In this document: positions 1 to 64,000 of the stretch, piece after piece
How the letters are laid out: each line of letters opens with the position of its first letter
Position numbering within the stretch: position 1 is the stretch's first letter
Assembly (NCBI RefSeq): GCF_013391475.1
Contig: NZ_JACBAZ010000004.1
Location: 620,001 to 684,000, forward strand
DNA length: 64,000 bases
Direction of reading: 5' to 3'
From: Oceaniferula marina
GTDB taxonomy: Bacteria; Verrucomicrobiota; Verrucomicrobiia; Verrucomicrobiales; Akkermansiaceae
Translations under genes and position numbers: made by a program
Notes under the pieces: model-generated
Told to the model about the DNA's origin: nothing
Seen by the model: the letters and a program-made list of their open reading frames with translations, nothing else
Database searches by the model: none

Positions 1-426
1 GTATTGATCAGCGACCTGCACAAGCCCATGCTTGACAGGGTTTTCTATGACATAGTGTAAGCGTGCATAATACGATTTTTGATAGGTCAAGTGAGTCTCT
101 CGAAAATTGTGCCAAACCTTCCTGCCTGGCTCTTGATCCAAACAATTCACCTCTCTTGCTGTATGTGTGTGTAAATGACTCAGCATACGGGCCAGATTAG
201 CGCCCCCACCACCCGGGGATGCTGCTATAAAATGATAGTGGTTGGAAAACACCGCCCACGCCTGAAGGCCCCAGCCGTAATCACAAGCCAGATCAAGTAA
301 AGAAGAATGAAGCATTCGCAATCGATCAGGCCCTCTAAAGAAGTGCGATTTATGATATGTTCCTGCCGTCACCATATATACTCCCGACTCACGTGTAAAA
401 TGAGGAGGGGCATGTGGCCAACTAAT
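1..426 (-). CDS. REP-associated tyrosine transposase (RAYT, IS200-like Y1 family), C-terminus cut by window edge
   Basis: Translating the minus strand gives a protein of the Y1/HUH transposase family associated with REP sequences. It opens with the family-typical WPHAPPH segment, then VTAGTYHKSHFFRGPDRL, the HUH metal-binding motif in SNHYHF, and the block around the catalytic tyrosine, LHYVIENPVKHGL. The gene continues beyond position 1, so the end is missing only because of the window. The start is uncertain. The only in-frame ATG (375) would discard the conserved WPHAPPH block, and a TGA lies just upstream, so an ATT at 426 or another non-standard start is likely. The 5' end abuts the inverted terminus of the palindromic element at 425-632. 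In this family the enzyme mobilises or maintains such palindromes; that link here is inferred. Confidence 0.8.
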   Translation of the reverse strand, partial: MSWPHAPPHFTRESGVYMVTAGTYHKSHFFRGPDRLRMLHSSLLDLACDYGWGLQAWAVFSNHYHFIAASPGGGGANLARMLSHLHTHTAREVNCLDQEPGRKVWHNFRETHLTYQKSYYARLHYVIENPVKHGLVQVADQY

Positions 427-632
427 ACCATTTGATCAGTTAAATTGGCTGAATGGCACTGAAGGTTTTTTGATTTTAACTAGGCGCAAGGAAGGCGCAT
501 AGCGGGCTATGCAACTGACGCGCAACAACGGTAAAATCTAAAAGATTCAGTGCCCCCTTGCCATTCAGCTTGCTGACTGATTCATCATCTTAAACTCAAA
601 CCATTCTGCCAATTTAACTGGGAGAATGGTAT
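425..632. repeat. Palindromic REP/MITE-like element, copy 1
   Basis: A 208-bp imperfect palindrome. Its ends, ATACCATT...CAGTTAAATTGGC (from 425) and the complement ending at 632, form an inverted repeat of about 27 bp with five mismatches. Inside are a second inverted pair (GGCTGAATGGCACTGAA at 447-463 against 544-568) and a central AGCGGGCTAT-like stem. A diverged copy lies at 32832-33049 with the same ATACCATTTGA end and the same central TAGCG(G/A)GCTA core. Its left end overlaps the start region of the RAYT transposase. Confidence 0.75.
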
Positions 633-720
633 AGCCTTACTAGACATAACAAAACCACATCTAGCAGAAACAAACTAACAAACAAAGAACATTACTTCTT
701 TTCATTCAGACACGGATCAG

Positions 721-756
721 GCAATCCACAAAGCGCTGTCAAGCCAGCGCACTCCA
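721..756. repeat. 36-bp direct repeat, left copy (flanks sulfatase)
   Basis: GCAATCCA..AAGCGCTGTC followed by AGCCAGCGCACTCCA. It matches 33 of 36 positions with 2509-2544 in the same orientation, on the other side of the sulfatase gene. Confidence 0.75.
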
Positions 757-893
757 TAAGCTAGCCACGCCGGCGATGGCACGAGAACCAGACAACCACC
801 TTACCCGAAGGTTGCACGAAGCCCCATATGCGTATTGCACAAGTATCTATTGTCGGTTGTATTGCTTGAGCAATGGCAAGATGCTTTTGGACT

Positions 894-919
894 GCGGCGG
901 CTTGACGCCGCTTTTTTTT
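894..919 (+). terminator. Terminator-like hairpin with T-run
   Basis: GCGGCG (894-899), a 6-nt loop, CGCCGC (906-911), then eight T. It has the form of an intrinsic terminator on the plus strand, but no plus-strand gene precedes it. It may instead belong to a dispersed repeat. Confidence 0.5.
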
Positions 920-969
920 CGTTTTCGGAGACAGCCACACCGGATACCACAATTCCATTGAATGCCATC

Positions 970-2364
970 TTATCGTTTCTGGCCAAACACAGGGCGCGCA
1001 TTTTTCTCGATCTCTGTATCCAACTCGATCATCCGCTTTTGCATCGTTGCCACCTTTTCAGGGAATGTCTCTGCCACATTCACCTGCTCTCCAAGATCCT
1101 TGGACAGATTATACAGCATCACTTGTTTTCTTGGTGGTTGGGCCTTCCCCTTGACTTTCTTCGCCCGCACTTCTTTCACTAACAATTTCCAAGCCCCTTG
1201 CCGAATCCCCTCCAGCTTTCCATTTGAACTGTAATGCAGAAACTCACTGCGGGGGGATGGTTTCTGCTCAAGAAAGACGCCTGAGAGGTCGAGCCCATCA
1301 ATGGGGGCTTTGGCTTTCAATGGATACCCAGACAAGTTTGCCAGGGTTGGCAACAAATCGATACTACTGGTCAAGGCATCTGAACGAGAGCCTGCAGGAA
1401 CACGCCCCGGCCCCCAGATGATACACGGCACACGCTGTCCGCCTTCAAAGGTTGTCCCTTTACCACTACGCAGTGGTCCGGCACTGCCACCGTGATGTTT
1501 GTACGATAACCACGGTCCGTTATCACTGGTAAAAATAATGTATGTCTCTTTTTCCAAACCGAGATCCTTCACGGTTTGAATCAAACGCCCACACTCAGCA
1601 TCAATATGTTCGATCACGCATCGGTAGGCGTGTTTCGGGTCCGGGTCGAGTACATCATCCGGAACATAGAGTGGGATATGAGGCATGCTATGTGGAAGAT
1701 AGAGGAAAAACGGCCGGTCCTTGTTTGTTGTAATAAAGCGGATCGCCTCATCGGTATAACGTCGGGTTATCGTTCGCTGATTAACCGGAAGCTCGATGAT
1801 TTTCTCATCCTTCATCAGCGGGGTATTCCAGAGCTTCGAAAAATGATCCTGACGGCGCCAACTCTCATCCTGATTCATGCGTGGTTTTTTCTTATTATCC
1901 GGATGACTCATGTCATTGGAATAAGGAATACCAAAATAGGAATCAAACCCTTGAGCTGTCGGTAGCGTCTCCGGCATATGACCTAGGTGCCATTTCCCGA
2001 CACAAGCGGTTGCGTATCCGTTCGCTTTCAAATGATCTGCCAAGGTCAGTTCATCCGGATGAAGCCCATAACGGTGGAAGGGAAAGACAACATGCCGATG
2101 CATACCTACACGTTTTGGGTAGCAGCCCGTCAACAAGCCGGCACGAGATGGAGAACAGACCGGCGAAGGAACATGGAAGTCGGTTAGTTTCATGCCCTCG
2201 ATTGCCAACTGGTCAAGATGAGGTGTCTTGATACTGGTTGAACCATAACAGCCGAGATCACCATAACCTTGATCATCCGTAAAAATAATAATCACATTGG
2301 GGTCCCGTGCATTCGATGAGCACACCAACATCCCGAATATCAAACAGCTCAGCAGTCGTTTCAT
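970..2364 (-). CDS. Secreted type I sulfatase (arylsulfatase family)
   Basis: Hydrolyses sulfate esters, probably of algal or host polysaccharides, outside the cytoplasm. From the chosen start the protein has 464 residues. It begins MKRLLSCLIFGMLVCSSNA, a signal peptide with cleavage before RDPN. Metal-binding aspartates lie in FTDDQGYGDLG (about 28-38). The sulfatase signature CSPSRAGLLTG has its cysteine at about residue 70, to be converted to formylglycine. GKWHLG and TSDNGPW are further family blocks. The frame is open to an ATG at 2403, but MKR at 2364 gives a normal signal peptide. The substrate cannot be read from sequence. A maturase is needed and is not in the window. It is read in the same direction as rpoC but lies beyond the rpoC terminator, so it has its own transcription unit. 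Confidence 0.93.
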   Translation of the reverse strand: MKRLLSCLIFGMLVCSSNARDPNVIIIFTDDQGYGDLGCYGSTSIKTPHLDQLAIEGMKLTDFHVPSPVCSPSRAGLLTGCYPKRVGMHRHVVFPFHRYGLHPDELTLADHLKANGYATACVGKWHLGHMPETLPTAQGFDSYFGIPYSNDMSHPDNKKKPRMNQDESWRRQDHFSKLWNTPLMKDEKIIELPVNQRTITRRYTDEAIRFITTNKDRPFFLYLPHSMPHIPLYVPDDVLDPDPKHAYRCVIEHIDAECGRLIQTVKDLGLEKETYIIFTSDNGPWLSYKHHGGSAGPLRSGKGTTFEGGQRVPCIIWGPGRVPAGSRSDALTSSIDLLPTLANLSGYPLKAKAPIDGLDLSGVFLEQKPSPRSEFLHYSSNGKLEGIRQGAWKLLVKEVRAKKVKGKAQPPRKQVMLYNLSKDLGEQVNVAETFPEKVATMQKRMIELDTEIEKNARPVFGQKR

Positions 2365-2508
2365 AGTATAGCCGATACGTTGGCGTTTCATGCTGAGTTT
2401 CACCTCATCTGAGACTTTCTTCAGCAGAACCCAGAATCTGAAACTGCGATGAGCGAAGCCGTCCTCATTTCAGACTCAGCATCACTTCGCCCACACGTGT
2501 CAGGCCAC

Positions 2509-2544
2509 GCAATCCATCAAGCGCTGTCGAGCCAGCGCACTCCA
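2509..2544. repeat. 36-bp direct repeat, right copy (flanks sulfatase)
   Basis: Second copy of the repeat at 721-756 (33/36 identical, same orientation). It directly adjoins the T-run of the rpoC terminator. Confidence 0.75.
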
Positions 2545-2583
2545 AAAAAAACCCGGCAGCGCCTATGAGGGCGTGCCGGGTTG
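2545..2583 (-). terminator. Intrinsic terminator of the rpoBC operon
   Basis: On the minus strand AACCCGGC, a GC-rich inner stem, GCCGGGTT, then a run of eight T. It lies about 20 bp after the rpoC stop codon. Confidence 0.92.
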
Positions 2584-2604
2584 AAAAGTAATGAAGCAAA
2601 GCCG

Positions 2605-6843
<4,239 letters not shown>

Positions 6844-6885
6844 GAGAAATAAGTTATCAGTTAATTGTTATTAGTTAATTGGTCG

Positions 6886-6905
6886 CGCCGCTTTGGGGAG
6901 CGGCG
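6886..6905 (-). other. Hairpin in the rpoB-rpoC gap
   Basis: CGCCGCT, 6-nt loop, AGCGGCG, a perfect 7-bp stem in the 82-bp gap. There is no T-run, so a processing or stability element is more likely than a terminator. Confidence 0.5.
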
Positions 6906-6925
6906 AGTGTTGTTGGTTACTGCGA

Positions 6926-9900
6926 TTAGAGTGTAAGGTCGTCGAGGCTGAATTCGGAACCGCCCTGCTTTGGAGCGCCACCCGTTCCAGGGCGGACATC
7001 CAGACAGAGTGACTGCATTTCCTTCATCAGGACGTTGAAGGATTCCGGCGTGCCGGCCTCCAAGGTGTTGTCCCCTTTGACGATGGCTTCGTAAATCCGC
7101 GTGCGCCCTTGGACGTCATCGGACTTAACCGTAAGAATCTCCTGGAGGGTGTAAGCGGCACCGTAAGCTTCGAGTGCCCAGACCTCCATCTCACCGAATC
7201 GCTGACCACCATACTGGGCCTTACCACCAAGCGGCTGCTGGGTGACCAGACTGTAGGGACCAACGGCACGGGCGTGAATCTTGTCGGCAACCAGGTGACC
7301 GAGTTTGAGCATGTAAATCATGCCAACCACAACCGGGTTCTGGAAGGCTTCCCCTGTGCGACCATCATAGAGAGTCGACTTACCAGCGGTGGAACCATCC
7401 TTGCCGTCACCAATCCAGGTGAAGCCATCGGTTGGTTTCTCATCCTTCTTACGCTTACGGGCTTTACCGTTTTCGCCGACCATTTCAAATCCGTCGACTT
7501 TTTTGGCTTCGCCCATGAACTTCCAGATTTCATCCTCGGGGATACCGTCGAAAATCGGAGTCGCTACGGTAAATCCAAGCGCCTTGGCTGCAACACCGAG
7601 GTGGGTTTCCAGCAGCTGTCCAACGTTCATCCGGGACGGCACACCAAGTGGGTTCAAACAGATCTCGACCGGCGTTCCATCCTCGAGGAATGGCATATCG
7701 GCTTCGGGAACGATGGTCGCAACCACCCCTTTGTTTCCGTGACGTCCGGCCATCTTGTCACCAACGCTGAGCTTACGCTTGGCAGCGATGAAGACTTTGA
7801 CTTCCTTGACAGCGCCGGGATCGACTTCCTCACCGCTCTCAAGCTGGTCAAGACGACGCTCACGGTCGGTGTCCAACTCGGAGAAACGTCCCTCAAAGGA
7901 GGAAATGATCTCAAGGATCTTGTTCCGGATTGGGGAAGGATCGATTTCGATGTGATCAAAGATCGCGGCAAGCTTGCGCAGAAGCGTCTTGGTGATCTTA
8001 CGGTTGGCAGGAATGATGATCTCACCACTTTGGGCGTTCACCACATCCAGAGGAATCTTCTCACCCAGCAGGATGTCGGAAAGCTTCTCCGTCAACTGTT
8101 CGGTCAGGCGGTCTTTCTTCTTCTTGTAGTCATCGTTGATTTTCTTGACCTGCTTCTTGAGCTTGGTGGGGTCGAGCTCATTCTCACGCTTACGCGCAAG
8201 TCCGTGGGTCACGATCCGAATATCCTGAACGATACCGACACATCCGGAAGGAACACGCAGTGAGGTGTCCTTCACATCTGCGGCTTTTTCACCGAAGATG
8301 GCACGCAACAGGCGCTCTTCAGGGGCAAGCTCGGTTTCGGACTTCGGAGTGATTTTACCAACGAGAATGTCGCCAGGCTTCACCTCCGCACCGATGCGGA
8401 TGATGCCGTCGTGGTCGAGGTTTCTCAAAGCTTCATCACCGACGTTCGGGATATCACGGGTAATTTCTTCAGGTCCGAGCTTGGTGTCACGGGCGACACA
8501 CTCGAACTCAGAAATGTGGATGGAGGTAAAGACATCTTCCTTCACCACTTTTTCGGAAATCACGATGGCATCCTCAAAGTTGTATCCATTCCATGGCATG
8601 AAGGCCACCAGCACGTTGCGTCCGAGGGCCAACTCACCACCTTCGGTGTTTGGTCCGTCGGCGAGCACATCACCAGTCTTCACCTTGTCTCCTCGGTTGA
8701 TGATCGGCTTCTGGTTCATGCAGGTTCCGGAGTTGGAACGCATGAACTTACGCATCGGATAAGCGAAGATCCCTTTGGCAGGATTGCTCTTCACCGCGGT
8801 CATGTCGCTGAGGAATTTCTCATCGGAAAGCGGTAATTCACCATCTTTGGTGGTGATGATCACCTCGGCGGTGGCAGCTGCCACGATGCCGTCGGCTTCG
8901 GCCACAACCACAGCGCGGGAGTCTTCCGCAGCCTTGGCTTCGAGTCCGGTTCCGACCAGTGGGGCATCAGAGATCAACAATGGCACCCCCTGGCGTTGCA
9001 TGTTTGCACCCATCAATGCGCGGTTGGCGTCATCGTGCTCAAGGAAAGGAATAATACCGGCGGCCACGGAAACGAGCTGTTTCGGTGACACATCCATGTA
9101 TTCCACCGTGTTGGGATCCACTTCGATAAACTCACCACGCTCACGGGCGGTGATTTTTTCGGTCAGGAAGTTCCCATCCTTGTCGATCGGGTTGTTTGCC
9201 TGGGCAATCAGGAAGTCTTCCTCCTGGTCAGCAGTTACATACTCGATCTGGTTGGTCACCTTACCATCCTTCACCCGGCGGTAGGGAGTCTCGATAAATC
9301 CAAACTCGTTGATGCGTGCGTAGGTGCAGAGTGAGTTGATCAGACCAATGTTGGGGCCCTCAGGAGTCTCAATCGGGCAAATACGACCGTAGTGCGAGGT
9401 GTGAACGTCACGCACCTCGAATCCGGCGCGGTCTCGGTTCAGACCACCAGGTCCGAGAGCGGAAAGACGACGTTTGTGAGTCAGCTCAGCCAGTGGGTTC
9501 GTCTGGTCCATGAACTGAGACAACTGACTGCGACCAAAGAAATCGCGAATCACAGCACTCAGGGCTTTCGGGTTGATCAGCTTCTGAGGTGTCATGCCCT
9601 CAAGGTTGACATCAAACAGAGTCATACGCTCTTTGACCAAGCGCTCGGTGCGGGCAAGACCCACGCGGCACTGGTTACCGAGCAATTCACCCACGGCACG
9701 CACACGGCGTGATCCAAGGTGGTCGATATCGTCGAGCATGCCGTCGCCTTTCTTCAGGCCAAGCAAGTATTTGACAGCACCGAGGAAGTCTTCAGGCACC
9801 ATGATCCGAGCGTTCGAATCGATGTTGAGTTTGAGCTTCTGGTTAATTTTATAACGACCGACGCGTGTGAGGTCGTAACGTTTCTCGTCGAAGAACAGGC

Positions 9901-10855
9901 GGTGAAGCAGGGCCTTCGAGTTGGTGCTGGTTGGAGGATCACCAGGGCGTAACTTACGATAAATGTCCTTCAGGGCGGACTCTTCATCATGCGCGGGGTC
10001 TTTTTTGAGGGATTTCAGCAGCACTTCGTCTTCGCGTCCGTCAATCACCTCGATGTGCTTGTGCCCGAGTTCCATCAGGGTGCGAACCACACCAATGGTC
10101 AGTGGCTCATAGGCCTTGGCAATGACAATCTCATCGTCGAGAATGTCTTCGAATGGAAGCTTGTTGGCGAGTTCCTCTTCGTCGAGTTTCTCGCTGAGCT
10201 TGAGCTTTTCAATGTTGTAGAACTGCTCGCAAAGGTCGCGGTCCGTTGGCCATCCCATGGCACGCAAGAAGGTCGTAGCGAGGAACTTCCGGCGGCGGCG
10301 GCGGCGGTCAAGGTAGACGTAGAGCAGGTCGTTGGTGTCAAACTGGGTCTCAAGCCAGGATCCGCGGTCAGGAATGATCCGGAACGAATGCAGTGTCTTG
10401 CCATTCAAGTGCTGCGATGTTTCGAAGCAAATACCAGGCGAACGGTGAAGCTGGGAAACGATCACGCGCTCAGCGCCGTTAATCACAAAGGTTCCACGGC
10501 GGGTCATCATCGGCATTTCGCCCATGTAGACTTTTTCTTTTTTATTTCCAGACTCATCCTTGAGCTTGAACGTCACATAGAGGGCGGCACTGAAGGTCTC
10601 CCCCGTTTGCAAGGATTCCAGAGCTGTGGATTTGGGCTCTTGAATCTCATAAGAAATGAATTCCAAAGTAATTGCCTCATCATAGCTTTTGATGGGGAAA
10701 ATTTCACGGAATACTGCCTGAAGTCCATAGTCCTCACGCTGCGAAGCGGGGATGGATTTTTGCAAAAAGTCCTCGTAGGACTTGCTTTGAACCTCGATCA
10801 AATTCGGGGGTTCGATAACTTCCTCAATCGTTCCGTAGTAGCGTCGTTCGGCCAT
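6926..10855 (-). CDS. rpoB: DNA-directed RNA polymerase subunit beta
   Basis: Second-largest RNA polymerase subunit, 1309 residues from the ATG at 10855 (MAERRYYG). The frame stays open further upstream, but the upstream residues have no beta-subunit character. The rifampicin-pocket segment reads [20 protein letters not shown] followed by ALGPGG, with the D, H and S positions of the sensitive form. [12 protein letters not shown] near the C-terminal third and the final clamp block [16 protein letters not shown] are canonical. It is preceded by a long (429 bp) spacer after rplL with strong secondary structure and followed by rpoC. Confidence 0.99.
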
Positions 10856-11284
10856 AATAAATAGTGGGTATGAGCTTGGTTGGGCTGTGTATACACGGAA
10901 AAACACGCGTGTTTTTTAGAGAACTGCCGAGAGGCAGATTTGCCCGCACTGTTACCAGTCCGGGCGATTCTCATGACGCGATGTCTTTCAGTAATATTTT
11001 ATTGGGTGGTTTCCAGGAAACGTCTTTCCCGGGTTCTTGAGCGGATTTCAAACATATCCATCCTGTCGACTGGGTGGTTATGTCTGAAGGCCGCTCATAG
11101 AACGGTGTGCTTTGCTTGTTTTGAAAAAGTCGTCAGTGCCTACGTTTGACCTTTCGGTTTTTTGTGATGGCTTGCAGACTTGTTTGAATGGTAATGAGCT
11201 GGATCGATGGCTGACCTGTGTGTGGTGGATGGTAATCCAGGGCCACCACACACAAAGAAAGCCTTTGATGTGTAGAATTGGGAT
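10856..11284 (-). promoter_or_regulatory. Long structured spacer/leader between rplL and rpoB
   Basis: 429 bp without a credible gene. It holds a perfect 12-bp stem at 11217-11254 shortly after rplL, a small CTGCC/GGCAG hairpin (10922-10935) and an 18-bp perfect palindrome AAAAACACGCGTGTTTTT (10899-10916) close to the rpoB start. In E. coli this spacer carries an attenuator and RNase III site. An equivalent role here is inferred from position and structure. Confidence 0.6.
11217..11254 (-). terminator. Attenuator-like hairpin downstream of rplL
   Basis: TGTGTGTGGTGG (minus strand) pairs perfectly with CCACCACACACA across a 14-nt loop. No T-run follows, which suits partial termination or RNA processing between rplL and rpoB. 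Confidence 0.7.
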
Positions 11285-11665
11285 CTACTTAAGCTCAACC
11301 TTGGCACCAGCTTCTTCAAGCGCAGCCTTGGCTTTTTCAGCGTCTTCCTTGGAAGCGCCTTCAAGGACGGGTGCAGGTGCACTCTCGACCAGCTTCTTAG
11401 CGTCAGCAAGTCCAAGTCCGGTAGCGATGCCACGGACGGCCTTAATGACAGCGATCTTACCGGCTCCGGCGTCAGTAAGGACGACGTCGAATTCGGTTTT
11501 TTCCTCGGCAGCTTCAGCAGCGGCACCAGGTGCAGCAACTGCAACAGCAGCAGCAGGAGCGGCGGCGGAAACGCCCCACTCTTCTTCGAGGGATTTTACA
11601 AGCTCAGCGGCTTCAAGCACGGTGAGTTTGCCCAGTTCTTCAGCGATTTTAGTAATATCAGCCAT
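11285..11665 (-). CDS. rplL: 50S ribosomal protein L7/L12
   Basis: Stalk protein that binds translation factors. The 126 residues are of normal length. An N-terminal dimerisation helix ([20 protein letters not shown]) is followed by an alanine-rich hinge at about 35-52 and the C-terminal domain ([20 protein letters not shown]...[14 protein letters not shown]). A clear Shine-Dalgarno AGGAGA lies 8 nt before the ATG. It sits after rplJ with a 184-bp gap that contains two perfect hairpins. Confidence 0.99.
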
Positions 11666-11760
11666 TGTTTTATTCTCCTAGTTGGTTTCGTCGCGCCCGG
11701 AGCTTCCGGACATTTCAGCTCTTATGCCTAAGATCCGACGATGGAACCTTATTTGTATCA

Positions 11761-11786
11761 GGTGCTACTCTGGAGGGAGTAACACC
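11761..11786 (-). promoter_or_regulatory. Hairpin 2 in rplJ-rplL spacer
   Basis: GGTGTTACTC, loop CCTCCA, GAGTAGCACC on the minus strand: a 10-bp stem with one G-U pair. It lies about 95 nt upstream of the rplL start. Confidence 0.65.
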
Positions 11787-11811
11787 ATCCGTTCAGATTG
11801 TTGTTGTAAAC

Positions 11812-11841
11812 ATGCTCAGCCGGCTTGAGCCAACTGAGCAT
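11812..11841 (-). promoter_or_regulatory. Hairpin 1 in rplJ-rplL spacer
   Basis: ATGCTCAGTTGGC, loop TCAA, GCCGGCTGAGCAT on the minus strand: a 13-bp stem with two G-U pairs and a tetraloop, starting 8 nt after the rplJ stop. There is no T-run. It could protect the upstream 3' end or mark a processing site that lets rplL accumulate above rplJ. Confidence 0.7.
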
Positions 11842-11849
11842 GGAAATGA

Positions 11850-12362
11850 TTAAGCTTCGTCTCCGTGCTTCGCCTTGATGACGCGAGCAAGAGATGCAGC
11901 TGGCTCGTTGATCGTGCGCACCAGCTTGGAGGCAGGAGCGTTGATGACACCGAGCAACTGGGCGAGCAGAACTTCGCGAGACGGAAGGTCGGCCAGAGCC
12001 TTGACTTGGTCAGAGTCGATCACATCGCCGTCGAGGATACCGACTTTGACGTCCAGCTTCTTGGATTTCTTAGCGAACTCCTTCACAGCCTTGGCTGCGG
12101 CGCAAACATCGGATTCGCCGGTGACGAATGCGGTTTGTCCGAGCAGCTGATCGCTGATGTCGGGTAATTCTGCATTTTCAAGCGCTTTGCGCATGTAAGT
12201 GTTCTTGGCAACGTGGCACTCGGCTCCGTTTTCGCTCAGGTTACCGCGGAGTTCATTGAACTCGGGCACGGTCATACCGGTGTAATCAACCACCAGAACG
12301 AAAGGCGATGAGTTAACGCGCTCAAAAAGCTCGTCGATGATGTACTTCTTATCAGGATTCAT
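11850..12362 (-). CDS. rplJ: 50S ribosomal protein L10
   Basis: Stalk base protein that anchors L7/L12 dimers to the ribosome. The 170 residues match the family. Conserved features include the N-terminal rRNA-binding part (SSPFVLVVDYTGMTVPEFNELR) and the alanine-rich C-terminal helix that holds L7/L12 (EPAASLARVIKAKHG). Shine-Dalgarno AAGGAGA precedes the ATG. Only 21 bp separate it from rplA, so the classical long L10 leader found in other bacteria is absent upstream of this gene. Confidence 0.99.
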   Translation of the reverse strand: MNPDKKYIIDELFERVNSSPFVLVVDYTGMTVPEFNELRGNLSENGAECHVAKNTYMRKALENAELPDISDQLLGQTAFVTGESDVCAAAKAVKEFAKKSKKLDVKVGILDGDVIDSDQVKALADLPSREVLLAQLLGVINAPASKLVRTINEPAASLARVIKAKHGDEA

Positions 12363-12383
12363 GGTCTCTTTCTCCTTGGTTGG

Positions 12384-13082
12384 TTAGTTGATAGCGTAAA
12401 GGGATGACTCAAGAGCAACTCCAGGGGACATACATGCCGCGATGGTGACGTTCTGAATATAGTTCCCTTTGGCGGATGCAGGCTTGGCTTTGACCAAACT
12501 TTCGATCAGGGCGTTGGCATTCTCGATGATCTTGTCATTGTCGAAGGATGCCTTGCCAATAGCAGCAGAAACGTTGCCATTTTTGTCGAGTTTGTAGTCG
12601 ATCCGACCAGCTTTCACAGCTTGCACAGCCGCGGCAGTGTCTTCGGTGACAGTCCCGGTCTTCGGGTTAGGCATCAGACCGCGTGGTCCGAGCACACGGG
12701 CGATCTTACGAACTTCGAGCATCGCATCAGGAGTGGCGACGGCAGCATCGAAATCGGTGAATCCACCTTGCACTTTCTTAATCAAGTCCTCAAGTCCGAC
12801 TTCGTCAGCTCCAGCATCCTGGGCTGCTTTGGCGGCGTCGCCCTGGGCGAACACAACGACCTTGACTTGCTTACCGGTGCCGTGTGGCAGGGCCACAGAG
12901 CCACGGACCATCTGGTCGCTCTTGCGGGGGTCGACCCCGAGTTTGAATGAAAGCGTGACAGTGGCGTCAAACTTAGGTGCGGGGAAGCTCTTGATGACTC
13001 CCACCGCGTCTTCGAGGCCGTATTGCTTGTCGGAATCGACAAGCTCGGCCGCCTTTTGGTAGCGTTTGCTTTTCTTGCTCAT
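12384..13082 (-). CDS. rplA: 50S ribosomal protein L1
   Basis: Binds 23S rRNA at the L1 stalk and in many bacteria represses its own rplK-rplA message. From ATG at 13082 (MSKKSKRYQKAAELVD) it has 232 residues. The frame is open to 13115, but the upstream residues do not fit the family. Visible signatures: KFDATVTLSFKLGVDPRKSD, LPHGTGK and the L1 signature region KIARVLGPRGLMPNPKTGTV. It lies between rplK (92-bp gap) and rplJ. Confidence 0.98.
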   Translation of the reverse strand: MSKKSKRYQKAAELVDSDKQYGLEDAVGVIKSFPAPKFDATVTLSFKLGVDPRKSDQMVRGSVALPHGTGKQVKVVVFAQGDAAKAAQDAGADEVGLEDLIKKVQGGFTDFDAAVATPDAMLEVRKIARVLGPRGLMPNPKTGTVTEDTAAAVQAVKAGRIDYKLDKNGNVSAAIGKASFDNDKIIENANALIESLVKAKPASAKGNYIQNVTIAACMSPGVALESSLYAIN

Positions 13083-13174
13083 GGTTTTGGTTGCAGTGCG
13101 GGCGGAGCGGATCATGATCCGGCTCCTCCTGCGGGTTTGGTTTTGGTAGTTCCGGTAGAAACCGTTACTACAAA

Positions 13175-13603
13175 TTACATTCCGGTGACTTCAAGTCCCA
13201 TCTGGCGAGCGGTGCCAGCCAAAATCTTAGCTGCTTGCTCGGGGTCGTTGGTGTTGAGGTCGGAAATTTTGATGTTCACAACTTCCATCAGTTGTTCTTT
13301 GGAGATGGTGCCGCACTTGGTTTTGTTTGGCTCTCCGGATCCCGAAGCGATCTTGGCTGCTTTCTTCAAAAGAACGGCTGCCGGTGGCTGCTTGGTGATA
13401 AAGGTGAACGAAGCGTCTTTGTAGACCGTGATGACCGTGGGAAGGAGGTCACCAGCTTGTTTTTGAGTCGCGGCATTAAAGTCCTTACAGAACTGCATGA
13501 TGTTCACTCCTGCCTGACCGAGTGCCGGTCCAACGGGTGGTGATGGGTTTGCTTGTCCTGCCTGAATTTGCAGTTTGAGGACGGATTTAACTTCCTTGGC
13601 CAT
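13175..13603 (-). CDS. rplK: 50S ribosomal protein L11
   Basis: Builds the GTPase-associated centre with 23S rRNA. 142 residues. The N-terminal block ([20 protein letters not shown], then [14 protein letters not shown]) and the C-terminal rRNA-binding block near the end ([20 protein letters not shown]) are typical. It follows nusG by 76 bp. That gap contains a small CCGC/GCGG hairpin that could be part of an L1 target, but this cannot be asserted. Confidence 0.98.
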
Positions 13604-13679
13604 GGTGGTGTTACTTGGTTAATTAGTTGGTATGGTTAAATGATTCCGCTATTTCGCGGCAACATTAGAGATTGTTGGC

Positions 13680-14249
13680 TTAGCCTTTTTCAACTTGCCA
13701 GGCTTCGAGTTCCACGGGAGTGGCCCGACCGAAAATGGTCACCGAGACGAGCAACTTACCGGTATCGTGGTCGATTTCTTCGATGACACCTGTCTGACCC
13801 TCAAATGGTCCGTCGTTGACACTGACGGTATCGCCGATTTCAAAGCTGATGGCTGGGCGGATGCTTTCTTCGCGCTCTTTGATCTGGTTGAGCATGCCGT
13901 CCACCTCACGTTGACGCATGGGGAGTGGCTTGTCCTTGGTGCCGGCAAAACCAATCACGCCGTCCATCTCCTTGATAAAATACCATGAACGATCCACCAG
14001 ACTTCCGTCTTCTTGGAAGAGCTTCATGTTGACGATGATGTATCCGGGGAAGAACTTGCGTTTGGTTTCGATTTTTTTACCTTTACGGTTTTCTTCAACT
14101 CGCTCCTGGGGAACAAGCACTTCGAAGATCAAGTCGCCCATCTCTTCCGCCTCGACTTGGCGTTGAATACGATCTCGCACTTTCTGCTCCTGTCCGGAGA
14201 GAACGTGAACGACAAACCATTGTTTGCGGGCTTCGGGAAAGGCTGGCAT
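13680..14249 (-). CDS. nusG: Transcription termination/antitermination factor NusG
   Basis: Binds the beta' clamp helices of RNA polymerase and links it to Rho or to ribosomal S10. 189 residues. The N-terminal NGN domain starts KQWFVVHVLSGQEQKVRDRI and includes FPGYIIVNM. The C-terminal KOW domain is GDTVSVNDGPFEGQTGVI near 140-155. The standard neighbours secE and rplK confirm the assignment. Confidence 0.98.
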   Translation of the reverse strand: MPAFPEARKQWFVVHVLSGQEQKVRDRIQRQVEAEEMGDLIFEVLVPQERVEENRKGKKIETKRKFFPGYIIVNMKLFQEDGSLVDRSWYFIKEMDGVIGFAGTKDKPLPMRQREVDGMLNQIKEREESIRPAISFEIGDTVSVNDGPFEGQTGVIEEIDHDTGKLLVSVTIFGRATPVELEAWQVEKG

Positions 14250-14295
14250 GAATTAAATGGGTGGTAAAAGTGAATCTAAGGATTTTAAAACCGTG

Positions 14296-14327
14296 CCTGT
14301 CAGGTGCATTCTCGATGCACAAACAGG
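14296..14327 (-). other. Hairpin in the secE-nusG gap
   Basis: CCTGT..GTGCAT pairs with ATGCAC..ACAGG around a short loop, with one small symmetric internal mismatch. No T-run. Confidence 0.5.
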
Positions 14328-14351
14328 TAAGGGCTTGGGGACGAATCCGTG

Positions 14352-14579
14352 TTACTGGCCGATGCTGGTCAGGAGGCCGAGAAGCTTGGTCGAGATAACG
14401 TCAAACAAGGAAACGTATCCGGCGAGCAAGATCATGGCTACGAGCACCACGATGGTTGAGTCAACCAACTCCTTGTACTTTTGGAACCCTTTTGCCTTCG
14501 GGTCATTATCCCAAGGCCAGGATGCCTTGCGGAGTTCGGCTTTCACTTCGTGAATAAAGGTGGCGATTTTCCTGAACAT
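14352..14579 (-). CDS. secE: Protein translocase subunit SecE
   Basis: Small essential subunit of the SecYEG channel. From the ATG at 14579 (MFRKIATFIHEVKAELRKAS) it has 75 residues. The amphipathic helix with the conserved ELRKASWP segment is followed by one membrane span (STIVVLVAMILLAGYVSLF). The frame extends upstream into the tRNA-Trp gene, so the longer version cannot be real. It sits between tRNA-Trp and nusG as in most bacteria. Confidence 0.96.
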   Translation of the reverse strand: MFRKIATFIHEVKAELRKASWPWDNDPKAKGFQKYKELVDSTIVVLVAMILLAGYVSLFDVISTKLLGLLTSIGQ

Positions 14580-14669
14580 GCTACTCTGATGGATGCTTTT
14601 GCCGGCAAGTTTGATCCTTTGCCGGTTCGGCTGCTGAATTTTTGGGGATTCTGATGTGATGTAAAAAGC

Positions 14670-14745
14670 TGGCAGGGAAGACAGGACTCGAACCTGCAAC
14701 TTTCGGTTTTGGAAACCGACGCTCTACCAATTGAACTACTTCCCT
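14670..14745 (-). tRNA. tRNA-Trp (anticodon CCA)
   Basis: 76 nt including an encoded CCA. The acceptor stem AGGGAAG/CTTCCCT, the anticodon arm CGGTTTCCAAAACCG and the T arm with GGTTCGAGTCC are all visible. Placed between tuf and secE, the conserved position in this cluster. Confidence 0.95.
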
Positions 14746-14842
14746 GTGGTGCTTTGCTTTTGCTGTGTCTGCCGTTTTCGATTTCGCCTCTGTAGAAACT
14801 CTATCTTAAACGTATCGACACTTTCTTTTTGAGGCGATTGAA

Positions 14843-14869
14843 GGGCACCCGGTCTCAGACCGAGTGCCC
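14843..14869 (-). other. Strong hairpin between tuf and tRNA-Trp
   Basis: GGGCACTCGGTC, loop TGA, GACCGGGTGCCC on the minus strand: 12 bp with one G-U pair. No T-run follows, so it may be a processing or partial termination site that separates tuf from tRNA-Trp. Confidence 0.65.
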
Positions 14870-14927
14870 CTGAAAACCAGCCTCACGGCAATCTCGATGA
14901 AGAGTTCGCCGTTTGGACTAAATTGAA

Positions 14928-16112
14928 TTAGTCGAGGATGTCGGCCACACGACCAGCACCAACGGTGCGGCCACCTTCGCGGATAGCGAAGCGCATGGCT
15001 TTTTCCATAGCGATCGGAGTGATGAGCTCGACTTCAAGAGAAATGTTGTCACCAGGCATCACCATCTCAACGCCTTCAGGAAGCTTGATGCTACCAGTCA
15101 CGTCTGTCGTACGGAAATAGAACTGAGGACGGTAGTTGCTGAAGAATGGTGTGTGGCGGCCACCTTCATCCTTGCTCAGGACGTAGATTTCACCAGTGAA
15201 CTTGGTGTGTGGGGTCACAGAACCCTTCTTGGCGATCACCTGACCACGCTCAAGGTCGTCTTTCTTAAGACCACGCATGAGGAGACCAACGTTGTCACCT
15301 GCACGACCTTCGTCGAGAAGCTTACGGAACATTTCGATGTCGGTAACGGTGGTGGTTTGAGTTGGGCGGATACCCACGATCTCAACCTCTTCCATCTTCT
15401 TAACGATACCACGCTCAACACGTCCGGTAGCAACGGTTCCACGACCTTCGATCGAGAACACGTCCTCGATAGGCATGAGGAAGTCTTGGTCGACTGGGCG
15501 CTCTGGCTCAGGAATGTAGCTGTCAACAGCTTCCATGAGCTTAAGGATGTTTGCTTTCTGGTCTTCGTCACCTTCAGCAGCCTTAAGAGCGGAACCAGCG
15601 ATGATTGGAATTTCATCACCAGGGAATTCGTAGTCGCTAAGAAGCTCACGAATCTCCATCTCAACGAGCTCAAGAAGCTCTTCGTCGTCAACCTGGTCGG
15701 TTTTGTTCATGAAAACAACCAGCGCAGGAACACCCACCTGACGAGCAAGCAGGATGTGCTCACGAGTCTGAGGCATCGGGCCGTCAGCAGCGGAACACAC
15801 AAGAATGGCTCCGTCCATCTGAGCAGCACCGGTGATCATGTTCTTCACATAGTCGGCGTGACCAGGGCAGTCCACGTGTGCGTAGTGACGGTTTGCCGTC
15901 TCATACTCAACGTGTGCTGTAGAAATTGTAATACCACGCTCACGCTCTTCAGGTGCAGCGTCGATTTCGTCGTATGCTTTTGCTTCACCTCCTTGCTGCT
16001 CAGCAAGAACATTGGTGATAACTGCAGTCAGAGTAGTTTTACCGTGGTCAACGTGACCAATGGTGCCGACGTTTACGTGCGGCTTATTCCTTTCAAATGC
16101 TTCTTTAGCCAT
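14928..16112 (-). CDS. tuf: Elongation factor Tu
   Basis: GTPase that delivers aminoacyl-tRNA to the ribosome. 394 residues, standard length. G1 [11 protein letters not shown] at about 19-29, G3 [21 protein letters not shown]4 NKTD and the domain 2/3 blocks ([13 protein letters not shown], and [20 protein letters not shown]) are intact. Located between tRNA-Thr and tRNA-Trp at the head of the ribosomal/RNA polymerase cluster. Confidence 0.99.
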
Positions 16113-16213
16113 GATTTTGTGTTTGGTTGATTCCCTTACGGGTTGCTGGTTTTTCTTGTTGGGCGGCCCCGGCTTTATGAAAGCTGAAACCTGAGGTTGT
16201 TTATTCTCCGGGC

Positions 16214-16288
<75 letters not shown>

Positions 16289-16401
16289 TTTACGCTCGAC
16301 TCTCTTCCCCTCGAAACCCATTCGATCCCCTCGCGACCCACACGCCGAAACGCATGGAAAATCAAGGAGCTCGCACGACTTACCGTGGGAAAGCGGGCGG
16401 C

Positions 16402-16429
16402 AAACTAGCAGAGAACGCACGTCTGTCAA
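16402..16429 (-). promoter_or_regulatory. Sigma70-type promoter for the tRNA-Thr-tuf cluster
   Basis: A perfect -35 TTGACA (16424-16429), a 16-bp spacer and a -10-like TAGTTT (16402-16407) on the minus strand, with a T-rich stretch directly upstream of the -35. It lies about 115 bp before tRNA-Thr. Confidence 0.65.
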
Positions 16430-16794
16430 AAAAAAACTCTCCCTATTTCATTTTTTTTTGCCAAATATTCGAAATATCGTGAAGCCCAACCTATCAGTAA
16501 AGAGATGCTAATAATTAGTATTAATTAACAAAGGGCCGGGAGACCTTGTTTATACCAAGTTAGATCGAGCCGTTGATTCCAACACCTAGCAGATCCGCAC
16601 CACCGCTGGCCTCACCCGCCCACCCCCGCCGTTTTCTGTGACATCATTACCGTACAATCGAATTCAGAGCCCTAAATTCAGAGCCCAATTGCCCCGGGGC
16701 GTCGAGAGGTTTACCCATCCGCGCGAGGATCGAGCCAGCAGACTAAGATTTCAAAAACAACCGTTCTATTTTTGCCATCTCCCGGGCTTTCTGC
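16430..16794. other. Divergent intergenic region, tRNA-Thr cluster / Na-phosphate symporter
   Basis: No gene. The left part is A/T-rich and contains TAATAATTAGTATTAATTAA near 16510. A tandem 12-mer AATTCAGAGCCC occurs at 16661-16672 and 16675-16686. It must contain the symporter promoter, but no hexamer pair stands out. Confidence 0.45.
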
Positions 16795-18507
16795 TTGAGT
16801 GAGCTCATGGCCTTGATTCTTGCTGATATCACAACCAATACAGAACTCGACCTTTTACCCATCCTAATCGGCATGCTCGGAGGGCTCGCACTCTTCCTCT
16901 TTGGAATGGAGCAAATGTCGACGGCTTTGAAAGCCATCGCCGGAGACGGGCTGCGTAAAATCCTGGCCAAGCTCACCACGAACCGATTCACGGGAGCCGC
17001 GGCAGGAGCGATTGTCACTTCAATCATCCAGTCATCTTCAGTTACCACGGTGCTGGTCGTCGGCTTTATTTCAGCCGGGTTGATGAACTTCAGCCAATCC
17101 ATCGGCATCATCATGGGAGCCAATGTGGGCACAACGATGACGGCTCAAATCATCGCCTTTAAAGTAACCAAGTATGCACTTCTTCTGATTGGCACCGGAT
17201 TCTCCCTTTCCTTTTTCTTCAAAAATGAACGCCTCAAACATTACGGGAATATGATCATGGGGCTGGGCCTGATCTTTTATGGTATGCAGCTCATGGGTGA
17301 CAGCACAGCCCCCCTGCAAACCTTCGCCCCCTTCATTGATTTTATGAAGAACATGGACTCGCCCTTGATGGGTATCGCATTTGGAGCCCTGTTCACAGCC
17401 TTGGTCCAAAGCTCTTCAGCAACGACCGGTATTGTCATCGTTCTCGCGACACAAGGGTTCTTATCCCTGGATGCCGGCATAGCTCTGATTTTCGGTGCCA
17501 ATATCGGGACCTGCTTCACCGCCTGGCTTGCCTCTCTCGGTAAGTCCATAGAAGCCAAACGGGCAGTCGCCGTCCACATCATCTTCAACATCGCAGGCGT
17601 CGTCCTCTGGTTCTTCTTCATCCCCCAACTGGCCGAAGTCGTGCGAAACATCTCACCCCAGGCCGCAGCACTGGAAAAAACCGCTCGCCTCGCCGCAGAG
17701 ACACCACGTCAAATTGCCAACGCCCACACGATTTTCAATGTAACCAACACCTTCGTCTTCATTTGGCTCGTCCACCCCCTCGCCCGCTTCATCCTGCGCC
17801 TGATCCCTGACGCCCCGGCCTCGCCCGATAAGCAAGATAAAACCTATGAACCCAAGTATCTCGATGAAAGCCAGCTACAAACCCCCGCCCTTGCTCTGGA
17901 ATCCATCCGACTCGAGCTCATCCGCATGGGGAGTTCCACCCTGAATATCACCCACAAGGCAATCGACACCGTGATCCGGGGAGATGAACAGGCAATGAAG
18001 AACCTGCGGGATATGGACAATATCGTCGATAGCCTCCATGCCGCCATTCTGAGCTACCTCGGCAAACTCTCATCCCAAGCACTCGATGAAAAACAAGCTG
18101 CCGCGATGCATCGCTACCTCTCGGCAGCCAATTACCTCGAAAACATCGGCGACATGGTCGAAACCAATCTGGTCGAGGCCGGCTACGACCGACTCGAAAC
18201 CGGACTACAAATCAGCCAGGCGACTCAGGACGTGCTGGCCCATTTCCATACCGAAGTCAGCGAATCCGTCAAACAGGCCATTGATGCCCTGGTCGATAAC
18301 GACCACCACATCGCGAGCGAAGTGATTCACGCCAAACCCCATATATCACACTTGGCCAACGAGGCGGAAAAACACCTCTCCCGCCGGCTTACAGCAAAGG
18401 AACCCCAACGCGTCGTCGCCTTCCATCTCGAGTCCGAGATTATCGAGCATCTAAAGCGGATGTATTATTTCGCCAAACGCATCGCCAAGCTTGTAGATAC
18501 GGAATAG
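16795..18507 (+). CDS. Na/phosphate symporter with PhoU-like C-terminal domain
   Basis: Sodium-driven phosphate uptake or export in the inner membrane (NptA/YjbB family). The membrane part (about residues 18-330) has the two inverted family repeats, each with a QSSS motif: IIQSSSVTTVLVVGF near 78 and LVQSSSATTGIVIVL near 203. GANVGTTMTA and GANIGTCFTAWLA accompany them. From about 350 a soluble helical PhoU-like domain follows. The start is TTG at 16795 or ATG at 16807; the reading frame is otherwise clear. Its stop lies one base from the fhs stop, tail to tail. Confidence 0.93.
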   Translation: MSELMALILADITTNTELDLLPILIGMLGGLALFLFGMEQMSTALKAIAGDGLRKILAKLTTNRFTGAAAGAIVTSIIQSSSVTTVLVVGFISAGLMNFSQSIGIIMGANVGTTMTAQIIAFKVTKYALLLIGTGFSLSFFFKNERLKHYGNMIMGLGLIFYGMQLMGDSTAPLQTFAPFIDFMKNMDSPLMGIAFGALFTALVQSSSATTGIVIVLATQGFLSLDAGIALIFGANIGTCFTAWLASLGKSIEAKRAVAVHIIFNIAGVVLWFFFIPQLAEVVRNISPQAAALEKTARLAAETPRQIANAHTIFNVTNTFVFIWLVHPLARFILRLIPDAPASPDKQDKTYEPKYLDESQLQTPALALESIRLELIRMGSSTLNITHKAIDTVIRGDEQAMKNLRDMDNIVDSLHAAILSYLGKLSSQALDEKQAAAMHRYLSAANYLENIGDMVETNLVEAGYDRLETGLQISQATQDVLAHFHTEVSESVKQAIDALVDNDHHIASEVIHAKPHISHLANEAEKHLSRRLTAKEPQRVVAFHLESEIIEHLKRMYYFAKRIAKLVDTE

Positions 18508-18508
18508 G

Positions 18509-20182
18509 TTAAAACAAACCTATCACCTTACCATCGTCATCGAGGTCAATCCGGTTTGCGGCCGGCACTTTGGGCAGCCCCGGCATCGTCATCACATCAC
18601 CACAGAGAATAATGACGAATTCAGCACCTGCTGCGAGGCGAACTTCCCGGATTTTGACCACATGTCCCTCGGGAGCTCCGAGCAATTTGGGATCGGTGGA
18701 AAATGAAAACTGAGTTTTGGCCACACAGATCGGATAGTGGCCGAAACCCTCATCCTGAAGACGCTTAATCTGGTTGCGCACCTTGGTATCTGCCACCACC
18801 TCGCTTGCACCGTAGATTTTTTTCGCCACAGCCTCCATTTTCCCCCACAAAGGTGTATCGTCTTCGTAAACAAACTTAAAATCTGCGGGGCAATGTTCGA
18901 GAACGTTAAGCACGGCCTTCGCCATATCCTCAGCCCCCTCACCACCCTTGGCCCAGTGCTCGGATAACACCACATCGACCTGAAGGTGTGCCAACTTTTT
19001 ACGAAGCAAGTCGATCTCGGCCTCGGTATCTGCGGTGAAGCGGTTGATCGCCACCACGCAGGGAAGTCCGAAGTTCTCACGCAGGTTGCGAACGTGCCTC
19101 TCCAGGTTTTTAATCCCCTTCTCAAGAGCCACCAGGTTTTCTTCCGCCAAATCTTTGACGGCAACTCCCCCGTGGTATTTCAAGGCCTTAATGGTCGCGA
19201 CCAAAACCGAAGCATCCGGACGGATCCCGGACTTTCGGCATTTGATATCGATGAATTTCTCCGCTCCAAGGTCCGCCCCGAAGCCAGCCTCTGTCACCAC
19301 ATAGTCAGCCAATTTCAGAGCCGATTTCGTAGCGATCACCGAGTTACAACCGTGTGCAATATTCGCAAACGGACCACCGTGAATAATCGCCATATTCCCC
19401 TCCAGCGTTTGCACCAGGTTCGGCTTAAACGCATCCTTCAAAAGAACGGTCATCGCGCCATGTGCATCCAGATCACGGGCACGAATCGGCTTCCGCTCAC
19501 GCGTATAACCCACAATGATATTCCCAAGTTTTTCCTTGAGCTCCTTGATGGATGTCGCCAAACAGAAAATCGCCATGACTTCGCTGGCCACGACGATGTC
19601 AAATCCGTCGGTCCGGGGGTAACCATTGTTCAATCCACCCAAGGCAACCGTGATTTCGCGCAAGGATCGGTCATTCATATCCACCACCCGCTTCCAAGTC
19701 ACGCGGCGCTGGTCGATCTGCAACAGGTTGCCGTGATGGATATGGTTATCCACCATCGCAGCCAGCAAGTTGTTCGCCAAGCCAATGGCGTGAAAATCAC
19801 CGGTAAAATGCAAGTTGATGTCTTCCATTGGCAGCACCTGGGAATATCCGCCACCGGCAGCACCACCTTTCATTCCGAAACAAGGCCCAAGTGACGGCTC
19901 CCGCAAACAAACGACCGCCTTTTTACCCAAGCGGTTCAAAGCATCCGTCAGACCCACGCTGGTCGTGGTCTTCCCCTCTCCCGCCGGGGTCGGGCTGACA
20001 GCCGCCACGAGAATCAACTTACCATCAGGCCGGTCTTTCAAACTGTCGAGATACTCAAGCGAAAGCTTCGCCTTATAATGGCCATAAGGGTCGAGGTGCT
20101 CATCTGCTATCCCCAGTTTTTCTTCGGCCAATGTAGCGATGCGTTGCATCTCCGCCTTTTGCGCAATCTCAATATCAGTCAT
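18509..20182 (-). CDS. fhs: Formate-tetrahydrofolate ligase
   Basis: ATP-dependent formylation of tetrahydrofolate, feeding one-carbon metabolism. 557 residues, the normal family size. ATP-binding loop [14 protein letters not shown] at about 65-78. Further conserved blocks are [29 protein letters not shown] and the metal/folate region [13 protein letters not shown]. Single gene, convergent with the symporter and divergent from the oxidoreductase at 20348. Confidence 0.98.
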
Positions 20183-20347
20183 GCTGCGAAGCTACGGATT
20201 TGCTCTCAGAAAAAAAGGGAAATCTCTCGTCATTTTTGCCAATTCCTATGCGAATATCACCCAATCCGTCATACCCCTCGGAAAAAATCTTCGACTGCCA
20301 CGTTGATCGCTTTCCACGCACCGGCAAAAACGCTATGTTGGGTGCTT

Positions 20348-22672
20348 ATGCCAAACCCCGACAAGAACCTGCAAAAGCCTGCCCCTAAAATCGGCAAACC
20401 CAAAAACTACGCTGGAGGCAACCCGGCCGTTGCCTCCGCTATGCGGCATGTGCTCAAATCCGCCGGCCCCGTCCGTGGCACCAAGGCATTACTCGAACTC
20501 AACCAAATCGATGGGTTCGACTGCCCGAGCTGTGCCTGGCCGGACCCGGACGATGAACGCAGCCATGCCGAGTTCTGTGAAAATGGAGCCAAGGCCATCG
20601 CCTCCGAAGCCACAACCCGCCGGATCGAAAGAAGCTTTTTCCGCAAACACAGCATTGAAGAGCTCGCGAGCCAAAGCGATTACTGGCACGACCAACAAGG
20701 GCGGCTCACCGAACCCATGATCCTTCGTCAGGGAGATACCCATTACCACCCGATCTCCTGGGACGAGGCCTTTGCTTTAATCTCTTCCGAACTGCATAAT
20801 TTACCGACACCGGACGATGCCATTTTCTACACCTCGGGTCGCACCAGTAACGAAGCGGCATTCCTCTATCAATTGTTTGCCCGGCATTTTGGCACCAACA
20901 ACCTGCCTGACTGCTCCAACATGTGCCATGAGTCCAGCGGCACGGCAATGAAACAATCGGTTGGCGTTGGAAAGGGCACCGTTAGCCTGGATGACATCCA
21001 TCAGGCGGACACCATCCTCTGCATCGGCCAAAACCCGGGCACCAACCACCCGAGGATGTTATCCACCTTAGAGACAGCCGTTCAAAATGGCGCCCGCATC
21101 ATTGCCATCAACCCTCTGAAAGAGGCGGGACTCATCGGCTTTGCCCACCCGCAAAAAATCTCCGGAATGCTTGGCCAGTCCACCCCGCTGGCATCCCAAT
21201 ACCTCCAAGTGAAGGTCAACGGCGACCTGGCCCTCTTACGAGCCTTGGGCAAGGCCTTGTTCGAGCGGGAAGCAGCAACTCCCGGAAGCGTCATCGATCA
21301 CGACTTCATCCAACAACACACCCAAGGCATTGAAGCCTACCAACAACGCTGCGAAGAAGCCAACTGGGATGAGCTTTGCACATTATCCGGAATCGACAAA
21401 GACAGCATCAACACCCTAGCAGACACCCTACTGCGAGGAGAGCGCAAACTCATCACCTGCTGGGCAATGGGTCTCACCCAGCATCGCAACGCGGTTGCCA
21501 CGATCCGGGAAATCGCAAATCTTCACTTTCTATTGGGAGCGCTTGGCCGCACCGGAGCCGGGCTCTGCCCGGTTCGGGGCCACAGCAACGTCCAAGGCGA
21601 CCGGACCGTTGGTATTTATGAAAAAATGCCTGAGTCCTTTCTCAAGCGACTGGACGCAACCTTCGGCATCAATGCCCCACGCAAACACGGACTCGACACC
21701 GTGGATGCGATCCACGCCATGCACAGGGATGCAGGAAAAGTCTTTTTTGCCTTGGGAGGCAATTTTCTTCAAGCATCGCCCGATACCTCTTTCACAGCAC
21801 AAGCACTCAGGAATTGCAGCCTAACCTGCCACGTTTCCACCAAACTCAACCGCTCCCATTTGGTTGGGGGCACCACCGCCCTGATCCTCCCATGTTTGGG
21901 TCGCAGCGAGCGAGATATCCAGCACGGTGAAGAGCAATTCGTTAGCTGTGAAAACTCGATGGGTATCGTCCACCAATCCAAAGGAACGCTCAATCCGGCG
22001 TCACGAGACCTCCTGAGTGAACCTGAAATCATCGCCCGCCTCGCGGAGGCCACCCTCGGTGACACGGAGCGTATCCGCTGGCGATGGTTGACCCAGGACT
22101 ACGATCGGATCCGACTCCTCATCGAGCAATGCATTCCTGGCTTTGCCCCTTACAACCGCCGGGTCCGCAAACCAGGAGGCTTCTACCTCCCCAATCCAGT
22201 CAAACAGCGGGTGTGGAAAACCGCGTCAGGTAAAGCGGAATTCAGCAGCAGCCCACTGGAACAATTTGAAGTTGCACCGGGAAATCTGATTCTTCAAACC
22301 CTGCGAAGCCACGATCAATACAACACCACCATCTACGGGCTCAACGACCGATACCGTGGTATCGGTATGGGCAGGGAGATCATTTTCCTCAACCCCGATG
22401 ATATGCAATCCAAAGGCATCAAACCCATTAGCCGCGTTGACATCACCAGCTATTGGTATGATAATCAGGACGGTGCTAGCGCTCCGAATCAAGCTACGGC
22501 TGAAACCAGACAACTCAGCGGATTTTACGCCATCCCCTATGACATGCCGCGAGGCACCGCGGCAGCGTATTTTCCTGAAGCCAACGAACTGGTTCCAGTC
22601 CACGCAACCGCCAGGGAAAGCAACACCCCCACCAGCAAATCGATCGAAATCAGTATCACACCCACACCATGA
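20348..22672 (+). CDS. FdhF/YdeP-type molybdopterin oxidoreductase
   Basis: Molybdopterin-dependent oxidoreductase alpha-subunit family related to formate dehydrogenases; the physiological substrate of the YdeP branch is not established. From ATG at 20348 it has 774 residues. The open frame reaches back into fhs, but those residues are not family-like. Seen: GFDCPSCAWPDP near 57-68, a cysteine pair in place of the four-cysteine Fe-S loop of true formate dehydrogenases; FYTSGRTSNEAAFLYQLFAR; and NNLPDCSNMCHESSG with the cofactor-facing segment. ILCIGQNPGTNHPRM and GRTGAGLCPVRGHSNVQGD are cofactor-binding blocks. No signal peptide. Its stop overlaps the next gene by 4 nt, so the two are translated together. 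Next to fhs a formate link is tempting but is only inference. Confidence 0.92.
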   Translation: MPNPDKNLQKPAPKIGKPKNYAGGNPAVASAMRHVLKSAGPVRGTKALLELNQIDGFDCPSCAWPDPDDERSHAEFCENGAKAIASEATTRRIERSFFRKHSIEELASQSDYWHDQQGRLTEPMILRQGDTHYHPISWDEAFALISSELHNLPTPDDAIFYTSGRTSNEAAFLYQLFARHFGTNNLPDCSNMCHESSGTAMKQSVGVGKGTVSLDDIHQADTILCIGQNPGTNHPRMLSTLETAVQNGARIIAINPLKEAGLIGFAHPQKISGMLGQSTPLASQYLQVKVNGDLALLRALGKALFEREAATPGSVIDHDFIQQHTQGIEAYQQRCEEANWDELCTLSGIDKDSINTLADTLLRGERKLITCWAMGLTQHRNAVATIREIANLHFLLGALGRTGAGLCPVRGHSNVQGDRTVGIYEKMPESFLKRLDATFGINAPRKHGLDTVDAIHAMHRDAGKVFFALGGNFLQASPDTSFTAQALRNCSLTCHVSTKLNRSHLVGGTTALILPCLGRSERDIQHGEEQFVSCENSMGIVHQSKGTLNPASRDLLSEPEIIARLAEATLGDTERIRWRWLTQDYDRIRLLIEQCIPGFAPYNRRVRKPGGFYLPNPVKQRVWKTASGKAEFSSSPLEQFEVAPGNLILQTLRSHDQYNTTIYGLNDRYRGIGMGREIIFLNPDDMQSKGIKPISRVDITSYWYDNQDGASAPNQATAETRQLSGFYAIPYDMPRGTAAAYFPEANELVPVHATARESNTPTSKSIEISITPTP

Positions 22673-22935
22673 AAATTGTCTATATCCTCGTCAACAGGAT
22701 GAATCGCCGGTTCATCGGCACCACCGAAGATGTCGAAGCCGAAGTCCGTTCCCACAACAAGGGAGAGTTCAAAGGTACCAAGGCATTCAAACCCTGGCGG
22801 CTCGAATGGGAAAGCAACCCCATCAGCGTCAATGAAGCGGCCCGCCTGGAAACCAAACTGAGGCATCACAAAACCAATGCGCCGATGCTCCAGCAGATTA
22901 TGAATGAACACGAATTCCCAAAACCCAAGTTTTAA
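22669..22935 (+). CDS. Small GIY-YIG domain protein
   Basis: 88 residues made of a single GIY-YIG nuclease-type fold, as in the YhbQ/UvrC-N group. VYIL (4-7) and RFIGTT (14-19) stand for the GIY and YIG strands, with phenylalanine replacing tyrosine in the second. Conserved arginine and HNKG follow (R27, H29-G32), and the metal-ligand glutamate is E61 in AARLETKL. Substrates of these small proteins are poorly known. The ATG overlaps the upstream stop (ATGA), showing translational coupling to the oxidoreductase. Confidence 0.8.
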   Translation: MKIVYILVNRMNRRFIGTTEDVEAEVRSHNKGEFKGTKAFKPWRLEWESNPISVNEAARLETKLRHHKTNAPMLQQIMNEHEFPKPKF

Positions 22936-22950
22936 TAAACAACCATAGCC

Positions 22951-23072
22951 GGTAGGGAGGATGGGCCCAATCCTCCGTCAGATCATCCTTTAGCAGCCCC
23001 CTATCCTTCTGAATATAAAGAATAATGTTAGATAGATGTATCTGCAGCTGATTGAGGCCAATCAGCCCTACC
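22951..23072. repeat. Inverted-repeat element between convergent genes
   Basis: GGTAGGGAGGATGGGCC (22951-22967) and GGCCAATCAGCCCTACC (23056-23072) are inverted with 14/17 matches. A nested perfect 7-bp stem lies at 22956-22976. The interval between genes (22936-23118) is otherwise empty. It may be a small dispersed palindrome or serve as a two-way terminator. Confidence 0.5.
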
Positions 23073-23118
23073 AACTCTGAACATTTCAACCTGCAACTTG
23101 GCCAGCCAGCTAAACACC

Positions 23119-23802
23119 TCAACCTAGCTTCTTCAGCCAGGATTCGGTGGCATATCTTGCCTGAGCAAGCTCGAGCGAAGCCTCCAACATGTCGGCCCCC
23201 GGATCCCAGTCATGGGGGGTGCCCGGACAAAGCTCGGAGACCAATTGTTGGGTGAATGCCTCAGCCGTAATCTTCGTGATCACGCTCCCTTGGTGCAGCA
23301 AACCATACCGACTGCGGCGCTGCCCCGCGCCAGCGACTTTTTCACCGGACATATTGGTCAGATCATAAGCCACCGGATTAGTAAAACAAGCTGCGCCGCC
23401 GTCACCTTCATCCACCACCGTTAGACGAACGGATTCCCCCAGGGCATTCATCACATTGGCTACCGCCTGATGAATCACCCGGTAACTTTCCGCCCCCCTC
23501 GCCGAGGCCAGTTCATGCGACCTCGGAACAGCCAGCGTGTAGGTCAGGTCAATCCGATGATCCACCACCCCACCGCCAGTCCATCGCCTGACATAGGTCA
23601 GTTCATCATCAGGAAACGCGTCTGTAGCTTCACTCAAGGGTAAAAAATAACCAAAGGTCACCGTCGGCTCCACCCAATGATAGACCCGGAGGATCGGCCG
23701 GTCATTGACCTGCTCCATCATCAACTGATCCACGGCCATGTTCTCCGCACCCGTCCTGGGGGTCGGATCGCACCAAACATCAAGTGACTCGAAGACAGAC
23801 AC
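23119..23802 (-). CDS. Lipoate-protein ligase A family protein
   Basis: Biotin/lipoate ligase-fold protein, 227 residues with a GTG start. The family signature RRWTGGG is at about 72-78, followed by VVDHRIDLTYTLAVPR. The catalytic-lysine block is GEKVAGAGQRRSRYGLLHQG near 153-172. It could attach lipoate, transfer octanoate (LipM/LipL type) or be a relative of different specificity; sequence alone does not decide. It lies 23 bp after kbl in the same direction, so the two may be cotranscribed. Lipoylated enzymes include the glycine cleavage system, and kbl is also in glycine metabolism, but that connection is inferred. Confidence 0.85.
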   Translation of the reverse strand: MSVFESLDVWCDPTPRTGAENMAVDQLMMEQVNDRPILRVYHWVEPTVTFGYFLPLSEATDAFPDDELTYVRRWTGGGVVDHRIDLTYTLAVPRSHELASARGAESYRVIHQAVANVMNALGESVRLTVVDEGDGGAACFTNPVAYDLTNMSGEKVAGAGQRRSRYGLLHQGSVITKITAEAFTQQLVSELCPGTPHDWDPGADMLEASLELAQARYATESWLKKLG

Positions 23803-23825
23803 GAAGTCCTACTGGTCGTTAGCAC

Positions 23826-25019
23826 CTACAAGCCAAGCTCCTGCTTGACCGCACCAAAGGCTTCAATCGCCATGTCGAGTTGCTCACGGGTATGCGCAGC
23901 GGATATCTGGGTCCGAATCCTGGCAGCATCACGAGGAACCACCGGGAAGAAGAAACCAACCGCGTAGACGCCTCGCTCCAACAACTTATTGGCAAAGACC
24001 TGGGACAAAGCAGCGTCACCCAGCATCACGGGCACAATCGGGTGGTCCTTTCCTGCCAAATCAAATCCAAGCTGCTCCATACCACTGCGGAAATAAGAAG
24101 CATTGCCCTCCAAACGGTCGCGCAATTCAGTAGAAGCTTCCAGCATATCGAGCACTTTGATCGTTGCCGCGACAATCGCCGGAGCCACACTATTGGAAAA
24201 GAGATACGGGCGGCTCCGCTGACGAAGCAAATCGATAATCTCCCTTTTCCCCGAAGTAAAACCTCCGGACGCACCGCCCAGGGCCTTCCCAAAGGTAGAA
24301 GTCACGATGTCCACCCGGTCCATCACCTGGTGGTATTCCGGAGTTCCCCGCCCGGTTTTACCCATGAAACCGGAAGCATGGGAGTCGTCCACCATCACCA
24401 TGGCATTGTATTTTTCGGCGAGGTCACACACCCCCTTCAGGTTGGCAATCACACCATCCATTGAAAACACACCATCGGTGGCAATCAACTTCTGACCTTT
24501 TCCTTCGGCATCCGCCAGCTTCAACTGCTCCTCGAGAGCCTCCATGTCGTTGTTGGCATATCGGTAACGCCGAGCCTTGCACAGACGAACCCCGTCAATG
24601 ATCGAAGCATGGTTCAGCTGATCTGAAATAATGGCATCATCCGGCCCCAACAGCACTTCAAACAGACCGCCATTGGCATCAAAACAAGATGTATACAAAA
24701 TGGTATCCTCGGTGCCAAGGAACCCGGCAATACGCTGTTCGAGCTCGCGATGCAGCGTCTGGGTGCCACAAATAAAGCGCACCGAGGCCATTCCAAACCC
24801 CCAGGTTTTGATCGCCTCTTCCGCAGCCGCCATGACTTCGGGGTGATCTGCCAAGCCCAGATAATTATTGGCGCACATGATAACCACCTCTCGGCCGTCA
24901 TCGAGCGTTACCGCTGAGTTCTGGGTCGATGCCAATTTGCGCTCGTGCTTATACAGGCCTGCTTCCTCGATATCGGTCAATACCCCCTGAAGTTGCTGCT
25001 GGAATGATTTTGGATACAT
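23826..25019 (-). CDS. kbl: Glycine C-acetyltransferase (2-amino-3-ketobutyrate CoA ligase)
   Basis: PLP enzyme of the alpha-oxoamine synthase family that splits 2-amino-3-ketobutyrate to glycine and acetyl-CoA in threonine breakdown. 397 residues, typical length. N-terminal YKHERKLAS.. and [29 protein letters not shown]; the PLP-stacking/aspartate block [19 protein letters not shown]; and the PLP lysine in [13 protein letters not shown] near 244. The closely related KAS synthases (BioF, HemA, SPT) are less likely because of the RFICGTQ and GRGTPE wording. The usual partner, threonine dehydrogenase, is not adjacent. Confidence 0.93.
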
Positions 25020-25252
25020 AATCTGTGTGATGGGTGAGTGTTCAAAAAAACGACAGGCTCAAGCCGTCAGTCGCAGCCATACAAACCACAGTCGACCCAG
25101 CTTGGCGAGCGAGAAGATGGGGCTTAATTTCGTCAATATGACGCATTTTTCACCATAAAATCATGCATCGGTCATCGGACCATCCAATCCAGACAGCATG
25201 TTCTCAGGTCGCTCTACTCATGCGCACGCCTAATGCAGGTCGAACCCAGAAC

Positions 25253-25939
25253 CTAGCCAGCGGCCAAATCAGCGAGCACCATACGGGACAAGGACTTGAT
25301 CTGCGTCGTGGATAACGGAGACGCCAATAATAAGCCTAAGGAAATACGTCCCCCGTCCAGCGACAACATCTGCATATTGGCACCGGCACCTACTTTAACC
25401 ACCAGATGCCCATCAACTGGAACCGACTTGGCCATGCGCATGGCCATCCGGGTCAACATCCCCTGATCGAGCACATCCAAAAGAACCTCATCGTTGTCAG
25501 CCAATACGATCATTGCTCGAATTGCGAATGACTCAGACCATTTCTGAGAGAGAGGTAATAATGCGGATGCATCAAGCGATTCTGCATTGTGAGCTGGAGC
25601 CCCACCCTTCTCTGGCGTGGATGGCTCAGAAACACTCACACTGACCGGCGAAGGTGCCTTTTCTTTGTTTGCCGTTTCCGAAGGTGCAGTCCCGGACTTC
25701 AACATACCACTGCCTTCTGCCAGTTTACGAGCCGTAGCCAATGCCTTGCTCACGACAGGATGTGGCGATTTTTCGGGCACGGCAGCAGGTTTCTCTTCCT
25801 TCTGAGTCTCAGCCAGCTCCACCTCTGAAGGTTTCTTTCCATCCCCCCCCGGTGAGTTCATAAAACCCTCGGCTAAACGGCGAACTTCATCCGCATCCAC
25901 CCAAGACTGGACAGTATCGATTGTCTTTTTCGTTTTCAT
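25253..25939 (-). CDS. Hypothetical protein with possible Roadblock/LC7-like C-terminal domain, ParA partner
   Basis: About 228 residues from the ATG at 25939. An ATG at 25972 would overlap the upstream gene by 23 bp. Residues about 20-125 are a charged, proline/alanine/serine-rich linker of low complexity. The last ~100 residues look folded: AIRAMIVLADNDEVLLD, then an amphipathic helix, GHLVVKVGAGANMQMLSLDG, RISLGLLL, and a final helix, a strand/helix order that resembles Roadblock/LC7 domains. The match is by eye only. It directly follows the ParA ATPase gene and is almost certainly cotranscribed, so a regulatory or adaptor role for that ATPase is the best guess. Confidence 0.6.
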   Translation of the reverse strand: MKTKKTIDTVQSWVDADEVRRLAEGFMNSPGGDGKKPSEVELAETQKEEKPAAVPEKSPHPVVSKALATARKLAEGSGMLKSGTAPSETANKEKAPSPVSVSVSEPSTPEKGGAPAHNAESLDASALLPLSQKWSESFAIRAMIVLADNDEVLLDVLDQGMLTRMAMRMAKSVPVDGHLVVKVGAGANMQMLSLDGGRISLGLLLASPLSTTQIKSLSRMVLADLAAG

Positions 25940-25949
25940 TGTTTCAGGG

Positions 25950-26714
25950 CTAGATTCCAAGCTTTTGTTCAATTTCCCTACGGAGGCCGTCGAATACAGC
26001 CAGCACTCCCGCTCCGTCCTGCATCACACCCACCGGCAATCCTTTGGCACTTGCCCGGATAAACAAATCGTCCCGCGGCACCACATCCTCCATCACCAAG
26101 GTGGAAGGCAGCAAGTTTCGTAATGCCTTCACCGAATCAACACTCTCAGGCAATTGCTCCTGAACCATCGTCATAATGACGCCAAGCACTTTCAAATCCG
26201 GGTTCACTTCACGCCGCTTGGTCAAGGCCTCAAGCATCTTGGGCACCGAGCGAACTCCGAGCGGTTCCGCCTGCTGGGGAATACACACGGCATCACTGGC
26301 AGACAGCACATCCGCGGTCACCCCAAATAACCCGGCAGCCGAGTCGATAATACACATGTCATAGCCTGCCTCCTCAACCAACTTCAGAAAGCGACGCACA
26401 CCGGAGGACGAGCCCGACAAGACCTCTTCGGCCAAGTCATACTCACTACGCTGCCCGGCAGGGACCATACTCATCGTCCGCAACCGGGTCGGCACAACCA
26501 TCTGGTCCAAACCAAGATCAGGATTGTCAATCGCATCGTAAAACCCCTTCAGCATTCTCGATTGCCTGGTTAACGACAGACCCACCGACCCCTGGGGGTC
26601 AGCATCGACAAGTAAGGTGCGCTTTCCACTACGAGCAAAAGCATAGGCTAAATTAATCGAAACAGTGGTTTTCCCCACTCCTCCTTTTTGGCTGGATACG
26701 ACGATAGTAATCAC
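25950..26714 (-). CDS. ParA/MinD-family ATPase
   Basis: Positioning ATPase that cycles between monomer and DNA- or membrane-bound dimer. From the GTG at 26714 the product is about 254 residues and starts MITIVVSSQKGGVGKTT, with the deviant Walker A KGGVGKTT. Alternatives are the ATG at 26741 or 26798, which add a non-family extension. DADPQGSVGLSL is the Walker A' aspartate block, and CIIDSAAG is the Walker B region, reading DSAAG where DxPP is usual. No parB or parS-like site is adjacent, so this is probably not the chromosome ParAB pair. The partner encoded immediately downstream suggests positioning of another cargo. Confidence 0.88.
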   Translation of the reverse strand: MITIVVSSQKGGVGKTTVSINLAYAFARSGKRTLLVDADPQGSVGLSLTRQSRMLKGFYDAIDNPDLGLDQMVVPTRLRTMSMVPAGQRSEYDLAEEVLSGSSSGVRRFLKLVEEAGYDMCIIDSAAGLFGVTADVLSASDAVCIPQQAEPLGVRSVPKMLEALTKRREVNPDLKVLGVIMTMVQEQLPESVDSVKALRNLLPSTLVMEDVVPRDDLFIRASAKGLPVGVMQDGAGVLAVFDGLRREIEQKLGI

Positions 26715-26900
26715 GATAGTATAGGGCTCAACGAGAAACATGGTAGCCACAGCCACCAAGATCAACGATCTCGGAAAGAGTGGTACATCACCGTGCAAAT
26801 GCCCGCAATAACTATTCGATTTTTTTGGTGCATCCTAATCCGATCACCCTATCATCACGACTAGCACGGATTTCAGTTCCTCAATCAGACCAACCTCGCC

Positions 26901-29111
26901 ATGCGCATTTTCCGACCAGCCAGATTTGCAAGTATCACTGCAGCCATCCTCGCCACCTTGCTGATCAATGCCTGTCGAACTTCTCCAGACGACTCAGTCA
27001 ACGGAAAAGAACAAGCGCAAGTCGTCCCCTATTTGCACCAAAACAATCTGGCTGACGCCCACAGTTCATTGCTCAGAAGCCAAGCAAACTCCCCGATCCA
27101 CTGGCAAACATGGTCGAAGCAAGTTTTTAAAGATGCCGCCAAAGAGAAAAAAACGGTCTTTGCCTTTATCGCAAAAGGAACGGACACCTACTCGGTGGAA
27201 ATGCTCAAGCAGCTTAATACCTCCGAACAAACCTGCCAAATCCTCAACACTCACCACATCAACATCTTGGTCGACGGCCATCAGGATCCCGATCTCGAAT
27301 ACTTTACCGCGTCGCTCTGTCTGAAATCAGGGACTCCGGTCTCCACTCCTCTACTGGTATGGTTTTCCTACGAAGGCATTCCTATCTCCTGGATCCCCAT
27401 CAGCCATAACAGCAAAAACAATATAGCTGAATTTATCGCGCGCACCAGCCACACGGTTTCAAAGCTATGGCAAGACTCCCCTGAGTACGTCCTGCAAAAC
27501 AGCCGGGAAGACTTCACTCGCCGCATGTCTTCTTCCCTTCCCGACCCGATCGAAGACAACGACAATCTCATTCCAGTCCGGGCCATCCGTCAGGCGGCAT
27601 CGCTTTATGACCCTACCTCTTCGACCGTCGACGGCTTGATTGGCATGAGTGTGGCCCGCCATATCAACCTCCTCGTCAATGCTCTGCAGCACCCGGATGT
27701 CTCTGCCACCCAACGTGAGCACTACGCTCAAATTGCCTGTCAAACGGCAGATACGGTGATGCTCAACGGACTGCTCGACCCTCTCGACGGAGGGATTTAC
27801 CTTGGCATCCAAAGCACGACCAGTGCTCTCCCGGTCTTCGCCAAGGATCTGCCTTCTCAAATCTACTCTATGGAGGCACTCTATAACCTTTATCGGGCAA
27901 GCGGAAAACCTCGTTATCTGGAAGCCGCTGAATCCATCCGGGCTTTCACCAACAAAACGCTCGCCCTACCAGATGGAACCTTCTCTCTGGGTATCATTCA
28001 GGCTGGGGTCCACCAACACGAAAACCCATGCATGTGGACACTCGAGGAAATCGAAGCCGCCCTTAGTCCGGAAGAACTTCCGATCTGCAAACAAGCATTT
28101 GACATCAAAGGACTCGGCAACATCCCACTGGTAGATGACCGCAACCGAACCCACTTCAGACAAAACACTCTGACATGGAAAACCAGCCCGGCAGAACTCA
28201 GTAAGCGCAACAACATCCCTGAGAAAGAACTCAAAGAACACCTCCAATCAATCACCAAAAAACTGGCAAAACTCCGGACGGAAAAAACCACCAACCTGAT
28301 TCAAGAAAAACTCTCCACCGCCGGCACCATGGCTCAGCTTGCCAGCTGCCTGACGACAGCCTACCGGGCCACAGGAAATACAAGCACCCTCGAGGATGCA
28401 CGCCAATACCTCACCCGTATCCAAAAACAATTCCGCAACGAAAAGGGGGCACTGTGCCATGCTCGATTCAACGGAAACCTCATTCCACGCACGGCGGTAG
28501 GAACCGACTACACACTCATCACCAAGGCCGCCCTCGACCTCTACGAAGTCACCCTCGACGCATCATTGCTAGCGTTGGCAAAACAAGTACACGAGGAAAT
28601 GAACGAAGCTCTGGGGAACTCACTTAACCACCACCTCACGGAGAGCGATGGCAAGCAATACCCCTACCCGTTCACCCCCTATCAGTTCCTCAGCTTCAGA
28701 ACACTCAATAACACCAACACATGGGCACTTGCTTATGCCAATACCACACGACTCGCCACGCACCTCCCCGACCCATCAATCGAAGCCCAAGCAACAGAAC
28801 TCAAAAGCATCCTACTTGCCACCGCCCAGATGTCATCCATCGTCAGCATTGACTTCCTAACTGAAAATGCGAAATTGGAGCACCCCAGCGTCTTTCTGAG
28901 CCAACCGATCTCTCCCGAGCTCCTGAAAACTGCAAGCTCCAAACCGTGCCAAATCATCGCTCTCCCAAAAAAGCCAGACAGTTCAGGGCAATTCCCCGGA
29001 CTCGAAAACCTAAACCAACCCATCCCACCGCAAGGGGCTCTTGTCATCCAGCGCGGCCAATCCCGGGGAATGACGACAGAAAACGAGGAACTCATTCAAC
29101 TTCTACAGTAA
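26901..29111 (+). CDS. YyaL/DUF255-like lipoprotein with degenerate thioredoxin domain
   Basis: 736 residues. It opens with a lipoprotein-like signal (AAILATLLINAC, cysteine at about 25). Residues about 50-180 align by eye with the thioredoxin-like DUF255 domain of YyaL/SPATA20 proteins: NSPIHWQTWSKQVFKDAAKE mirrors the family start NPVDWYPWGEEAF. However, the CHWCH redox motif is replaced by GTDTYS, so disulfide chemistry is unlikely. Residues about 230-700 are helical and tryptophan-poor, as in the six-hairpin part of this family (DPLDGGIYLG..., YSMEALYNLYRASGKPRYLEAAESI). It is probably exported and held at a membrane. It is followed after 17 bp by another exported protein, likely the same operon. 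Confidence 0.75.
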   Translation: MRIFRPARFASITAAILATLLINACRTSPDDSVNGKEQAQVVPYLHQNNLADAHSSLLRSQANSPIHWQTWSKQVFKDAAKEKKTVFAFIAKGTDTYSVEMLKQLNTSEQTCQILNTHHINILVDGHQDPDLEYFTASLCLKSGTPVSTPLLVWFSYEGIPISWIPISHNSKNNIAEFIARTSHTVSKLWQDSPEYVLQNSREDFTRRMSSSLPDPIEDNDNLIPVRAIRQAASLYDPTSSTVDGLIGMSVARHINLLVNALQHPDVSATQREHYAQIACQTADTVMLNGLLDPLDGGIYLGIQSTTSALPVFAKDLPSQIYSMEALYNLYRASGKPRYLEAAESIRAFTNKTLALPDGTFSLGIIQAGVHQHENPCMWTLEEIEAALSPEELPICKQAFDIKGLGNIPLVDDRNRTHFRQNTLTWKTSPAELSKRNNIPEKELKEHLQSITKKLAKLRTEKTTNLIQEKLSTAGTMAQLASCLTTAYRATGNTSTLEDARQYLTRIQKQFRNEKGALCHARFNGNLIPRTAVGTDYTLITKAALDLYEVTLDASLLALAKQVHEEMNEALGNSLNHHLTESDGKQYPYPFTPYQFLSFRTLNNTNTWALAYANTTRLATHLPDPSIEAQATELKSILLATAQMSSIVSIDFLTENAKLEHPSVFLSQPISPELLKTASSKPCQIIALPKKPDSSGQFPGLENLNQPIPPQGALVIQRGQSRGMTTENEELIQLLQ

Positions 29112-29128
29112 TTCATCTACCTACACAC

Positions 29129-30349
29129 ATGACTACACACAAGCTACGCTACACGATGTGGTGCGTATTCGGCATGCTGTCTTTACCGCTTGCCGCCGAC
29201 ACCATCAAACTCAAATCGGGAACCGAGTACAAAGGGAAAATCCTCTCTGAGGATGATACCAGCTACCTGATTGAAATAAAGCATTCCGCATCCATCAAAG
29301 ATGAACGACGAATCCCCAAGGACCAAATCCTTGAAATCACGAAAGACAGCAAAGACAACAAGGATTTTCAATCCATCAAGTCCATGATCCCGGTCCCGGA
29401 TCTCTTAGAGGGCCCAGCATACGCCAAGCGCATTGAGCGAGCCGAGACATTCTTAAAGAAACACCCAAAATCCAGCCACAAAAAAGAGGTTCAAACTATT
29501 TTGGAAACCCTCAAAAAAGAGCAGCAGCTTATCTCTTCCGGAGGGATCAAACTCAGTGGGCACCTGATTTCCGCTGAGGACATCAAAACCAACGCCTACG
29601 ACATCCAAGCTCGTATCCTCTCCGAAAAAATTAAAAAACGGGCAAAATCCGGCCAGTACCCGCAGGCGCTCCGCCTATGGGAAAAACTACAAAACCAATA
29701 CGCCCACTCAGCGGCCTACCAAGATGGTATCAGCTGGATCCCTCGCGTTCTCAGGGCTCATCAATCAGAGCTGCAACAACACCTCGACACCCTAGACGCC
29801 CGTCTTAAAAAACAACAAAAGGTGCTGGAAAGCCTGGCGGATAGCGACCGCGACCGGGCAGAGAAACTCATCACGGAGAAAAAAAACCGATATGAGGCCA
29901 CCATCGACCGGGAGCAAAACGAACTCAAAAGCCAGTGGTTGACGATCAATCCATTTCATGAACAGGCGCTGCAATACAACCTGCGCAGCGTTGAAAGCGA
30001 ACTACGCAGCTTGGAAAGCAAACCTGCGTCATCCATCCGCTTGGCTGGCCCCGACCTACGCAGTGCATGGACCGCACTCGCCGGAGGAAAACTCAGTGAT
30101 GCCGAACGCCACCTTCAAGCCGCGCTAAGCCTGAAAATCGATAAGCAATACACGGACCCGATCAAAGCCGAGTTGGAACAAAAAAAAGCTGAACAAGCAG
30201 AAGCGAAAGCTGCCGAGGAACAAGCTCAACGCGAAGCAGAAGAGCTAGCAGCCAAGGAAAAAGCAGCCCAAGAAGCCGAAGAAAAGAACAAGGGAAAAAA
30301 AGGGAAGAAAAAGAAAACCAAAAAGACTCCTCCCAACGAAGAAGCATAA
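29129..30349 (+). CDS. Exported coiled-coil protein of unknown function
   Basis: 406 residues from the ATG at 29129. A later ATG at 29156 would still leave a signal peptide. A signal sequence (MWCVFGMLSLPLAADTI) is followed by a small beta-rich segment (KLKSGTEYKGKILSEDDTSYLIEI). Then comes the phrase MIPVPDLLEGPAYAKRIERA and long charged helices with coiled-coil character (about 230-330). The C-terminal tail of ~60 residues is almost only K, E and A, ending in KGKKGKKKKTKKTPPNEEA. The beginning recalls verrucomicrobial secreted proteins with an S/PTPDL motif, but I cannot name a family. Cotranscribed with the YyaL-like lipoprotein (17-bp gap). Confidence 0.7.
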   Translation: MTTHKLRYTMWCVFGMLSLPLAADTIKLKSGTEYKGKILSEDDTSYLIEIKHSASIKDERRIPKDQILEITKDSKDNKDFQSIKSMIPVPDLLEGPAYAKRIERAETFLKKHPKSSHKKEVQTILETLKKEQQLISSGGIKLSGHLISAEDIKTNAYDIQARILSEKIKKRAKSGQYPQALRLWEKLQNQYAHSAAYQDGISWIPRVLRAHQSELQQHLDTLDARLKKQQKVLESLADSDRDRAEKLITEKKNRYEATIDREQNELKSQWLTINPFHEQALQYNLRSVESELRSLESKPASSIRLAGPDLRSAWTALAGGKLSDAERHLQAALSLKIDKQYTDPIKAELEQKKAEQAEAKAAEEQAQREAEELAAKEKAAQEAEEKNKGKKGKKKKTKKTPPNEEA

Positions 30350-30386
30350 ACACCGAGCCCTCCATTCCTCATCGAAAATCATTGCC

Positions 30387-30427
30387 CAATCGGTCCGCCT
30401 GTGCCTTAAACACTGGCGGACCGATTG
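30387..30427 (+). terminator. Hairpin between the exported-protein pair and hisB
   Basis: CAATCGGTCCGCC pairs perfectly (13 bp) with GGCGGACCGATTG over a 15-nt loop, 38 bp after the stop and 25 bp before hisB. Only a weak T-tract follows. It may be a terminator for the upstream pair or an attenuator for hisB. Confidence 0.6.
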
Positions 30428-30452
30428 CCTTTCACCTCAATACTTAATCGCC

Positions 30453-31043
30453 ATGAACACCCGAACAGCAAGCCAGGACCGCAAAACTGCGGAAACATCC
30501 ATCAGTATTTCCCTCAATCTGGATGGTTCAGGAACCTCAGACATATCAACGGGCGTCCCCTTTTTCGATCACATGCTGACTCTGCTTTGCAAACACAGCC
30601 TCATGGACCTCACCGTCAAAGCCGTCGGTGACATTGAAGTCGATGCACACCACACCGTTGAAGACACTGGTATTGTCCTTGGTGACTGCATTCGCAAAGC
30701 GCTCGGCGACAAGCGGGGGATACGTCGCTATGGAATGGCTTACCTTCCAATGGACGAAACCTTGAGCCGCTGTGTTATCGACCTAAGCAACCGCCCACAC
30801 CTCGAATTTCGGGCACCCGTCTCCACCCCGGATGCTCCAAACTTCCCATTCACCCTAACCGAGGAGTTTTTCCGTGCGATCACCAACAACCTGCGCGCCA
30901 ATATCCACGCTGAGCTCCTATACGGGCGTGACGGCCACCACATCTCCGAGTCTCTGTTCAAGGCTCTCGCCCGAGCCCTTCGCCAAGCGATAGAATTGGA
31001 TCCGCGTGAAACCGGAATCCCCAGCACAAAAGAAGCGCTCTAA
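30453..31043 (+). CDS. hisB: Imidazoleglycerol-phosphate dehydratase
   Basis: Sixth step of histidine synthesis. 196 residues, the monofunctional dehydratase without the phosphatase domain found in enteric bacteria. The metal-binding motifs HHTVED (66-71) and the second, GRDGHHISESLFKALARAL (about 163-181), are intact, as is GVPFFDHML (34-42). It starts 104 bp after the preceding gene and is followed by hisH after 56 bp. Confidence 0.98.
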   Translation: MNTRTASQDRKTAETSISISLNLDGSGTSDISTGVPFFDHMLTLLCKHSLMDLTVKAVGDIEVDAHHTVEDTGIVLGDCIRKALGDKRGIRRYGMAYLPMDETLSRCVIDLSNRPHLEFRAPVSTPDAPNFPFTLTEEFFRAITNNLRANIHAELLYGRDGHHISESLFKALARALRQAIELDPRETGIPSTKEAL

Positions 31044-31099
31044 TTTCAAGCGCAGCACCCGTTCACACTCTGAAATCCGAACACTCACAAACGTCCCCT

Positions 31100-31717
31100 A
31101 TGAAAGTTGGCATCGTCGATTACGGCCGCGGTAACCTGCGCAGCGTGGAAAATGCATTTCTTGCCATTGGCGCTGACGCCGTGCTCATCACCCGCCCGGA
31201 TGAACTGGATGACATCACCCACTTGGTGGTCCCCGGTCAGGGTGAATTTGGTGACTGTGCTGCCAACCTCAAAAAGCAGGGGATGTTCGCACCCATCCAA
31301 CAATGGGCGGCCGACGACAAACCGTATCTCGGCATCTGTGTTGGATACCAGCTGATCTTTGAGCAAGGGGAAGAGTCTCCCGACGCCGAAGGGCTTGCCA
31401 TCATGAAGGGATCCGTCAAACGCTTCCCTGACAAAGGCCTCAAAATACCACACATGGGGTGGAACTCGGTCATCCCCAATGACCCCGACCATCCGATTTG
31501 GGCCGATATGCCAGAAGAGCCCTTTTTCTATTTTGTCCACTCTTACTACCCCGAGCCGGACAACCCCGGCAACGTGGCCGCAGTCTGTGATTACGTGCTG
31601 CCATTTGCAGCAGCAGTCACCCGTGGCAATCTAGTAGCCACTCAATTCCACCCTGAGAAAAGCCAACACAACGGACTCCAGTTGCTGAAAAACTTCCTGG
31701 CGTTGTCAGTGGCATAA
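31100..31717 (+). CDS. hisH: Imidazole glycerol phosphate synthase, glutaminase subunit HisH
   Basis: Glutamine amidotransferase that feeds ammonia to HisF. 205 residues. Nucleophile Cys80 in YLGICVGYQLIFE (more often LGICLGMQ). The catalytic His/Glu pair is in ATQFHPEKSQHNG near 187-189. The conserved start MKVGIVDYGRGNLRSVENA fixes the N-terminus. The partner hisF and the rest of the pathway are not in this window, so the genes are dispersed except for this pair. Confidence 0.97.
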   Translation: MKVGIVDYGRGNLRSVENAFLAIGADAVLITRPDELDDITHLVVPGQGEFGDCAANLKKQGMFAPIQQWAADDKPYLGICVGYQLIFEQGEESPDAEGLAIMKGSVKRFPDKGLKIPHMGWNSVIPNDPDHPIWADMPEEPFFYFVHSYYPEPDNPGNVAAVCDYVLPFAAAVTRGNLVATQFHPEKSQHNGLQLLKNFLALSVA

Positions 31718-31835
31718 ACAGCCCCCTGAACAGCCCCCTTGGCGAGCTCCCGCCATTCTTAGAATCCAGTTATAATTATGCTGGAGGGCTGAAGGAACTT
31801 GTGTAGCATACGTCTGATTATCATTTATCCCTTCC

Positions 31836-32681
31836 ATGAAACCTATTGTATTCATTCCAACGATTGTTATTTCCTGCTGCCTCTGCACTGTCATCGGCTA
31901 CAAGCTCGGCTCCCAAAGCAAGGAGGCGGACAAGTCTCAAAGCTCCATTGTAGATGATTCCAAAAATGCAACAACACCCCCATCTCAAGCCCCGAATAAC
32001 CAAGGCCAGCCACAAACACCTCAGCAAAGCATCAGTCCGGACGACCTCGCTAAAGCAAAAAATGTGCCGGCCAAACTGGAGAACCCGCAAGGAGACTTCA
32101 CACTGGTCGCCGTAGTCGAAGGTGCAGAAGCAAATCAAAAACTAAGCCAAAGCCTGAAAGTCGTCGGAGCCCAACGGCAGCGCCTAACACAACTCAGCAA
32201 GCAATACGAACAAACGCCAGCGGATTCAGCCCAACAAAAAGAACTTCTAGCCGGGCAAATCAACCAAATCCGAAAGACACTGGAAACCAACCTCAGGTTC
32301 ATGTCTCAAAACTTTGCCTACAGCTTGAGCTACAACTATGTGCTTGTCCCTCATCTTGCGACCATGATGAGAGTTCGCCAGGGGGAAGACGGCAAGGCAC
32401 AAGCCGACGTCGCCTACGAATTCAAAGATGCAGCTACTTACGAGTCCTGCCAAAAACTGCGCGAACAATACCTCAAGCTCAAACAGGAAAAACTCAAGCA
32501 AGAGCAAGCGACCAACGGGAATACCGAAGCCTCTGAATCCCCAGCAAGCCCCACGATCACACCCAGCCCTGAAATGGTAGAGCTAAAGGAAAAGCTGATG
32601 AAGGATTTCAACTGTGATCCGGATCAAAATTACCAGGTTCACTTTAAAAAGACGGCCATCTACGCAAGACCCGCCCGCTAA
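31836..32681 (+). CDS. Membrane-anchored hypothetical protein
   Basis: 281 residues. One N-terminal hydrophobic segment (about 4-22, IVFIPTIVISCCLCTVIGY) probably anchors it. A polar linker rich in Q, S and P (25-65) follows, then a mostly helical Q/K-rich region with coiled-coil tendency (about 95-160 and 205-225). No family recognised. It is a separate unit with an intrinsic terminator 41 bp downstream. Confidence 0.65.
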   Translation: MKPIVFIPTIVISCCLCTVIGYKLGSQSKEADKSQSSIVDDSKNATTPPSQAPNNQGQPQTPQQSISPDDLAKAKNVPAKLENPQGDFTLVAVVEGAEANQKLSQSLKVVGAQRQRLTQLSKQYEQTPADSAQQKELLAGQINQIRKTLETNLRFMSQNFAYSLSYNYVLVPHLATMMRVRQGEDGKAQADVAYEFKDAATYESCQKLREQYLKLKQEKLKQEQATNGNTEASESPASPTITPSPEMVELKEKLMKDFNCDPDQNYQVHFKKTAIYARPAR

Positions 32682-32721
32682 GCTCACAGCAACTACTTTT
32701 TCCAAGGAAACCACTCTCATC

Positions 32722-32750
32722 AAACCCGGGCACTCACCCGGGTTTTTCTT
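32722..32750 (+). terminator. Intrinsic terminator
   Basis: AACCCGGG, loop CACTCA, CCCGGGTT then TTTCTTTT. Ends the transcript of the hypothetical gene 31836-32681. Confidence 0.9.
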
Positions 32751-32831
32751 TTGGCGATAAGGAGGGAAATTTTGAGTCGCTTACCTTCGCTTCGCAGGTG
32801 CTCTTTTACAGGTCCTACTCAGCGGGCTCTA

Positions 32832-33049
32832 ATACCATTTGAGTGGTTCGTTTGTCGGAATGGCGGTGTTCGTTTGGCCTTGAGTTCAAGGCGTAATAAA
32901 GAAATGTAGCGAGCTACATAACTGAGGAAAAGCACCGAAATCAAGCCAAAGAAATACCGCTTTTCATTCCCATCGGCTACGCTGACTAGCTTCCATCTCA
33001 AGCTCTTCACTATTTGTCCATTCCAATACAATAATCGGAAGAATGGCAT
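32832..33049. repeat. Palindromic REP/MITE-like element, copy 2
   Basis: About 218 bp. The left end ATACCATTTGAG and the right end AATGGCAT are inverted, and a second inner pair TCGGAATGG/CCATTCCAA follows. The core GTAGCGAGCTACATAACTGAGG matches the core of copy 1 (GCATAGCGGGCTATGCAACTGACG). A 107-codon open frame covers it on the minus strand but is a by-product of the repeat. Confidence 0.7.
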
Positions 33050-33068
33050 AAGATCGAGGCCTTCCAAA

Positions 33069-36000
33069 TCACAGCCTCCGCCGGAACAGCAGGCTGACAG
33101 CCCCCAATCCAAGCAGTGCGAGAGAACCAGGTTCGGGAACAACGCTCAGGCTACCGGTTAATTCGGAATACTGGTAAGTCACTCCGTTTTCATCCAGTTG
33201 CCACAGTCCACTATTATCGGCAAATGTCCCACCGGTTAGACTCTTTACTCCAAAATTGGATCCATAACTTTCATCGAGATTGGCAACATCCACAATCTGC
33301 CAGCTATCACCCAAGTTGGTTCCGGCTGCCGCCAAATCAAATGTCAGCACCCCATCAAGAAACAAGCTCTCCGTTCCACCCACAGCACCTAAGAGCTGGT
33401 TGTTCACACCGCTGTTCCCAATATCGAACCGAAGCTCTGCCAAATTACCCAATTCGAACCGGCCATCGTTGATCGTCGTATCGCCACTGTACGTATTCAC
33501 TCCGTTCAAGCGCATGGTGCCGGCACCATCTTTCACCAACTGCTCCCCTCCAAAGTGAGCACCAATGGCGGAGTTCACCACGAGGTCCAAGGTGCCTAAT
33601 CCATCTTCGACATCAAAAGTATGCAAGCCACCCCCACTAGTTGTCATAGTCAAGTTGCTGACATTGATCTGTGATCCGGATGCGGCAGCCGTAACCACCA
33701 CCTTGTTTCCAGTATCGCGAAGCCTCCATTGGCCAGTGCCGTCAATCAGACCGGCCTCAGTGTCAAACCTCAGGGTTTTACCGGAAGCGAGGCTATTATC
33801 CCCACTGTTAAAGGTGATCGTGCCGCCATTGATCGTAACATCCGCCGCATGGTAACCGGCCCCCCGGTTTTGGCTGAACAGGAGCTGCGCCCCGCTATTC
33901 ACCGTCACCGTGTTGGTGGCAGAGCCGGCTCCCAAGGCCGAGGCCGAGCCGCTCGTGCCTGCGGCCGCTTCGTAAACACCCTCATCCACCGTCAAAGCTC
34001 CTGCAAAGGTTGCCGCTTTCTCCACCCTCATCGTGCCCGCACCCGACTTGAAAATACCCCCGTCAGCGCCCCCTGCCGAACCTTTATTGGCAAGCGTCAT
34101 GCTTACCGTCAGATCCGCGGCGCTGTCGCCGGTAGTGTCTGCAACGTCAAAGTTCTGCACCCCTTGCAAATGAATGCCGCCAGTGCCGTTCATCGTGGAA
34201 GCTCCGCTGCCGCCCACCGTCACTGTCGCCGCGCCGGCATCGGTATTGGCAAGCAAGGCATCGTAGCTGCCCACTCCGCGATCCGACGTCCAAGTCGCTC
34301 CGTCGTTGAGTGTCACATTACCAAAACGGCTGTCAAACGAGCTGTTCATCTGCAAAGTCCCTCCATTGACGGTAATCACCCGCCCGTCACCCATAGCTGA
34401 GCCATGACCTGCGGTAAAGACGTTGGTCGCACCCAACTCAAGCGTTGCTCCGGAATTCACCGTGAAGCTGGAACTGCTGCGCATTTCCGAACTGATCTTA
34501 AGCGTGCCGCCGTTAACCGTGGTGGTTCCCGCATAGGTTCCCGACCCGGTCATCTGCATGAGACCGTCGCCTTCTTTGATCATGTTTCTCGTTCCTCCGT
34601 CCTGCCTCAACGCGCCGCTGACCAGCAGATCCACCTCCGCAGCGCCGTCCGCCACTGTGAATGTGGTGTTGGTCTGTCTCAGCCGGCTGGCTGTGCTCAC
34701 CGTCGATGTTTCATCAGATGCCAGAGTGGTCAAAGAGGTACTGCCGTTGAAATAATCAAAACTATCGCCGGCCGATGATATGGTCCCGCCTTTCATCGTC
34801 AGTGCCATATTAGAAAAGGTTTGGTTTCCGCCACCATCATCAATATGCAAGGTTCCACCATTGATCGTGATCGAATCAATCCGGTTGCCGGTACCGTATC
34901 CGGTTGCGTCACCTGTGCTCAACTGCAAGGTTGCTCCGTCATTGATCGTCACCGCTCCGCGAAGCGTTCCAACACTGCCACCTCCGCCTGTCAAATTAAG
35001 CGTACCCCCATCGATCACGGTGCCGCCAGTATAAGTAGCGCGTGTTCCTATCGACACGGTGCCCTCACCAATTTTGCGCAACCCGTCAGAACCTGTAATC
35101 GCAGAATTCACCGTTAAAGAACTTGCTGCATCAGCCCGCACAATGCCCGAACCCGTCAGGTTAAGCGCATCGCCGGCCAGAGTGATGTCACCATCCTTCG
35201 CCCACACCGCATCGGCCGTCTGAGCACCACTCAGGGTAATGGTGTGAGTTCCTGTTCCATCGGTTCCTGCTGAAAACACAGCCGCATTGCCGGATGCCCA
35301 CGAACCCGTGGCCGCTTCCCCGGTTTCAGATGCCGACCAAAAGTTGTCCGTGCCCCAGGTGCCGCCAGTATCACCAGAACCAGTAGTCGTCCCATTGGTA
35401 TCCCAATAACTAAGTGTGCCTGAGTAAGCGTCCACCACCTGAAGACCCGCAATCGCAGCCCGACCTGGACTCGAGTTCAACGCAGACAAACTCACAGTCA
35501 CTTGATCTTCGATCTTCAAATAATGATCACTCTCGGTCAATGTGTCCGCATTGGTCCAGTTCACAGCCGACCAGGAATCATTGCTCCCTGACGCCAGAAT
35601 GGTCCCCCCGGAACCATCTCCCTTATAATAGGTTCCATTCACCGAAACAACCGACATGTTCGCCGGATTTCCTTGGTCCGTCGCGTGAATCACATAGATA
35701 TCGTTCAACAAATACGGCGAAGAAAAATCAACGTTCCAGCCGCCATCGCCATCATCCAAGTAGCCCGTGGTAAGATCTCCATTTTCGGAAGTGTCCGTCG
35801 CTCCAGTAGATCCCGATCTGTAAGTATTTCTGGCAGTCCAATTAACAGTGGCAAAAGTGGCCGCTCCGTTGCTATCAATTAAACCAGCCAAAGAACCACT
35901 GCCGTTGACCGCCGTATTATTCCACTTATCACCGTCAATTAAGACTGCCCCCGTCTTTTTAGAGGCTTCTTCAACAACGCTAGAATTGCGATCCGCCCCA

Positions 36001-36107
36001 AAATTTACACTGATGCTGTCCTGAGCGGAAACCCCTAGACTTGCCACCAGGGAAGCTCCGAAAATCAGCAAGGCAGAGCCATTTTTTTTCACGTATTGAT
36101 GATTCAT
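33069..36107 (-). CDS. PEP-CTERM autotransporter-repeat protein A
   Basis: About 1012 residues from MNHQYVKKNG; an in-frame GTG at 36128 is the alternative start. Signal peptide with GVSA/QDS cleavage. N-terminal module SISVNFGADR to about residue 235, shared with proteins B and G and ending SYWDTNG..TGSGDTGGTWGTDNFW. Then a passenger of autotransporter-type beta-strand repeats (motifs like GDGLMQMTGSGTYAGTTTVN), expected to fold as a beta-helix. One block (about 540-680, GHGSAMGDGRVITVNGG..IHLQGVQNF) is nearly the same as one in protein C. C-terminus VVPEPGSLALLGLGAVSLLFRRRL is a PEP-CTERM signal: PEP, membrane span, arginine cluster. Its last 130 residues differ from the other six genes. 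Function unknown, probably exported and surface-bound. Confidence 0.9.
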   Translation of the reverse strand: MNHQYVKKNGSALLIFGASLVASLGVSAQDSISVNFGADRNSSVVEEASKKTGAVLIDGDKWNNTAVNGSGSLAGLIDSNGAATFATVNWTARNTYRSGSTGATDTSENGDLTTGYLDDGDGGWNVDFSSPYLLNDIYVIHATDQGNPANMSVVSVNGTYYKGDGSGGTILASGSNDSWSAVNWTNADTLTESDHYLKIEDQVTVSLSALNSSPGRAAIAGLQVVDAYSGTLSYWDTNGTTTGSGDTGGTWGTDNFWSASETGEAATGSWASGNAAVFSAGTDGTGTHTITLSGAQTADAVWAKDGDITLAGDALNLTGSGIVRADAASSLTVNSAITGSDGLRKIGEGTVSIGTRATYTGGTVIDGGTLNLTGGGGSVGTLRGAVTINDGATLQLSTGDATGYGTGNRIDSITINGGTLHIDDGGGNQTFSNMALTMKGGTISSAGDSFDYFNGSTSLTTLASDETSTVSTASRLRQTNTTFTVADGAAEVDLLVSGALRQDGGTRNMIKEGDGLMQMTGSGTYAGTTTVNGGTLKISSEMRSSSSFTVNSGATLELGATNVFTAGHGSAMGDGRVITVNGGTLQMNSSFDSRFGNVTLNDGATWTSDRGVGSYDALLANTDAGAATVTVGGSGASTMNGTGGIHLQGVQNFDVADTTGDSAADLTVSMTLANKGSAGGADGGIFKSGAGTMRVEKAATFAGALTVDEGVYEAAAGTSGSASALGAGSATNTVTVNSGAQLLFSQNRGAGYHAADVTINGGTITFNSGDNSLASGKTLRFDTEAGLIDGTGQWRLRDTGNKVVVTAAASGSQINVSNLTMTTSGGGLHTFDVEDGLGTLDLVVNSAIGAHFGGEQLVKDGAGTMRLNGVNTYSGDTTINDGRFELGNLAELRFDIGNSGVNNQLLGAVGGTESLFLDGVLTFDLAAAGTNLGDSWQIVDVANLDESYGSNFGVKSLTGGTFADNSGLWQLDENGVTYQYSELTGSLSVVPEPGSLALLGLGAVSLLFRRRL

Positions 36108-36226
36108 TTGAGGACGATATCTATTCACTTCATGGGTAAACTTCGACTTGGAATTGACGGTCAGCCCCCTGACCAGCATCCAATTACACCTCTGCTCAAC
36201 AAACCAGATTCAGCCGGACCATCAAT

Positions 36227-36264
36227 CAAAAAAAAGAAAAAAGAACCCGAAATCATTCGGTTCT
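36227..36264 (-). terminator. Intrinsic terminator after PEP-CTERM gene B
   Basis: AGAACCGAA..TTCGGGTTCT (one bulge) followed by TTTTTTCTTTTTTT on the minus strand, about 65 bp after the stop of gene B. The neighbouring AATTACAAATAATCAA is shared with the 3' side of gene C. Confidence 0.8.
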
Positions 36265-36330
36265 ATTGATTATTTGTAATTCAAAAACCACGCTCTACTT
36301 TACCCGACAAGGCAAGACCTGAGTTCTACC

Positions 36331-39300
36331 TTATCGTTTTCTGCGTAGGATCAGAGCAAAGGCACCCAGACCAAACAAGGTGAAGGTTGAGGGCTCGGGA
36401 ATCACGGTCAAGGCAACCTGGCCACCGGTGGTGATATCCAGTTCGAAATCCAGACCCGCGGTCAAGGTCGGCAGCGTTCCCAGATCCAATCCGTTGTCGG
36501 TAAGCACCCCAGTGTATTCCATCAGCACCCAGCGATCACCGGATTGCGCATTGAGGAAATCATTTGTCACCAGTTCGGTCACATTGAGCGTGCCATCGAG
36601 TGTCAGATCGGTAATGCCGGCAACCAGGTCGTTGATATTGCTTCCGGTCGTCTGGTCACTGCCACTGAGTTCGAAATCGAGGAAAGAACCAGTTCCAAGC
36701 ATCAGACTGGAATTCAGGGTCAGGGTGCCGGCACTGCTTCCAGGTGCCAACACGGACCCTTGCGCAAGCTCGATCGGCCCGAGCACTTGGCCTGCACCTC
36801 CCAGCTTCTGGCCGTCCTGAAGCTCAAAGCCACCGCTGACAGCGGAAACATCAAACTGCGCTCCGGCCGCGACGTTGATCGAGCTCGACTGATGGATCGA
36901 GCCGCTCACCCCGAGAGCTAGCATGCCCGCGTTGATGTTGGTCGTGCCGCTATACCCGTTCGTTGCCTCAAGCAGCATTGTTCCAGCACCGGATTTAACC
37001 AGGGCACCGCTACCGTTAACTACTGCGGAAACCGTCAAATCAACCCCTGCGTCACTCGTCACATCCTCCACCGTAACATTGGCGTTATAAACTAAATTCA
37101 TACGGGCGGAAGCAATGCTACTCGCCGTGCTGCCGGTCACTTGAATGTCATTGTTGTTGCCTGCCCTCAGCTCATTCGTTCCCGTGACCTGGCCGCCGTT
37201 CATCGTCAACTTGCCAATATAGTTCTCACTGGCAAACTCGAGCACGCCGCCATTCAAGACAATCGAATCGCTGTTACCCGGGTAACCGCCAAAACCATGC
37301 GCAGCGGTAATACGCATCGTCGAGCCGTTTTCTACAGTCACCACGCCGGCGCCCGTCATCCGGTTGCCACCAAACGCACCACTCGCGAATTGAAGAACAC
37401 TTCCACCTTGCACCGTCACTTGATTAGGCATCGAGGTGCCGCCTGCAGTAGTACGCAGCGTACCGCCTCCGTCCACAACCAAGGTGCCGTTGCCGGTAAT
37501 AGCGCGTCCCATATCAGTTTGATCAGAGCGATTAAAGGTCAGGCTTCCCTCAAGTGCAATCGCACCACTACCACCCAGCGTCCCCGTCGTGCCGCCGTCG
37601 CCGACGACGACCGAGCCCTCCTGGATATCCACCGATCCCGTGAAGCTGTTGTCATTGAGCAAAGTCAGCGTGCCCGTGCCCGACTTGGTCAGCGAGCCAG
37701 CCCCCTCGATGCCGCTGCCAGCAAAGGTGTGATTGTTAGCCGAGGCCACTTCAACCGAGGCAGGGGTGATCGTGCCAGTCAATGACACCGTGCCCGAGGG
37801 GCTGTCGTTGTTGAATTTCACTACGTCGTATTCGTAGAAATTCGATGCCAGTCCGTCGGATTCAGTTTTCCAGCTGGTGGTGTTGTTTTCATCCCAGGTC
37901 TGGCCACCTGCACCGGTCCAAATCACGGCGTCAACCGAGTTAACCGTCAGCTTCACCTGGGTGTTGACCGCATCATCGCTCACCGTGAATCCATAATGCG
38001 GATTCGGGAGTTGCGCCGAAATACCAGCGACCCCGGCACCTTGAATGCTACCTTCATAATCAAACAAGACGAACTCATCGTTGATAGAAAGCTGACCAGC
38101 CGGAGCAATCGTCGCTGTATGCGTGCCGCCAGCAGCCACCGTAAACCCGTCCGTTCCTGTGATATCGATCCGGTCCACACTGCTGCCGCCTACACGGAAA
38201 GTGGACAACGAGCCGTCCGTCAAAGTCAGCGTGTCCATGGTGCCGACTCCGCCTGCGGCCACCGTGCCGCCCTGCAGCACCGCCCCGCTGTTAACCGTCA
38301 CCTTCGAGGCATTGCCTGCCACATGCAGCTTGCCAGCATTGACATCCGTCGTTCCGGTGTAGGTATTCGTGCCACCCAGCACCAGAGAACCGGCCCCGGT
38401 TTTGATCAAACCGCCCGAACCGCTCAACACACCCGTGAGAGCGACATCGTTGCCTCCAGTGTCAAACGTCACATCCCCATTGGTTCCCGTCAGCTCCATG
38501 TTGAGATTGGACGACCAACCCGCCGACCAGTCATGTGTCGCATCCGAAGAGGTTGTTCCTACCGTTCCACCACCCAGCTGGATTAAATAAGTTCCACCGG
38601 TGTTACCTGAACGAATGCCCCACTTGCCGATATTGAGGTTGCCACCCGTGAGAGTAAACGTGTCGGTTCCGCTGGTGTTGCCACGACCATCCATCACCAG
38701 TGATGTCGTATTAAGCGTGCCACCGGATAGGTGGTATTCGCCCGTGCCATCAATACCAAGAAAGAGGTTCGCCTGGCCTTCATTGGTAGGGCTGGTCACC
38801 GTGTCCGCTTGCGTCACCGTGCCGCCGCTCTGATTATAAACGGAAGTTTCACTTCCATAGTGACCGATCCGAATGTCATTGGTCACCGTCAGGTCCCCCG
38901 CCGAGTGATGCACCGTGTGGCCTTGCCCGCTCGCATTACCTAACTCAATATCCTCCAACACACCCGAGCCACCGGCACCATTGCCCAAGTTGATATATGT
39001 CGTTCCGCGGCGACCGTTGATACCACCAGCAGCATTTAAAACTGAACCGTTGTAGCGCACCGTACTGCCATTTTGAACGTAGAGATCGTTTCCAAAATCC
39101 GCATCACCATTGAACGTGGCCGTGCCCCCTGAAATCGTAAAACGACCGTCCACATCCACATCACCATTCACAATCAATGCACCACCATCACTTTTTGCTA
39201 AGCTGCCAGCTCCCGTGATATCACCTTGCACAGTCATGTCAAAACCCGTCCAAACATGAAACCCGCTTTCTCCGCCGGAAATGGTAACACCCCGGTTGGC

Positions 39301-41358
39301 ATCCAAGGTTATATTCGATCCGGACGAAGTCCCGCCCATCAGCTTGCCACCGCCGCTGAGCACGATGTCATCCGCCTGGGCAGTGCCGGGCGTTGCGCCC
39401 AGGCTCGTCTGATCCGCAATGCGCAATATGCCTCCACTCACAAGAGTTTTACCGCTCAAGCCCGTGTTGCCCGTGCTTTCAATAATTAAAGTACCGGCTC
39501 CGGTTTTCTCAAAGTCATAAGCACCGGTGATCGCACCCGTCACCTTGGCGGTTGATCCACTCCAGGTCGTCATCCGGCTGTCACTCTGTAAGGTCACCGT
39601 ACCGCTGACCGTTGTGCCATTTTCCAAACGCACCGCACCAAGCTGCCCGGACCCTTCCGTCGTGCCGTTGCCATTGAGGAAAAGATTGTTAGCCACTGTT
39701 CCTCCCGTGATCCACAGTTGGCCACCGTCCTTGACGGTGACCGCGCCGGTGCCGAGCCGGTTACCACCGGACATGTTTACATTGACACGTGCACCATCAA
39801 CACTAACAGCCCCCGAAAACCCACTATTGTCCCCAGTCAGGTTGATCTGGGAATTAGACGTTCCATCGCCAAGCAACTTAAAATCACCTGTGCCGCTAAC
39901 ATTGCTCCCAAAGCCGATCGTATTCGTCCGGTGGACCTCCAACACAGAGTTGTTAGTTATATTACCTGCCAGATTTCCTGTTTTACCGCCGCCTCCGATA
40001 TTCAGAGTGCCTGAAGAAATCGTCGTCGTACCGGCATATCCAGAACTGTCACCTGTCAGGCTCAGCTTGCCGGTACCGGATTTCACCAAGGTACCTGTTC
40101 CGGAAAATCGGCCGCCAAAGGTAGTGTCAGCATCTGAGCCACCAAGCGTCAGTTGGTTTACACCGAGCGCGAGTTCGCCGGCTCCCGCCAATCCTCCGAA
40201 ACTCTGGTCGCTGCCGAGGGTGGTGACGCCGTAAACCGAGGCCGTGCCAGTGATGCTGTTGCTCGAGTTGTTCAAAGTCACGTTGCCGTGCGTCTGCAGA
40301 TCCGTCGAGCTCAACTGCGAGTCCACCGTCAGCGACTGGTCGCCGCGCAAAATAGCATTGCCCGTCAGATTTAAAACCGAACCAGTCAGAGTAATGTTGC
40401 CGTCTTTCGCCCACACCGCGTCGGCCGTCTGATCCGCGCTCAGGGTGATCGTGTGCATGCCCGTGCCGTCATCACCGGCTGAAAAAACCGCCGCATTGCC
40501 GGATGTCCACGAACCCGTGGCCGTTTCCCCGGTTTCCGATGCCGTCCAAAAATTGTCCGTGCCCCAAGTGCCGCCCGCATCGCCTGAGCCCGCGGTCGCC
40601 CCATTGGTATCCCAGTAGCTCAGCGTGCCGGAATAAGCATTGACCACCTGCACACCGGAAATCGCCGCACGCGCCCCATTACGGTCCGCCGCCAACACCA
40701 CCGGCCCCTGCCCCTCGATTTTCAAATAATTGTCACTCTCGACCAAAGTATCCGCATTCGTCCAGTTGATCGCCGACCATGTGTCCGAGGCTCCGCTAGC
40801 CAGCACCGTGCCGCCGATTCCATCCCCCTCGTAATACGTGCCGTTCACCGACACCGCCGCCAAATTGACACTCTGGGACGTCGAGCCACCTTGATCTGTG
40901 CCGTGAATAATATAAATGTCATTCAGCAAAAACGGGCTGTTCAGGGTCACTGCCCAGCCAGCACCACCGTCATCCAGATAACCTTTGGTCAAGTCCCCGT
41001 TCTCAGAAGTCGCCGTCTCACCCGATGAACCCGACAAATACGTATTATTCGACGACCAAATGACGCTGGCCGTAGTCGCATTGCCATTGGCGTCCACCAA
41101 ACCTGTTAAGGTTCCGGAGCCACCCGATGCGTTATTCCAGTTGCTGCCCAGCACATCCACTGCACCCGCATACAACGAACTGTTATTCACAGCCCGCCGG
41201 TCCGAACCAAAATTAACACTGATGCTGTCCTGCGCCGCTACGCCAAGGCTCGTCACGAGAGAAATACTTGAAATGAGTAATGCGGTAACTGCTGGCCATT
41301 TGGCCGACTGATTTTTTTTCAATAGTTGATGATTCATGTGAGGACTCAGGTTATTCAT
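36331..41358 (-). CDS. PEP-CTERM autotransporter-repeat protein B
   Basis: 1675 residues (1668 if it starts at MNHQLLKK, 41337). Signal peptide to GVAA/QDS, then the SISVNFGSDR module as in A and G. A long beta-repeat passenger follows (units such as GTLVKSGTGKLSLTGDSSGY). Around residue 1130-1250 lies the spacer module WTGAGGQTWDENNTTSWKTE..FNND, also seen in G. The block GQLWITGGTVANNLFLNGNG (about 545) recurs in D and E. The C-terminal ~150 residues (GQKLGGAGQVLGPIELAQGS... to VIPEPSTFTLFGLGAFALIL + RRKR) are almost the same as in C, D and E. A PEP-CTERM tail implies processing by an exosortase encoded elsewhere. Confidence 0.9.
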   Translation of the reverse strand: MNNLSPHMNHQLLKKNQSAKWPAVTALLISSISLVTSLGVAAQDSISVNFGSDRRAVNNSSLYAGAVDVLGSNWNNASGGSGTLTGLVDANGNATTASVIWSSNNTYLSGSSGETATSENGDLTKGYLDDGGAGWAVTLNSPFLLNDIYIIHGTDQGGSTSQSVNLAAVSVNGTYYEGDGIGGTVLASGASDTWSAINWTNADTLVESDNYLKIEGQGPVVLAADRNGARAAISGVQVVNAYSGTLSYWDTNGATAGSGDAGGTWGTDNFWTASETGETATGSWTSGNAAVFSAGDDGTGMHTITLSADQTADAVWAKDGNITLTGSVLNLTGNAILRGDQSLTVDSQLSSTDLQTHGNVTLNNSSNSITGTASVYGVTTLGSDQSFGGLAGAGELALGVNQLTLGGSDADTTFGGRFSGTGTLVKSGTGKLSLTGDSSGYAGTTTISSGTLNIGGGGKTGNLAGNITNNSVLEVHRTNTIGFGSNVSGTGDFKLLGDGTSNSQINLTGDNSGFSGAVSVDGARVNVNMSGGNRLGTGAVTVKDGGQLWITGGTVANNLFLNGNGTTEGSGQLGAVRLENGTTVSGTVTLQSDSRMTTWSGSTAKVTGAITGAYDFEKTGAGTLIIESTGNTGLSGKTLVSGGILRIADQTSLGATPGTAQADDIVLSGGGKLMGGTSSGSNITLDANRGVTISGGESGFHVWTGFDMTVQGDITGAGSLAKSDGGALIVNGDVDVDGRFTISGGTATFNGDADFGNDLYVQNGSTVRYNGSVLNAAGGINGRRGTTYINLGNGAGGSGVLEDIELGNASGQGHTVHHSAGDLTVTNDIRIGHYGSETSVYNQSGGTVTQADTVTSPTNEGQANLFLGIDGTGEYHLSGGTLNTTSLVMDGRGNTSGTDTFTLTGGNLNIGKWGIRSGNTGGTYLIQLGGGTVGTTSSDATHDWSAGWSSNLNMELTGTNGDVTFDTGGNDVALTGVLSGSGGLIKTGAGSLVLGGTNTYTGTTDVNAGKLHVAGNASKVTVNSGAVLQGGTVAAGGVGTMDTLTLTDGSLSTFRVGGSSVDRIDITGTDGFTVAAGGTHTATIAPAGQLSINDEFVLFDYEGSIQGAGVAGISAQLPNPHYGFTVSDDAVNTQVKLTVNSVDAVIWTGAGGQTWDENNTTSWKTESDGLASNFYEYDVVKFNNDSPSGTVSLTGTITPASVEVASANNHTFAGSGIEGAGSLTKSGTGTLTLLNDNSFTGSVDIQEGSVVVGDGGTTGTLGGSGAIALEGSLTFNRSDQTDMGRAITGNGTLVVDGGGTLRTTAGGTSMPNQVTVQGGSVLQFASGAFGGNRMTGAGVVTVENGSTMRITAAHGFGGYPGNSDSIVLNGGVLEFASENYIGKLTMNGGQVTGTNELRAGNNNDIQVTGSTASSIASARMNLVYNANVTVEDVTSDAGVDLTVSAVVNGSGALVKSGAGTMLLEATNGYSGTTNINAGMLALGVSGSIHQSSSINVAAGAQFDVSAVSGGFELQDGQKLGGAGQVLGPIELAQGSVLAPGSSAGTLTLNSSLMLGTGSFLDFELSGSDQTTGSNINDLVAGITDLTLDGTLNVTELVTNDFLNAQSGDRWVLMEYTGVLTDNGLDLGTLPTLTAGLDFELDITTGGQVALTVIPEPSTFTLFGLGAFALILRRKR

Positions 41359-41507
41359 TTCATGGGCGCTGTATCAGCATGTCAAATCCGACTAGCCCCT
41401 AGTCAAACATCTGATACCGACTGAAGCTAAACACGTCGAAGATGCGTCGCCAATTCAAAAGTGCACAAAACTACACCCAATTATTAAAGATCAGTTGATT
41501 ATTTGTA

Positions 41508-41538
41508 ATTCTTCCCCGAGACGGACAAGGGGAAGAAT
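41508..41538 (-). terminator. Conserved 3' UTR hairpin after gene C
   Basis: ATTCTTCCCC, 11-nt loop, GGGGAAGAAT on the minus strand (perfect 10-bp stem), 23 bp after the stop. The surrounding ~70 bp recur after genes D and E. Confidence 0.7.
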
Positions 41539-41561
41539 GACTCAGCGAAGCTAAAGAACAA

Positions 41562-44500
41562 TTAGCGTTTTCTACGCAAAATCAGAGCGAAGGCACCCAG
41601 ACCAAACAAGGTAAAGGTTGAGGGCTCGGGAATCACCGTCAAGGCAACCTGACCACCAGTAGTGATATCCAGTTCGAAATCCAGACCCGCAGTCAAGGTC
41701 GGCAGCGTTCCCAGATCCAGTCCGTTGTCGGTAAGCCCCCCACTGTATTCCATCAGCACCCAGCGGTCACCGGATTGCGCATTGAGAAAATCATTTGTCA
41801 CCAGTTCGGTCACGTTCAAGGTACCGTCGAGTGTCAGATCGGTAATGCCGACAACCAGATCGTTGATATTGCTTCCGGTCGTCTGGTCACTACCACTGAG
41901 TTCGAAATCGAGGAAGGAGCCAGTTCCAAGCATCAGACTGGAATTCATAGTTAAGGTTCCGGCACTGCTTCCCGGTGCCAGCACGGACCCTTGAGCTAGC
42001 TCGATCGGTCCGAGCACTTGCCCCGCACCGCCCAGCGTCTGGCCATCCTGAAGTTCGAAGGTGGTCGATAAGCCGGAAACATCAAATTGCGCACCGGAGG
42101 CCACTTCGATTTCAACCGAATGGGCAATCGAGCCACTGACACCCAAACTCAACATCCCTTCTGCCACTGTCGTTTTACCTGTGTAGCTATTAATAGAATT
42201 GAGCTCCATGGTTCCAGCTCCTGTTTTATTAATACCTCCGGCTGCACCTCCGGAGATTCCAGGATTAGCCAGAACCATTGATACGTTCAAGTCAGCTCCA
42301 GCATCACCCGTTGTGTCAGCAACGGAAAAGTTCTGCACCCCTTGTAGGTGAATCCCCCCTGAACCATTCATGGTCGAAGCTCCGGAACCAGAAACGGTCA
42401 CCGTCGCTGCACCAGCAGATGTGTTGGCCAGCAAAACATCATACCCGCTCACAGCGCGATTCGATGTCCAAGTTGCCCCATCGTTTAGGGTAACATTACC
42501 AATCCGGGAATTCATCGAGCTATTCATGAGCCAAGTCCCATTATTCACAGTAATCACCCGAGAATCAGCAACGGCTACCCCATGCCCACCTACGAACATG
42601 TTAGTCGCTCCGGTTTCCAAAGTTACTCCGGCATTGACCGTAATACCCGACGTGTTACGCAGGGTCGCACTCACTTTAAGCATGCCGCCGTTAACGGTTG
42701 TGTGACCTTCATAGGAGCTATTCGAGGTAAGCGATAAAGTTCCAGCCCCAGCTTTTGCAAACCCACCGGTTCCTGAAAGACCTCCCGAAAGAATCACGTC
42801 ACCACCATCACCATTCCCATCCGCACCGGATGTAGTGGTGTCCCCTACCATCCCAGAGGTATCAATCGTTGACGTTCCCGTGAGGTTGATCGTTTGGGTA
42901 AAAGTTACATCATTATTGGTAACCAACCGAGTTCCCAACACGCCATCACCGAAAGCTTCGTAATCTGCATTATTGGTAGTGGCGGATCCTTGCTTGATGC
43001 CGATTCCCTTCGTCCACGAAACTGGACCAACACCACCACCACCCTGAGCAACGCGGGCATCGATAGTATACCAACCGTCCGTTGCTGCAGTGAAGGTTCC
43101 TGTAGCGACGGCGTTCCAAGTATTGTTATTAATAACTTCTGTGCCATCAATCGTGACGGAACCACCATCATCAAAGTTCTTTGAAAATGACCAATCACCT
43201 GCAGTAAGATAGATCTGACCATGATAGGCATGCGTCGTGCTACCGGGAACAACGTCCCCCGAAGTATTATGCATCGTGGAATAATCATTCGTCGTAACAT
43301 CTGTTGTCAAACTGCCACCAGTTAAAGTTTCACCACTGAGTGCGGTAAAATAGGAGCCCGAGTTATCAAATGCGAGCGTTCCTCCTTGCAAGCTTACCGC
43401 TGCGGTTCCCGTTGCATCAGTGTGTCCCAAAGTCAATGTTCCACCCGATGCAACTTCTACAGCTCCGGTAAAGTCAGCACTGGATCGGCGCAGTGTGACA
43501 TCCGAGCCGTTATCAGCACGTAAGGTTCCAGAACCATCAAGTAGCCTTGTTGGCATGGATGTCCCTGCCGAGCTTACCCTACCGTAGTTATTAACGCCTG
43601 ATAGGCTTAATGTTCCCTCATTAATCGTCAGTGTCCCTGTATGAGTATTGTTTCCAGCCAAGGTAAGAGTTCCTGTACCGGTTTTAGTCAATTTACCCGT
43701 TCCAGTTAATAGTCCCGAAAATGTTGTCGAGGTATTTAACGCTCCTACTGTCAATGTTTGACTACCAAGGTTCACGTTCCCACCATTGGCTCCGCCTCCA
43801 GATAAAGAACCCACCGAGAAATTATTTGATAAATTCAAAGCAACACCTGAAGTATCCGCCAAATTTAATGAAGCGGCAGAGGCATTGGATGTCCGAAAAA
43901 CTCGCATCGATCCTGAGTCTACCTGAATGTTACCTGCGGTCACCGTAGTATTCGCTATAGTGAACTCATTACTCCCAGTTTTGGTCAAGGTGTGCCCATC
44001 CAAGTCCAAAGTTGTGGCTCCATATCCGTTCGTCAGCAATGCCCAGTTGCCGGTGCCACCGATGCTGGCGTCAGCAGCCAAGGTGATGTTCGATGTTTGC
44101 GCCAAGCCGTTGCCGATGTTTCCACCGGTATTAGTAATCGCTCCCGTTCCTCCCACTCCTGTTCCCGCAATCGTATATCCATAGGTTGCGTCTCCGACGC
44201 CATTCAAATCAACCGCACCTCCCGCATTGATCGTGACTTGGTCAACCGGACGACCTGCACGGTAAGAACCAAATGCCCTTCCTGAAGCGAATTTAACCGT
44301 CCCCTGATTGATGACTGTATCCCCGGTAAAAGTATTCTGAGAATTAATCGTCAGCATTCCGCTGCCGTCTTTCACTAGTCCGGTCTCACCCGTGATCACC
44401 CCGCCATTACTGGTCAAGGTGTAATCATTCGCCGAGTTATTGAAAGTCACCGCAGCCGGTGCCACGTCTCCGGTGATCTGCACGTTAAAATTACCGGACG

Positions 44501-46718
44501 CCGTATCGTCAAACGTCACGTAGTCACCATCAAAAAACTGGTTATCCGAGCTGCTCCAGTTGGTGTCTCCCGCAGGAGACCAGTTCGCGGAAGAGCCTCC
44601 GACCCACTTGTGATCTTCGATCCCAAGATCTAAAATCAACGTTTGGGCTGAGTCAGTGACATCAAAGGTTCGGTAATTTGCCTGATTCGCAATGGTAAAA
44701 CTATCTGTCAATGTCCCTCCGTTGCTATCATTCAGTGTGCCACCATAACTCAACACATTCGTGGTTGAGCCAGCACTTGGAGCTTCTGACAGCACCAAAG
44801 TGGTCACACCATTCAACGTGACGTCTCCGGCAACGTCCAATTGACTGGATGCTGTGGGGTCCACCAGTAGTTGGGATCCGGTGGTCACACCTAAAGTCAA
44901 GCTTCCGCCAATGCTGCCATCACCGCCAATTCCAGCACCGTCAGCGACACTGACCGCCGTGTTCCCCAAGGAACCAGAAACAACCAAGGTCCCGGCACTC
45001 ACCGCCGTTGCTCCAGTATAGGTATTGGCACCTGAAAACTCATATGTTCCCGTATTGGATTTCGTCACACCTCCGGTTCCTGTCAAATTGGCGCTTACCG
45101 TTTTTGCTCCTGTCGTATCCAAGGTCAGGGTTCCCGTAAGGTCGAGGTTAGAGCTTCCGATAATATTCTCTTTTTGAGTTACAGTATGACCATCACTGTT
45201 AAAACTGGAATTGGCGGTGATATTCCAGTCTTTGGTTGAGCCAAAATCTCCGGATGCTTGAAGAGTGCCACCGCCCATGTTGAACTCCGAAGAACTTTGA
45301 CCGTAAATCCCCCTACCTTTCAAAATCAAGGTGCCGCCATTCAAGTTATACTGATCGGTTCCCGTTGTGTTTCCACTGGTATCGAGTCCGACACCCGAAG
45401 CTGAGACGGTTCCTCCTGTCTGGTTAAAAATTCCGGTACCATCCTTACCTAGCATCACCACTCCTGCAGTAATTGTGTTCGTAGCGTGAGGCGTTCCGGT
45501 TAAGGTCAGCGTCCCACCTTCCATATTATAAGTGGATGTCTCACCTGGCCAATGAGCCACACGCAGTTCATTGGTCACCGTGACATCACTTCCGTCCTGC
45601 TGGGTTACCGTAGCATCTTTGTAATAGGATTCACCCAACCAAAGATTTGCCACATTCAAAACAGCGCCATCCGCAAAGGTCACTTTCGCTCCATCGGTAA
45701 CATCGCCGACCTGGACAGTACCTGTCGTTGTTAAACTACCATCATAGGTTGTACCAGTTGCTGACTCAAACCGCACCGTTCCACTTCCCGTAATCGTATT
45801 GGAATACGTTCCCGCAGTTCCATCATTAAAAAACTCAAGCGCGGTTCCGTTATTAATCGTTGCCGTCCCCATCGAACCCGCACCGGTGACCCGCAAGTTA
45901 CCGCCCTGCAAGTTGATGTCTCCTGAAATATCATTGCTCGAATTGGTCAAGACCAATAAACCTCCGTCGGTCCGGTTCAAATCCCCAATCCCGGACAACT
46001 TGCCGTTCAAGGTCAGAGTTGTGCTGCCGTAGGTCCGAATCGTTCCTCCTGTGCTATCTACGATCACATCCCGGTCAAGTGACTTACTGGATGTAGTAGC
46101 CAACAAACCTCCATCGTTTTTCAAGGTGATGGTATTGGCAGCATTGCCAAAAGAAGAATCATCGATCCATGAGACGATGCCGCTAGTAATCTGCAGGCCC
46201 CCGCTGAAGGTATTCCCGTTTCCATTCCCATTGCCTAAAATAAACTCTGCCCCACTTCCACCACCACCAGCAGTCAAGTTACCGTGCGCATTTATAATCA
46301 AACCGCCTGTTCCTGAGAGCACCGTATTCATCGACACATCCGTCGATCCTCCCGTCCCGAGAGCTGACGAATCAATGGTCGCACCACCCACATTCAAACT
46401 ATCTGTCACACCACCGGTGAAGGAATACCCGGCACTAATTGTAATCTGGTTCACTTGATGGACTCCCGACACTGTTACTGTGCCTGCGGCACCCCCGAAG
46501 ACAGCATCCTCGCCATCCGTCCAGACCACTGAGTTTCCTCCGGCTGCGGCATCATCCCAGTTCAAAGTCACATTGTCCCAAGTTCCATCACCTCCATCTG
46601 CATCAGCAGAGGTATCCGTGCCATCCCAATACAAGGGAGCAGCATAAGCCACCGCAGATCCTAACAAAGAAAAAACAGACCAACGAATTACCGATTTTCG
46701 TGTATTCATGTGTTTCAT
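41562..46718 (-). CDS. PEP-CTERM autotransporter-repeat protein C
   Basis: 1718 residues, the largest of the array. Signal peptide MKHMNTRKSVIRWSVFSLLG..AYA, then LYWDGTDTSADADGGDGTWD, a start module also seen in shorter form in D. Beta-repeat units fill most of the protein. Residues about 690-790 contain the spacer module WSSSDNQFFDGDYVTFDD. Residues about 1145-1275 are different: YHGQIYLTAGDWSFSKNFDD, then GGSVTIDGTEVINNNTWN, and DGWYTIDARVAQ. That resembles a PA14-like carbohydrate-binding fold inserted in the passenger. A block near 1400-1500 is shared with A. The C-terminal module and PEP-CTERM (VIPEPSTFTLFGLGAFALIL + RRKR) are as in B, D and E. Probably a surface adhesin or glycan-binding protein; that is inference. 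Confidence 0.9.
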   Translation of the reverse strand: MKHMNTRKSVIRWSVFSLLGSAVAYAAPLYWDGTDTSADADGGDGTWDNVTLNWDDAAAGGNSVVWTDGEDAVFGGAAGTVTVSGVHQVNQITISAGYSFTGGVTDSLNVGGATIDSSALGTGGSTDVSMNTVLSGTGGLIINAHGNLTAGGGGSGAEFILGNGNGNGNTFSGGLQITSGIVSWIDDSSFGNAANTITLKNDGGLLATTSSKSLDRDVIVDSTGGTIRTYGSTTLTLNGKLSGIGDLNRTDGGLLVLTNSSNDISGDINLQGGNLRVTGAGSMGTATINNGTALEFFNDGTAGTYSNTITGSGTVRFESATGTTYDGSLTTTGTVQVGDVTDGAKVTFADGAVLNVANLWLGESYYKDATVTQQDGSDVTVTNELRVAHWPGETSTYNMEGGTLTLTGTPHATNTITAGVVMLGKDGTGIFNQTGGTVSASGVGLDTSGNTTGTDQYNLNGGTLILKGRGIYGQSSSEFNMGGGTLQASGDFGSTKDWNITANSSFNSDGHTVTQKENIIGSSNLDLTGTLTLDTTGAKTVSANLTGTGGVTKSNTGTYEFSGANTYTGATAVSAGTLVVSGSLGNTAVSVADGAGIGGDGSIGGSLTLGVTTGSQLLVDPTASSQLDVAGDVTLNGVTTLVLSEAPSAGSTTNVLSYGGTLNDSNGGTLTDSFTIANQANYRTFDVTDSAQTLILDLGIEDHKWVGGSSANWSPAGDTNWSSSDNQFFDGDYVTFDDTASGNFNVQITGDVAPAAVTFNNSANDYTLTSNGGVITGETGLVKDGSGMLTINSQNTFTGDTVINQGTVKFASGRAFGSYRAGRPVDQVTINAGGAVDLNGVGDATYGYTIAGTGVGGTGAITNTGGNIGNGLAQTSNITLAADASIGGTGNWALLTNGYGATTLDLDGHTLTKTGSNEFTIANTTVTAGNIQVDSGSMRVFRTSNASAASLNLADTSGVALNLSNNFSVGSLSGGGANGGNVNLGSQTLTVGALNTSTTFSGLLTGTGKLTKTGTGTLTLAGNNTHTGTLTINEGTLSLSGVNNYGRVSSAGTSMPTRLLDGSGTLRADNGSDVTLRRSSADFTGAVEVASGGTLTLGHTDATGTAAVSLQGGTLAFDNSGSYFTALSGETLTGGSLTTDVTTNDYSTMHNTSGDVVPGSTTHAYHGQIYLTAGDWSFSKNFDDGGSVTIDGTEVINNNTWNAVATGTFTAATDGWYTIDARVAQGGGGVGPVSWTKGIGIKQGSATTNNADYEAFGDGVLGTRLVTNNDVTFTQTINLTGTSTIDTSGMVGDTTTSGADGNGDGGDVILSGGLSGTGGFAKAGAGTLSLTSNSSYEGHTTVNGGMLKVSATLRNTSGITVNAGVTLETGATNMFVGGHGVAVADSRVITVNNGTWLMNSSMNSRIGNVTLNDGATWTSNRAVSGYDVLLANTSAGAATVTVSGSGASTMNGSGGIHLQGVQNFSVADTTGDAGADLNVSMVLANPGISGGAAGGINKTGAGTMELNSINSYTGKTTVAEGMLSLGVSGSIAHSVEIEVASGAQFDVSGLSTTFELQDGQTLGGAGQVLGPIELAQGSVLAPGSSAGTLTMNSSLMLGTGSFLDFELSGSDQTTGSNINDLVVGITDLTLDGTLNVTELVTNDFLNAQSGDRWVLMEYSGGLTDNGLDLGTLPTLTAGLDFELDITTGGQVALTVIPEPSTFTLFGLGAFALILRRKR

Positions 46719-46864
46719 GGGTAAAGCAAAGGCGCACCATTGATGATCAGCCCCTAATCATAACCCAATATGCGCTGCGCATCATCAAATCATGGTATGC
46801 CTAGCCATCAATCAAAAAAAACATAAAAAACATCCCAAACATAAGGATTAGTTAATTATTTGCA

Positions 46865-46894
46865 ATTCTCCCCCGAGACGGACAAGGGGAAGCA
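46865..46894 (-). terminator. Conserved 3' UTR hairpin after gene D
   Basis: Second copy of the hairpin at 41508-41538, with two changes that slightly weaken the stem (ATGCTTCCCC / GGGGGAGAAT). The same flanking CGAGACGGACAAGGGG and GACTCAGCGAGGCTAAAG are present. Confidence 0.6.
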
Positions 46895-46918
46895 TGACTC
46901 AGCGAGGCTAAAGAACAA

Positions 46919-49900
46919 TTAGCGTTTTCTACGCAAAATCAGAGCGAAGGCACCCAGACCAAACAAGGTAAAGGTTGAGGGCTCGGGAATCACCGTCAAG
47001 GCAACCTGACCACCAGTAGTGATATCCAGTTCGAAATCCAAACCTGCGGTCAAGGTCGGCAGCGTTCCCAGATCCAATCCGTTGTCGGTCAGCGTTCCGC
47101 TGTATTCCATCAGCACCCAGCGATCACCGGATTGTGCATTGAGAAAATCATTTGTCACCAGCTCGGTCACATTGAGCGTGCCGTCGAGTGTCAGATCGGT
47201 AATGCCGGCAACCAGGTCGTTGATATTGCTTCCGTTCGTCTGGTCACTACCACTGAGTTCGAAATCGAGGAAGGAGCCAGTTCCAAGCATCAGACTGGAA
47301 TTCATAGTTAAGGTTCCAGCACTGCTTCCGGGTGCCAGCACCGAACCGCTGGCCAACTGGATCGGCCCGAGCACTTGACCCGCACCTCCCAGCGTCTGTC
47401 CATTCTGAAGTTCGAAGGTTGTGCCCATTGCCGACACATCGAATGTAGCCCCGGCGCTTACCTCAATCTCGGAGGAGGCCGCTATCGATCCGCTCACGCC
47501 AAGCGAGAGCAAGCCTTCATCGATACTCGTTTTCCCTGTGTAAGTATTGGTTCCACTGAGTGTCAGGTCTCCCGAACCTGACTTAACCAATGACAGATTG
47601 TTTTCATTACTCCCAGCCCCTCCAAGAATGCCAGCAAAAGTGCGACCGTCCCCCGTGTAGTTTACCGTAAGGGTCGATGCCGTCGCCGAACCATTAACAA
47701 TACTACTTCCAGTGTTGTTGTTGTGGTTTCCGATATCGGACAACGTCTGGTTGTAACCATTCATCACCAATTTTCCAGATGTCCCTCCATCGCCAAATGC
47801 TAGACCCGTCGTGATCGGCAATCTATCATGACCACCAAGGATCACGGCACCTTGTCGGATCCACATGCCTTCCGCATAACTAGTGGCACCATTAATCAGG
47901 ATAGAACCAGCCCCCCGCTTATGAAAATTCACATCAATGCCAGCTCTGGCTACGCTGCCACTCCCATTCATATCACCATTAATGACCAAATCCCCCGTCG
48001 CATTGTTCGCTCCGGATGCAACCTCCATGCGGTAACCATAATTTGCAGCATTCAAGGTAACATTAGAGTCGATGACTGAGCCCGAAGCGGCAGAAGCCAG
48101 AGTCAAGTGCACACCATTAATATCACCCCCCATCAGTGTAGCGGTCCCCGCATCATAGGTCCGCACCGTGCTTGCGGCCGTTTGAAAATTCAATCCCCCG
48201 CTACCGGCCAGACGGTGTGACGTTCCTCCTTTTAAATACAGCCCAGAAGCATCCGCTACACCATTACCATGGACAGCAACACCATAATCGCCACCCCATG
48301 CGTTGGTCCGAGAATAACCCAATTTAAGTGCGGCCCCTGGATCGAGGGTGTATTTGTGAGCCCCAGGGTTGGCTGTAATTTCCATCGTTCCGGCCGCTAC
48401 AGTCGTCGCGCCAGACCATGAACCTCCACCTGCGAGAACAAGCGTGCCGTCACCGGTCTTTGTCAGACTTGAGCCCCCGGTCAAATTACCACCCACAGTA
48501 AGCGTTCCTGACATGACATTGATTTGACGGTCCCCGTTCAGAGTAATCGTGCCAGAACCCGTATTCAGATCGTTACTACCGACAAAAGTAACATCGGCAT
48601 CCCAGGCGTGAGCATTCCCTGTGTTCAGGGTAAGAACAGATCCTGAGGTATTATCAATCGAACCGCCATTCACGGTGAACGTTCCCGAACCCAAGGCTCC
48701 AGCGCTATTCAGATTCAGCGTTCCTGCGTTCAGCACGACGCCTCCAGAGAAAGTATTGTCGTTGGAAATCGTTAACTCACCCGTGCCCCCTTTGGTCAAC
48801 ACCCCGTCGCCACTAATCCCCGTGCCACTCAGGCTGTAGTTTTTGCTCGAGTTATTGAATGTCATCGAGGCTGGGGCAACATCACTGGCAACATTGATCG
48901 CTGTAGTACCTGTCGCGGTATCATCGAAGGTCACTGCGTCACCGCGGTAAAATAAATTATCCGAACTCGTCCAGTTCGTTGCTGTCGTCCCCGCCTGCTC
49001 CCAAACATCACTGGTTGCTCCTGTCCATGTTGAACTCTCAGCACCAAGATCAAGGACCAAGGTCTTTGAATTATCCGTAACAGCAACACTGCGGTAATCA
49101 CTGCTGTTAGTAACCGAAAAGCTATCCGTAAGATCCCCCCCATTACCATCGGTCAAGGTTCCCACATAACTGAGCAGATCGACGGTTCCAGACTGAGGAA
49201 CGGTCGCAAAACTCAGGTTGGTCACTCCGTTCAGTGTGACATCGCCTCCGACAGCCAACACGGAAGCGGTTCCGGGATCGACGATAAGATTAGCTCCGGT
49301 CGTAGCGCCCAAGGTCAGACTGCCAGCAACACTGCCTTCGTCGCCCAGAGTCGCTCCGTCCGCCACAACAAGAGAGCCGCCCAAAGCGGTGCCCATATTA
49401 AAGCGTCCACCGGAAACGGTAACCGTCCCGGTGTAGGTCGCACCAGTCCCCTGAAGGGTGATGGTTCCATTGGCATTGGCATTTCCAGCAAAGTTAATTT
49501 CAAGATCACCGGATCCGGTCAAATCACCTGAAATCGTGCCACTGGCACCGGTGTAACCGACAACTCGTGAAGCGCTCGCCACTTCAAGATTGGCAATCGT
49601 GTTGTTCCCAAACCGAATTGCACCCAAGGTTCCGGCTCCTTCCGTTGCGCCCAGTCCATTGATCGAAAAATCATTATTGTACGTCCCGCCTTGAGTCAAA
49701 AATGCTTGGCCGCCATCATTGACCGTCACCTCCCCAGTTCCGAACGCTGAAACATGATTGGCATTAATCCGTCCTGCATTGATTGTGGTACCGCCCGAAT
49801 AGGTGTTCGGCTGATCCAACACCAGCTGATTGACATTGTTTTTCACTACCGCCAGTGGTGTCGATCCATCGAAATCAACGATGTCCAACTTCAATTGCTG

Positions 49901-50953
49901 ATCATTCGTGGTTAAATTTCCGCTTGCCGCTCCGCCGCTATTGATCGTCAGCGTGCCCGACGACGAGGTGATTTCACCGCTGTTCTGCACCCAGAAGTTC
50001 CGCCCGGTCATGAAATTCACCGTGCCTCCCGCAACATCAAGCGTGTTGTTCGCCTCGACATGAACATCACGCCCAGTGGTCAGTTCGTTGATGGTGGTCA
50101 CGCCTCCACCATTCACACGCATCGATCCACTGGTAATGTTAAAATGTGTACCAGACCAATCGGCATCAAGTCCTGTGACATGCACATTACCACGCACATT
50201 GTTAAAATCTCCGGTGAAACCTGAGCCATCACCAGCCAACTTAATCGTGCCGCCATCGGTGTGCTTCAACGAAGTCGATGCCACTCCAGACTCATTGGAA
50301 ATGGAACCCGCAATGATATTATTACTCACCCCGCCATAGTTACGAAGAACTCCTCCGCCCGCACCTACCTGAATATCCCTCGTAAAGTTCACATTCAAAT
50401 TTTTATCCACCAAACCACCACCATCGAGGATCACAACATTACCAGCGTCCCCAAAATTGGAATTCATATCAACCACACCCGAGGTAATACGTACAGCGCC
50501 GACAAAGGTATTCGCCCCCCCAAGTCGGGTGCTACCTCCAACACCGCCACCCGAATCGGCCGTACTTCCATTTGAAGCAATGGTTAACTCACCGGTCCCA
50601 TCAATGATCGAATCAATATTGACCACCGAACCATCGGAGGTCCCTGAAGTGTCAATCGTGCCCCCGTTGATCGTTAAGGTATCCCCCGTAATCGTATAGG
50701 CCGATGTAATCGTGATATTGCCAACTGTAATTGGTTCACTCAACGTCACCGTTCCTGCACCAACCCCTCCAAAAATGGCATTGTCCGGCGTTGTGTTGTT
50801 CCACACAATGCCAGCCCCGCTCCAGTTCTCCGAAGTGGTATTCCAGAGACCATCGGCACTGCCATTGTCCCATGTGAGATCTGCCGCAAAAACCGGTGTT
50901 ACCGCGAGAGAAAAACACAGGCTCAGCTGTGTCGAAAATTGATTTTTTTTCAT
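46919..50953 (-). CDS. PEP-CTERM autotransporter-repeat protein D
   Basis: 1344 residues from MKKNQFSTQLSLCF (ATG 50953); the frame is open to 50983. Signal peptide ends VFA/ADLTWDNG. Passenger of beta-strand repeats. Middle spacer module WTSSDNLFYRGDAVTFDDTA, close to the one in C, at about 690-780. The block GGQAFLTQGGTYNNDFSING near 420 is a diverged relative of blocks in B and E. The last ~150 residues are nearly identical to B, C and E, including at most synonymous DNA positions, and end VIPEPSTFTLFGLGAFALIL + RRKR. Predicted exported beta-helix; function unknown. Confidence 0.9.
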   Translation of the reverse strand: MKKNQFSTQLSLCFSLAVTPVFAADLTWDNGSADGLWNTTSENWSGAGIVWNNTTPDNAIFGGVGAGTVTLSEPITVGNITITSAYTITGDTLTINGGTIDTSGTSDGSVVNIDSIIDGTGELTIASNGSTADSGGGVGGSTRLGGANTFVGAVRITSGVVDMNSNFGDAGNVVILDGGGLVDKNLNVNFTRDIQVGAGGGVLRNYGGVSNNIIAGSISNESGVASTSLKHTDGGTIKLAGDGSGFTGDFNNVRGNVHVTGLDADWSGTHFNITSGSMRVNGGGVTTINELTTGRDVHVEANNTLDVAGGTVNFMTGRNFWVQNSGEITSSSGTLTINSGGAASGNLTTNDQQLKLDIVDFDGSTPLAVVKNNVNQLVLDQPNTYSGGTTINAGRINANHVSAFGTGEVTVNDGGQAFLTQGGTYNNDFSINGLGATEGAGTLGAIRFGNNTIANLEVASASRVVGYTGASGTISGDLTGSGDLEINFAGNANANGTITLQGTGATYTGTVTVSGGRFNMGTALGGSLVVADGATLGDEGSVAGSLTLGATTGANLIVDPGTASVLAVGGDVTLNGVTNLSFATVPQSGTVDLLSYVGTLTDGNGGDLTDSFSVTNSSDYRSVAVTDNSKTLVLDLGAESSTWTGATSDVWEQAGTTATNWTSSDNLFYRGDAVTFDDTATGTTAINVASDVAPASMTFNNSSKNYSLSGTGISGDGVLTKGGTGELTISNDNTFSGGVVLNAGTLNLNSAGALGSGTFTVNGGSIDNTSGSVLTLNTGNAHAWDADVTFVGSNDLNTGSGTITLNGDRQINVMSGTLTVGGNLTGGSSLTKTGDGTLVLAGGGSWSGATTVAAGTMEITANPGAHKYTLDPGAALKLGYSRTNAWGGDYGVAVHGNGVADASGLYLKGGTSHRLAGSGGLNFQTAASTVRTYDAGTATLMGGDINGVHLTLASAASGSVIDSNVTLNAANYGYRMEVASGANNATGDLVINGDMNGSGSVARAGIDVNFHKRGAGSILINGATSYAEGMWIRQGAVILGGHDRLPITTGLAFGDGGTSGKLVMNGYNQTLSDIGNHNNNTGSSIVNGSATASTLTVNYTGDGRTFAGILGGAGSNENNLSLVKSGSGDLTLSGTNTYTGKTSIDEGLLSLGVSGSIAASSEIEVSAGATFDVSAMGTTFELQNGQTLGGAGQVLGPIQLASGSVLAPGSSAGTLTMNSSLMLGTGSFLDFELSGSDQTNGSNINDLVAGITDLTLDGTLNVTELVTNDFLNAQSGDRWVLMEYSGTLTDNGLDLGTLPTLTAGLDFELDITTGGQVALTVIPEPSTFTLFGLGAFALILRRKR

Positions 50954-51105
50954 AAAAATAAAGGGTGAAAAAACAAATGCCAAAAACGATCAAACCCCTT
51001 AACCGTTCAGATAGCACTAATCAATTAAATCACAGCACCCTCTCGCATCAATGATATAATGCACAAAATTTTACTCAATCGGTAGTGATTGATCTATTAT
51101 TAGTC

Positions 51106-51136
51106 ATTCTTCCCCGAGACGGACAAGGGGAAGCAT
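51106..51136 (-). terminator. Conserved 3' UTR hairpin after gene E
   Basis: Third copy: ATGCTTCCCC, loop, GGGGAAGAAT on the minus strand, 23 bp after the stop of gene E, with the same flanks as at 41508 and 46865. Probably ends the G-F-E transcript. Confidence 0.65.
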
Positions 51137-51159
51137 GACTCAGCGAGGCTAAAGAACAA

Positions 51160-54100
51160 TTAACGCTTTCTGCGCAAGATCAGAGCAAAAGCACCCAGAC
51201 CAAACAAGGTAAAGGTTGAGGGCTCGGGAATCACCGTCAAGGCAACCTGACCACCAGTAGTGATATCCAGTTCGAAATCCAAACCTGCGGTCAAGGTCGG
51301 CAGCGTTCCCAGATCCAATCCGTTGTCGGTCAGCGTTCCGCTGTATTCCATCAGCACCCAGCGATCGCCGGATTGTGCATTGAGAAAATCATTTGTCACC
51401 AGCTCGGTCACATTGAGCGTGCCGTCGAGTGTCAGATCGGTAATGCCGGCAACCAGGTCGTTGATATTGCTTCCGGTCGTCTGGTCACTGCCACTGAGTT
51501 CGAAATCGAGGAAGGACCCTGTGCCCAGCATCAGACTGGAATTCATAGTTAAGGTTCCAGCGCTGCTTCCGGGTGCCAATACGGACCCTTGAGCTAGCTC
51601 GATCGGTCCGAGCACTTGCCCAGCACCTCCCAGCTTCTGGCCATCCTGAAGCTCGAAGGTCGAGCCCACATCTAAAACATCAAACGAAGCTCCTGCTTTC
51701 ACTTCGATCTCCGAAGAGGCCGCTATCGATCCGCTCACGCCAAGCGAGAGCAAGCCTTCATCGATCGTTGTTTTACCGGTGTAGGTATTTGCAGTCGACA
51801 AGGTTAATGTTCCGGTTCCCGTTTTCGTGAGTGTCCCGCTACCTTTGATCACACTGTCGATATTGACATTCACGTTGGACTCAGTGGACATGGTGGCACC
51901 GCCCGCATTGATCTGAAACTGCTTATAGGATCCGATATTGTCCTGATTGCCACCGTCATTCCATCCGTCGCGATACAGAAGCGTGCCACCGTCGAAGGTA
52001 AACACCGTTGCTGCTGGACCACTAATCCCATCATCATGTAACTGATCACGTTTACTCACCGCTACTGTTCCCTCATTGAAGTTCCACGTGATATAATCGG
52101 AGGTTGTGTTCGCTTTCACATCACCGGTCACCTCTAGGAGCCCGGTTCCCTGTTTGGTAATCGTGCCACCTCCCGTGATGCCATTCAGTGTCACGGTATC
52201 AGAACGATCAAACACAAGCGTTCCGTTATTGATTACAGCCCCTGTTCCAAGACTTCCTGTCGTTCCTCCGTTACCCACCTTCAAGGTGCCTTGGCTGATC
52301 GTGGTACTTCCGGTGTAGCTATTGTCTGCCGTCAGAGTCAATGATCCGGTCCCCGTTTTTTCCAAGTTCCCAACGCCTCCAATCGATCCGCTGACTGTGG
52401 CGCTTGCCCCTATCCAGGTTGTCAAGCGGGCATCCGATTGCAGAGTGACAGAGCCGGCAAGCTCTGTGCCATCATCGAAGCGAACGGCTCCTAACTGACC
52501 TGCAGCCTCGGTCACACCATTGCCATTCAAGTTCAGGGCATTGCTGAGAGTTCCGGTGCGCAGCCATAATTGACCTGTATCTTTCACCGTCATGGCTCCC
52601 GTGCCAAGTTCACCGCCATCCACATTCACTCTTGCACCTTCAATCGAAACCGCACCCGTGAAACCCGAACTGTCCCCACCGATCACAAAATTCGAACTGT
52701 TGGTCCCATTACCGATGAAATCCAAAGTTCCCGATCCGCTGATCGCATTTTCCAGTGTGAACCCATTGCCCCGGTTGATCACCAAGGCAGCATTATTCAC
52801 TATCGAACCACTTCCCAGAGATCCAGAGTTTCCTCCATCTCCGAGACTCAAGGTTCCACCGTCGATCGTAAACGAGCCCGTCGTGTCGCCGTTTCCTGTA
52901 AGCGTCATTGTAGAGGGCCCGCTTTTCACCATCGCTCCTGACCCGGAAAAAGCCGTCGAATAACTTTGATCCGTTGAGCTGGCAAAGGTCAGGGTGCCTG
53001 TTCCTGTATGACTCAGCCCTCCTAAATTCGACAAACTGGCATTCAAGGTTACATTTCCCGACCCGGTAACGGAAAGAGTTCCAGTAACTTCGAGCGACTC
53101 CGCTCCATCCGTCAGATCTTCCAGAACGTAATCATTTCCCGCCGTATTGGCAAAGGTCACGTCGTTAGCAGCAAGATCAGACTGAAGAGTCACCGTGCCA
53201 GCTCCGGTATCACCGAAGGTTACCGAGTCCAGTTCAAAGAACAACAAGTCTGACCCGCCCGTCCAGTTGGTCGAGGCGTTGACATCCCACTGTCCATTCG
53301 CCGTGGCATTGCTCCAAATTTTGCTCTCGCTACCGATATCCACCTGGATTTCACCATTGGATGCTGCCGTGCTGGAAAAATTGGCAGCACGTGTTGTGTT
53401 GGTCAGGCTGAAATCCGAGGCAGCGGTACCAGTGTATGTTCCACCATAAGACATCACGGAAATCGTGCCATTCGACAGCTCGCTAAGGGTGACAACCACC
53501 CCACCAGCACTGCTATCCAAGTTACCTGAAATTCCGAGCATTTCAGCTGAAGCTGTATCGACATTCAAACCACTACCTGTTGCCAAAACAACATTGCCTG
53601 TAATGGATCCTTCACCAGCAAGCGTCTGACCACTGTTCACCACCAAACCTCCAGCTAATGCCGAAACATCCAACGTTGCTCCGGATTGGATCGTCACAGA
53701 GGAAGAACTACCAATGGCTCCAGCGCCGGTCAAAGCAAGCACCCCCTCGGTCACGGTAGTGGCTCCGGTGTAATCGTTGGCTGCCGTCAGGGTTAAGGTG
53801 CCCGCACCCTTTTTCTCAAGGGTTCCCGAACCACTGATCAGATTCCCCATGCTTAAGGCATCACTTCGGTTCACCACCAAGGCTGCATTGTTCGTTACCG
53901 CACCACTTCCCAAGGTTCCAGTTGTTCCACCATCACCAACACTCAGCACTCCCTGACTAATAGTTGTCACCCCGGTGTAGGTGTTAGCACCAGTCAAGGT
54001 CAGCGTTCCTGCCCCTGTTTTTTCGAGCGTTCCTGTCCCACTGATGTCATTGACCATCGTCAAGGCATCACTGCGATTGATGATCAATGCTGCATTGTTC

Positions 54101-55959
54101 GTTATTCCACCCGAGCCCAAGGAGCCGGTGTTACCACCATCACCAATTTTGAGCGTTCCTGATTGAACCTCAACCACACCCGTATATCCCGTGCTGTTGG
54201 CCGTCAACAACAGAGAGCCAACCCCGTTCTTGGTGATTTTTTTCGAGCCGAGAATCTGCCCGCTCATCAAAAAATCGGTATCCGGATCATTGACGGTGAT
54301 TATCGAATTTGCATAGGTGTTATATTTGACAGAAATAACCGACTGAATCGCAGAGTCCTCCACAGTCACAGTTGTTCCACCTCCTCCATTGCGGGTGCGC
54401 AATTCCCCAGAGCTGCCGGTGTAATTCTCAATCGTCCCCCCAGTCATCCAAATATCACCGACATAGCTTGTCGACCTGAATTGGAACGTTCCTCCGTTCA
54501 AGGTCATATGTCTGTTGGGATTAGAACCGCCACCAAAAGAATGTGATCCCCAGTTCACTGCCGTTGCCCCAGCATTGACTGTGAGCATACCACTGCCCTG
54601 TGCCGTATTTTGATACCATCCACCTCCGGAAAGAATCACTTCACCACTATTCACGGTCACACCTCCGCTGAAGGTGCTGCGCCCGGAAAGGTCCATTGTT
54701 CCTGGACCACTGAATACAATACCTCCCGTTCCGCTGATATTCCCTTCAAGAGTGAGCCTTGCTCCCGCACCGGCACTGAAATTTTGGGTTCCTTCAATCG
54801 CCAAGGTATTGTTGACCGTAGCATCACCATTGGCTGTAATCCCGGAACTCAGAGTGATTCCCCCTGCCCCATTGAGCGTATAAGCCGTCATATTATCAAA
54901 GGTGATCGACCCAACTGACACATCTTCGGTCACATCCACTGTAAACTCACTCGCGGAATCATTGAAGGTCACTGAATCCAGCTGATAAAACTCTGTCGCA
55001 GCTCCATTGTTCCAGTTCTGTGTCGTGGCCACGTCCCAAGCGTTACTATTTGCCCCCGTCCAGGTGACGTTATCACCTGCAGCAAAGGTCATCGTGATGG
55101 CTGATCCCGTGTCAGCAAGAGTCGGTGTATTTCGAAACTTGGCGGAACTCGCTGTATCCACCTGTAAATTTGCCAAGCTACCACTTGCAAGATTGGAATA
55201 GGTTAGCACATCGTGTGTCCCAGGCGCCGTTACAGCTCCGGAAATCACAACATTATTTGTCCCAACAAGGTTTAAATTAGCCACCCCCAAGGCGCCACTC
55301 GTTGACGCATTCATCATAAAGGAAGCTCCCGCGCTAGAACCCAGGGTCAGATCACCGCCCATCTGGGCCTCTCCGCTCAAAGTGCCCGCATCATTAACCA
55401 TCACATCCCCGCCGTCGAGGTCATTCAAGGTCAGCAAGCCTCCGGACAGCGTCATGGTTCCTGAATACGCACCACTACCGTTCGTATTGATCACTGTGGT
55501 TCCGTCACCTGTAATGTTGACATCACCTGTTCCGGTGAAGCGAGTCCCTCCCAAGGTCAAGGTCCGGCCAGAGGCCAGACTCCACTCTTGGTCGCCCGCT
55601 GCCACATAACCGACAATCTTGAGGTCACGAACTGCAGCTGACATATCAATCCCACCCTCTTTGGAGGAAACAAAATTATTATACGTCGTGTTATTCACGA
55701 CCACATCCGTCGCCACGCTTACACCGTCCAGTCGAATTCCGTAGTAGGTCAAACCAGCCCCCGTTCCCAGGCTTCCTGTTTGCTTATACGTGTCATTAAA
55801 TACGGCAATATCAGCATCGGTAGGAGCAGATCCGTCTACCCAGGAACTTCCAGTCACGAGACTTGTTCCGTTATCAGCTTTTACTACAACATCGGCATGT
55901 GCAACGGAGAGGGCCATGGAAACACCCATGCTCAAGGGAAAGGTCAATTTATTCATCAT
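51160..55959 (-). CDS. PEP-CTERM autotransporter-repeat protein E
   Basis: 1599 residues. MMNKLTFPLSMGVSMALSVA is the signal peptide, then ADVVVKADNGTSLVTGSSWV. The first ~560 residues and the stretch just before the C-terminus (VAVSKRDQLHDDGI..GGTLLYRDGWND) match protein F closely. Between them E has about 600 extra residues. These hold three near-copies of a unit (TYTGVTTISQGVLSVGDGGT..NNAALVVNRSDAL), a second spacer module (WDVNASTNWTGGSDLLFFEL) and the GQLWLRTGTLSNALNLNGNG block of B. The C-terminal module is the B/C/D type, not the F/G type, so this gene joins an F-like front to a different end. It begins 70 bp after F stops, without an intervening terminator. Confidence 0.9.
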   Translation of the reverse strand: MMNKLTFPLSMGVSMALSVAHADVVVKADNGTSLVTGSSWVDGSAPTDADIAVFNDTYKQTGSLGTGAGLTYYGIRLDGVSVATDVVVNNTTYNNFVSSKEGGIDMSAAVRDLKIVGYVAAGDQEWSLASGRTLTLGGTRFTGTGDVNITGDGTTVINTNGSGAYSGTMTLSGGLLTLNDLDGGDVMVNDAGTLSGEAQMGGDLTLGSSAGASFMMNASTSGALGVANLNLVGTNNVVISGAVTAPGTHDVLTYSNLASGSLANLQVDTASSAKFRNTPTLADTGSAITMTFAAGDNVTWTGANSNAWDVATTQNWNNGAATEFYQLDSVTFNDSASEFTVDVTEDVSVGSITFDNMTAYTLNGAGGITLSSGITANGDATVNNTLAIEGTQNFSAGAGARLTLEGNISGTGGIVFSGPGTMDLSGRSTFSGGVTVNSGEVILSGGGWYQNTAQGSGMLTVNAGATAVNWGSHSFGGGSNPNRHMTLNGGTFQFRSTSYVGDIWMTGGTIENYTGSSGELRTRNGGGGTTVTVEDSAIQSVISVKYNTYANSIITVNDPDTDFLMSGQILGSKKITKNGVGSLLLTANSTGYTGVVEVQSGTLKIGDGGNTGSLGSGGITNNAALIINRSDALTMVNDISGTGTLEKTGAGTLTLTGANTYTGVTTISQGVLSVGDGGTTGTLGSGAVTNNAALVVNRSDALSMGNLISGSGTLEKKGAGTLTLTAANDYTGATTVTEGVLALTGAGAIGSSSSVTIQSGATLDVSALAGGLVVNSGQTLAGEGSITGNVVLATGSGLNVDTASAEMLGISGNLDSSAGGVVVTLSELSNGTISVMSYGGTYTGTAASDFSLTNTTRAANFSSTAASNGEIQVDIGSESKIWSNATANGQWDVNASTNWTGGSDLLFFELDSVTFGDTGAGTVTLQSDLAANDVTFANTAGNDYVLEDLTDGAESLEVTGTLSVTGSGNVTLNASLSNLGGLSHTGTGTLTFASSTDQSYSTAFSGSGAMVKSGPSTMTLTGNGDTTGSFTIDGGTLSLGDGGNSGSLGSGSIVNNAALVINRGNGFTLENAISGSGTLDFIGNGTNSSNFVIGGDSSGFTGAVSIEGARVNVDGGELGTGAMTVKDTGQLWLRTGTLSNALNLNGNGVTEAAGQLGAVRFDDGTELAGSVTLQSDARLTTWIGASATVSGSIGGVGNLEKTGTGSLTLTADNSYTGSTTISQGTLKVGNGGTTGSLGTGAVINNGTLVFDRSDTVTLNGITGGGTITKQGTGLLEVTGDVKANTTSDYITWNFNEGTVAVSKRDQLHDDGISGPAATVFTFDGGTLLYRDGWNDGGNQDNIGSYKQFQINAGGATMSTESNVNVNIDSVIKGSGTLTKTGTGTLTLSTANTYTGKTTIDEGLLSLGVSGSIAASSEIEVKAGASFDVLDVGSTFELQDGQKLGGAGQVLGPIELAQGSVLAPGSSAGTLTMNSSLMLGTGSFLDFELSGSDQTTGSNINDLVAGITDLTLDGTLNVTELVTNDFLNAQSGDRWVLMEYSGTLTDNGLDLGTLPTLTAGLDFELDITTGGQVALTVIPEPSTFTLFGLGAFALILRRKR

Positions 55960-56029
55960 TATGATTAATTACAGTAAGGGTAAAAAAATATTTATGGTTA
56001 GAAAACCCTAAGTTCGCAAATATGCCTCC

Positions 56030-58954
56030 CTAATTTTTGCTGCGGCGCATGATCAGGGCGAAGGCACCCAGGCCAAACAAGGTGAAGGTTGAGGGCTCAG
56101 GGATGACGACTAGACCAACCTCTCCTCCACCAGAAAGATCCAACTCAAAGTCCAGACCTGCGGTCAAGGTAGGCAGTGTGCCCAGATCCAATCCGTTATC
56201 GGTCAGCGTGCCTGAGTATTCCAGCAGCACCCAGCGATCGCCAGCCTCGGCATTGAGGAAGTCATCCGCCACCAGTTCGGCCACGTTCAAGGTGCCGTCC
56301 AGTGTGAGATCCGTGACACCGGTCATCAAATCATTGATACCGGAGCCCGTGGTTTGATCGGAGCCACTGAGCTCAAAGTCCAAGGTCGATCCGACGCCAA
56401 GAATCATGGCAGAATCGAAGGTCATCGTGCCGGCACTGTTACCCGGGGCAATCACCGATCCGGATGCCAATTGGATAGGCCCAATCACTGCACCAGCGCC
56501 ACCAAGCGTTTGTCCATTCTGAAGCTCGAAGGTCGAACTCATGGCCGAGACATCGAAGGAGGCTCCAGCTTTCACTTCGATCTCAGAAGAGGCCGCAATC
56601 GAACCACTTCCCGCCAAACTGAGTATTCCCTCTGCAACCGTCGTATTCCCAGTGTAAGTATTAACTTTGGATAAGGTTAAGGTTCCGGTTCCCGTTTTAG
56701 TGAGAGCTCCCGTTCCCTTAACCACACTATCAATATTCACATTGACCGCAGACTCGGTGGACATGGTGCCACCTCCGTCATTGAGTTGAAACTCCTTGTA
56801 GGAACCAATATTGTCCTGATTGCCAACATCATTCCAGCCATTGCGGTACAAGAGTGTTCCACCATCAAAGGAGAATACGGTTCCAAAGTCGCCAATGCCA
56901 TCATCATGCAATTGATCCCGCTTACTCACAGCAACAGTTCCCTCATTAAAATTCCATGTGATATAATCAGCGTCTCCGTTCGACTTCACATCGCCCGTCA
57001 CTTCTAAAAGCCCAGCACCCAGTTTGGTGATCACACCGCCACCGGTAATACCATTTAAAGTGACATCATCTGATCTATTGTAGATGAGTGTGCCATTGTT
57101 AGTAACGGCACCTGAGCCCAAACCTCCGGAAGTGCCACCATCACCCGATTTTAAAGTTCCTGAACCAATCTCGACAGCCCCCGAATAAGCTGAGTTATTC
57201 CCTGTCAGCAACAAGGTTCCCACCCCATTTTTAGTGATCTTTTTATTTCCTGTAATTTGACCACTCAATAAAAAGTCAGTATCAGGGTCATTCACCGTAA
57301 TGGTTGAGTTTCCAACCGTATTATATTTCGTTGAAATTACCGACTGGACCGCTGAATCCTCAACCGTAATCACCGTGCCCCCTCCTCCTCTTGTCCGGAA
57401 ATCAGCATTATTGGATAAATAATCCTCAACCTTACCTCCCGTCATCCAAACATCATCAACGTAGGTTGAAGAGCGGAGTTGGAAAGATCCTCCATTCAAA
57501 GTCATATCCGCCGAAGTGCTGTCTCTTCCACCAAATGAATGTGCATTCCAGTTTACCACCACGGCCCCTTCATTCACCGTCAGCATGCCTGACCCTTGTG
57601 CTGGGTTTTGATACCATCCGCCACCAGACAAAATTACTTCGCCACTGTTCACGGTTACCCCTCCTGCAAAGGTATTTCTTCCGGAAAGATTCATCGTCCC
57701 CTCCCCATTGTATTCCATACCTCCCGCGCCACTAATAACGCCACCCAATCTGAGCGTCGTTCCCGAGGCGGCGCTAAAGGTGCGGTCACCACTCAGAGTT
57801 AAATTACTAACAATCACAACATCTCCACTCGCTGTGATTCCAGAGCCAATAGCAATACTTCCTCCTCCAATCGTATAGGCTGTCGTATTATTAAAAGTCA
57901 TTGATCCAACAGACACCTCTGAAACCAAATCAATCTCAAATACACTGGCGGAGTCATCAAAAATCACTGAATCAAGATTATAAAAGTTAGTTGCTGCTCC
58001 ATTATCCCAGTTGCTGGTTGTATTCACATCCCAATTGGCATCATTAGCCCCCGTCCATGTGACATGATCACCTGCCGCAAAAGTCAATGTGATGGCACTA
58101 CCCGTATCAGCCAGCACCGGGGCGTTACGGTACATCGAAGCACTGGCGGCATCGACTTGTAAATTAGCCACACTTCCGGTCGCAAGGTTAGCATAAGTGA
58201 GAACATCGACACTCCCCGTACTACCTGATGAAAAACTAACGGTGTTCGTCCCCACAAGATTGAGGTTCCCAACTCCCATCGCAGCACTAGTCGAAACGTC
58301 CGCAAACAAAGTGGCTCCCGCAGATGAACCTAAAGTTAAATCTCCAGCCAACTGCGCCTCACCACTCAGCGTTCCTGCGTCATTGACCACCACATTTCCG
58401 CCATCGAGGTCATTCAAGGTCAGCAAGCCTCCGGACAGCGTCATGGTTCCTGAATACGCACCACTTCCGTTCGTATTGATCACTGTGGTTCCGTCACCTG
58501 TAATGTTGACATCACCTGTTCCGGTGAAGCGAGTCCCTCCCAAGGTCAAAGTCCGGCCAGAGGCCAAGCTCCACTCTTGGTCGCCCGCTGCCACATAACC
58601 GACAATCTTGAGGTCGCGAACTGCAGCTGACATATCAATCCCGCCCTCTTTCGTAGACACAAAGTTATTATACGTCGTGTTATTCACCACGACATCCGTC
58701 GTCACGCTTACACCATCGAGACGAATCCCGTAATAGGTCAGACCTGCTCCGGTGCCCAAATTTCCAGTCTGCGTATAAGTATCATTGAATACGGCGGTGT
58801 CGGTATCCGCAGGAACAGAGCCTCCGACCCAAGAACTACCGGTCACCAGGCTGGTTCCATTATCATCTTTAACAACATCAGTTTGTGCATTCGCTTGCGC
58901 GACGGTAAGAGCCATGGATACCCCCATGCTCAAGGGAATGGTTATTTTTTTCAT
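56030..58954 (-). CDS. PEP-CTERM autotransporter-repeat protein F
   Basis: 974 residues, the shortest of the array. Signal peptide MKKITIPLSMGVSMALTVAQANA, then the same beginning as E (NGTSLVTGSSWVGGSVPADT). Spacer module WTGANDANWDVNTTSNWDNG near 300, and repeats through about 800. The C-terminal ~150 residues are a second version (GAVIGPIQLASGSVIAPGNS...DLMTGVTDLTLDGTLN) shared with G and distinct from B-E, ending VIPEPSTFTLFGLGAFALIM + RRSKN. It starts 75 bp after G stops with no hairpin between, so G, F and E are probably one operon. Confidence 0.9.
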   Translation of the reverse strand: MKKITIPLSMGVSMALTVAQANAQTDVVKDDNGTSLVTGSSWVGGSVPADTDTAVFNDTYTQTGNLGTGAGLTYYGIRLDGVSVTTDVVVNNTTYNNFVSTKEGGIDMSAAVRDLKIVGYVAAGDQEWSLASGRTLTLGGTRFTGTGDVNITGDGTTVINTNGSGAYSGTMTLSGGLLTLNDLDGGNVVVNDAGTLSGEAQLAGDLTLGSSAGATLFADVSTSAAMGVGNLNLVGTNTVSFSSGSTGSVDVLTYANLATGSVANLQVDAASASMYRNAPVLADTGSAITLTFAAGDHVTWTGANDANWDVNTTSNWDNGAATNFYNLDSVIFDDSASVFEIDLVSEVSVGSMTFNNTTAYTIGGGSIAIGSGITASGDVVIVSNLTLSGDRTFSAASGTTLRLGGVISGAGGMEYNGEGTMNLSGRNTFAGGVTVNSGEVILSGGGWYQNPAQGSGMLTVNEGAVVVNWNAHSFGGRDSTSADMTLNGGSFQLRSSTYVDDVWMTGGKVEDYLSNNADFRTRGGGGTVITVEDSAVQSVISTKYNTVGNSTITVNDPDTDFLLSGQITGNKKITKNGVGTLLLTGNNSAYSGAVEIGSGTLKSGDGGTSGGLGSGAVTNNGTLIYNRSDDVTLNGITGGGVITKLGAGLLEVTGDVKSNGDADYITWNFNEGTVAVSKRDQLHDDGIGDFGTVFSFDGGTLLYRNGWNDVGNQDNIGSYKEFQLNDGGGTMSTESAVNVNIDSVVKGTGALTKTGTGTLTLSKVNTYTGNTTVAEGILSLAGSGSIAASSEIEVKAGASFDVSAMSSTFELQNGQTLGGAGAVIGPIQLASGSVIAPGNSAGTMTFDSAMILGVGSTLDFELSGSDQTTGSGINDLMTGVTDLTLDGTLNVAELVADDFLNAEAGDRWVLLEYSGTLTDNGLDLGTLPTLTAGLDFELDLSGGGEVGLVVIPEPSTFTLFGLGAFALIMRRSKN

Positions 58955-59029
58955 TTATATTTTAGGGTGAAAACACGGGGGTATTATTCACGAAGTAGAA
59001 ATATGCAAATGCTCAAATATGAAGCGCTC

Positions 59030-62000
59030 TTAGCTTTTACGGCGGCGCATGATCAGAGCCAAGGCACCCAGCCCAAACAAGGTGAAGGTTGAGGGCTCAG
59101 GGATAACGACCAGGCCAACCTCACCTCCTCCAGAGAGGTCCAATTCGAAGTCAAGACCTGCGGTCAAAGTAGGCAGTGTTCCCAGATCCAATCCGTTATC
59201 GGTCAGCGTGCCTGAGTATTCCAGCAGCACCCAACGGTCGCCAGCCTCGGCATTGAGGAAATCATCCGCCACCAGTTCGGCCACGTTTAAGGTGCCGTCC
59301 AGTGTGAGATCCGTGATACCGGTCATCAAATCGTTGATACCCGAGCCAGTGGTTTGATCTGATCCACTGAGCTCAAAGTCCAAGGTCGATCCGACGCCAA
59401 GAATCATGGCAGAATCGAAGGTCATCGTGCCGGCACTGTTACCCGGGGCAATCACCGATCCGGATGCCAATTGGATAGGCCCGAGGAAAGCTCCGCTACC
59501 ACTGAGCTTCTGGGCATCCTGAAGGACAAAACCTCCGTCCACCGCAGAAACGTTAAACGAGGCCCCGCTTTGCACTGAGATCTCCGAGCTATTGGCAACA
59601 GACGCGTTGGTTCCCAGTTCCAGTGTTCCCTCATTCACTGTTATTTTTCCAGTGAATGTATTCACTGCTTCGAGAAGCATTTTACCTGCGCCAGATTTAT
59701 TGAAGCCACGGGTTCCGCTTTCTCCTATGACAGCGGAAACTGTCAGATCATTGTCGGCAGCACCATCCGCAACATTAAATGTCGGAGTGGCATGCAGCGT
59801 CATTTTCAGGCCACTGATTGTGGATCCTCCGGTCGACTCATTCACAGCCATGGTTCCACCTTGCAGACGTAGGTCCGTGTTCGTGACGTTGATCGTTCCG
59901 CCGTTCAAGGTGATATCACCGGCGCTCATATAGTGACCACCATTCACTGTCCACGTTCCACCTTGATTGATCACAAGGTCAGGTCTCTGGTATCCTCCAC
60001 CGAGGCCACCCAAACTGTGCGTTCCAGTAAGCAGGGTTCCACCGTCATTGATGGTGATCACTTTGTTAGCAGTGGAAAAATATCCAGTAGCCCACCCCCC
60101 TTCAAGCGCTTCATAGGTTCCGGAGTTGATGGTGATGTCCATGTTATTCCCAGCCTGTCCGGTGCGGAATGTCGAGCTACCGTTGTAAATCAACTCACCA
60201 CCACCGACCACACGGCGTCCCAGATTGACAGCATCGCTGCGGTTATAACTTAGGCTAGCCCCTGTCGCCAACGTGATATCACCGGATCCTCCGATGGCTC
60301 CGCTTGTCCCACCATTACCCACAACCACGGATCCTGCCTGAATATCAGTGGCTCCGCTATAAGTATTGTCATTCAGCAGGGTCAAGGTTCCGGTGCCGGC
60401 CTTTGTCAGTCCGCCAGCGCCACCAATTCCGGATCCGGTCAGGGTGAAATCATTGGTGCTATGGTCAAACGATGTGCTGGCAGTGAGAATATCACCCGTC
60501 AGGTTAATGGTTCCACCACTGCTATTGGCATCGTCGAACTTCACAATATCGTAATCGTAAAAATTCGTGGCCGTGTCTCCGGTCTCAGTTTTCCAACTTT
60601 CGGTGGTATCCACGTCCCATACGTTTCCACCGGCTCCAGTCCAAATGACCGAATCGATCGAATCCACGGTGAGGGTAACCCAGGTATTGAAGAAATCATT
60701 CACTACACTCACTCCGTAGTGAGGGTTAGGTAAGACGGCACTGATTCCATCACCTCCATCACCATTGATGAAGCCTTCATAATCATACAAAATAAATGAA
60801 TCGTTGATCGCAAGTTGCCCGGCAGGAATAATATTCACAGTATGTGAGCCATTGATCGTAAATTCGCCATCTCCTGTGACGTTGATTTGATCAGCAGTTC
60901 CACCTCCAACACGGAAATTGGCAACAGAGCCGCCATTTGTGGTCAAGGTTGTCAAGGTGGCCGCTCCAGGAACAGTGTCGGTCCCTCCTTGAATGGCTCC
61001 TCCATTATTAACAACAACACTCGAGCTTACATTGCCAGATACATTCAATGTGCCAGCATTCACGTTAATCGTTCCCGTGTGAGTATTTGCAGCATTGCTC
61101 AGAACCAAGGAACCATCACCGGCTTTATTGATCGTACCATCGCCAAACAAGACACCGGTCTGATTGACCGCAACTCCATTATCCACGTCAATCGTGCTCG
61201 TCGTCGATGTAACAGCCTCAACTCTGGATCCCCAATTAGAATTGGCAACACCTTTTAACACACCGCCACTGAGAGCAACTCCATCATTATCCCCCTGCCC
61301 GACAATCCCCAAGCTTCCAACTTCAACGACTCCCTGGCTCAGCAGAGTCAGAGTGGATGCCGATGATCCATTCCCTGCGCGATTGCGGTCAAACTGGAGA
61401 CCCGCGGCTTTGACGGTCGCGATTCCGGATCCACCACCTACGGTCATGTCACCTTCACCATCCCAACCCATCATAATATAACGAGCGGCGCCACCGTTTG
61501 AAGAGAGGGCAGTTGCATCAAGGGTTCCACCGCTGATATTGTAAGCTCTTCCTGTTCCGGACCAGTGCCCGATACGAATCCCGGCACTTCCTGCCTCCAT
61601 CGTGACGGAGCCACCAGTCTGGGTAATGGTTCCCGAGGTTCCGCCACCATTACCAATATTGAGATAACGGGCTGTCACATCGGCACCATCTTCGATAATC
61701 ACATTACCGTTAGCTAACTGCAATTCTCTGAATGTAGCTGTCGTTCCTGTACCATAAATCAGCTCACCTCCATAGGAACTCATAAGGCCTTGGACGCCAC
61801 TGCCGTTGGCATCCGTCGTCGTTCCAGCAAGGGTGGTATTGGTGATGGTCAGCTTATCAACGGCTGTTCCTCCATGTTGGCGCAAATGACTATTCACATC
61901 TCCGAAAGTTACACTCGAAGAATCCAAAACCACATCCTTCCCGCTGAGGCGATAACGCAAAGCCAGACCGTTCCGGTTCAGAGCAATACTTGAAGGGCTT

Positions 62001-63571
62001 CCGATCGAGCCCGCAGTTCCCACATCGCCGACCTGGAGGATATCATCTTCCACAGTCAACGTCCCTGTGACTGAAATGTCACTGAGAACGGTCAACTGGC
62101 CACCTCCCGTTTTAGAGAAGTTACCCGAGCCTGAGACATTCCAGTTCAGGTTACCTCCCCCATCTACATTCAGCGTTCCAGCATTCACGGTTGCTGCACC
62201 GGTGTAGCCAACGTTATTGCGAACAGTCAAAGTGCCTGTCCCGTTCTTGATGAGATTTCCACTACCGGTCAAGGCACCCAAATACGAGCTGTCCGTATTA
62301 TCGCTCCCCACGGTCAATGCGTTGGCTCCGATGGCCAAGGCCCCTGTGCCGGCCAAACTCCCGAGACTATGGTCAGCACCCAAGGTTGTGGTTCCGGTGA
62401 TCGTTGCCCGTCCACTCACGGTGTTGGCACTGTTCAAGGTAATGGCTCCCAGTGTATTTAAATCTGTGGCAGTCAAACCCGAATCAATGGTCAATGTACT
62501 GGCCCCGTCGGCCCGCAGCAGACCCGTCCCTCCCAGCGCGACCGTACCCCCTGTCAGAGTCACATCACCCTCTTGCACCCAAACCGCATCCACGCTCTCA
62601 GACCCACCAAGGGTCACGGTGTATGCTCCGGTAGCATCACCCCCAGCAGCAAAGACAGCGGCATGCCCACCTGTCCAGTTCGACGTCGCAGCCTCGCCCG
62701 TCTCACTGGCCGACCAATTAGCATCCGACCAATTGCCACTCGGAGTCGCTCCACCTGCACCGGCTGTCGCGCCATTGGTATCCCAATAACTCAACGTTCC
62801 CGTGTAGGCATTTACTACTTGAACCCCCGCAATGGCAGCGCGCGCCGAGTTCCGATCGGCAGCCAACACCACGGACACCTGATCCTCCACTTTTAAATAA
62901 TGATCACTTTCCAGCAAGGCATCCGCATTGGTCCAGTTCACTCCAGACCACGTATCCGCACTACCTGAGGCCAAAACCGTAGACCCTGCGCCATCTCCTT
63001 TGTAATAAGTTCCATTCACAGAAACCGCAGCATAATTGGCAGCCTGCGATGTCCCTCCACCTTGGTCCGTTGCCTGAATCATATAAATATCATTCAACAA
63101 ATACGGTGAATCCAACGTCACGGACCAACCTGCACCACCATCATCCAAATAACCAGTGGTCAAATCTCCATTCTCCGATGTTGCGGTCGCCCCCGTGGAA
63201 CCTGACAAATAACTGTTATTCGCGGTCCAGGTCACACTGGCTCCAGTCACCACCCCCGTACTATCGACCAAACTACCTAAGGTCCCCCCGCCGTTCACCG
63301 TAGTATTGTTCCAATAATCACCTTGAACAAGAACCGCTCCGGATGTCTTCCCGGCTTCATTAATGGGACCACCTCGGTCTGCTCCAAAGTTTACACTGAT
63401 GCTTTGAGCTGATGTCTGACTCGTCATCACGATTCCCGCCATACCCATCAGCATGCAAGATTTCATCAATCGAGTCACCATCGAGTGTCTCTCATTTGCC
63501 ATACCTGACTCTGTCACAAAGGCTGCATTACGGTCCTTCTTGATATCTATATTCTTTTTCATCGGATTCAT
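59030..63571 (-). CDS. PEP-CTERM autotransporter-repeat protein G
   Basis: 1513 residues from the ATG at 63571. The signal peptide proper (MVTRLMKSCMLMGMAGIVMT, cleavage TSA/QSI) is preceded by ~30 extra residues, so ATG 63502 or 63481 are possible starts. The SISVNFGADRGGPINEAG module is that of A and B. Repeats then include a long unique part with few repeats (about 560-840, e.g. GGSVTMEAGSAGIRIGHWSG). The spacer module WTGAGGNVWDVDTTESWKTE near 980 is shared with B. The C-terminal module is the F type, with VIPEPSTFTLFGLGALALIM + RRRKS. First gene of the G-F-E group, with its own likely promoter. Confidence 0.9.
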   Translation of the reverse strand: MNPMKKNIDIKKDRNAAFVTESGMANERHSMVTRLMKSCMLMGMAGIVMTSQTSAQSISVNFGADRGGPINEAGKTSGAVLVQGDYWNNTTVNGGGTLGSLVDSTGVVTGASVTWTANNSYLSGSTGATATSENGDLTTGYLDDGGAGWSVTLDSPYLLNDIYMIQATDQGGGTSQAANYAAVSVNGTYYKGDGAGSTVLASGSADTWSGVNWTNADALLESDHYLKVEDQVSVVLAADRNSARAAIAGVQVVNAYTGTLSYWDTNGATAGAGGATPSGNWSDANWSASETGEAATSNWTGGHAAVFAAGGDATGAYTVTLGGSESVDAVWVQEGDVTLTGGTVALGGTGLLRADGASTLTIDSGLTATDLNTLGAITLNSANTVSGRATITGTTTLGADHSLGSLAGTGALAIGANALTVGSDNTDSSYLGALTGSGNLIKNGTGTLTVRNNVGYTGAATVNAGTLNVDGGGNLNWNVSGSGNFSKTGGGQLTVLSDISVTGTLTVEDDILQVGDVGTAGSIGSPSSIALNRNGLALRYRLSGKDVVLDSSSVTFGDVNSHLRQHGGTAVDKLTITNTTLAGTTTDANGSGVQGLMSSYGGELIYGTGTTATFRELQLANGNVIIEDGADVTARYLNIGNGGGTSGTITQTGGSVTMEAGSAGIRIGHWSGTGRAYNISGGTLDATALSSNGGAARYIMMGWDGEGDMTVGGGSGIATVKAAGLQFDRNRAGNGSSASTLTLLSQGVVEVGSLGIVGQGDNDGVALSGGVLKGVANSNWGSRVEAVTSTTSTIDVDNGVAVNQTGVLFGDGTINKAGDGSLVLSNAANTHTGTINVNAGTLNVSGNVSSSVVVNNGGAIQGGTDTVPGAATLTTLTTNGGSVANFRVGGGTADQINVTGDGEFTINGSHTVNIIPAGQLAINDSFILYDYEGFINGDGGDGISAVLPNPHYGVSVVNDFFNTWVTLTVDSIDSVIWTGAGGNVWDVDTTESWKTETGDTATNFYDYDIVKFDDANSSGGTINLTGDILTASTSFDHSTNDFTLTGSGIGGAGGLTKAGTGTLTLLNDNTYSGATDIQAGSVVVGNGGTSGAIGGSGDITLATGASLSYNRSDAVNLGRRVVGGGELIYNGSSTFRTGQAGNNMDITINSGTYEALEGGWATGYFSTANKVITINDGGTLLTGTHSLGGLGGGYQRPDLVINQGGTWTVNGGHYMSAGDITLNGGTINVTNTDLRLQGGTMAVNESTGGSTISGLKMTLHATPTFNVADGAADNDLTVSAVIGESGTRGFNKSGAGKMLLEAVNTFTGKITVNEGTLELGTNASVANSSEISVQSGASFNVSAVDGGFVLQDAQKLSGSGAFLGPIQLASGSVIAPGNSAGTMTFDSAMILGVGSTLDFELSGSDQTTGSGINDLMTGITDLTLDGTLNVAELVADDFLNAEAGDRWVLLEYSGTLTDNGLDLGTLPTLTAGLDFELDLSGGGEVGLVVIPEPSTFTLFGLGALALIMRRRKS

Positions 63572-63600
63572 GTTGTGGGGTGAACCATCGCATCAAGTTA

Positions 63601-63626
63601 TTTTTCCATATAGCCCCATGGAAAAA
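63601..63626 (-). promoter_or_regulatory. 5' UTR hairpin of gene G
   Basis: TTTTTCCAT, 8-nt loop, ATGGAAAAA: a perfect 9-bp stem between the predicted promoter and the start of gene G. Confidence 0.55.
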
Positions 63627-63648
63627 CCACTACGATAGACTAGCCTAA

Positions 63649-63678
63649 GATATAGGAGAATAAGCCCACTCAAGTCAA
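63649..63678 (-). promoter_or_regulatory. Likely promoter of the G-F-E group
   Basis: TTGACT (63673-63678), 18-bp spacer, TATATC (63649-63654) on the minus strand, about 80 bp upstream of the start of gene G. Confidence 0.5.
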
Positions 63679-63731
63679 CCACAGATTTATCCCCCTATCG
63701 TCAATTTTGCCGAATACATAGTCCTCGATAG

Positions 63732-63764
63732 CAAAACAGCCCGACACCAAAGGCGTCGGGCTGT
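63732..63764 (-). terminator. Intrinsic terminator of ilvC
   Basis: ACAGCCCGACGCC, short loop, GGTGTCGGGCTGT then TTTT on the minus strand, about 25 bp after the ilvC stop. Confidence 0.88.
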
Positions 63765-63788
63765 GTGATAAAAAATGAAAAAAATGGA

Positions 63789-64000
63789 TTAAAGGGCTTT
63801 CATGTTGCCCATGGCATCACGAAGGTATTCACCAATCTCTTCCACAGGATGGTTGCGAATCGTGAAATTCACATCCACCAAGGTGCGGTTGTCCACAGCG
63901 GTGGAGCAGCAGCCGAATCCTTCACCAATCACGTCCGTTCCGACGGTCTTCATGAAGTCTTCCAGCAGCGGCACGGCAGCGTGAGCGAAGAGGTAACATC
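63789..64000 (-). CDS. ilvC: Ketol-acid reductoisomerase, class II, C-terminal fragment (cut by window edge)
   Basis: Only the last ~70 residues are in the window: [17 protein letters not shown], then [20 protein letters not shown] and [18 protein letters not shown]. The pattern VPLL..FM, VDN..L.DVN.AIR.H..E.VG..LR..M..MK is that of the long (class II, enteric-type) acetohydroxy-acid isomeroreductase of branched-chain amino acid synthesis. The 5' part lies beyond 64000. A strong terminator separates it from the PEP-CTERM array. Confidence 0.85.

What the first reader, a model, noticed from the sequence alone, without database searches (positions are those of the whole stretch)
33069..63571. 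Seven tandem giant PEP-CTERM proteins built as mosaics of swapped modules
Seven consecutive minus-strand genes share pieces in combinations that do not follow one tree. A/B/G share the SISVNFG N-terminal module, C/D the YWDG/TWDN start, E/F another start. The C-terminus is one type in B/C/D/E, a second in F/G and a third in A. Internal blocks link A with C, B with D and E, and B with G. Seen directly by comparing the translations. The inference is in-place diversification by recombination of a surface-protein family, a potential antigen- or glycan-recognition repertoire.
Basis: partly seen in the sequence, partly recalled or inferred. Interest (0 to 1): 0.75.

Follow-up and report, generated by a model that had tools for sequence, protein, structure and literature searches.

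The report
Recombining array of giant surface proteins
Seven neighbouring genes for very long beta-helix surface proteins in an Akkermansiaceae bacterium have repeatedly copied short pieces from one another, mainly keeping their ends alike while their older middles differ; the protein family is known and widespread, but the copying tracts are unusually clear.

Summary
Seven intact minus-strand genes (974-1718 aa) each carry PATR beta-strand repeats and a C-terminal PEP-CTERM tail, and they are mosaics. E and F share N-terminal and middle parts (dS 1.4-1.9), yet an E+F clade at the C-terminus is rejected (AU p 1e-4 protein, 2e-42 DNA). F/G and B/C/D/E C-termini have dS 0.21-0.39. Along B, the nearest relative alternates between array members and a gene of another genus. 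A 225-nt E/F tract (44/48 four-fold sites identical; 74/211 elsewhere) with diverged flanks on both sides points to gene conversion.

The youngest exchanges homogenise; they do not create variety. The B and G bodies are older than the array, since relatives in other genera carry them. All seven genes are intact, so this is not a silent-cassette system. The array is absent from all 13 congeners held, and hisH and ilvC, which flank it, lie 74 bp apart in one of them. No sister strain was available.

Best reading: secreted, exosortase-sorted beta-helix adhesins or matrix proteins in a lineage-specific island under local gene conversion. The A/B/G head is possibly a malectin/CBM-like glycan-binding fold (low-confidence model).

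The parts
33069..36179 (-). gene A, 1036 aa: signal peptide, SISVNFG module, PATR repeats, own C-terminus with PEP-CTERM
36331..41358 (-). gene B, 1675 aa: SISVNFG module, long PATR body related to genes of other genera, type-1 C-terminus
41562..46718 (-). gene C, 1718 aa: YWDG start, PATR body, block shared with A, type-1 C-terminus
46919..50983 (-). gene D, 1354 aa as listed from TTG (true start probably the ATG 10 codons in): TWDN start, type-1 C-terminus
51160..55959 (-). gene E, 1599 aa: E/F start, six PATR matches, type-1 C-terminus
56030..58954 (-). gene F, 974 aa: like E but without 623 aa between two repeat copies; type-2 C-terminus like G
59030..63571 (-). gene G, 1513 aa: SISVNFG module, body related to Roseibacillus and another genus, type-2 C-terminus
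35391..36017 (-). SISVNFG head module of A (about 210 aa, no Pfam family, beta-sandwich model)
40600..41226 (-). SISVNFG head module of B
62771..63403 (-). SISVNFG head module of G
36334..36888 (-). C-terminal module of B (type 1)
41565..42119 (-). C-terminal module of C (type 1)
46922..47476 (-). C-terminal module of D (type 1)
51163..51717 (-). C-terminal module of E (type 1); D/E pair dS 0.21, longest exact D/E repeat 176 nt
56036..56590 (-). C-terminal module of F (type 2); F/G dS 0.25
59036..59590 (-). C-terminal module of G (type 2)
41498..41561 (-). 3' non-coding tract after C shared with D and E (87-95% over about 64 nt, contains a CTTCCCC/GGGGAAG hairpin)
46855..46918 (-). the same 3' non-coding tract after D
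51096..51159 (-). the same 3' non-coding tract after E
55432..55656 (-). gene-conversion tract in E (codons 102-176), 96-99% identical to F, with lower identity falling to 60-79% on either side
58421..58645 (-). gene-conversion tract in F (codons 104-178), partner of the tract in E
52261..54129 (-). part of E missing from F (623 aa); both edges lie in copies of one GDGG repeat and F keeps a single copy
37594..38481 (-). internal block of B (aa 960-1255) that groups with G against B's relatives in other genera
60302..61174 (-). partner block in G (about aa 800-1090)
34126..34537 (-). internal block of A shared with C (70% DNA, dS 1.65)
42304..42715 (-). partner block in C
39388..39966 (-). internal block of B (aa 465-657) shared with E and with the unlinked eighth gene H
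31100..31717 (+). hisH, left flank of the insertion; adjacent to ilvC in sister species
31836..32681 (+). 281-aa gene of unknown family on the array side of the insertion point; no match in the sisters' hisH-ilvC gap

Best explanation
The locus is a lineage-specific island of seven giant surface or matrix proteins, lying between hisH and ilvC. Shown: each gene is intact and encodes PATR beta-strand repeats and a C-terminal module ending in PEP-CTERM, and the genome has one exosortase. Visible by eye: an N-terminal signal peptide on each. Shown: neighbouring genes have exchanged segments. Short tracts (hundreds of nt) homogenised the C-terminal modules in two groups and one stretch of E/F, while older exchanges joined internal blocks and a repeat-to-repeat event separates E from F. 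Inferred: gene conversion is the main process, because the E/F tract has diverged sequence on both sides. Inferred: the proteins are exported by Sec, held by the PEP-CTERM helix, cleaved by the exosortase and released to the outer surface or exopolysaccharide as long beta-helical fibres. Different heads and middles would set what they bind, and the shared end is the folding and sorting interface, which conversion keeps alike. A role as adhesins or matrix proteins is the likeliest.
For: Families; exosortase. Genes intact. Tree conflict at the C-terminus: E+F rejected p 1.2e-4 (protein) and 1.6e-42 (DNA), B+G rejected p 6.5e-4. Max-chi for F between E and G: 151:31 against 9:115 informative sites, p at the floor 1/2001. 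Synonymous contrast: E/F dS 1.40, 1.88 and 1.85 across the gene, but F/G 0.25, D/E 0.21, C/E 0.34 and B/E 0.39 at the C-terminus. E/F tract of 225 nt. Nearest relative alternating along B, with B+G starred 100/99 and B+G063a rejected (p 0.0002) in aa 960-1255, and B+G rejected (p 0.015) in aa 1256-1445. Shared 3' non-coding tract after C/D/E that ends after about 64 nt. Repeat-edge indel E/F. Empty site in sisters, array absent in 13 congeners. Passenger fold: weak sequence matches to the IcsA autotransporter and an extracellular serine protease; Foldseek top rows are autotransporter passengers, though not significant. PEP-CTERM proteins in flocs and exosortase in biofilm: PMC9850573, PMC12188702.
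Against: No strain-level comparison, so rate and recency are unknown; dS 0.2-0.4 is not very recent. The head-module tree is unresolved: A+B+G is not rejected, but B+G063a is not rejected either (p 0.12). Structure models have low confidence (pLDDT 66 and 57). Nothing here shows adhesion, and surface or matrix location rests on the PEP-CTERM literature. Misassembly of a repetitive locus in an 88-contig assembly cannot be fully excluded, although no two copies are identical.
Confidence: 0.72

Rival explanations
1. Simple old tandem duplication with strong purifying selection on the C-terminus; the conflict is an artefact of unequal constraint.
For: The C-terminal module is conserved in protein (96-99% aa inside types). 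Tandem order partly matches similarity: neighbours A/B, C/D, E/F share starts.
Against: Synonymous sites and the non-coding 3' tract are also alike. The same region is near saturation between E and F (dS 1.85) but low between F and G (0.25). AU tests reject E+F and B+G at the C-terminus. The E/F 225-nt tract lies inside diverged sequence.
Confidence: 0.05
2. A dedicated diversification system: recombination shuffles modules in place to make a variable surface repertoire that evades predators, phages or immunity.
For: Mosaic modules, one repeat-edge length change, and alternative heads and tails in arrays of other genera.
Against: Recent tracts homogenise. Bodies of B and G predate the array. 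No silent cassettes: all seven genes have their own start and stop. Internal repeats in E are only about 42-73% alike in DNA, so no slippage-prone perfect repeats. No strain data.
Confidence: 0.13
3. Unequal crossing-over between tandem copies, making fused genes, produced the mosaics, with little gene conversion.
For: Tandem orientation, C/D/E 3' flank carried along, E/F repeat-to-repeat deletion or expansion.
Against: The E/F tract has diverged sequence on both sides, and B is switched several times; a single crossover would carry everything downstream.
Confidence: 0.1

Closest known systems
PATR / autotransporter-associated beta-strand repeat proteins (PF12951, TIGR02601)
   Same: All seven genes match above the curated cut-offs, with repeats along a long beta-rich passenger; such proteins are common in this order (37 of 58 genomes).
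   Different: No autotransporter barrel; the C-terminus is PEP-CTERM instead.
PEP-CTERM/exosortase sorting system (PF07589, PF09721; Haft 2006, PMC1569441)
   Same: PEP motif, hydrophobic helix, basic end; one exosortase and at least 150 PEP-CTERM sites in the genome.
   Different: Unusually long targets, in one tandem array that exchanges segments.
Monomeric autotransporter adhesins (antigen 43, IcsA, Fap2)
   Same: Weak sequence match of E to IcsA; top structural rows are passengers of this kind (not significant).
   Different: Type V secretion barrel (PF03797) not found.
Clustered spidroin genes in Argiope (PMC9779670)
   Same: Analogy only: a cluster of repetitive structural proteins diversifying and homogenising, with evidence of intergenic conversion.
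   Different: Unrelated proteins, eukaryote.
Periscope proteins (PMC9704523)
   Same: Length change between relatives through repeats (E against F).
   Different: Repeats here are not near-identical, and variation within a population is not shown.

Membership tests
PATR repeat proteins (PF12951/TIGR02601) | Several repeat matches over the curated cut-off | tested here: met
   bits 53-129 against cut-off 27 (Pfam)
PEP-CTERM proteins | C-terminal PEP motif, hydrophobic helix, basic cluster over cut-off | tested here: met
   seven of seven
PEP-CTERM proteins | Exosortase encoded in the same genome | tested here: met
   one PF09721 match, E 3e-41
PEP-CTERM proteins | N-terminal signal peptide | tested here: inconclusive
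   Seen by eye in all seven translations; no signal-peptide predictor run
PEP-CTERM proteins | Cleavage and export by the exosortase | not testable with these tools
   needs an experiment
Type Va autotransporters | C-terminal autotransporter beta-barrel (PF03797) | tested here: not met
   no such match in any of the seven
Silent-cassette antigenic variation | One expressed copy and incomplete silent copies | tested here: not met
   seven complete genes
Periscope proteins | Near-identical tandem repeats changing in number within a population | tested here: not met
   repeat copies in E about 42-73% alike in DNA; change within a population could not be tested
Malectin/CBM35-like glycan-binding domains (head of A/B/G) | Beta-sandwich fold of that group | tested here: inconclusive
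   pLDDT 66; best VIA Z 9.5, rmsd 3.9, 140 aligned; no Foldseek E under 0.001; no Pfam match
Malectin/CBM35-like glycan-binding domains (head of A/B/G) | Glycan binding | not testable with these tools
   needs binding assays

The most novel reading that the evidence does not exclude
In Akkermansiaceae, arrays of giant PATR proteins are a recombining repertoire in which heads, beta-helical middles and interchangeable C-terminal tails (PEP-CTERM or a TSP3-like tail with no Pfam or NCBIfam model) are exchanged by gene conversion fast enough to vary binding and sorting between strains.
Probability: 0.13. Interest if true: 0.6.

Novelty: new member of a known kind. Interest (0 to 1): 0.4.

Why it matters
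PEP-CTERM proteins are numerous in Verrucomicrobiota but few have a known function, and how such families evolve is little described. This locus gives clear exchange tracts, an empty site in sister species and external relatives, so one can separate old diversity from later homogenisation. It suggests that the sorting end evolves in concert while the passengers diverge. If strain data showed ongoing exchange, it would be a surface-repertoire system in relatives of a gut symbiont; as it stands it is a clear example of known processes.

Tried and rejected
Array as antigenic variation with silent cassettes: rejected, all genes are complete. Conserved C-terminus by selection alone: rejected on synonymous sites. 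Array ancestral to the whole genus: not favoured, since no copy was found in 13 congeners and hisH-ilvC are adjacent in one sister (G009). Tree of the SISVNFG module as evidence for homogenised heads: inconclusive, so not claimed. Foreign base composition: GC 49-56% in the array against 48-55% in the rest of the window, no sharp step. Promoter and terminator scan (50500-64000): about as many sites as shuffles. Foldseek of the head and of F gave no hit under E 0.001. One scan of genome contigs with the head module gave only five relatives. Phage, plasmid and E. coli collections were not searched, as not relevant. Literature searches found no paper on this array type in the held library.
Full report
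WHAT IS THERE. The window holds seven consecutive minus-strand ORFs at the stated coordinates. Every one has PATR repeats and PEP-CTERM above the curated cut-offs, and by eye each begins with a signal peptide. The genome (G000, 5.07 Mb, 88 contigs) has at least 150 PEP-CTERM matches (the scoring limit was reached), one exosortase, and PATR repeats almost only in these seven genes plus an unlinked gene H (C2, L020:3852-6989, 1045 aa) and one weak match on C7.

MOSAIC, TESTED. DNA comparison gives E/F 72% over 1.88 kb, C-termini 89-93% in B/C/D/E, 94% in F/G and 71-74% between the two types. For F between E and G, the max-chi break has 151:31 against 9:115 sites, p at the permutation floor. Synonymous divergence of E/F is 1.40 (N part), 1.88 (middle) and 1.85 (C-terminus), but F/G is 0.25, D/E 0.21, C/E 0.34 and B/E 0.39 at the C-terminus, with bootstrap intervals far apart. 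At the C-terminus the AU test rejects E+F (p 1.2e-4 protein, 1.6e-42 DNA) and B+G (p 6.5e-4), and B-G group together against H and a relative in another genus. C/D/E also share about 64 nt after the stop. E and F have a 225-nt tract with 96-99% identity, where 44 of 48 four-fold sites agree against 74 of 211 in the rest of the compared part (sums taken).

OUTSIDE RELATIVES. B-like genes occur in other genera: G063a 47% over 1617 aa, G063b 48% over 1244 aa, G131 40% over 1666 aa. G-like genes occur in R. ishigakijimensis (41% over 1291 aa) and SS_bin_91 (39% over 1354 aa). Along B the nearest relative changes from A/G (aa 1-300) to mostly G063 (480-950), G (960-1250), G063a (1260-1440) and C/D/E (to the end). 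Trees agree: in aa 960-1255 B+G is 100/99 and B+G063a is rejected (p 0.0002); in aa 1256-1445 B+G is rejected (p 0.015) and B joins G063a (88/70, not starred). The last of these trees also pairs A with C (99/100) and E/F with G063b (100/99). So much of the bodies is old, while ends and some blocks were exchanged inside the array. The head-module tree is not resolved.

LENGTH CHANGE. F lacks one 623-aa piece of E. Both edges lie in copies of the same GDGG repeat, and F has one copy, whose second half reads like the last E copy. This fits recombination between repeats; the direction is not known.

LOCUS HISTORY. HisH (window 31100-31717) and ilvC (ends at window 63792) are neighbours in sister species: 74 bp apart in G009, about 1.5 kb with other sequence in G003, G005 and G010. 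None of 13 congeners holds the array's C-terminal module beyond weak matches or the head module. The array is therefore lineage-specific among the genomes held; gain here is simpler than repeated loss.

FUNCTION. PATR matches, a weak sequence match of E to IcsA and to an extracellular serine protease, and passenger folds at the top of a non-significant Foldseek list point to a beta-helical passenger. The head of A/B/G has no Pfam family. Its model (pLDDT 66) resembles malectin-like and CBM35/32 sandwiches (best VIA Z 9.5, rmsd 3.9, 140 aligned; no Foldseek E under 0.001), a lead for glycan binding, no more. A short ORF with this module exists elsewhere in the genome (C2:164853; a PEP-CTERM match lies in it). 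A PEP-CTERM protein has been tied to floc formation and an exosortase to biofilm formation (PMC9850573, PMC12188702), hence adhesin or matrix protein as the likeliest role (inference).

GENERALITY. In another genus of the family (G039) three tandem PATR genes share 77-84% DNA over 2 kb at the start but end in different tails: two have a TSP3-like tail and one PEP-CTERM. That tail has no Pfam or NCBIfam model over its cut-off and is found in 45 of 58 genomes. Module and tail exchange thus seems to be a general habit of the group, which makes the present array a good example and not a new kind.

VERDICT. Observation confirmed; recombination supported; 'diversifying antigen or glycan repertoire' not shown, and the recent events are mostly homogenising.

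Noticed in passing
L077:12644-15703 and 15654-18368; L058, L061, L064 C-termini: A second C-terminal tail of about 125 aa (TSP3-like D-D-D-G-N-E motif, F-Y-RR, LF-RV end) without a Pfam or NCBIfam model replaces PEP-CTERM on closely related PATR genes; 45 of 58 genomes have it, up to 60 matches per genome. It may be an undescribed sorting or attachment tail.
   Followed up: partly
G000:C2:948851-951988 (L020:3852-6989): Unlinked eighth PATR/PEP-CTERM gene H contains an E/F-like start, a block like that of A/C and the B/E block, so the block set is not confined to the array.
   Followed up: partly
G000:C2:164853-165302: Small PEP-CTERM ORF (274 aa) that holds most of the SISVNFG head module; similar 243-303 aa ORFs in other genera, so the head also exists as a standalone protein.
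   Followed up: no
L077, L078, L080 (other genera): Further tandem PATR genes with shared starts or middles and different ends, and single ORFs of up to 7650 aa (G055).
   Followed up: partly
31836-32681: A 281-aa, Q-rich protein with an N-terminal hydrophobic stretch and no known family lies between hisH and the array and has no match in the sisters' hisH-ilvC gap.
   Followed up: no
L028, L029, L030 (G005, G003, G010): hisH-ilvC gap: In these sisters the same intergenic spot holds about 1.5 kb of other sequence, so it may be a recurrent insertion site.
   Followed up: no
46919-50983: Gene D is listed from TTG; the ATG ten codons further in fits a signal peptide better.
   Followed up: no
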